Below are positions 1-64,000 of a stretch of 64,000 nt of DNA, in pieces (positions within the stretch are counted from its first letter, which is position 1; each line of letters begins with the position of its first letter). The DNA is from Blastocystis sp. Blastoise (Eukaryota > Sar > Bigyra > Opalinata > Blastocystidae), in the NCBI GenBank assembly GCA_039096225.1, contig JBBPEB010000034.1:124001-188000 (forward strand), in the 5' to 3' direction. The notes below the pieces were generated by a model, which saw only the letters and a program-made list of their open reading frames with translations, was not told the origin of the DNA and made no database searches. Position numbers and translations under genes: made by a program.

Positions 1-1274
1 ACATCATTCGATAACACCATACCATTCGCTAAAGTTAAGTTAATTAACCGCGGGAATCCTTCACGAGTAGCATCATGCTTACATTTTAAAGGACCGCCTC
101 CAATCTTATTATATACACATTGTCCTATATAATAACGTTCGCGTGGAGCGGTGTCAAGTTGACGCATCAAATCCTTCATCTTCAAGCACGTGTCATCATC
201 CGTTAACATATAATAAGGTGTCGTTGCTTTTGCCGTTATAAATAGATCTTCAGCCATTAGTACTTTCATTGTTACATTCTGATAAGAATCTAATATATTA
301 GGAATAATCAAATCATTATACTCAGCTTGTTCTTTTAATAATGCCATTTTCAACTTCTCTGTATCTTTCATAGATAAAGCTACTACAAAATAAAACTTAT
401 AATTTCGATCAGATGTCGTCCATTGTCGCTGAGATGCAAACGTTTCACGAATTGCTTTTCGTACCCAAACTCCTAATGGCGGGCTTTTAACCATACCTAC
501 CATAAAATAAGGATTAAATAAATTTTCAATTTTATCAATATGGGGAAGAGAGAAGAAAGAGAAATGTTTATTACGAGGAAAAGAGTAATAACCAAGGCTA
601 TGACGACAATATTGTTGCTTCGATTGTATACTTACGTTATATGACATATATTCATATCTCTGATCACTCTTATCAGGTAAAGAATCAAAATATTCTTTTG
701 GTTCATCTATATTAATTTCTTCTAAAAAGTGATTATTTGTAGTATTCAACTTATAATACATCAATGAACCAAATGTATAATCTTTATATCGTTCTGGAAT
801 TTGGCTTGAAAGAGTTTCTTTGCTAGATTCGATAGTATCAATGTCTTTAGCAGTATCTTCCTGAATAGAATCATTCTCTTTTTGATCAGGAACAGTGTTT
901 TGATCTGTAATGGATTGAAGAACTTCTTCTTCGTTTTCTTTTTCAATATTATCATTAGTTTTTCCTATTCTCAGAGACTTCAGAGTCGATTTCTTCACAG
1001 CATTATATGCAGACATAACTTTCTTATTCGCAAAATCTAGAGAATAAAGTGGAATAGCTCCTGGCACTATAATATACAGAATAATTATATATACAACTAT
1101 ATCTTATATACTAATGACAGGTATAGAATGGTGAACTGAGTCAACAGTAACATGAAAACGAGTAACCAAGAGAGATTTCGAGATTATTACATGAGTTGTA
1201 TACATAAAAGTGATGACTGTCAATATAAATAAAAACAGAATTGTACTTCTACTTGCCATTATTCCTAGATCCAT
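1..1274 (-). CDS. GT31-type (beta-1,3-galactosyltransferase-like) glycosyltransferase, C-terminus cut by window edge
   Basis: Likely a Golgi type II membrane glycosyltransferase transferring a sugar from a UDP-sugar to a glycan. Exons 1112..1274 and 1..1066 are joined across a 45-nt GTATAT..ATAG intron (phase 1). Residues about 9-30 form a signal anchor (STILFLFILTVITFMY). The luminal part shows the GT31 order: a KSPPLGVWVRKAIRETF block, then NDLIIPNILDSYQNVTMKVL, then the metal-binding DDD in YYMLTDDDTCLK. The frame is open to base 1, so the C-terminus lies outside the window. The start is the first ATG before the hydrophobic segment. A GC-rich word (44..57) lies in the coding sequence. The fold assignment is firm; the exact sugar and linkage cannot be read from sequence. 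Confidence 0.82.
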
Positions 1275-2302
1275 CGAAATATAGAATAAATATTATTATT
1301 GAAAAACTCCATCGAAATTCTTTAAACTAAAGTCTGAAAATTACTGAAAACGCATTAAAAACCATTCATTCCCCTAAATTTTCATTTCATCTTTATTTTT
1401 CTGTATTTTGAGTCACTTCTATGATTATGTATAGGTAAAGTTTATATAAATGATATTTATTAGTAGTGAACGAATTGTTATGTTTGAATTCGTATTCATC
1501 TGGGGAATCGATGAAGTTTTGTATTCAATATAATTTTAATCACATATTAGGAATCATTGACTCTGTTTTTCCTATGCATAGTAGTATTTATTATACTTAT
1601 TTAATAGCCAATAATGATTTTAAAATTAATTATTGCTAATTTTTTTTGACATTTTGTTGTTTATAATCATTGAAATTCATAGTTATTGCTATTATCCTAT
1701 ATTGATGAAAATGAATAATTTGATATACATGTATATAGCTCATGTAGACTAGCTTATTCAAGCAAAATTCAACATAATTTATTTGTACTATTTAGTTAAT
1801 CTATCAAATTATTACATATTGATAATATGTTATTATATCGTTATTCTTATAAGAGTAGATAAAGTTATTATATTTATATTCAAAATAGAAACGAGAAGTT
1901 TAATCAAAAAATGATATATAAGATACGTATATATATCTTTGAAAAATGGATAAAAAAATCTTCTAATATAAGATTAGATTATGATATTTTATAAATAATT
2001 AGTAAACAAACAATATAGTTATAGAAAACATTACTTAAATACATATACAAAAGATATATAGAATAATGAGGAATAAAAAAGAGAAGAAAAAAATCACTTA
2101 AAGAATATCTATACAAAATAATAAAATATTTTTTTTAAATAGGAATAAGAAAATAAAAATGTATTCAAAAACATGAAACGATGTTCATATATAATTATAT
2201 ATAATTATATATAAATAAACGTATACAACTTGATGAAAAGACACAACAAGAAAAGAATAGATATATATATTTAAAAAGAATAATAAATAATTATTAATTT
2301 AT
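1275..2302. other. AT-rich intergenic region
   Basis: About 1 kb between the 5' end of the GT31 gene and the 3' end of the TOM1-like gene. It is very AT-rich with short homopolymers. I see no coding frame with homology, no tRNA and no clear regulatory motif. Confidence 0.6.
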
Positions 2303-4316
2303 TTATAATTCAAATAAATCATCGAAAGCGGATTTTTTAGTTTTATTTACTTTCGTTTTGACAGGTTCAGCCTTGTTGACAGGAGCTGAATTGGTAGGAG
2401 CGGAAGTGAAATCTAAAGTAGATAAATCTGTTTCATCCATAAGGTCCATAGGTTCAGAAGTAGTAGCAGCAGAAGAAGAAGTATTACCAAAGAAATCAAG
2501 ACCTAATAAGTCATCTTCAACCTTCTTAGGCTTCTATAGATATAATGATATTATTATTATTATATATATATATATATAATGATAAATTGATATAGTGATA
2601 TTATTATTATATATATATAGAAAATGATAAATTGATATAATGATATTATTATATATATATAGAAAATGATAAATTGATATAATGATATTATTATTATATA
2701 TATATAGAAAATGATAAATGATACAGTTATATAGATAGATAAACTGATATAGATAAAAATAATAAGATAGATATAAAAAAGAGAGATACTATAAACAATA
2801 TATAATATATATATAAAATTATCTCTATTGAATACAATATGAAATAAAAAATAATAAACATATAAACATAATTAAAAAACGAATCTATTATATATAGATT
2901 AAAATGTATATATACAGTAGTAGTAGGTTTCTTGGAGGGTTTGACTTCAGGTTTAAATTCATCATCATTATTATCATCATCATCATCAAATAAACTGTTA
3001 GCAGCTTTCTTATTCATACGACTGGTAGTATTGGATTTCTTCTTATTGTCGGCTTTACGTGTAGTCCATTCATCATCGTCATCATCCCAAGAAGCGTTCT
3101 TATTGGCTTTTGGTTGGCGGGATTGGCGAACGTCTTCTTCATCATCACTATCAAATAAACTATTATTTGATTTCTTTACAGGTTTCTTTGTAGAAACAGC
3201 TATATCATCATCACTATCAAATAAACTGTCAGCGGCTTTAGAATTCTTAGAAGTGGAAGCTGTTTCATTCTTTAAACGGCGTCCAGTAGAACGAATACTA
3301 GGTCCCTCGTTACTAGAGATAGCGTCATTCTTACGAGAAATAGCCTTCTTAGCAGGCTTTTTCATTGGTTTATCATCATCTGACCAGTCGTCGTCATCTT
3401 TATCGGACCAATCATCGGATACTTTCTTTGTTTTACTATTCTTATAACTCTTATATAAAGAAGTGATTTGTTGAATCATATCATTCAAAGTTAATAAACG
3501 ACTTAAATAATTTTCATTACCGCCAGAAGTAGTTTCTCTTTCAATTAATCGTTGTAAACGTTTTGTATTTCCAATAGTCTCTTCTACAAAGGTCTATATA
3601 GATAGTATATAGATAGTATATATAATAATAATAATAAATATAATAAACATAATAAATATAATATCATATATAATAAAAAAATAATAATAATTATGATTAT
3701 AAACATAATATCTATATACCTTAATCTTTTCATTTTCGAATACATCATTTCCTTCATCCTCCTGCTTGGCTAATACTTTCTTTAATAATCTATAGGTCTC
3801 CTTAGGGTCAAAGGGACTACTAGGTTCAGCATAAGAAGAAGAAGAAGAAGAAGAACCTATTTATATAAAAGTAGAAGAAGATATATATATAAATATACTT
3901 CATTATTATCAATTAATTTAAACAAATAATATAATATTAATAACAATAATATTTTCAATTAAAATAAAATATAATATAATAATAATAACCATTGAAATAG
4001 AACACTACTATACTACTATATTATATATATAAATACTTGATTTATAAGAAGGAGAAGAAGCATAGTTGTTACTATAACTAGATTCGATACGTCTAGGAGG
4101 GTTTACGGGGGGTTCCCACTTCTCTTCCGACGAAGGAGCAGGTGCAAATCGAATGCCATCACGTTGCATATCTTGATATCCTTCAACGATAGTACGACCA
4201 CGACCCGATGACGCATAGGGCATAAAGGCATCCCCCCAACGACGTATCATGGCTTTGCAATCATTGGCTATATGCATATTATCAGCACCACCTGTCTGAC
4301 TACGATCCTATATATA

Positions 4317-4347
<31 letters not shown>

Positions 4348-4987
4348 TATTCTAATATGATTCTTTATAATTTATTATCATTGATATTCATATTAATTTA
4401 TTTCTTATACTTAAAATATTATAATCTTTTTACACATAAAATGATTCAAAAAATATATAAATACAAATAATATATATATATCCATACAACAATCATTTCT
4501 TTGCATCTTCTCATAAATAAAGGAGTACAACTGTTATGAAATTTAGCTCCTGTATTCTTCATAAGAGTATCACAGATTCTAAAAATAAAATATATAGAAT
4601 ATATAAAATAAATTAACTAAAATATTTAAAAAGAAACAAAAAAAAAAGTCTTTTAAAAACCAAGATAATTATCAAATCATACTGCATAGTAGTTCTAACA
4701 CATGAATTAACACTATTACCAATACCTTTAGCTAAGACAAACCATACTTCTTCAAGAATCTCAGGATCATTTGTACTATTGACCATATCAGCAAACTAAT
4801 AAAAGAAAATAGATAGAAACATCAGAGAACACTTAGAAAATACCTTCAAATATTTATCAGAAGAAACAGTTCCATAAGAAGCATTGATAGCATCATTGAT
4901 AGCATTACCAAGTGAAGAAACAGGCTCACGAATGAATGAAGTAATTTTATCAGTTAAACCAGAAAGACCAGAAAATAAAGAAGCCAT
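2303..4987 (-). CDS. VHS-domain endosomal sorting adaptor (TOM1/GGA-like)
   Basis: Probable ubiquitin- or clathrin-binding adaptor on endosomes. Seven exons close in phase: 2303..2533, 2916..3593, 3720..3856, 4037..4307, 4488..4578, 4683..4795 and 4844..4987 (554 aa). Residues about 1-190 match a VHS domain: FADMVNSTNDPEILEEVW, a basic CKEM segment, then MIRRWGDAF and GYQDMQRDGIRF, which align with the TOM1 end of VHS. A helical stretch (EETIGNTKRLQRLIERE to LTLNDMIQQITSLY) sits where a GAT domain would be. The C-terminal half is acidic and disordered, with three SLFDSDDD-type repeats and WDDDDDEW. A DDLLGLDFFG motif resembling a clathrin box or adaptin-ear ligand follows. VHS is firm; GAT is inferred from position. 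Confidence 0.8.
2540..2725. repeat. 42-45 bp tandem repeat inside the last intron of the VHS gene
   Basis: Four imperfect copies of a unit containing GATAAATTGATATAATGATA followed by a TTATTATATATATAGAAAAT-like stretch start near 2581, 2626, 2668 and 2713. It lies in the 382-nt intron 2534..2915, much longer than most introns here. Confidence 0.75.
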
Positions 4988-5814
4988 TTTACTAATTATC
5001 CTTGTATTAATAACAATAATTGTAATATGATCACTTTCTTCAAAAAAAGGAAAAATGATATATATAAATCCATTTCTCAGGAAAAACCACAGTTTCCTCA
5101 GATTTCTTTAGAATATTCACGATTATTATCTTTCGCCTCAATAATACTTTTTTCATGATTTTTTTCTTTTTTTCTTCTTTTTTTCTGGCAACAGGTTTCT
5201 AGAAATTTGTTTTGAATAACATTATTCCTTTCATTTCTTCCATTTCAAACCAAATAACATTTAAATGTCCTTCGATACATTGTATCAAGTTCTCAAGCAT
5301 ATACTACATCTTTTAGAAAGAGTAAATAACATCAATTAAAAATAATTCTAAATTCATCAACATAATCTACTGTTGTTATCTGTTTATTTTATACTATTTT
5401 GTACATACATCATAAATATGCATTACATATTCAATAATTCTTCATAATCTCATTTTTTTACATGTAATTGTATCCATAATTGAGTTAATTCAAATCATAG
5501 CTTTATCAATTTATCTTTTAAAATATTCTATATTCATCTCATGCATTAATACAAATAATTCTATCCTATATAAAACAAAACGCAATAGTATTTAAATTTT
5601 CTTTCAATTAAGAACAGCTAAAAAGTTTCAAAAATAAAAATCCCAAAAAGTATTTAAAAAAAAATAAAATAATTATATGAAACAACAGAGAGAATTATCA
5701 TATTTAAAGTATCTAATAAATAATAAAATAAAAAAAAGAAACTTATAAAAAAGAAATCTTTCTTTAATAAGATAATGTATAAAATGAATTCAGTATATAT
5801 ATAAATAATTTGTT
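4988..5814. other. AT-rich intergenic region
   Basis: Promoter side of the VHS gene and 3' side of the SSS symporter gene. No gene seen. Around 5070-5110 is a C/T-rich stretch with CTCAG words, but no motif that I can name. Confidence 0.6.
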
Positions 5815-7536
5815 TTAATTAGTGGCAGCACTAACAACAGGAGTAGCTTCAGGAGCAGCAACTGGAGCTTCAACAGTAGTTTCTTTCTTTTCTTCAACAG
5901 CAGGACTTTCTTTATTTTCAACGGGAGTTGCTTTAGTAGTAGGAGTTTCAGTAGGAATTTGAGGACGATAGAAACCAATGAAATCGACTTTACATTTCTT
6001 TTGAACAATAAGATAATCAAAGATCCAAGAAACAATGACAATAGAGAGAAGAGAGCAGACCATAGCAAGAGTTCTGAAAGGCATCCAAGAAGGATAAGGA
6101 ATAAAAGCATTAAGACCCATGAAAGCTTCACCACCACCAAGTCTAAGAATAAGAGCAACCCAGAAACCAACGAAAGCACCATAAGTATTACACTTATTAT
6201 AATAAAGAACTAATAATAATTGAGGGAAAAGAATACAATAAATGTAATCTGAAGTCATAACCCAAAGATCATAAACAGATTTAACACTAAGAGCTAAGGC
6301 AACAGCAGCAGCAGCAATAACGAAAACAGCAATTCTAGCAACAATCATAGTTTCTACATCACCAGCTTTCTTATGAATAAGAGGTTTATAGATATTAACA
6401 GAGAAGACAGTAGCAGAAGCAAGCATACTAGAATCAACAGTAGACATAGTAGCAGCAGTTAAACCACCTAAAGCAATATAAGAAACAACTTTAGGGCAAA
6501 GATATTTGATTTCAAATGAAAGAGTATTAGAATAATCAGTTAATTCACCAATAGGAGTTTTAGACCAATCAACAGCAACAGCAATACAACCTAAGATAAC
6601 AGGAGCAATAGAAACAAGAGCAACACCAACAGCAGAAGCATAAGATAAAACCTTAGCATCTTTTACAGTCTTACAAGCTAAAACTCTTTGGAAATATACT
6701 TGCCAAGGAATACCACCAAAGCACATAAGGAAAGCATAGTCTAACCAAATACCCCAATCACCAGGAGCAACACTACCAACCCATTTATAAGCAACATCAC
6801 CAACATTACCAACAGCATCAGAAGACCAAATGAAAGGAATAGCTACCCAAATACAAACAACCATGATAGTTAATTGAATAAGATCGATATAAACAACAGC
6901 ATATAAACCACCAATGAAAGTATAAAGAGCAGCGAAAACAGCAGACACAACTACAGCAATCCAAGTTTCAATATTAAGAAGGAAACCAAGAGCAGAACCT
7001 AAAGTAGCTAAAGTCATACCAAGCCAGAAAAGATCTCCAAGTACAGTAGGAATATATAAGAAAGCAGTCATAATAGGACCATATTTTTCTTGGAAAGGAT
7101 CAAGCATAGTAACATAATTTCTTTCACGCATCTTCTTAACAAAGAGAAGACCACCAAAGAAGAAACAAATAGAATAGCACCAAGTAGCTTGAGTCCAAGC
7201 AAGACCAGAACTAGGATCAGCAATACCTTGAACAGTACCGTACATGTAACCAGCACAAATCCAACAAGCAATCATAGTAACAACACCAACAGCACCAGAA
7301 ATATTACGTCCAGCTAAAACCATTTCTTCAGTAGAACCATCCTTTCTCTTTCTAGCAGCCCAAATGGAAACACCAAGAATAATAATATAGAAAATGATAA
7401 TTGTACCAAGACCCCACCAATCAAGTTCATTAGTAAGAGGAGAAGGAGTAGGAGCAGTAGTAGGAGCAGTAGTTTGACCAAATACTAAAGAGAAAAGGCA
7501 GAATAAAGCCATTAAAGAAGAAGCCTTCATTTTCAA
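5815..7536 (-). CDS. Sodium:solute symporter, high-affinity choline transporter (SLC5A7/CHT) type
   Basis: Predicted plasma-membrane Na+-coupled transporter; 573 aa in a single exon, unlike most neighbours. A cleavable-looking leader (MKMKASSLMALFCLFSLVFG) precedes a short Thr/Pro-rich stretch, then about 12-13 membrane segments. Blocks closely resemble animal CHT1: YVTMLDPFQEKYG, GGIPWQVYFQRVLA, YLCPKVVSYIALGGLTAA with TMSTVDSSMLAS, and GGEAFMGLNAFIPYP. The last 60 residues are a hydrophilic Ala/Glu/Thr tail. Codon use is strongly biased, as in the Hsp70 gene, suggesting high expression. SSS membership is certain; choline as substrate is inferred from similarity and could be a related solute. 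An alternative start is Met3. Confidence 0.88.
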   Translation of the reverse strand: MKMKASSLMALFCLFSLVFGQTTAPTTAPTPSPLTNELDWWGLGTIIIFYIIILGVSIWAARKRKDGSTEEMVLAGRNISGAVGVVTMIACWICAGYMYGTVQGIADPSSGLAWTQATWCYSICFFFGGLLFVKKMRERNYVTMLDPFQEKYGPIMTAFLYIPTVLGDLFWLGMTLATLGSALGFLLNIETWIAVVVSAVFAALYTFIGGLYAVVYIDLIQLTIMVVCIWVAIPFIWSSDAVGNVGDVAYKWVGSVAPGDWGIWLDYAFLMCFGGIPWQVYFQRVLACKTVKDAKVLSYASAVGVALVSIAPVILGCIAVAVDWSKTPIGELTDYSNTLSFEIKYLCPKVVSYIALGGLTAATMSTVDSSMLASATVFSVNIYKPLIHKKAGDVETMIVARIAVFVIAAAAVALALSVKSVYDLWVMTSDYIYCILFPQLLLVLYYNKCNTYGAFVGFWVALILRLGGGEAFMGLNAFIPYPSWMPFRTLAMVCSLLSIVIVSWIFDYLIVQKKCKVDFIGFYRPQIPTETPTTKATPVENKESPAVEEKKETTVEAPVAAPEATPVVSAATN

Positions 7537-8013
7537 TTTCTTTTTAAAAATTCAAAAACAGAAATAAAGGATTCCAATATAATAAAAAATGAATCTATTT
7601 AAAGAAATAAAAAACATAATGCCAAAAAATGATTAGCTTTGATGTCATTGATTTATTGGCTAATTTATTTGATCTAAGTCTGTCAGAACTGGTTCATCCA
7701 CTAATTCACTACCACTTCATTTCATCAATTACAAACAATTCTATAACAATGACGTGGTTTTTTGAAAATCAGCCAATCATTCTCTGCCACATTTATCGAA
7801 TTTTTATTCTTTTTTAAGAAACAGGGGTAAATGAGGAAATGAAGATCTTTTTGAATTCCTTTTGATGGATTCAATGTAATGGATTACATTGTAAAACTTG
7901 TGTCATTGTATTGTATTTTATCGAGAAAAGACTTTTAAATAAACAACAAAGCAATTATGAAGTCAAAATAATACTTTTTATTATTTGATAATTCACTAGT
8001 TTTATAGGATTTA
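7537..8013. other. Intergenic region
   Basis: Between the symporter promoter and the stop of the histone-fold gene. The short open frame at 7629..7817 has no recognisable protein features. Nothing else seen. Confidence 0.6.
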
Positions 8014-8574
8014 TTATATATCAGATCCTTTCAGTAACTCATTATACTCACCCGCAGCTTTAGCAAGCTTTTCTTTCTGAATTTGAATCTGTTCTGGAGT
8101 TAAATCGTGTATTTTTCTTTTCTGGGACTTTTTCACTTTCTAAATATATTAATATGTTTAACTAATTTATATAAATACATTAGAATCATTTTCATTTTCA
8201 GATAACTATAGAAATAGAAACCTATATTGATATAGCATAAAATACATCATCAAGAATAGTTGTAAGTGAACCATAATTGTTTTTATCTAATGCTTGTTTG
8301 ATCTCTTCTAATGATAAACTCTTTTTATTTTGATTGTCACATAAATCTTGTGCGTCTTGACTGATATTCTCAATAAACCGTACTGCAAACAATCTTAACT
8401 ATATATAGAAATATGTATATGCGATTTATTTTATATTATTCAAAATACATATTGAAGGATTTCTTTTGATATCGTTGTTTTTGGAGGTAATACCGATTTA
8501 CAAAGGTTCTTAATGCACGCCAATGATATTTCGTCAGAAACTGACGATGTTGTTGCTTCATTCGTGTCACTCAT
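8014..8574 (-). CDS. Small histone-fold protein (POLE3/CHRAC or Dr1-like)
   Basis: Three exons, 8014..8139, 8246..8398 and 8449..8574, all phase 0, give 134 aa. The middle exon has the histone-fold helix-strand-helix pattern of NF-YB-type subunits: LRLFAVRFIENISQDAQDLC, then KKSLSLEEIKQALDKNNYGS. The first helix comes from exon 1 (ISLACIKNLCKSVLP). The C-terminal exon (KKSQKRKIHDLTPEQIQIQK) is a basic, helical tail reminiscent of Dr1/NC2-beta. Such proteins pair with a second histone-fold partner in DNA polymerase epsilon, chromatin-remodelling or transcription-repressor complexes. I cannot say which one from sequence alone. Confidence 0.62.
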
Positions 8575-8913
8575 TTGTTTTTATTTTATAAAACAAAATA
8601 TAAATGATTTAATGAGAATAGTGTAAGTGCTATGTGCAATAGGAGTATTTTCAAATATATATTAACTATTATTAATATAAAACAAAACACGTGAATAATT
8701 ATTTTTATATTATTGTACAAAATATGTAGTTTGAAAATAGAAAATTTTTGATAAAAAGATGAAAAGTACCTTGAGAAATGGTATATGACAGTATCATTCT
8801 TTAAATGATATAAAAGAATAGATAATAAGAAAAATATTATTTTTTTAATGGAAACGTATATATATATATATATTACTTGATTGAGTTTATATATGTTTCA
8901 CTAGTAAATATAT
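8575..8913. other. Short intergenic region
   Basis: 339 bases between the start of the histone-fold gene and the stop of the Mps1 gene, including a (TA)n run at about 8856-8873. No gene seen. Confidence 0.6.
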
Positions 8914-10992
8914 TTATGAATGAAGAATAGAATCAACAATATATTGAATATTGAATTCTCTTTGAGTCAATAATTGTTCTCCTACTCTCTATATATAATA
9001 TATAATATATATATAGAATAGTAAATAAAAATGTAATAATATATATATACATGAACAATTTTTCTATAGATTGCTGGTTCTAATAATTTTGGATCATTTT
9101 TAATTGCCAATGCCTATAATATATATATATATGTTAATTTATATATATATATATAGAGAGAGAGAGAATAGTATGATATATCTATTAATATTATATATAT
9201 AATAAAAATAGAATTTAATTAAAAATATACTTGTTTAAGTATGCTATCTAAGTTATTAAATATATATTGAATGCCTCCCAGTTTCATAGTTTCATTACTA
9301 TAAGGATTAAGAAAAGGGTGCATCAATAAACCATTAGGACCGTCGATAGGGCTTCTCTCTTTCGGATTCTTATTCAAACAACTCTTTAACGTGTCTACTA
9401 AACATATATTCAAACTATATATATGTATAGAATATATTGAAAGAATGTTATTTATATGTATGTATATTTATTTAATATGTTTTTATAAATTATTATATAT
9501 ATATATGATAAAAGAATTTTTATTGTTTAATTAGCAATAAAATAATTTATTCAATAATTTATATAATAATGTATTTAATAATTTATTCAATAATTTACTA
9601 ATAATATATAATAATAATATAAAGAGAATAATAATAAAGCATACATTCCATAAGGTAGAGAAGGAATAACTACTTTAAGATCTCTGTTTCGAATAGCTCT
9701 GACGCGTTCAAACATAGGATATCGCTGATAAGGAGTATACCCAAATACCATTTGAAATAAAATACAACCTAAAGACCATACATCCGAAGCTGTACTTACC
9801 TTTATAGATATACATATATATATACATATACATAAACATATATATATACAAACATAAATAAACATTAAATAACAAATAAAAACAATAATCTAATAGAATA
9901 GTATACTAACATAATATACTTAGCAACATTATAAATAAAACATAAAATAATAATAACAATAGATATAGCATTATCAACATGATTATATATTAAAATACCT
10001 TAATATGTTTTGATCCATCTTCCTTACTAATATCAATCAAAGCTTCTGGAGATATATAATTCACTGTTCCTACCTTATTTTCTCGTATAACACTTGTCTG
10101 ATCTTCATTATAACTTCGAGCTATACCAAAATCAATTAATTTTAATTCACCCTTGACAAATAAGAAATTCGCTGGTTTTAAATCGCTATGAACAATTCGA
10201 TTTCTATGAACAGCGTTCACTGCCGTTAACATCTGTTGCCAAGCTAATCGAATGAAGTTAAAGTCTAAAGAAGAAGTATCTATAGTAGTATGTTCATCAT
10301 CAGTAGATATCTCTTCTTTTGTCTTACGAGACTGCAAATAATGATCCAAATCGATCTCTCCATGCTCCATTACCTATATATATATATAGATATATATTAT
10401 TATATGCTTATATATAGATATATTATTATATGTTTATATATAGATATTATTATATGCTTATATATAGATATTATTATGTTTTTATATATAAAGAGTTAGC
10501 GAAATAGAATTCTATATGATTATATATATATAAATAAAGATAGAGAAAGTACGAATAATAATCATCATCATAATCATAATCATAATCATAATAAATATAA
10601 TCATAATAATATATATACAATTTTAATAAGATTATGATTTTCATCAATTTCAGAGTCATACATAGTAATTATCCCTTTTTCTCCCTGTAACTTCCGCAAT
10701 AACTCCACTTCACTAATAAACTCAGTTTTCTGTATTTCAGAAACATGCGAAATATCTACTGATTTCAAGGCCAATATCTATTCATATATATAATAAAGAT
10801 ATATATATATATATTATTGATTCTATTTTCTTTAAAAACAATTTTTATAGTGTTCTAATTGTAAATATATAAATCATATAATAATTATATATATATATAT
10901 ATATACTTCATTTTTAATATCAATAACAGTATATACATTACTACTTCCCCCTTTCCCAATGTGTTTAAGAACACGATACGGATATTGATTAA

Positions 10993-11073
<81 letters not shown>

Positions 11074-13371
11074 TAAAAGAAAAAAAACTAAATAAACATA
11101 TCAATCGATTATTATTTTATATATATTATATATTATATATACATATATAATATCCATTGTTGGAAAAGAAAAAGCAGACAATGACGTAGTAGATGACGTA
11201 GATGGGATACGAACTGTCTTCGTGATCTCATTGGTCTCCGGTGATGATACACTGGGTGTCACCATAGACGGAGCAGGTGTTATTACAGCATTGGAAATGA
11301 CAGGAGAAGAAGAAGAAGAAGAAGAAGATTGTTTATTTCTATTTCCCTCCATAAGTTGTGGTGGGGGGACTTGATATGACGACGATATACGACGATCTCG
11401 TGATGATATGACAGAGGGTGCGTCACTTGGGACAGTAGAGTGAATGTTATTTGATGAAGAAAGAATAGGAACATTATTATTATTATTATTAAGGTTATCA
11501 TTAAGATTATTACTATTACTATTAACCAAATTATTATTATTACTATTAACCAAATTATTACTATTATTCATCAAATTATTATTATTAACCAAATTATTAT
11601 TATTATTATTCACCAAATTATTATTACTATTAACCAAATTATTATTATTACTATTAACCAAATTATTATTATTATTAACATTATTAACATTAGAATCACT
11701 CAATGATCTCAACCCACTTGAAGTATTCTTAAGAATATTCGATAACTGCAGGTCTTCAACATCCTGTTCTTTCGAATATTCGCCAGTAACATCCGTGCTA
11801 TTTCTCTTAAATTCATTGGGTATATTGATATTTGGATCCGATACGAATTCTGATTGGATGAACGAGATATTATCATCATAATCCAGGTCTATATCAAGAG
11901 ATCCTTCTACAGGTTGTTTTATTGATTGAGGAATAGAAGAAGAAGGAAGAGATTGAACAGAGAAAGCAGGTGTATTATTTATATTTGATATTGAAGAAAT
12001 AGTATTGTTATATATACTCATATTATTAACAGAATCATTCACTGTAGAATTTGAAGAACCATGAATATCTTTAAAGTTGCTTATAGAGATTAATGACGAT
12101 AAAGGAGGTGTCTGAAATGGACTGGAATCAGCTGAATCTGAAGGCTTATCACTTGATCTATTTATATGTATCATAGAATCAATTTGTAAAGTTTGTTTTT
12201 TCTTCTTTTCTTCTTCAATTATTCTTTTCTTCTCTTCTTCTTTCTCTCTCTCTTTCTCTTCTTCTTTATTACTATATATACTATTCTCTTTTATGTCCTG
12301 CTGATTATCTATATTCTTTAATATATCTTGAGATGGTAAAGAAGATGAATAAGGCATATCATGTGATTGAATAGTAGTATTAATAATAGAATTTGAAGTA
12401 TTAGAAACTAAATTAGAGATATTCATGGCTTTATAAGGAGATATACCATCTATACTTTTCTTCTTCATTAAATACGGTGATATTTTTGGAATAAACGAGG
12501 ATTCCAGAGAAGTATGTATGTCTTTCTTATAGTCCTTAATTTGTGACTGATTTTGAAACTGATTTTGTGACTGATTTTGTGACTGATTTTGTGATTGATT
12601 TTGTGATTGATTTTGAAATTGATTTTGTGATTGATTTTGTGATTGATTTTGTGACTGATTTTGAGAAATGTCTTCTATTATAGAAAAATTATTTGAATTA
12701 ATTTGTAAAGAAGATGGTTTGATAGTAGAGATATTTAAATTTATTTCTTGATTTCTTTCCATATAAGGTCCAGGTGTTTTCACATGTTTCATTCGTTTTG
12801 GAAAAGAGGGTGTAAATGTCAATGGAGGAGGAATACTACGTTTCGTATTTATCTCTTTAGGAAACGATTTATTCAATTTATTTTCTTTATTTTCATCTTC
12901 ATTCTTGCTCTTTTCTTCAATTTCTTGAATAGTATCAAGTTCTGGAGTATGAGTCAATGTAGATAATCCATAACTAAGTCGAGGTGACGAAAGCAATCCT
13001 CTTTTATGTGATATTGATGTACGTGTACTCAGATTTGGAGTTTTGAATTCCTTTCGTATAGGTAAAATGATAGGTTGAGGAGGAATTTGGCCATTTGCAT
13101 CAGTTACTCGTCTTGCTCCACCTCCTGAATGTATTTAGTATATAAATAGAAACAACAATAAATCAAATAAATACCTAATAATATTCTTCCAAAGGATCGA
13201 CCTGGAGTTGGCGTTTCTGATTGAGAATCCATTGACTTTAATAGATCTTGAATGGTCTACAGTTACTAAAATATTCGTTTATATATATGGAAATTAATCA
13301 AGAATACAAATACATGTAAAATGAATATAAATATAAAAAAAAGAAATTCTCACAATTCTATTGTTTTTCAT
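8914..13371 (-). CDS. Mps1/TTK-type dual-specificity kinase (spindle checkpoint)
   Basis: Probable spindle-assembly-checkpoint kinase. Ten exons: 8914..8988, 9051..9113, 9231..9414, 9645..9799, 9999..10373, 10619..10777, 10907..10993, 11143..13124, 13175..13256 and 13354..13371 (1,059 aa if joined). The kinase domain is diagnostic: GKGGSS loop, ALKSVD lysine, VMEHGEIDL hinge, VHSDLKPANF (HSD instead of HRD is an Mps1 trait), LIDFGIA, VGTVNYISPEA and SDVWSLGCILFQM. The long N-terminal region is disordered, with QNQS/QNQF repeats (12541..12665) and Asn runs (11480..11685). The first exon (18 nt) uses a GTGAGA donor and is less certain. The join 11143/10993 lacks an AG acceptor; the kinase could instead start at ATG 10996 as a separate gene. 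Confidence 0.85.
10995..11070. repeat. (TA)38 tract directly before the Mps1 kinase exon
   Basis: Uninterrupted AT dinucleotides, 76 bases, end one base short of the kinase exon. The tract replaces the sequence where the 3' splice site would be. Confidence 0.9.
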
Positions 13372-14049
13372 ACCGAGAAACACATTTTTCTCCAAGATTC
13401 ATAATTTGATAGCTTTTACTATTTTTTTAAATTGATTCGCGTATATACAAAGAGATCAGGATGAATACATAAATAAATTTGTCTATAGTAATTGTTTTCA
13501 AACTTTTAATTGTTAATACTGCAGAGAAAAGTGATGATTGTTTTTTGTTTTCTTTTATTTTTAAGAAAAAAAATCAAAACAAGAATAAGAAGAATATAAG
13601 GAGTGTTATAGAATTTTGTGATATATATAGGATATAAAAAATATGAAAAACAAAAGATAAATTAAGATTGTGAAAGAATCATTTTTTTATTATTAATATA
13701 CATAAAAAGAAAATCAGTTGAAAATGAGGCTAATCAAATGTTACATTTTGTGTAGAGTAGATCCATAAATAGATAGCATTTTCAAGAGAGATTAAAGAAA
13801 CATAATAAAAAACAACAAAAAAAAAAGAAAAAAGCAAACAAAAAAGTATAGACTACATAAAAAAAAGAGAAATAATTACAATGATATGAAATGAAATCAA
13901 TAAAGAATAGAAAAAGAATATGAATAGTATTATTTGGAATGAATCATTCGTTAGAATTATAATAAATAAAAACTAAAAATAATACACAACAAAAAGATAC
14001 ATAAAGAATATCAGTAAATGTATAATGATATATATAGATATAGAAATAT
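13372..14049. other. AT-rich intergenic region
   Basis: Upstream of the Mps1 gene and downstream of the LRR-SAPS gene. A-rich on the + strand; no gene or clear motif. Confidence 0.6.
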
Positions 14050-15125
14050 TTAGTGAATGCCATAATACATACTGTTACTATCATTACTAGTGTCCTAGAG
14101 GAGAAGATAGAATAAGAAATATATAGGATAGTATATAGGGAAATAGAATAAGAAATGAGAAAAATAGTATAGAAGTATAGATATATAGATAGATATATAG
14201 ATATAAAGTATAAGTATATAAATAAGAATAAGAATGATAAGTTTAGAAGATATAAATGATAATAATAAGTATACTATATATATATATATACATATTCATC
14301 ATCTTCATCATCATCCACAGATCCGCTACTTTGAAATGCCATCGACGCGTAACTCTCAATACCTATATATACACAGGAAATAACCACGGAAATATATAAT
14401 TAAGGAAAAGAAATATTATATATATGTATATATATACCGAAATCGAAAATACTTAAATTTTTAGGAGGACTTCCACCTAACTATATATATATATATTTAG
14501 ATATATAATATGTATCTATATTCGATTTATAATGTATATATATATACACTCTTTTCTTCTATAGTAGCATGAGGATCGATATAATTCGAAAGGAATTCAG
14601 TCCATTTCTCTTTTAAAGAGTCTACGATTCCCGCGATTATTCCATGAGGTTCAGTGTCAATAGCTTTCTTTATATACTGTATCATATTAAATATAAACCC
14701 GAACTGATTATATTTTACACTACCATCAGCATTCTTATCATCACGTGCTTGAATACCCATGTCAATCAATTTTCCAATCAGATTATAGCGTTCAAATAGA
14801 TCCCTCACGAGTCCCTCATTTTGAGATTCAATAACAGCCTCGAAATAATTATAAACAATGAGATGGAGTGTGTCATTGTGAGCATAACGGAAAAACATAT
14901 CAAAGACAATATCATTCACGTGATTCTCGATGACGCATGTCATGACGCGCTCTTGTTTGAGGGTCAGGAGAGTTGATAAGAAAGTGATAATACCCGCACG
15001 AAGGATCCCCACACGTTCTACGGATCCCCCACGAGCTAACGGCAACTGGGACGAAAGAGGGAAACTATTTTCATTACTTGGAAGTACCTATATATATATT
15101 GTTATATATATATTTATATAATAGT

Positions 15126-15158
<33 letters not shown>

Positions 15159-17543
15159 TATATATAGATATATTATAGTTATATATAAATAGATATATAC
15201 AGGAGGAAGAGAGAGGTTCATCATAAGTACATTTATATTATCTAAATATACACTTAAAATACTCTGTACCTCGTCATATTCACTATTATTCTTTTGACTA
15301 AGTTGGTCTTTTATATATGTAGAACACAATTTAAGGCACGTGCTTAACTGTTGAGGAGACATGCGAATGCTAATTGTATTTAATTGATCGAAATCAATAC
15401 TATTATCTATATATATGGTATATATGGTATATATATAGGTATATATAGTTATATATACCTTCAGCAATAGTACCAAAACGATCATATATGTCTAATTCCA
15501 TCATATCCTCTATATATATAGATATATATATAACAATAATAACATATTTCTACTAATAATATTATATATATATATATATATATATACCTTGTTTATCTTT
15601 AGATTCAGTAGGAGATAAATGTGTATCAACTTCTAAAATATCCGCGGGAATATTACTGGTCTTTACATCATTAGCATTACTATATATAATATATATATAG
15701 TTATATATATAGTTATATATATATATATATATAGTTATATATACCTATTAGATTGAGCATATAATTGTGAAAGAATCATAATAATCTTTTGAGAAACAGT
15801 TTTATAACCGCGGGGAATAGATTCGTCAGTAATATCTAAATCAATACTTCTATATAATATAATATAATATAATATAATATAATATAATATAATATAATAT
15901 AATATAATATAATATAATATAATATAATATAATATAATATAATATAATATAATATAATATAATATAATATAATATAATATAATATAATATAATATAATAT
16001 AATATAATATAATATAATATAATATAATATAATATAATATAATATAATATTATATTATATTATATTATATTATATTATATTATATTATATTATATTATAT
16101 TATATTATATTATATTATATATATATAAATATATAAATACCTCGTTCTGCATCGAACATCACCATCTATGGGAATGGCATCTATAACGGGCTTCTAAAGA
16201 ATATATATATAAATATACATATATATATATATACAGGTCCTTCTTCTTCTATTTCTTCATCTGTACCTATATATATAATATATATAATATATATAATATA
16301 TATAATATATAACACATATACTAGCAATAAGATTGTTATTGACACAGAGGAATGTGAATGATTCGTACTGGTTAACGGCAGATTTAATGGCTGTGGAGAG
16401 TGTGACGGAGACTGCGTTGTCAGACATATCGAGGAAACGAAGACTGCGAATGGATTCCGAATTATCTTTAAAGGGTAGGTATATAGATTATTAATATATA
16501 TATTATTATTATTCTCCAAAAACATTTTAATTCTTATATACATAATAATAATAATTATTATTATTATTATATATATAAATACTAAAGAAATATAATAATT
16601 TGGTAGCTGCTTCATCGGTAAAGTTATTGGAACGTATATATAAGTTTTCTAATTTATGATATTCGTTAAGAAGATTAATAATAATATCAAATCCATTATC
16701 GCCAATATTATTACTATCTATATATAAGTCTTTTAATCGAATATCCGTAGAATGACAAATAGAAGAACAAATCTCATCAATACCCTCTGAATCTATTCTA
16801 TATATATTATTATTATGTTTATTATATAATATATATAAAGTATTATTTATGAACATATAATATATAAACTATAATTTATGAACATATAATAATAACATAA
16901 TATATATCATCAGTCAAGAAATATCCTTAATAATATATAATAAAATATAATAATAGTTCAAAAATGAAAAATATATATATCTATAATAACTTTTCAAAAT
17001 ATAAAATAAATTACACTATATATTATATACGAGGTACTATTAAGATTAAGAAGTGTAAGACCACTTCCTTGGGATAAAAGTTGAGCTATATGCATAGCAC
17101 CATTTGTACCAATAGAATTCTTACTAGACAGATAAGATAAAAATAGACAAAAAAGATTAAATTCAATATTGATTGTAAATACGCTAAAATCAATGATTTG
17201 ACTGACTTATTATCTTTTAACGTTTGACAAATAAAATTACATCCCTTTTCAGTAATCTATATAAATAGCATATAGCAAATAGAATCAAAACAAAACTTTT
17301 AAAGAAATTCAAACTAGAATATAAAAGAAAATACATTATTTCTCGATAGATCAATGCTTTTCACGTGTGTGGTATTCTTGAAACTATTACAAAATTGACT
17401 AATATCTGTATCGTTCAATTGATATCCATTCAACTGAACTTCTTTGAGTTCAGGATCATCTGACTCCATCTGTTCAAGAATGCTTTTAAAATAATGCTAC
17501 AAGAATTATGTATTTGATATTTTATAATCCTTACCTTATCCAT
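14050..17543 (-). CDS. Leucine-rich-repeat protein fused to a SAPS-like (PP6 regulatory) C-terminal region
   Basis: Sixteen exons close in phase to 636 aa, including a 9-nt first exon (17535..17543). Residues about 10-225 are RNase-inhibitor-type leucine-rich repeats (LTLLNLNSTSIDSEGIDEI, LKDLYIDSNNIGDNGFDII, LENLYIRSNNFTDEAA, LRFLDMSDNAV). After an acidic linker, residues about 340-610 resemble the second half of the SAPS domain of PP6/Sit4-associated subunits: RVGILRAGIITFLSTLL, VNDIVFDMFFRYAHNDTLHL, LKEKWTEFLSNYI, then an acidic DDDEDDEY tail. The usual N-terminal SAPS half was not found. Likely role: scaffold or targeting subunit of a PP6-type phosphatase. Main exons: 14548..15087, 15201..15406, 16322..16465, 16583..16797 and 17335..17496. 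GC-rich words lie in coding sequence at 14627, 15638 and 15804. Confidence 0.72.
15852..16125. repeat. Pentanucleotide microsatellite that switches strand: (AATAT)n then (ATATT)n
   Basis: About 200 bases of AATAT repeats run directly into about 75 bases of the complementary ATATT repeat near 16050, inside one intron (15850..16140) of the LRR-SAPS gene. The two arms can base-pair. Confidence 0.9.
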
Positions 17544-19117
17544 TTGTTTCTTTACTTATATTATAAATAATATATATCTCAGAATAACGATTAATTCGAA
17601 TAATCCAAGATGAAATTCCTAATAAAATTCTTATGTAGTTATGTTTTTATAATTCCCGTGAGAATTTCTTTGAAAATACTTGTTGCCGAAAAGAGATCCC
17701 TACAGTTTTTTTCAAAGGATCACCGAAAAAACACGATTTTCAAAAATATAATCCATTCTCCATTTGCTTGCAGAACTTACTTTAAAAGATGTCAAATGTG
17801 TTGTGCTATATATTAACCCTCTCTAGTCAGTGAGTAGTAATAAGGGACTCTCTTATTTATTTAGAATTTAAGTGATTTATGTTTTTGTCGATTAGGTTTG
17901 TTATTTCAAAGATTATTTTAATAATTTTTCATATTTCTATGATTCTGTCTCTATAATGAGAATCGTATTTATAATAAATTCTTAGTCTTCTCTTGAAATG
18001 AGCACGTTTCATTGTTTTTTTCATAGGAATGTCTTCAATGTGTAGAATATCAAATTATCAGTCCCTTTATTATAATCCTATTATATATATATTACATATT
18101 TGTATAGTATATTGATCATGTTTCTATTATATATTCTTTTCTATTATTTCTGGCAAACAATAATCATAATCATACATATACATATTCATCATTAAGAATA
18201 ATTATTATTTATAATAGCAACATATATTTTATTCAATATATTATATATATTATATAAATACTCTATATATAATCATTCTACTTTAGTATATATACCCATA
18301 TTTTTTATTTTGATATATATATCACTTTATTCATATAAACACCTTGTATATACGTATTTCATTTTTTTTTCAATAAACACTGCATTATCATATATAAAGT
18401 ATATTAAGACATTGATAGATATACACTCTCTACCAAACATAGTATTAAAATGTACTCTCAATATATATACTCTAGTGAGCCACTATACTACTATTCTATA
18501 TAACTAATACCAAGTATCACTCAACACATTTTATTCAATTATATTATCTATAAAAACTATATATATAACTCTTAATACCTCTAATGATTACAACTATAAT
18601 TATACTTATTTTGCTTATTGTATATCTCAAATTTTTTTGAGCATAATATAATTTAATGAATTCATTTATAATAATCCAAACACAATAGTATGTCAAATAT
18701 ATTCAAAGTAATCCAATTATCATGTTTATAAAACCTCTTCTTTTATATAATACAAATGTTACACACAATATAAACCTTTGGTTATGTCAATATACATTAA
18801 ATAAAAATAAGAGTAATCTCCTTGTCATTAAAAAAATTAATAATCATTTATGAAAATTTATAATTATAATTGAGTAAAATAAAAAAATGTAAAAATAAAT
18901 GAATATACTATGATAAATGAAAAAGACTGAGTAATGCCATATAATAATGCTCAAAAAAAGGAAAATAAAAAAAAGTTGTATCATAATGGTAGCCCTAGCA
19001 CTCCAACTGAATAAATGTGAACACAACAATAGATAGAAGAAATTATATTATGCAACAAGTGCAAAATCATCCCATATTGATTGTATTTGTCTTCTTAAAG
19101 AACCAATATAATATCGC
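17544..19117. other. Long AT-rich intergenic region
   Basis: About 1.6 kb between the start of the LRR-SAPS gene and the stop of the S29 gene. The first 250 bases have higher GC and one copy of the GC-rich word (ATTCCCGTGAGAAT, about 17652). The open frames at 17610 and 18310 lack protein-like composition. No tRNA found by eye. Confidence 0.55.
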
Positions 19118-19282
19118 TTAATGATATTTAATGAAACCAATCTTAGGGGCGTTTTCACGGAAACAACGTCTGCAAAGATAGAGATCATATTTTCTAATAA
19201 GACCACGTCTGTTACCACAACAACGGCAAGTACGAGCACCACGGCTGCAAGTCTTAGGGTGAGAGTGCATAAGAGAAGGCAT
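19118..19282 (-). CDS. RPS29: 40S ribosomal protein S29 (uS14)
   Basis: Small-subunit ribosomal protein of 54 aa, the normal family size. The zinc site is visible as C-R-C-C ([20 protein letters not shown]), then CRRCF. The ending IGFIKYH matches the conserved IGFIK end. Single coding exon. A TTCTAG acceptor lies 3 bases before the ATG, with a GTATGT donor about 45 bases upstream, so the 5' UTR probably holds an intron, common for ribosomal protein genes. Codon use is biased. Confidence 0.95.
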
Positions 19283-21780
<2,498 letters not shown>

Positions 21781-22201
21781 TAAAAAAATAAATAAATTTA
21801 AAAGTATAATTTAATATATATACTTTTTATTGAATTACGATTCGTATATTCTCTATCTTTTTCTACTTTTTATATTTTATTTTTAGCTTCTATTTCTTTT
21901 TTTATATAAAGAAATAACATCTATTTTATTATTTTGCTCTTATATTTTAATAACTATCATTTATTGCATTCATATATTTATTTATATATCTTTATTTTCT
22001 ACTGTTTGGGGAGTGTGTTTTTCTTTATATAAAATTAGTTTGTCATTTGTAGCTATACCATATCTATTCATATAAATAATTTATTTTTCTGTGTAAACTT
22101 TTCCCTCTATTTAGTTTTTGTTTTGTTTTTATAATATTTATATATATATTTTTTTTTAAACAAACACAATCCTAATTAAAAACATCTTGAAAAATAGACA
22201 A
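21781..22201. other. Convergent 3' intergenic region
   Basis: T-rich spacer between the 3' ends of mtHsp70 and the ubiquitin-like gene. No gene seen. Confidence 0.6.
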
Positions 22202-22453
22202 TTAGACACAACAACAAGACATCCATCGACAATGTAACGTAGAATTTGCTTTTATATTCAACTCCTTCATTGTCTTAAATATATCTTCAACAAATTCTCC
22301 ATTAATAAACCAACCTAACTGATCTGATGGAATACCAATTAAGAATTTCTTTTCTTTCAACATTGGAATAATTTCACAAAGCTGTGTAGACTCATCTACA
22401 GATAATTCTACCTTATCACCAAGAAATGTTTCAACTATGATTGGTAATGACAT
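22202..22453 (-). CDS. Ubiquitin-fold protein with C-terminal CaaX-like CCCV
   Basis: 83 aa, single exon. The body aligns with ubiquitin: an IIVETFLGDKVELSVDE hairpin, then GIPSDQLGWFINGEFVED matching the GIPPDQQ region, then MKELNIKANSTLH matching the YNIQKESTLH region. Instead of the di-glycine tail it ends SCCCV, where Cys-Cys-Cys-Val fits a CaaX prenylation box. This resembles the logic of membrane-anchored ubiquitin-fold proteins (plant MUBs, animal UBL3), though it is shorter. It would be membrane-attached and not conjugated to targets. The ubiquitin fold is a confident call; prenylation is inferred. Confidence 0.78.
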   Translation of the reverse strand: MSLPIIVETFLGDKVELSVDESTQLCEIIPMLKEKKFLIGIPSDQLGWFINGEFVEDIFKTMKELNIKANSTLHCRWMSCCCV

Positions 22454-23321
22454 TTTAATCTAAAGATAATTATTGCCAAAAATGATCATAAACGAGATAA
22501 TATATATAACTATACTTTTTATAATAATATTAATAAACTTTTAGAATTAAAAATAAGAAAATGAAATCCAAAACAAAATTTCTATTTATTAAACACTTTT
22601 TTTCTCAATATTTTTATTTTTTATATATGTACCCTTTTGCTGAATAGATTTAACGCCTTATTCACAAATTTACATCTACACGATCAATGTAATAATATAA
22701 TAAATTATATAGCATATATTTCTTGATTGAATTTTCTTTTTTTTAAAATTAATATTAGTTTTTTTTTAAACATACGGTATTGACAAAAACAATTAATGTA
22801 TTAAAATATAATATATCTATTTCTATATTATATTACCAATTATTTTGAGCATCTTTTTTTTCAAGTTTCCTTGTTTAATACAGTTTTTAAAATTTTCTAT
22901 TATTATTTGTAGAAATAGAAAATCAATTCAAATCAGTGATTTGAAATCATATTAGAGGTGATTCAATAATAAATTTTATGTATTGATTTGTTTTATGGAT
23001 ACAGAACAAATAAAATACATTTAAATGATGATTCAAGCTTATAAACCTAATGGTAATCTTTATATCGGCTAAAAATAGAAATATATACAACAAAGAAATG
23101 TTTGTGTTTTTTGGAATGAACTCCATTATCCATAACGACTCTTTTCGATTCTTGGGAAGACTTTTTGTTTTGAGAAATATTCGTGGTTTTATGGTTTTTC
23201 GATCAATTAATTTCTTGATTTTCTATATAAAACAATCATTATATTTATATTCATTGTTTAAGTGAAATGTCTGAAGAAGTATACTTCTTTAATATAAAAT
23301 TATTATACGAAATTATTCTAG
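22454..23321. other. Divergent intergenic region
   Basis: Shared upstream region of the ubiquitin-like gene and the TGT gene; AT-rich. The open frame at 23050..23265 shows no recognisable domain. No motif named. Confidence 0.55.
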
Positions 23322-24169
23322 ATGAATCCTTTAGCAGCTCTTAACTTCAAGATTGTTGGACGTTGGAATAGAGCTAGAGCTTCAATTATGACTTTACCTC
23401 ATGGACCAGTATTTACTCCAGTTTTTATGCCAGTAGGAACCAAAGGTACAATCAAAGGAGTAACTACAGAACAAATGAAAAATGAACCTATTGATTGTCA
23501 ACTTTTCCTTGGCAATACATATCATTTAAGTGCTCACCCTGGATCTGATGAAGTTGCTTCTTTTGGTGGATTACATAAATATATGGATTGGGATCGTAAT
23601 TTATTAACAGACAGTGGTGGTTTCCAAATGGTCAGTTTATTAGATTTAGCTAATATTACTGGTATATATATATATGAGTTATCATTCACATTTTTTATAA
23701 AAATTATTTTTTGTTTAATGAATAGATTGTTTCGTAGAATTATGTGTGCTTTTATTTTATATAATTATTTGCTTTGTATTTATTAATTTTTATTTATCAT
23801 ATTTATATATTTTATAAGTTTTTATAAATTCTCTTGTAATATAATTTTATTTTATATGATTCTCTCTCTTTGTGATATATATATATTTATATATATATAT
23901 ATATAGAGGAAGGTGTAGAATTTCGTGACCCTGTGGACGGTCATCAATTGCTCCTCACACCTGAAGAAAGCATAAGATGCCAAGTATATATATATATATA
24001 TATATGTAATTCTGAATATTATATATATATATGTAATTCTGAATATAATACATATATATTTATATGTAATTCTGAATATAATATATATATATATATATAG
24101 ATGAATATAGGTGCTGATATTATGATGGCTCTTGATGATGTTGTTCACTCCTGTAGAGCAGATTATGAT

Positions 24170-24252
<83 letters not shown>

Positions 24253-24811
24253 TATAAAGAGGCTACATTTCGAACTGTCCGATGGCTCGATCGATGTTTA
24301 GATACTCATAAGAAAGGTCAACATAACCGCGGGAAATACTGCAATTCATATAATCTCCATCAGAACTCACTTGCTGACCAAGAAACTAATCAATCTGAAG
24401 ATCCAAATATTCACGGGGAATTATCAAAATTGAAGGAAGGTGAAGTAGTTCCCCAGAATTTATTTCCCATTGTTCAGGGATGGTTAGATACCGAAAAAGG
24501 AGGTCTTCGTGATATATGTATTCAAGAGTTTTTAAAGCGTGATGATCAGATTCCCGGGTACGCCATTGGCGGGCTCGCAGGGGGTGAAGATAAAGAGAGT
24601 TTCTGTAGAGTCGTATATATATAATATATATTATATTGCTATAATTATATATATATAACAATATATATAACTATATAACTATATAACTAGGTTGAGTTTT
24701 GTACTGCCCGCCTTCCTGAAGGTAAACCGCGCTACGTCATGGGGGTAGGCTATCCTCTCGATATCCTCGTCTGCAGCGCCTTAGGGGCCGATATGTATGT
24801 GATTACCGCGG

Positions 24812-24851
<40 letters not shown>

Positions 24852-25469
24852 TTTTATTACTTCATAATTCTATATATATATATAGGTACGATTGTGTTTA
24901 TCCTACTAGAACAGGTCGTTTCGGTAATGCCTTCATTCCCGCGGGAATGATGCGTCTGAAGTTGAATATATATAAAGATGACGAGCGTCCTATCGATGAG
25001 AATTGCCAATGTGATACATGCAAGCATTATTCACGAAGTATGTTGAATCACTTGTTGAAGGACGAGGCGTTAGGATCGATCCTCGTGACGCGTCATAATT
25101 TGTACTATATGATACACTTTACAAGAACTATGAGAGTATATATATATATATATATAATGTTTTAATTATTCTCCATATTTCTTCTTTTAGTCTAACCATA
25201 TATAAATATATAATATAAATATATAATATATAATAATATATATAATAATATATATAATATAAATATATAATATATAATAATATATATAATATAAATAGAT
25301 AATATATAATAATATATATAATCTATATATATAGCAAAGTATTATTGACGGAACATTCGATTCTTTCTGTCAGCAATTCATGATCAATTATTTCCCGGAT
25401 TATAACTATCCAGAATGGGCTGAAAAGTACCTGAAAATTGCTGGAATTGAATTAATTCATAAACATTAA
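23322..25469 (+). CDS. QTRT1: Queuine tRNA-ribosyltransferase catalytic subunit (eukaryotic TGT)
   Basis: Exchanges guanine 34 for queuine in GUN-anticodon tRNAs. Seven exons: 23322..23661, 23907..23983, 24101..24171, 24252..24612, 24691..24794, 24886..25135 and 25335..25469 (445 aa). Seen: TDSGGFQM (catalytic Asp), [30 protein letters not shown], the catalytic-nucleophile block [13 protein letters not shown] and the zinc site CQCDTC with a later His ([10 protein letters not shown]). An insertion of about 46 residues (24318..24456) splits the segment between [13 protein letters not shown] and LFPIVQG. The third intron (24172..24251) has no GT donor; it starts ATATAT but joins in phase. A GC-rich word lies just after the donor of intron 5 and another in exon 6. 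Confidence 0.93.
24172..24250. repeat. (TA)n tract filling TGT intron 3
   Basis: About 39 AT dinucleotides make up essentially the whole intron, which is bounded on both sides by the 9-base direct repeat ATAGATATA. Confidence 0.9.
24935..24948. repeat. GC-rich palindromic word, ideal copy ATTCCCGCGGGAAT
   Basis: A perfect 14-base palindrome inside TGT exon 6. It is the ideal form of a word present about 40 times. Other copies with CGCGG cores start near 44, 15638, 15804, 24323, 24801, 27636, 27910, 54546, 54697, 58143, 59218 and 59296. Copies with TG or CA in place of the central CG include 25994, 27238, 27441, 27536, 27822, 28004, 28208, 44485, 45204, 45449, 45636, 47368, 47685, 55220 and 63645. 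Confidence 0.85.
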
Positions 25470-25832
25470 TTTTCTTTATTTGTCTGTATATATTTATATA
25501 ACGTTTTTGACTGTTTTCTCAGAAATTTCTTTTTGGTTTCTTTTCTGTGTTGTTTTATGGAAAAATTATAAACATAAGTAATCTATTCATATAGTAAATA
25601 CAACTAGTTAATGAATTTTGTCTGTTTATATTCATTTATTATCAATATTTGAACATATAATAATATATATTAATATGAATAGAATACTGTTTTTCTCTTT
25701 ATTTTAACAATAATATATACAGTCTTGATTAGTTGCTATTGATATATGAATTATATAAGCAAACATATTAATAGTTTTATTCATAGTATAATAGATATAT
25801 AGTCTATTCATAAAGTTATATATAAGAATAGT
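25470..25832. other. Convergent 3' intergenic region
   Basis: AT-rich spacer between two converging genes; nothing recognised. Confidence 0.6.
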
Positions 25833-29636
<3,804 letters not shown>

Positions 29637-30168
29637 GAATCAAGAAAGAATAAGTGCTTTTTGATGGTAAATAGTAAAAAATGTTATAAAAAACAGAAGA
29701 AATACAAATTAAAAACGATAAACATTTGGGAATTTTGCTTATTCTAAAATAAGAGTCATGATGTCGTGATCCTTTATATCGTTTATAGTTCAATTGAATA
29801 TGAATATGATAAAATGAATATTCATTCGAGTAATTATCAGTGATTTGTGTTAATTATTGAGTAAAATACAAAAGAATAGTATATATAATTAGATTATGCA
29901 ATATATAAGAGACAGTAAAAAAGATTCAATCAGAAATCAGAAATAAAAAGAATCAATAATGCAAATATATATTTATAGATATAATAAAAGAGAAAGAAGG
30001 AATAATTAGATAAAAAGATTAAATCAACAAAAAAAAACATAAACATATAATTGAAAATGTAATTTATTTACATATATAACTATATAATAAAGACATAATA
30101 TAGACTAGAAACTGATAATATACAAATAAATAATTTTATAATTAATAGTATATATATATGTATATAGA
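29637..30168. other. Intergenic region
   Basis: AT-rich; upstream of the unknown helical gene and downstream of the MAP kinase. No gene seen. Confidence 0.6.
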
Positions 30169-32090
<1,922 letters not shown>

Positions 32091-33747
32091 GATGTATTTC
32101 TCGTTTTATCTACTCAAACAAAGGATTAATAAACAAAAACAAATTATCTACTTTATGAAACAGAGGATACTTTTCAACAAATGTAAAAATTCAGTTTATA
32201 AACTAAAATAACCATGGAAATTCGTATCAAAATAAAGTCAGCCGGAAACAACCATCGACGTTTTCAGATGGAAAAAAAAAAAACACTTTTTAAAATAAGA
32301 ATATTCTTCTTGTTCTTTCATTTATACGGCGTGTTTGTTTGTTAAATACAAAAACAGACTCTTTATCTTATAAAATCCTATTTGAATAAATTCGGCAGGA
32401 ACAAGCATTCATTAAAACTGAATATTGTTGTGTAGATCACTCATTAAGGTACTTATTTTTCTGATATTATGGTTTGCCGTATCACTCTGTGCCCTTTGAA
32501 CAAGAACAAGAGATGAGAATGATATCAAGAAGCTATTATTGCCATGCAATTAGGACTACTTTTAATTCATGTCTCTTTGGCATTTGATTTATAAATTATC
32601 TAAGAATGCAGATATAATCTAAAGAAGATATATAATACCAGACAGGAATATATGAGTCTTTAAATACCAACATTCTAAGTAATTCGTCCTTGCAAGGTGT
32701 ATCTACAAAAGAAAATTATTTCTCTAAAAGACAAGAAGATGTATAAGATAATAAGATATATTTCATTTCATGAAAATTATTATTTTCGTACTATTGAAAA
32801 CTAGTAATGTCACATTCATAGTATATCTTTTTATACTAGTTGTAAAGTTGTGAGTATTATTAAGTTTTTCTTATTTAGTTTTTTTATAAAGATAATATAA
32901 CATAAATAGCTGTTTAGCAACTATTATGACACTTTTTATGATTTTTCTTTTTGTGGTTCTTAAAACTATAATAAATATAAACATATTATCTATAAATATT
33001 GAATTCATGTATGCATACTGAACAATAAAAACTTAACCACAAGATATGAACAAAGAAATGTTTTGTTTTAAGAAGTTTATTCCATTATGTTGTGTTCAAG
33101 GATAGTTATTATTTAAATTATTTAAAAGAACTTATTCACATAGGATTATTATATCAGTCGTCTATTCAGTTTTATTTCAAAAGAGTCGTCCAGGAAATAT
33201 AGTAATAAAAACTAGTTTTCAATTTTTTCTTTGCTATTAAGAAAAAACAGAGTCATTTTATGACATCAAATAGAGCATTGAATGACTCTAGATTAATGCA
33301 AATAACCCTAAATGTGAAGAACAGTTGACTTCTCAATACAACTTGAGAGTATGCATATCAGGAAGGTACTGGATTGCTTGTATTAGATCAGTTTATAAAA
33401 CAATAAAGCCATAAGTTACATGAATATATATATATATATATAAAACTCATATAAAAAAAGAGAAGAAAAAAACTAGAAAACGAAATAGTTTGAAAATAAC
33501 TCGAACTGACTCACTGACTTCCGTGAATATACTGAAATCTTTTAGAAGAATGAATCACTTGTTTTTATTTTATTTTATAAGTGATACATTGATTGATTAC
33601 TTATATAGAACTTAATAGATATTGATCCAAGTATGTGCTATACATATGATATACTTTCTTTTATTCTTTGCTGCCTCACAAATTGTTACAGTTTTTTTAA
33701 ATGTCCTCATAATCTATAATTTACATATATATAGAATAAAAAATAAA
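32091..33747. other. Long divergent intergenic region
   Basis: About 1.65 kb upstream of both the MAPK gene and the disordered-protein gene. Locally less AT-biased than other spacers (for example 32230-32560), which could mark regulatory sequence or a non-coding RNA. I found no tRNA-like cloverleaf or conserved box that I could defend. Confidence 0.45.
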
Positions 33748-36700
33748 ATGGATAATAATCAAGAAAATAATCAAGATAAATGGACTGCAATTAATTCTAA
33801 TGGAGATTCCATTTCTAGTGATGGCTCCGAAAATCCTTCTCAAGCGAATACAGGTATATACATATATATAAGGAGAGAGAAAACTGTTTATTTGTGTATA
33901 AAATTTTTTTCCTTTTTAATTCATTATATTTATTTTAAAATTAAGAAATATGTACATTTATGGTGTTCTATATTCATTCTGATATTCAAATTTACTTTAT
34001 AGGGATCGATCAATCACAAGATGCCATAACAGATGATGTAAATCCACATCTTTTTCATCCAGTAGCTCCAATTCCATCAAACCCTGCTGCCGAGACTAGT
34101 GTCACAAGCATGTCCAATATATTTCCAAGTGTTTCAGGCGTTTTTAATCCACTTACAGAAAGTAAAATAAGTGTTTTAGAAACTATTATTGAAAATAAAA
34201 ATAACGTTCCTTCTACGAATGATATGAATAATAATATTCCTCCTCCTCCTATGAATGATATTAAAGATGATATTCCTCCTCCTCCTATGAATGATATGAA
34301 TGATAATATAGCTATTCCTCTTCCTCCTATGAATAATATGAATGATAATATTCCTCCTCCTATTAATGATATTAAAGATGATATTCCTCCTCCTCCTATG
34401 AATGGTATGAATAATAATATTCCTCCTCCTCCTATGAATAATATGAATGATGATATTCCTCCTCCTCCTATGAATAATATGAATGATAATATTCCTCCTC
34501 CTCCTATGAATAATATGAATAATAATATAGATATTCCTCCTCCTCCTATGAATAATATGAATAATAATATTCCTCCTCCTCCTATGAATGATATTAAAGA
34601 TGATATTCCTCCTCCTCCTATGAATAATATGAATGATACTGCTGGTATTCCGTCTGTAGATAGTATTGATACTTCAGGTCTTCCTTCTTTAAGTCCTATT
34701 GAGAACGATGATATACCAACAGTTGATGAAGTAATGAATGAACCAGATACTCCTGTTGCTCATAATATTGAAGATATAACTATTCCTCCTATAGGTAATA
34801 ATCTGCATATCTCTATGAATAATAATGAAAACGATTTTTATACTCCTGTTATTATTCCATCTATCACCAGCATACGCACTTCAAATAATTATAGCAACTC
34901 TTTAACAGAAAGTAAAACTAATATTTTACAAGATTATTTAGGTACCTTGACATCGCCTATCCCTTCAGAGTGCAATAATAGTATTACTATTCCTTCTCTA
35001 CCTAGTGAAAACTCTATTAATAGTATCACTTCTACTAGCGGAACTGAAAATATATCAGCTAATACTGATTCTATAGATAATAATAATACTAATTCTATAG
35101 ATAATAATAATAATACTGATTCTATAGATAATAATAACACTAATTCTATAGATAATAATAATAATACTATTCCAATAGATAATAATAATAATACTAATTC
35201 TATAGATAATAATAATGCTATTCCAATAGATAATAATACTATTATTCCTACTACTACTCCTACTACAAGTGTATTTCAAGTTGATAATATATTTCCTTTG
35301 AACTCTGTTATATTCTCTAAATTTAAAGATGAAGATATTAAGAATATAAAGCCTTTTATTGAAAACTCTAATCCTATGAATATCAATACTATGGAACCTC
35401 CTATAAATAACGATACTATTCCTCCTCTTCCTATGACTATTAATAATAATAATGATAATATTAATAGTAATAATAATACTATTCCTCCTCTTCCTATGAC
35501 TATTAATAATAATGATAATACTACTAATAATAATAATACTATTCCTCCTCTTCCTATTCCTTCTATGAATAATGCTAATAATAATAATGATAATAATAAT
35601 AATAATACTATTCCTAATCCTAATAATAATACTATTCTTCCTCCTCTTCATCCAATGGATAATCCATTCGCTCCTTTTCCTTCTTTTTCTTCTTTAGCAA
35701 ATATTAAAAGTTCTAACAATGATACTAATAATATACATCAAAATAACACGAATGAAAGTTCTCCTATGACATCTTCTTCTGGTAATACTTCATTAAATAT
35801 GCCTTCAAGTATACCTTCAAGTATACCTTCAAGTATACCTTCAAGTATACCCTCTATGCTATGTCTTGATAGTATTCAAGATCTTAGTGCTCAAGGTATA
35901 AATAAACAACTTAAGAATAACGTTGATATAAAAGAAATACCTACTAATATAAATGAATCAATTCCTTCTATTCCTAATGGACCTCTACTCTCTAATTCAC
36001 TTGCAAATAATAATAATAATAATGATAATGATAATTTAGTTAATGATATACCTGCCTTTAATTTATTATCTCCCATGGGAATGATGGCAGATCAGTTTAC
36101 TAACACTCATACTCTACCTATTCCTTCACCTATACCTAATCCTTCATATAATATACCTACTAATGTACCTACTAATATACCTACTAATGTACCTACTAAT
36201 ATACCTACTAATATACCTACTAATGTACCTACTAATATACCTACTAATATACCTACTAATATACCTACTAATATACCTACTAATATACCTACTAATATAC
36301 CTACTAATATACCTACTAATATACCTACTAATATACCTACTAATATACCTACTAATATACCTACTAATATACCTACTAATATACCTACTAATGTACCTAC
36401 TAATATACCTACTAATATACCTACTAATGTACCTACTAATATACCTACTAATATACCTACTAATATACCTACTAATATACCTACTAATGTACCTACTAAT
36501 ATACCTACTAATATACCTACTAATATACCTACTAATATACCTACTAATATACCTACTAACATACCTACTAATATACCTACTAATATACCTACTAATATAC
36601 CTACTAATATACCTACTAACATACCTACTAATATACCTACTGATGTACTTCATCCTTCTGGTAATATATATACATCTAATAATACTTCTACAACAATACC

Positions 36701-39349
36701 TCCTCCAATTTTTTCCAATCCATTTTCTAATTCTGCTATTGCTTCTTCATCATCTTCATCATCAATATCATCACCAATAAATGATCAATCTCTGAGTCAT
36801 TCTATACTTAATGAACAAGATGATATACAAAATCATTCACAATTTCCTCCACAAGTTAAATTGAATACATTACCAATTATACATAATGATAATCAAAATA
36901 AGAAGAAATTTATTCCACCTCCACCTATTCTTGATACAAAATTAGTATCTCTTCCTTATGATGATAATAATAATCAAACTAAGAACTCAAATATAAATAA
37001 TACAAAGCAAGCTGGAATTCCTTCTATTGGTCAAAGTATTCAACAAATAGAACCATCTCAAAATGATAATACTCAACAGATTCCTTCTTTTAGACAATAT
37101 ATAGATACTGAATCTAAGGAAATCTCTTTAAATACTCAAGGAACCAAATATATATATACTTCTCTATCTTCTCATGAAGAAGATAAGCATCAATATAATA
37201 ATAATAATGAATTACAACTTACAGAAAGTACTATATATCACCCAGATTGTGATTCTACACTTCATATGATTGGTCAATCATCACCGATAACCAATGATAT
37301 TCAACTGTTTCCTCCTAAACCAGATGACAATACACAACCAACTTTATCCGGATATAATGATGCTCATAATCCTATAAATATAAATGATGAACATATAAAG
37401 AATGATAATAAAAACAAACATATTGAGAGTACTATTAATCTTTATGACGATTCAAAAGAAGAAGGAAATAAAGAACAAAGTGATATAGTTAATGTTTCAA
37501 ATCCTAATGATCCTATTAATCAGTCTGAGTATAACTCAGATTCTAATGATATAAATAATAAAATATTTTCTATTGAAAGTAGTGTTATTGATAAGAATCC
37601 TCCTCGTTCTGTGAATATACCTAGTTCACCAATGCAAGAAATATCTGCTAGATCTCCGAATGATGAAAACAATCAAACTCAATATACTAGTGATGGTATA
37701 CCTACAAATGATGGTATACCTATAAATAGTATTATACCTACAAATAATATTATACCTACAAATGATGGTATACCTACAAATAATATTATACCTACAAATA
37801 ATATTATACCTACAAATAATATTATACCTACAAATGATCCTATACCTACAAATAATATTATACCTACAAATGATAGTAATACACCTCCTCAACCCTATTC
37901 TATACCTAATATGAACACAACACTAAAATTAATAGGCACTCTAAGTAATCCATGTGAAGAACCTGAGGGCCTTCAAACAACTACATTAGATGATTTTTAT
38001 GCTAGTCTTGAAAGAGATCAGCAAGAAAACAATTATTATCAACCTACATTATCGACACATTCTTATGATATTAATATAGGTGCTTCCCAAGGATCAATAA
38101 ATACTTCTTCTTATGACAATCAAGGTATATATGATCAAATCAATATACAACAACAACAAGTAAATAATGACTTTTATGGAGTAAGAAATCCTATGTATAC
38201 TAATGCTCTCTTCCAAGGACAAAATATAGATCAAACAATACAATATCCTAATAATCAAATCTATATGAATCCTGCTATTAATGAATCTATTCCTCCTCCT
38301 CCTCCATCTATTCTTAATATGAATGATATGAATAATATGAATAATATGAATAATATAAATAATAATATGAATAATAATATGAATAATATGAATAATATGA
38401 ATAATATGAATAATAATATAAATTATATGAATAATAATATGAATAATATGAATAATAATATAAATTATATGAATAATAATATGAATAATATGAATAATAT
38501 AAATAATATAAATCATGTAGATGTTTCATTTGATATGAATACTATTCCAGTACCTCCAGAACATCTCATTAATAGTCATTCTGCACCTCCTTCTCCTCCT
38601 GTTTCTCCTGCTCCTTCTTTTGTATATGAATCTCCTGCTCCTCTTTTCTCAGAAGAAAACATAATTAATCACAGAAACTTTAATAATGAAAATAACATAT
38701 CTAATATTCAAGAAGGAATGAATATGAATAATAATATGAATAATAATATGAATATTATTGACACTCAGGCGGCTACAAATCTACCTTATAATAATCAACA
38801 ACAACAATATAATCAACAATATAATCCTCAACAATATAATCCTCAACAATATAATCAACCTCAACCTCAACAACAACAATATAATCCTCAACAGTATAAT
38901 CAACCTCAACCTCAACAACAACAATATAATCCTCAACAATATAATCAACCTCAACCTCAACCTCAACCTCAACAACAACAATATAATCCTCAACAATATA
39001 GTCAACCTCAACAACAATATAGTCAACCTCAACAACAATATAGTCAACCTCAACAACAATATAGTCAACCTCAACAACAACAAATGCTATATGGTAATCA
39101 AACTTCCATGATGAATCCGTTAGCCATGCCAACTACAGGTACAGGGGTGAATCCAAATTATAATAATAATAATAATAATATGAATTCTTCATATATGTAT
39201 CCTTCTCCTAATCAACAACAATATAATTCTCCATATCCTTCACAACAGTATATATATATTAATAATAATATATAGGGTATAATATCTATATTTATTTTAT
39301 ATATTCTATTCTTTATATCTATAGGAGTAATTATTATGGATACTCATAA
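33748..39349 (+). CDS. 1,791-residue intrinsically disordered repeat protein
   Basis: No domain recognised. Exons 33748..33853, 34003..39247 and 39325..39349 close in phase; the last exon adds SNYYGYS and replaces a read-through into the intron. The protein is almost wholly low-complexity: IPPPPMNNMNDN-type proline blocks (34230..34640), Asn/Asp runs, an Ile-Pro-Thr-Asn array (36153..36644), a second such array (37690..37875), Met-Asn runs (38320..38515) and a Gln/Tyr/Pro/Asn tail (QQYNPQ, QQYSQP; 38790..39080), which is prion-like in composition. Such proteins often nucleate condensates or bind SH3/WW/profilin partners through proline blocks; that is inference. No signal peptide or membrane segment. 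Confidence 0.7.
36153..36644 (+). repeat. 12-bp coding minisatellite, about 41 copies of ATACCTACTAAT
   Basis: In frame, each copy encodes Ile-Pro-Thr-Asn; some copies carry GTA (Val) instead of ATA. Because 12 is divisible by 3, all frames on both strands stay open, creating shadow frames. Confidence 0.95.
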
Positions 39350-39876
39350 TTTATGAACAATATTCTTTAAAACATTTCTTGTCAGATATATATAAACTCT
39401 TTTATTTTCATTTGTTAAAATAATTAATAATATTTTTTTTATGTTGTATATAGTTATTCATAGTTTATTTAAAGATATTAATAAAGTAATAACAGTTATC
39501 TTGAATTTGTTTTGTTATATATGTATATATAAACTTGTTACATTCATTATTTAATGAAATATATATATGCTAGTTTTATGAATTAAGTATTCTTTTAGTA
39601 AAAACATGAGAATAAAAACAAAACAATAAACAGGATTATTATAAGGGATAACTATAGGTTAAGAAATAGATCTAATATTTAGTATGATATTAAATTTATA
39701 TACTTTTTATAAAGAGAAATTAAAAAAAAGAAATAATGTGTAATATTTATATAAATTATATATATAAAAAAAAATTCTAATATATATATATATATTATAT
39801 ATATCGAATTCTATTTAAAGACTCATCTAGAAATAAAAATAAGATATATATATATATATATATATATATAATTCTT
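39350..39876. other. Convergent 3' intergenic region
   Basis: AT-rich with (TA)n near 39781 and 39847. No gene seen. Confidence 0.6.
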
Positions 39877-40785
39877 TTAATACACTTTACCGACATTATA
39901 TATTTTCTCTACCCAAGTTGTTGGTGTTTGAACTTCAGTAACAAGTGTATAAGCAAAAAAGATTCCAAGAATAATAGTAATAAATACAAGTACTGCTACT
40001 AAAACATCAGGTGTTAAATACTTACCTGTTTTTGTTGCTGTAGAAGATAGAGTAGATGTTTCAGATGAAGAAGTATATATAAAGTATAATATATAATCTC
40101 CATTATTCTTTTCATTCAATTCAGTATTTAATTTATTGATTTCTATATATTATATATTTATTAGATTAAAATAATAATAATAATAATTATTATTATTATA
40201 TATATATATATACCATCAACAGTATTAACAAAAGTTGTATTAACATTCTTTGTCTATAAAGAATAATATATATATATATTATACTATTATTATAAACTAT
40301 ATATATATATATACACTGAATATAGAGGAAAGTGATCCATCGAATTTTGTAAATATAAAACGACCTCCAGAAGATTGAACAATGGCCTAAGATAATTAAA
40401 TATTAAGAAAAATCAAATCATTAATAATTAGTACATACTTTATAGGCTTGAATGTCATATTGTTTCGTCTATAAGATAATATAAGTGATAAATAAAAAAA
40501 ATACATCATTCATTTTTGAAAGATCGGCAATAGCAATTGTTTTAGGAAATGTACTATTCTATTTAAAATAGAATTATTAAAAAAGAGACAAGATAATCTT
40601 AAAAATGAAAATAAAAGACAACATACTGAAAAAGAGTTTTGTAAATCAAAATAGTTTCTAACTAAAGTAGTTTCATATTGTTCACCAGTTAAGTACATAT
40701 TACTAGTTAAACCAAAAAGAATAGTTTTGGAGCTAGCAACAAGACAGAATGAGAGGATCAAAGAGAGTATAATTATAGACTTCAT
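39877..40785 (-). CDS. Type I membrane protein, Ac45/VOA1/BIG1-like V-ATPase accessory factor
   Basis: Six exons, 39877..40142, 40214..40253, 40315..40386, 40439..40468, 40505..40558 and 40627..40785, give 206 aa. The N-terminal signal peptide is MKSIIILSLILSFCLVASS. The C-terminal part reads KYLTPDVLVAVLVFITIILGIFF, a membrane helix preceded by a YLTPD motif and followed by a short tail with TEVQTP. This layout and the Y-x-(S/T)-P / Q-T-P pattern match the transmembrane domain shared by Ac45, yeast Voa1 and Big1, which help assemble the V-ATPase Vo sector in the ER. The luminal part is short and not otherwise recognisable. Exon 3 is only 30 nt. Confidence 0.6.
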
Positions 40786-41834
40786 TATGTTTTCTATACC
40801 ACGATAATGTTAGATTCTTATTTAATAAACAAAAAGCAAACAAAACTCAGAAAACGGATTTTTTTTCATTTCCATGATTCTTTAATTTTTATAGGTATAA
40901 AAAGAAAATAATCAGAAATAATTCAGTTACTGAATAAATTCATTTTCTTAATGTTTATGGTTTTATATATATGGATATTCAAAGAAGGCTATTTTAAAAG
41001 TATAATAAATATTTGATATTTATCAATGGTCTATGTTAAGAATAACTAGATATAAATTTCATAACAAAATTCTCTTTTTGATTTACAATTAAGGATTTAT
41101 CTCATATTTTTATTAATTGAAATCATGTGAATAAGCTGATGAGAGTCTTGACAATTGCTTTAAATTGCTTTTTTGTTGATTATTCATTTTCAGTTTATAG
41201 AATTCTTCTGGATCTTTTATGTTACTGGTTCTATAAGAAATTAAAAATCAATCATACTCATTGAAATGCTAAGATTCATATTATGGTAGTTAATTAGTCG
41301 AGATAAATCAATATGTATATCTATAAAAATTAATTAATATCCAAATTCTATTGCTATATTCTTTTGATGCATTAAAATCAAAATTATTGGATATGAAACA
41401 ACTCTAGAAGGTTATTCATAATCATTTATGTATATATATATTTAGTATATGTTAATTTGATTATAAAAGATACTTGCTATCAAATTAAATGAAGATATTA
41501 TGCATGCTAAATTATAATATTATAATGATTCTAAGGTAAAACTATATAATTTTTTTTGTGTCACGTGTCTTTGGACTTGTTCTTCACGAAATAAGTTCTA
41601 AATCTAGATATATTTAAAGAAACGAAGTCTTTAATTCAATATAACTATATTAGTTCTATTAGTTCTATACAAGTATGTTTAATGTTATTTTATAGAAAAA
41701 AAAATAGATTTCTGCTTTTCAATAGTGCTTCATTGTCTTTAAATTGTTATTTATATAATAATATCTATGTGTTACTAAACTTATATATTATTAGGTGCTT
41801 ATCGATCAAAAATAAACAGTAATTCCCATTTAAA
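40786..41834. other. Divergent intergenic region
   Basis: About 1 kb upstream of both the membrane protein gene and the homeobox gene. AT-rich; no gene or firm motif. Confidence 0.55.
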
Positions 41835-42626
41835 ATGAATAAAACTAAAGAAACCGATTCTTCTATTGATGAATGTGTTCATCTGATTAAAAGTATTGAT
41901 TACATATATGGTATTGACTCAGTAAACTCACAGAATATCAAAGAAACATTATACAAGCTACTTGAATTTAACATGAATAATAAAGACCGTAATTTTGTTC
42001 GTGATTTAGATAGAAATGAGAAGTATTGTTCGATAACAGCAGATCTTCAATATATCAAGCAGAAACTTGATGATATTTTAGTTGAATATGATCATTCATT
42101 AACATATGAAAATGAAAAAATGATTCAAGAGGGTTTCTGGAGACCATTTAATACGATCTCATTTCTTCAGAAGAATGCTAATAATCTCAGAAATGACAGA
42201 AAAGTGGATGATACTAGTAAACCAAGAAATGAAGAATCAGTTGACTATCGGAAGAATAGTTCAAAAGAGGTTCAGAAAGAATCGGAATCAGAGAAACGAT
42301 CAAGAAGACCGTTACGTCCAGAATCAAAACGGATTTTGTATAGATGGTTATACGAACATGTTGATTATCCATATCCTACATTAAATGATCAGTTGTTATT
42401 GAGTGAACAAACAAATTTAAGTTTTACACAAGTTAATAATTGGTTTATTAATACAAGAAAACGATATTTGAATAGAAAAGGATATAAAAAGGAGTTTTCT
42501 GATTTTTTATCGAATGAACCTTTTATTGAAGATTATGACCATATAGATAATTCAAATAATGATGATGAACATATAAGTATAAATAATAATAATGAAAATG
42601 ATTATGATGCTTATGGTTTAAATTGA
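41835..42626 (+). CDS. TALE-class homeodomain transcription factor
   Basis: 263 aa, single exon. The homeodomain spans residues about 157-218. The three-residue loop extension between helices 1 and 2 is clear (YEHVDYPYPTLNDQ, with the PYP hallmark), and helix 3 is QVNNWFINTRKRYL, carrying the WFxNxR DNA-contact core. The N-terminal 120 residues are helical with acidic and basic patches and may be a dimerisation region, though no MEIS/PBC/KNOX domain is obvious. An acidic Asn-rich tail follows. TALE genes commonly control life-cycle or cell-type switches in unicellular eukaryotes; the specific role here is unknown. Confidence 0.92.
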   Translation: MNKTKETDSSIDECVHLIKSIDYIYGIDSVNSQNIKETLYKLLEFNMNNKDRNFVRDLDRNEKYCSITADLQYIKQKLDDILVEYDHSLTYENEKMIQEGFWRPFNTISFLQKNANNLRNDRKVDDTSKPRNEESVDYRKNSSKEVQKESESEKRSRRPLRPESKRILYRWLYEHVDYPYPTLNDQLLLSEQTNLSFTQVNNWFINTRKRYLNRKGYKKEFSDFLSNEPFIEDYDHIDNSNNDDEHISINNNNENDYDAYGLN

Positions 42627-42633
42627 TAAATAA

Positions 42634-42673
<40 letters not shown>

Positions 42674-42921
42674 AATGATAGAAATGTTGTTTCGTTTTGT
42701 AATAGGCACTCTATTTTTTGTTTTAATTATAATCTTTATAACTAAAAGCAAAAAAGTAAATAATTATTAAAAAAAACACTAATAAGAATAGATTTATATA
42801 TATAGATTACGTGTATATAATAAATAAAGAATTTGACAAAACAATTTATTTAATAGCATCGAAAAATAAATACTAAAATAGTGAGAAAAAAGAACAAAAA
42901 AGAAACTGAAAAGGCATAATT

Positions 42922-42966
<45 letters not shown>

Positions 42967-43151
42967 GCGATGACAATAGTAGGAATATAATAATTTATTT
43001 GAAAATGTTTAGATATATATATTATATATACATATATATAGACTTTATAAAAAAGAATAAGAAGAATATAAAAAAAAAATAGTAAATATAAACAAAGAAT
43101 CATAAAAAAATAATTGAATAATATATATATGTATATATATATGTATATAAA
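42627..43151. other. Convergent 3' intergenic region
   Basis: AT-rich with (TA)n runs at about 42642-42670 and 42925-42962. No gene seen. Confidence 0.6.
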
Positions 43152-46288
<3,137 letters not shown>

Positions 46289-46888
46289 CTTATATGAATC
46301 TTTATTTTAATAAAAGAAAACCACTAAGGAATCAAGTAATTCTTTTAAAAAACTCAGTTTTACTTTTTTTACAAAAATGAAAATTATATAAATTCTGACT
46401 TTATTTCATTAAAATACCACGGTTATTTCAGAGGACGAAATAACTAACATTGTCTAAAAAATGCATTAGAGTTTTTTAGTAATTTATTTTTTAATTTCTA
46501 TTTTCAAATTTTCAAATATTTTATTATAAATATTAATTGAAATAGATGTGAGTTAATAGGAGAGAATGGATAACAAAATAAAGGAAAAGAAGAACAAGAA
46601 ATTATTGAAACCCATTAAACATATAGTAATAAAAAATGTAAATGATAATATTGGAAAGAATACTCATGATCATGTAAAAAAAAATACATATTAATTTAAT
46701 ATATTCCTTTCCTATCTGATATATATATATATCAGACACAAAAAAAAACAATATAAAAAAGAAGAATAAAAAAAAAAGAATAATGAAACAAAAAAAAAAA
46801 GCAAGAATTTATTTATAAAATAAGTAGAAAGCAAGATTAATAATAACAGAATGGAGAAGAATACAGTAGTTACTCTATGTATATATAA
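46289..46888. other. Intergenic region
   Basis: Upstream of the unknown 712-residue gene, downstream of the PHD-MT-A70 gene. One GC-rich word (ATACCACGGTTATT, about 46415) lies about 130 bases before the upstream gene's start. A-rich near 46740-46800. No gene. Confidence 0.55.
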
Positions 46889-47555
46889 TTATAATTCATT
46901 TCCAACAGTAACCCAGTTATTTCTCAAATTATTTCGACGCCCAAAAATCTCCATAAAATAACCTATATATAATATAATAATAATAAGTTTAATAAATAAT
47001 AATAATAATACTATATATATATATATAGTATTATAATAATATATATATATACCATTTGGAATAACTTGTTCAATAATTTTATAGAGTTCCATTGGTTTTT
47101 GACTCTGTCCTGTTCTCTCTGCCCATATAATGTCACTTAATAAATTCAATTTTGCAGCAGGAACTGAACCCTGTAGAATAAGATATATGTATAATCATAA
47201 ATAAAATAGTAAATATTATAATAAATTCTTCATAATTTTTATACAAATTTTTATACTAAATTTTTATTTATAAATAGAATAAAAAATAGAATAATAAAAT
47301 GTATTATATATAAATATTTATATATACTCTTTTTGCAATAAGACATGTTTCTTTACTATGTTGAAGATAATAACCGTGGGACTTGGCTAGTCTTCTACTT
47401 TTTGTACATTTCACCCAACTAATCTCATCAATATATCTATATATAAAAAGATATTTAATAAATAGTATATTCAAGATATTTAATAATATATACATTATAA
47501 TAACAGCAAATATAAAATATATTAAACATTAATGCTAATGATAAATATAATATAG

Positions 47556-47594
<39 letters not shown>

Positions 47595-47753
47595 TATTCA
47601 AATCCCCATTTATTCATCATATCAAAGGCTTGTCGGTATTTGGCGTTAATTACCCATATAAATAGAAGACCATTGGGAACCAAAATATTCACGGGAATCT
47701 CTTGAATTAAAGAATCATCTAATTGTTGATAAGCAATAGCTACCTATAGTTAT

Positions 47754-47809
<56 letters not shown>

Positions 47810-49346
47810 CATAATAATAATATATCTATATACTCCTCTAGTAGGGTTAGCACAGGAGAGTTGCCACGGGGGATCCATCATTAAACAATCGAAATACTGA
47901 TTCGTATATTGATGCTGTACTTCGCAGAGATGCTAAAACATAGAATATATAGAGTCATAATTATATAGATAATAAGTATAATAATACTAATAAATATAAT
48001 AATACTAATAATAAACATCAAACTAATAATAAAAAAAAACTAACAAATACCAATATAATCAACATATATAAATATAATTATTATAAAATACTATATATAT
48101 ACTTTAAAGTTAAATGTACGTATATCTGCATTAATAGGAATACTATATTGAGGAGGTTTCTCGATACTAAATAAATGACTTGTCTCTCTCATATCTATAT
48201 ATATAGAATTATAAAACATATATATAGAATCATACATATATATAGATATATAAAATATATATATATAGAATCATACAACATATTTATATAATCATAAAAT
48301 ATCTATATAAAATTATAAAACATATATATATGAATATTTAAAAAAAAAATAATACTAAATGATAATAAAAAATACATGGTTCTAATTCTGTAGCTGTAGA
48401 AGTATCGACAATCTTCTTCTTATTAGTCATAGCTTCTGTTAATATATTTATATTAATAGCTTTATCTAATAATTGATTATCTTTTAAAATCTTTCGCATC
48501 GAAGAGAAGACAGGATAAGGAGTCAAACCGATCTCCATACGATGATCATCATCATCTCGTTGCTATATAAAAATACATATAAACATGAATCTATTATGTT
48601 TTATTTTAAAAAAACGAACATTAGGCAATTAACATAAAAAACAATAATATTTATGTATATACTGGAGACACAACACCACGTTGTTCTTCATCATGAATTG
48701 AAGGAGAATTGTCTTCAAAAAGCAACTCCTGTTCTAATTTAAATATCTGATTCTGAATCTTCTTTGCTTGAAACTCTTTTGAAGATAATCCTTCATATTC
48801 ATATTCATCATTATCTATAAAAAATGATTTCAAAAACATGAACAACTTAGTTTAAGTCGAAAATACAAAAATATATATATTTAAAAAGCGAGGGAAATAA
48901 GACATAAATAGGGAGAAGACAAAAAAAAATAAAACTGGTTGATTGTCAAATATATATATAGATACCTTTATCATAATCAGAATGTCTGTTATATCGTCTG
49001 GGTGAATGGGAAGAACGAGCGGACTCGGGAGTAAAATCTTCTTCATCAGAATTATCACCGTCGTCATCAAAACCTATATAAATATATCAGTCATATATAA
49101 TTTGAAAATTTAATTAGAATGCATAGAATTACCTAAGAGATCTTCATTAATAAATTGACAATTGTCACAAATATATGTATCCATGAGTGCTGCTTGCTCT
49201 TCTGTAATTCCAACACTATATTGAATAATAAACATATAATTTGAAACGAATCTCTCTTACCATTCACAGTGATACCATGTGTCACAGTAATCACAACAGA
49301 TCATAGTTCCAGAGGGTGGACCCTTACAATAACAATACTGGCTCAT
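46889..49346 (-). CDS. PHD finger plus MT-A70 adenine-N6 methyltransferase
   Basis: Eleven exons join in phase to 417 aa: 46889..46962, 47053..47170, 47328..47436, 47598..47743, 47834..47932, 48103..48194, 48376..48562, 48663..48814, 48966..49073, 49133..49215 and 49261..49346. Residues 4-55 form a PHD-type zinc finger: CYC, CCDYCDTWYHCEC, then YICDNC (C4HC3 pattern). An acidic and basic linker follows. The C-terminal half is MT-A70: the catalytic DPPW in MMDPPWQLSCANPTRG, IWVINAKYRQ, IDEISWVKCTKSRR, HSKETCLIAKRG and EIFGRRNNLRNNWVTVGNEL. It would methylate adenine N6 in RNA or DNA using S-adenosylmethionine; the PHD finger suggests chromatin targeting and hence possibly DNA. The intron 47437..47597 begins ATATATT instead of GT. 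Confidence 0.88.
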
Positions 49347-49965
49347 CTTTCCACTGTCAAAATTCTATGTATACTAACCTCCTTGTATCAAAGAACTTGC
49401 AACTACTTTAATTTATTTTTCCACACAAAAAATTATAAATTCACACAATAACTACGATTATTTACTCATCTACCTACATATATCCATTATAATCGTGATT
49501 CTTAATTGTGACGCGGCTTTCAACCCACTTAAAAAAAGGCGGTCGTTTCTATATAACTAAAAACTATTTTTTATCATTCTCTGTAAATCAAATAAATTTA
49601 ATGTTTTTTAATGTAGAAAATGTAAGCGTATCACATTTACTCTTCTATTTCTTTCTTTCTATACGTTCTGAGATCTTTTGAGATTCTTTAAACAAGTTGT
49701 AGGAATACTTAAAAATTGATTTTCTTGTCTAAACTTGCTATTTATTCCAAATTTCCTATATAAACCATTCAAACATCATACTCTTTAAATTATAAAACCT
49801 TCACAATTCCAGAAACATTCAGTCATTTTCAATTCTTATTCTCATTTTTTATGAGTTTCTAGAATTCTCGTTTTCTTTTGGGTACAAATGAGAAAAAACC
49901 GCGATTCTCGCTAAACTGAACGTTTTTCTTTTCTTTTATAGTAAATTTCTTTTTAATATACTCAA
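49347..49965. other. Divergent promoter region
   Basis: Between the PHD-MT-A70 and PHF5A genes. A TTTTATAG near 49938 may be the acceptor of a 5' UTR intron of PHF5A. No other gene. Confidence 0.5.
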
Positions 49966-50322
49966 ATGGCTAAGCATCATCCCGATTTAATTATGTGTCG
50001 TAGACTTCCTGGTCTCGGTATATTTCTTTATTTATATATCTCTATCTCATTTCTATAGCAATTGGACGTTTATGTGAAAAATGTATGTAATATTCTTGCT
50101 TTTATTTATCGAATCCTATATAGGCGATGGAAAATGCGTGATTTGCGATACATATGTCAAGCCTTGTACGTTAGTTAGAATTTGTGACGAATGTAATTAT
50201 GGTAGTCGAGATGGACGTTGTGTTATTTGTGGAGGTCCTGGTATCTCTGATGCTTACTACTGCAAAGAATGTACAATTATGGAACGTGATGTAAGTGTTG
50301 ATTTTTTTTTATATTTAGTTCT

Positions 50323-50366
<44 letters not shown>

Positions 50367-50614
50367 TTACGTGAAATTACTTTATTCAATTCATTAATTA
50401 TATGTATATATAGCGTGATGGTATGTGTAATAACCTATTATATTAAAACCACATTTCTTCATTTTGGTGATATATATATATTGTTTATATTTAAAATCTA
50501 TTCATATTCATTATATTTTTTCAATATATAGGTTGCCCAAAAATTGTTAATATAGGGTCTGCTAAAACAGATATGTTCTATGAACGAAAAAAATATGGAT
50601 TTAATAAACATTAA
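49966..50614 (+). CDS. PHF5A: PHF5A/Rds3, U2 snRNP SF3b subunit
   Basis: Spliceosome SF3b subunit with three zinc knots near the branch-site pocket. Five exons, 49966..50017, 50059..50082, 50124..50290, 50414..50420 and 50532..50614, give exactly 110 aa, the family length. The sequence follows the family throughout: [63 protein letters not shown], then [20 protein letters not shown]. Exon 4 is a 7-nt microexon encoding the Arg-Asp-Gly before CPKIV; it is required to keep phase and the conserved residues. Confidence 0.96.
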
Positions 50615-51202
50615 TTACTAATGAATTGTCTTCTTTTCTATTTTTATACATTTATTTTAAATATACATATTATCTGTACCATTGAATCCTTATTTATTTA
50701 GTTGCTACTAAAATATATGTGATAGTAGCATCGCTTTTATTTGTAGTTCATTTATGTTGTTGTTGTATTTTTATTTTCTTTTGTTTGTTCAGATATTCTA
50801 TTGTTATTTTCTATTTGACAAGATACAGAATTCAATATTAGCTATAAAACGAACTATTACTGTAGTCTCAAGAGTAATTAATGGAATCACATTATCCCTA
50901 AAATACTAAATCTAAATTTAAATATCTCATCATATACTTGGTGATGTTGCCCAAACCATTAAAGTAGATCAGGAAATTTCTTTCTTATGTTCTTATAAAT
51001 AAGAAAAGCCAATATACTAAAATGATTTTTTCAAGTGTATTACATCAATTTACCGTGATTCTCTTAGAAAACAGCTTTTTTGCCTTTTTTAAAGTTGGTT
51101 TAAAAACCCTTTTCTATTTTAAATATATAGTAGTTACTCATAGATTCATAAATGAAATGTATTTTAATACATACTTTAATGATTAAATTTATTTTTCTTC
51201 AG
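50615..51202. other. Region before the RRP40 exons; first RRP40 exon may lie here
   Basis: RRP40 should have about 60 more N-terminal residues. A TTCTTCAG acceptor precedes 51203, so a first exon is expected in this stretch, but no frame here resembles the RRP40 N-terminus convincingly. Confidence 0.4.
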
Positions 51203-51944
51203 ATTACATTCCTAAGGTTGGTGATTGTATAATTGGTACAGTGATTAATCGTTTTGCAGAAGATTATATACTTGATATCAATGCATCTTACAGTGGAAGA
51301 TTGGCTGAAACAGCATTTGAAGGAGCTACAAAGAGAAACAAACCTTTTATTGAGGTATTTTTTTATAAACAATTCTTTATTAACCTTAATTTATGTCAAT
51401 TATTATTTTTATAGGTGGGTAGTTTGATTTATTGTCGTGTTCAAAGAGCTTTACCAGGAATGCAACCAGAATTAACTTGTATTGCAGCTTCTGGATTAAG
51501 AAAAGATTGGGCATCTGGTGAAACTTTATTTGGAGAACTCAAACAAGGATATTGCTTTAAAACAGATTCTGAAACGATTCATCAGTAATTTTTTTTTTCA
51601 TTTTTTATATTATAATTACTATTTGTTTCCTTATTATCTATTTTATTCAAGAGAAAACGTTCTTATTGATCAGTTAACATAATTCTATAAATTATGATAT
51701 TATCTATAGATTAACTAAAGGTACAAGTGAACTTCTTAAAATATTAGGTTCAACAATTCCTTTTGAAATTGCTATTGGAATGAATAATTATATATGGGTA
51801 AATAGTACAACCACAAAGAATATAATAACAATAACAAACTCTATTATTAATGGTAAAATCACAATAACACAAACAAATGATGACGAAGAAGAAAAAGAAG
51901 AATCAAATACAGAAGAACCACAAGAAACCAAAGAAGAAGAATGA
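51203..51944 (+). CDS. RRP40: Exosome cap subunit RRP40/EXOSC3, 5' end unresolved
   Basis: S1/KH cap protein of the RNA exosome. Three exons, 51203..51354, 51415..51584 and 51710..51944, close in phase. The S1 part starts YIPKVGDCIIGTV and contains FEGATKRNKPFIEVGSLIYCRV. The KH part contains MQPELTCIAASG and FEIAIGMNNYIWVNS, matching the GxNGxxW region. A Glu-rich tail (EEEKEESNTEEPQETKEEE) extends the usual C-terminus. The N-terminal domain is missing because its exon could not be identified; a start codon is therefore not given. Confidence 0.85.
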
Positions 51945-52665
51945 ATAAATAGTCTTGTTTGAAATATCTACTTTTTCTGTGATTTTATGTGTTAATCTCT
52001 ATTTGTATATGCTTTTTTCTATATTCTTAAATGTGACTCAATGGTAATATTTGATATTCTTGACTTTTTGTTTTGTGTTTTTCTTTCAAATCATAATTTT
52101 GTTTAAATTTCATGATCATTTCAATTTTTTAAAAGCAAGTCTATGAATAAACAGTATATCACTTTAAAATATATTAAGGCTAAATGTTGTTTTTGAATAT
52201 AAATTGGCATCTTTTTTCTTTATTATTTGAAATTGACAGTGACTAACAAAAAAAAACATTATACTTGATTTTTGCGAAATTTCTGCGATACATCTTTTTT
52301 AAATTATAAGCGAATAACAGTTTGAAATGAATACTGTAACAGATCTGCAATTAGTCACTCATAAAATATACATCACAGTATTCATTATAATGTATTCTTC
52401 AATTTAAACTGCATATATATATCTAAAAAAGCATAAAATGGTCTTAATTTGAATCAAATAAGTTTTTCAAGAAAGAATTTCTATTTTCCGCTATTGATAC
52501 AAAAATAAATAAGGGAAAACAGTTTCATGATACAATTTTTGTTGTCCATTATTACTTTGTAGTTGATTGCTTATATTTGAGATAAGTCATAAACAAGTAT
52601 ACTTCAATTAAAAACTTCATGATAATGCATCCTATATTTTTATTATATTACCATCATTTTTATAG
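51945..52665. other. AT-rich intergenic region
   Basis: Between RRP40 and the golgin gene; no gene or firm motif. The golgin ATG is preceded by TTTTATAG, so a 5' UTR intron may end here. Confidence 0.55.
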
Positions 52666-53387
52666 ATGTCAACAAAAATGGAATTAAAAAGCTCCTATAC
52701 AAAGGACGAATATATTCAAGGGATGAAAAACGTTCAAAGGAAATACGAGAAACAAATATTTGTATATTCCTTATGAATCATTGGTCTTCTTTTTGTAATA
52801 CATGTCTTCTATAGCAACTTCAAAAATCTGTTGCCTCATTGGAGAATCAGAATTCATTATTGTCAGCCGATCAAAAGAGTATTCGTGAATTTTTTTGTGA
52901 TGAATTAACTGTTCCTTATACTGAAGGAGTATTTTAATATATTTTTATATTAATTTTTATTTTAGTTTTTATTATTTTAATTATTTTTGTATCGTTTTAG
53001 ACGTCTTTAGAGGAATTACAAGTACGATTCAAAGGTCAACAACGTAAACGTGAAGAAGAATTACAAGGTCTAATCGCTGAGCATAATAGAAATTGGAGTG
53101 AAACTTTTCAAAGTATATATAAGTTTTTATAAATATAGTTATATTGTAATCAATCTTGAACTATTTTATCTATTTTTTTTATATACTTCTTAGAACTGAA
53201 ATTAACCTTAAAAACAAATCAACTTGATATAACAAGATGTATGAAAGAACTTGATAATTTAACGTATTTATTATGTTTTTAAATATTATATATATATATA
53301 TAGTAAACAAAATAAATCAAAAGAACTTAATTTACCTGTATATATTATTATTATTATCTGAGATATTATTATTATTATTATCTGAGA

Positions 53388-53467
<80 letters not shown>

Positions 53468-55540
53468 GGATGTAGATAAGTTATATGAGGATATAGAGTC
53501 AACAGAAGAGAGCTATGGAAATAGTTATGTCACTTTTCAACAAACAGCTATTCTACAAGTATATTGTTCTATTATTATAGTTAGTTTTATATTATTATGT
53601 TATTTTGTTTTATTCATATTCTCTTTTTATTATATAGATATATATATGTATATATATATATATAGTTACAAAGTGAATTGAATTCGAGTAAATCGAAAAT
53701 TGCTCAACAGGAGGAACGTATTAAATCTTTAGAAGTATATATATATATATTAACTCTTTTATAATGACTATATATATTATATAATGTATATAATAATATG
53801 TTATTTCAATATAATTATAAAAAAAGCAAAGATTGATTTCATTCTGATTTCTTCATTACACGTGCACTTTTTCTATAGAATGTTCTTACAAACGTCGAAT
53901 TCTTTAAACAAAATGAAACTGTTCAACTGGATGATGTATATATATTATATTTATTTATTTATTTATTTATATATTTTATTATATTTATTTATTTATTTAT
54001 TAGATATATGTACATGTTATTTCTCTCTCTCTATATATATATATATATATAGAGTGTTTATCGTAATTTACATGTTGATTATTTCAAGTTATGTGAGATG
54101 CTTAAAGAGAAATGTTTATATATATCCACATTAGAGAAGAATGTAACTACACTCAAAGTAAACATTATATCTATTCTATTTATTATATGTATTCTATATA
54201 TTATATCTATTTTATTTATTATATTATATATATTATATCTATTATATTATATATATCCATATACAGAATAAATTAGCAGATATAACCGTGAATAAACGTC
54301 AACAAAAAGAAGTTATTCTTTCTCTTCAGCATCAACTCTCTCAGCATACCGCCACTATTGCTCTCATGCCCGCCACACCGAATGGAACACGTATATATAT
54401 ATATATTATTATTATATTTATTCTCTTTATCATCTTCTTCTTATTATATGTATACCTATACTTATTATTACTTACTATTATTATTTAATACTATTCTTTA
54501 TTATTATTATATGCATACATTCTCATCTTCTTTTACATGTTTCTTATTCCCGCGGTTATTTCTAGTTACTACAGAGTTCTCTATGTCACCTGACGTGAAT
54601 AGCGAGATTGTGTCTCTCTCAGAAGCCAATCAAATCGACAGAAATGGAACTTCTACACCTACTACCCCCTCTGTCACTATCCCTGCTACAGAAGACAATA
54701 ACCGCGGTAATTTCGCTGAATATGAACAATTACTTGTATATACTGTTTATTATTATTAATATATATATTATTATTATTATTATTATTATTATATAGGAAG
54801 AAAATAGAAGATTAAAATCTGAAATGAAACAATTAACTAGTGATCATATTAAGGTTAAGAATCAGTATTTAAGTTCAATAAAAGATATAGAAACAACTGA
54901 GAAACAGAATGAAGAATTAGAGAAGGATATCGAAACATATAAAGAGGAAAACAATGAACTGAATAAAGAAATGGATGATTATATGACAGCATTAACAAAT
55001 CATCAACAAACTATTAATGGAATTAGATCCTTGATTCAATCTCCTGATAATAAATTCACTACTAAAAAGAGTGACAAGACACCTCTTTTTATCGATGAAG
55101 ATACGAAGAATCAAATTAATAAGTCTATTGCTACTGCCAATGATATAAATCAATTTTTATATAATAAACTTCAATTCTATAAGGCAAAATATAATAGTAT
55201 ATGTCTTAATAAGCAGGATATTTCCACGGGAATTGAAGAAGATGATATGGAAGATAGACCCCATAATCTTGAATATATGAAATCTGTTCTTCTTAAATAT
55301 TTTTCATTCCCTGAAAAGAGTATTGACAGAACTCGTCTTCTCCCCGTGATTAAAGTACTCTATAATATGAATGATACAGAAATACAAGTATATATATATA
55401 TAATAATAATAGAAATAGTTATTATTATTATGGTTAATTATTATTATTCCGTTTAAATATTTATTCCCGTGATTATTTCTACAGACCCTTAATGGCGGGA
55501 ATCCACTTCCAAAACAATTCAACGTAGCTTTAGCTAGGTA

Positions 55541-55588
<48 letters not shown>

Positions 55589-55672
55589 CAATAATTATTC
55601 TATAGTTTTGATCCAGATACAGCTGTTGATTTTAATCATTTACAAAATATATTTAGAGATAAAGTTCGATAA
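52666..55672 (+). CDS. Golgin with C-terminal GRIP domain (GCC185-like)
   Basis: Coiled-coil tether of the trans-Golgi. Fourteen exons close in phase: 52666..52761, 52815..52928, 53001..53112, 53194..53263, 53304..53337, 53469..53558, 53666..53734, 53879..53935, 54053..54157, 54267..54390, 54566..54735, 54797..55387, 55485..55537 and 55606..55672 (583 aa). Most of the protein is heptad-rich coiled coil (SLEELQVRFKGQQRKREEEL, ENRRLKSEMKQLTSD). Near the end, HNLEYMKSVLLKYF plus RTRLLPVIKVLYNM is a clear GRIP domain, with the Tyr that binds Arl1-type GTPases. A non-coiled Ser/Thr segment (about 54566..54735) interrupts the rod. Two introns carry the GC-rich word just before the acceptor. Confidence 0.87.
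54546..54562 (+). repeat. GC-rich word before a 3' splice site (golgin)
   Basis: ATTCCCGCGGTTATTTC is followed by TAG and exon 54566..54735. Confidence 0.75.
55463..55479 (+). repeat. GC-rich word before a 3' splice site (golgin)
   Basis: ATTCCCGTGATTATTTC is followed by TACAG and exon 55485..55537. Confidence 0.75.
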
Positions 55673-56456
55673 ATATATATATATACTTTATTATTCAATT
55701 TATATATATTTTTTTATATTATTATATTAACCCATATTATATATGTGTTTATTTATTCATTCATTATGTATCTCTGGATATATCTATATTTATTGTTATA
55801 TTAACATTATGAAATTTTTATTTGTTGATAATTAACCATACAAATGTATGTTATTATTGAATAATTTTTTTTTTGTATTTTAATTATCTGAATTCTTATC
55901 CAAGTATTGATTATATTATCCATATAGTTCCAATATTTTAAATTTATCTTTTTTTAAATTTTGTTTTTAACATGATTCCGTTATTCATTTTTGCTCATTG
56001 TTTTGCACCACTCAATTATGACGCTCACTCTCTATTATTGTGACCATAATCCTAACACTTCTTAATCACTTTCATAATTCAATTATTAGTCCTGTTTATT
56101 CCTATGCTTGTCAGATTCTTACATCGATCATTTTTTATTGCTGTGATATACAATCATTAAAATAGCCTTTGCTTATAACATTTTCTAATTCGACAAAAAG
56201 AATCACATTAGAATATAAACTACGTTTTAAAATATGACTACATTGACTGTCTTATATCTTTAGCATATATACTACGTTCAAGAGTCCTAGATATGGTAGA
56301 AACTACTTGATCTAGTTTCTAAAAAAATAATATTTTTCCCATCATTATCCTGATAAATTAACCGAGACACAATAAATAATCCTTAGAAATTATTCTTTTT
56401 ATTTAAAAAAGTTTAAATTTATAATTTGATTATTTTTTTTTTCGTTACAACTAATC
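55673..56456. other. Intergenic region
   Basis: Between golgin and TBCCD1, same strand. AT-rich; no gene. Confidence 0.55.
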
Positions 56457-61288
<4,832 letters not shown>

Positions 61289-62838
61289 ACATGTGATTTT
61301 AAAGAAAAAATTTCTTATATATAATACTTTCTATAGAGAATATTCGAATTTCCACGCAAAATCTGATTTATATATTAATATTATGTGAATGTTTTTTAAT
61401 TTATATTCATATTATTTATATATATCTATCCCAACATGTATTCATTTTCTTATATTACTATTCTTTTTATTGATTTCACTTCTGTATATATATTCATATA
61501 TATATGTATTTTTTGTAATGTTTAGCAACTATTCTGATTGTAGAAACACAAGTCACATAGTATTGCTTTTCTTTAAATATAATTATGTATTTAAATTCTA
61601 CTATTTTATTTCCTATTTTCTTTTTTTCTCTATATAAATTATATACTATTATATTTCTCTGTCTTTTTCTCTCAAGTACTTCTAGTAAGTTTTTATTATA
61701 TATTTTAGTTCTCTCTCTTGTATATTTATGGTTTATGATATATGTTTATATACAATATATATATTTAGTATATATATAATATAATATATAATATATGTAT
61801 TATATATAATATATATATACTTTTCTTTTGGTGTTATTATCCCCCTATCATTCATTTATGGTTTTCTTTTTTATCTTTTTATTTATCTTCTTTTCTTACT
61901 TAGTATTTTGTGTGATTTTTAATATATATATATATATAAATATCAGACGAATTATTCCTTTTTTTTCAATAATATATATATATTCTTTATCATAGAGTTA
62001 TATTCTTTATTTTTGTTCTTGCTATATATATATTTGATCTTCAATTTAATTGAATCAATCTATTTTTTGAATAATTATATATATATATGTATATATTGAA
62101 AAGTATTTCTCAGTTTTATTTTCTAATTTATTCTCAAATCTATTCAATCAATATTTATTTGTTTTTTATATAGCTTTATATAAATATTGGATTCTTAGTA
62201 TATATATTATTTTATATTAGGTTTTTATTTATTTTTATTTCGTTTTCTTTATGATATCATGTATTTTTTTTTTTTTTTTAATATTATAATTCTTTTTTGT
62301 TACTTATTCCTAACGTATTTTTTATTGTAATTTTTTTAAATTATTTTTTACAATAATATCATGCGTTGTACGCTTTGCTACTAATTCTAATTGTCATATT
62401 TCTTCATGATAATACAATAGTTTTCTTTTATGATTTAAATAATTGTTTTGTTTTCTTCCTATCAATGTTTGGAACTCGTTGTTGAAAGTTTTCATCAAAA
62501 TACGAAATACAAAAACATCGACTCTCGTCAATTCATGAGATAGTTTCATATTTTTATAAAGACATTACTTCTTAATGTATCATATTGACAACTAAATCAA
62601 TATAGTATGCTAGAAATCCGACAGTGAAGAATAATTAAGAATTTATCAAAATCCCAATAAAAAAGACTTCTCTTCATTTCATTTAAATCCCTTTGATGTG
62701 ATGTAATGTATCGAATCACCATGATTCCTCGTTACTTATCATTTAGTATTACTGAAATACATAAATTCTTTTTGTTGAAAGTGTTAATTCATCTGTCAAC
62801 TTGATATTTTTACTATTGATTACTATCATTAATCTTTT
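61289..62838. other. Long AT-rich intergenic region
   Basis: About 1.55 kb of T-rich sequence with (TA)n runs; the short open frames at 61389 and 61585 are low-complexity and unsupported. No gene or tRNA seen. Confidence 0.55.
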
Positions 62839-64000
62839 ATGAGTGAAGACATTAATAGAAATTCATTACAAGAAGTTAAATCAATAAATGAAGAACTTAT
62901 TCCTCAAAACAAAGAAAAAAATGGTCTTTCACTTGCTTCTTTAAATTCAGCTAAGAAGAAGGCTGTTGATTTTCTTGTGTCTAAATTTAAATCGAATGAG
63001 AATCAAAATCATGATAAAAACAAGGCTATATCAACAAATGATCTTGCTATTCATCCATCACTTCTTAGTAATTATCATCCACTACGATATAGTGATGGTG
63101 GTATATCATCATATTATAATCCATTATTAACTATATTTGATCGTGAAAAACAATCTGAGTGTCTCTCCACTGACGACACTCAGTCCATTCCTTCTCCTTG
63201 TACTAATCAACTAAAAAGTATTTATATGTATTATATGGTATTATATGTATAATATATTATTAATTTATTTTCATAGGATCTTTCTCTTCTTCTTCTTCTT
63301 CTTCATCTTCTTCTTCATCTTCATCTTCATCTTCATCATCTTTTTCATCTTCTTCTTCTTCATCTTCATCATCTTCATCTCCTTCTTCTCTACTGGAGTC
63401 AGAAAATAGTAATCATTATTTTTATTCTATCATTTTCTCTCTTCTATATATACATATATATAGATGACATAACTGATATTACTACAAAAGGAACTATGAA
63501 TACTCAAAATACTACATCAAACACACTTACTAAAACTATTAATATTCCTTCCTCCGTCGATGCTATTACTTCAACATTGAACACAATTAATTCAAATAAA
63601 TTACCACAAAATATTCATATTTATACTCAACAGAATATATATAATCACGGGAATCTATATACCACCACTATACAGCCTTCAGATTCCCGTGGGAAGGGCT
63701 CATTCCTAACTCCAGAGAAAAGTACAGATTCCCCAACAGAAAAATCAGATATCTATAATTCTATCGTTAATAAAGACAAAATAATCGCGGGAGATATTGA
63801 TGATATTGAGAAAGGAGTTAAAGAGATAGATATAAATACAAAAATGGAGCCCAAGTCATTATGTGAAAAGTTTTTTAATTATTTAAGTGACCAAAAGAAG
63901 TTATTTATAATTGTTCCTTTCATTTTATTACTTCTTATTCAGGTATATATCAATTATTATGATTTATAATTCTTTATGATTATTATTATTTTCCATACTA
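62839..64000 (+). CDS. Ser-rich protein with a membrane segment, runs to or past the right edge
   Basis: Not recognised. Exons 62839..63217, 63277..63408 and 63464..63942 close in phase (about 330 aa). Exon 2 encodes almost only serine (TCT/TCA repeats, 63285..63390). Exon 3 is Thr/Asn-rich and ends with a basic stretch (CEKFFNYLSDQKK) before a hydrophobic helix LFIIVPFILLLLIQ. A GTATAT donor at 63943 follows, so the gene probably continues outside the window; reading through would stop at 63969. GC-rich words are present at about 63645, 63686 and 63783. It looks like a single-pass or tail-anchored membrane protein. Confidence 0.6.

Follow-up and report, generated by a model that had tools for sequence, protein, structure and literature searches.

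The stretch analysed here, referred to as the window, comprises 64,000 nt of contig C26 (C26:124001-188000) in the genome of Blastocystis sp. Blastoise, which has 33,333,487 bases (33.3 Mb) in 34 contigs. This organism belongs to the Opalinata within the Stramenopiles. The GC content over the window is 24.9%. Among its genes are one for a mitochondrial-type Hsp70, whose 516-aa main exon corresponds to WA158_006592 at 100% identity, one for tRNA-guanine transglycosylase (TGT), and one that resembles MT-A70 with a profile score of 23.8 bits, just below the cut-off of 23.9. Rfam and tRNA searches of the window gave no match.

A preliminary description, made from the sequence alone, had reported about 40 copies of a GC-rich palindromic word in this stretch. 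The count holds well: 44 sites differ at no more than 3 positions from one of four ideal 14-mers built from the halves CGGGAAT and CGGTTAT, and 41 sites score at least 13.5 bits on a position matrix. The clusters claimed at 24-28, 43-48 and 54-64 kb, and the sparse stretches between them, are equally visible in the counts: the 44 sites fall as 2 (1-14 kb), 5 (14-24 kb), 12 (24-28.5 kb), 2 (28.5-43 kb), 8 (43-48 kb), 1 (48-54 kb) and 14 (54-64 kb).

Table 1. The TGT gene, its sites and the site clusters in the window (window coordinates).
Feature	Position	Strand	Remarks
TGT gene, tRNA-guanine transglycosylase, WA158_006593	23322..25469	+	exons; 99% match; hosts four sites; adjoins Hsp70 gene
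ATAACCGCGGGAAA	24323..24336		TGT exon 4 (NRGK), in Blastoise-only insertion
Weaker site ATATTCACGGGGAA, 13.2 bits	24407..24420		NIHGE; same TGT insertion as the 24323 site
ATTACCGCGGGAAT	24802..24815		TGT, next intron, just within 5' end
Sole perfect window copy, ATTCCCGCGGGAAT	24935..24948		TGT exon 6, encodes IPAG at conserved P-x-G
Smaller cluster	14380..17665		sites 14380, 14627, 15638, 15804, 17652
Dense cluster 1	24323..28222		12 of 44 sites
Cluster 1 member, ATTCCCGCGGTTAT	starts 27637
Cluster 1, further sites	27239, 27441, 27537, 27823, 27910, 28005, 28209
Dense cluster 2	43278..47698		8 of 44 sites
Sites of dense cluster 2	47370, 47685		inside or adjoining exons of MT-A70-like gene
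Dense cluster 3	54546..63794		14 of 44 sites; ideal forms at 54546, 58144, 59219

Structure, abundance and clustering of the word

The consensus, ATWMYCR.YGRKWAT, consists of two abutting 7-bp halves that meet at an R|Y centre in dyad symmetry. The halves are mostly of the form YGR(GA/TT)AT, where position +1 tolerates C or T and position +2 is nearly always G, and the half types are interchangeable: among the 130 halves of the first 65 listed WTWMYCRYGRKWAW sites the cores are mainly GGAA (50), ATTA (39) and GTTA (22). Of 49 rows with the half ATTCCCG, 39 continue with YGR, one palindrome being counted on both strands. Half-sites had originally been described around a central CG; the two-half structure stands, but the dyad centre is G|C and the ideal form contains two CpGs (CGCG). 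Exact CGCG-centred sites in the genome comprise 55 GA/GA, 149 GA/TT and 38 TT/TT combinations, while free combination of halves predicts 69, 120 and 52 respectively (chi2 13.65, p = 2e-4). This is a modest preference for unlike halves, as a heterodimer or an asymmetric dimer might show.

Abundance was judged against reversed patterns for the whole genome, dinucleotide-preserving shuffles for the window, Markov-3 simulations for a 304-kb sample (the window plus stretches L007-L030) and synonymous shuffles for coding DNA. In the window, ATTCCCGCGGGAAT alone has 24 sites within 3 mismatches, compared with 0.35 expected from 100 shuffles. Genome-wide, with at most 2 mismatches, it has 1435 sites against 3 for the reversed control, and the loose pattern WTWMYCRYGRKWAW has 3006 against 288. 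Exact ATWMCCGCGGKWAT occurs 299 times and exact ATTCCCGTGATTAT 193 + 153 times, in both cases against 0 in the control; 30 of the latter sites are units of one minisatellite, and others sit in repeated element ends. At 14 bits the matrix finds 74 sites in the 304-kb sample against 5.2 in five simulations. Because the matrix scores the very sample that served to train it, the reversed-control counts are the cleaner evidence. The counts of the word are far above the controls, and its copies occur throughout the genome, not on one contig alone.

The density is very uneven among contigs, so that the window is not typical: at 13.5 bits or more, C26 has 58 sites in 104 kb (0.56/kb), C4 has 8 in 100 kb (0.08/kb), and C8 and C16 have 6 and 8 in 50 kb each. 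Clustering is also seen in the spacing of exact sites: four forms have 245 listed sites on contigs C1-C22, with 227 gaps between them. Of these gaps, 56 are at most 10 kb long where 28.4 are expected, and 35 are at most 3 kb long where 8.9 are expected. The last count is inflated, since one repeat seems to account for no fewer than three of the shortest gaps, of 114 bp each (one on C15, two on C17). Across six loci that surround exact sites, 18 kb contain 7 further sites. The gaps listed between sites are not taken to show a period.

Coding DNA, base composition and repeats

A hexamer model assigns a fraction of 0.35 of the 304-kb sample to coding segments; of the 80 sites there at 13.5 bits or more, 37 lie within such segments, 1 lies partly within and 42 lie outside. 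In the coding DNA of the C26 zone (36.5 kb), 21 sites score at least 17 bits, compared with 0.60 after synonymous shuffling (sd 0.75, maximum 3 in 100 shuffles), and coding DNA beyond C26 has 3 compared with 0.08, which rules out a cause at the level of protein or codons. The noncoding DNA of C26 has 15 such sites in 67.5 kb. As had been noted before, copies use all three reading frames, though unevenly: codon phases 1, 0 and 2 have 24, 10 and 3 of the 37 coding sites, so that one phase is favoured. The supposed avoidance of high-expression genes shrinks to a trend when judged by codon usage (p = 0.086).

The TGT gene has exonic sites in two different settings. The insertion with two exonic sites spans 43 columns that are missing from 9 other aligned proteins (of 120 listed), and at the P-x-G of the 24935 site the protein alignment has VPWG in the nearest relative and IPAG in Blastoise. 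Tolerant inserts can therefore acquire sites, and so can conserved sequence.

Copies with TG or CA in place of the central CG had been read as the pattern expected from deamination of methylated CpG. Each CpG of CGCG could decay in two ways, and a methylated site predicts that both products are equally common. In the whole genome, however, the decay form ATTCCCACGGGAAT has 64 + 69 = 133 sites and the equally expected form ATTCCTGCGGGAAT has 2 + 3 = 5. The variants are thus real, but they are not products of deamination, and the 133 to 5 ratio rules out methyl-CpG decay. A six-frame search of the genome with PF00145 agrees with this, its only match being closest to human DNMT2 (1g55, E = 3e-36), with the proviso that such a search ignores introns and a gene of short exons may escape it. 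DNMT2 acts on tRNA.

Regional base composition does not explain the sites either. In 2-kb bins with the sites masked, GC is 0.232 in site-rich bins and 0.242 in the others (Spearman -0.17), which rules out regional GC as the cause. The observed/expected ratio of CpG is 0.89 in the 19 bins with at least two sites and 0.66 in the 108 bins with none, a difference that is absent within coding segments alone (p = 0.43).

Among the flanks of 60 sites (44 from the window, 11 from L027 and 5 from L030), the only similarities are short matches in simple repeats and those due to neighbouring sites whose flanks overlap. None of these neighbourhoods has the common flanking element sequence of a transposon terminal repeat, and the comparison rules out a dispersed-repeat origin of the window sites.

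The word is also part of several repeats. At the start of C4, 1 kb of TAACCC repeats is followed by units of about 88 bp with ATAATCA(C/T)GGGAAT, and the end of C3, the other of the two ends read, is alike. In 12 such subtelomeric units the mean entropy of the motif columns is 0.30, compared with 0.73 elsewhere (p = 0.002), where only the right half is informative because the units were picked by the left half. In that right half GATTAT, the other allowed type, replaces GGGAAT in two units and GATTTT replaces it in a third. A 40-bp minisatellite, found at one place (C5:400466-404025), has 89 units; the last unit aside, its only two variable columns both lie inside the motif, which is kept in 30 units and broken in 59, and the broken units make it doubtful that every copy in this array is needed. 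Finally, the genome has 40 scored copies of a sequence of 631 bp that includes two exact sites along with several weaker ones. These copies allow 18 facing pairs, 11 of them spaced 24.1-24.8 kb and the others 27-48 kb, as for the inverted ends of a putative large mobile element. The ends are 98-100% identical, so the sites they share are uninformative about constraint; in the interior of one element, as far as it was sampled, no more than 4 sites reach 13.5 bits.

A putative dimeric reader and its alternatives

Dyad symmetry, interchangeable halves, homotypic clusters and indifference to coding together fit a DNA-binding protein with two half-sites and a role on the scale of chromatin. We consider it fairly probable that a putative sequence-specific nuclear protein recognizes the word and sits as a dimer on the two half-sites; the early suggestion that this highly iterated palindrome may be a protein-binding site gains support from the genome-wide excess and the dyad structure. 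Each 7-bp half would be read by one subunit of a homodimer or heterodimer, and the protein probably belongs to the chromatin factors or the general regulatory factors. Through its homotypic clusters of sites it would regulate, organize or silence chromatin; silencing, architecture, replication and pairing are its candidate roles. Since the density in predicted coding DNA is at least as high as outside it, and since sites mark chromosome ends, we infer an action on chromatin and not on promoters only; action at promoters alone is unlikely. An RNA hairpin or splice element is also unlikely, because there are subtelomeric and non-exonic sites and the palindrome has no loop.

The main rival of the protein site is drive without function, where a process that depends on the motif, such as biased gene conversion, recombination or repair, would spread and keep the word and the clusters would be hot zones. 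DNA-uptake sequences are a precedent for drive, as is the repair model for HIP sites. Moreover, noncoding DNA is affected and so is coding DNA, a perfect copy arose at a conserved position of TGT, the sites are clustered, and Elhai (2015, PMC4390886) argues that the excess of HIP can itself be a by-product of repair. We nevertheless regard drive as unlikely: the GC of site-rich bins, which is not raised, speaks against a broad GC-biased process, and the clean two-half structure with alternative halves looks more like recognition. The word could in principle belong to the putative large mobile element, as sites for its transposase or for factors of the element, with the genomic copies as traces or targets. 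Exact and weak copies are indeed found in the element ends, but window sites have no common flanks, conserved exons and subtelomeric repeats also carry sites, and the sampled interior is poor in sites, so we judge this origin improbable.

That a DNA methyltransferase makes or keeps the sites, as proposed for HIP1, would suit a short palindrome in any frame, and the MT-A70-like exon in the window is a reminder that other classes of methyltransferase are possible. The skewed decay products and the DNMT2-like protein as the only C5-methyltransferase match (in a search that ignores introns) make a methylation target highly improbable. Chance, composition or codon usage hardly deserves credence: some weak matrix matches are expected, namely 75 of the 165 at 9 bits, but the reversed controls (0-3 for exact and 2-mismatch patterns), the Markov-3 simulations at 14 bits and the synonymous shuffles all contradict it. 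More speculatively, and only as a tentative idea, the thousands of clustered palindromes in exons, introns, subtelomeres and element ends may form an address code at the level of DNA, with one dimeric chromatin reader, or drive, behind it and coding sequence bent to fit.

If a protein reads the word, a poorly known lineage within a common gut protist would possess a binding system that spans the genome; if drive spreads it, eukaryotes would have an equivalent of HIP or of uptake sequences. In either case the sites show a DNA-level pressure on coding sequence in Blastocystis sp. Blastoise. Among the matches listed, the open-access literature has no description of such a motif for Blastocystis, any protist or any eukaryote. 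Six spellings of the motif gave only matches that look unrelated by title, and the matches listed for iterated palindromes and eukaryotes are all cyanobacterial by title or opening of the abstract. None of the papers searched mentions Blastoise.

The closest parallel in pattern is HIP1 with the alternate HIPs (Elhai, 2015; PMC4390886), which are likewise short palindromes in genome-wide excess, coding DNA included. The comparison with HIP1 drawn earlier is apt for this pattern and for the use of any frame. For the link to a cognate C5-methyltransferase it gains no support from the six-frame PF00145 search, which ignores introns and gave only the DNMT2-like match. The Blastocystis word differs in being eukaryotic, clustered and degenerate in its two-half consensus. 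It is also much rarer than the approximately 1 per 1000 nt discussed for HIP (PMC4390886).

Among eukaryotic sites, that of animal EBF/COE, ATTCCCNNGGGAAT, is described in PMC4512700 as a homotypic palindrome, 14 bp long and with 2 bp at its centre, that is bound by a dimer. Only the homotypic GA/GA form of the Blastocystis word equals this consensus (55 exact GC-centred and 133 AC/GT-centred sites), and its centre, unlike that of EBF/COE, is restricted to RY. To our knowledge, TTAT and ATTAT halves are not EBF-like. A genome search with COE1_DBD gave 0 matches at E 0.1, a result that cannot show absence because the control genomes were also silent. We know of no E2F, CSL, Zn2Cys6 or Myb site that seems to fit all half types. 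Reb1 and other general regulatory factors provide a model of one factor with sites elsewhere too, although Reb1 sites are, as far as we know, neither palindromic nor dense in exons. In yeast, sites of Reb1 occur in subtelomeric elements (PMC9531808).

The bipartite SPE2 motif of Plasmodium, bound by PfSIP2, is another occupant of subtelomeric repeats in an AT-rich protist, and 94% of its 777 sites cluster in subtelomeric domains (PMC2829057). The Blastocystis word is present at both chromosome ends read, yet its sites also extend along the chromosomes and into exons, without the SPE2-like concentration at ends. In C. elegans the pairing-centre regions hold short motifs that are read by the dedicated proteins HIM-8/ZIM for a chromosome-level function (PMC10291267). 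Blastocystis differs from this arrangement in having several clusters on single contigs, for example on C5, C16 and others.

Motif sites in repeats

The motif, a 14-bp palindromic word, recurs in pairs of sites 114 bp apart at three places in the Blastocystis sp. Blastoise genome, which are probably copies of another repeat. It also lies within a minisatellite, whose units fall into three types; excepting the last unit, these differ in two columns only, both inside the motif.

Coordinates of the features (C, genome contigs; L, genome stretches read)
Feature	Location	Details
Site pair	C15:53855/53969	114-bp spacing
Site pair	C17:160102/160216	114-bp spacing
Site pair	C17:657348/657462	114-bp spacing
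Minisatellite	C5:400466-404025 (L032)	40-bp unit, 89 units
TGT enzyme gene	window 23322-25469	
Exon, borderline MT-A70 match	window 47594-47743	23.8 bits vs cut-off 23.9
Large mobile element	C3, C14-C19, C23, C24, C28, C29, C31	inverted end copies
Same, stretches read	L023 from 6515 to L026; L033-L036	

Genes and a strand-biased word in the window

The tRNA-guanine transglycosylase (TGT) enzyme has a 43-column insertion that is absent from the nine other proteins aligned, and the borderline MT-A70 exon contains one motif site. Across the window (1-64000), all 39 copies of the word ACCTACTAAT are on the + strand, with none on the opposite one; in the window's k-mer lists it stands next to extended runs of (TA)n and (TAA)n.

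A large mobile element

The 40 scored end copies of the large mobile element in the genome are 98-100% identical and face each other in pairs, mostly about 24-25 kb apart. One open stretch within it matches phrog_1156, a family of phage DNA primases (E = 2.4e-9); for nine others no match was convincing. The element looks virus-like or Maverick-like. Its inverted ends each exceed 600 bp.
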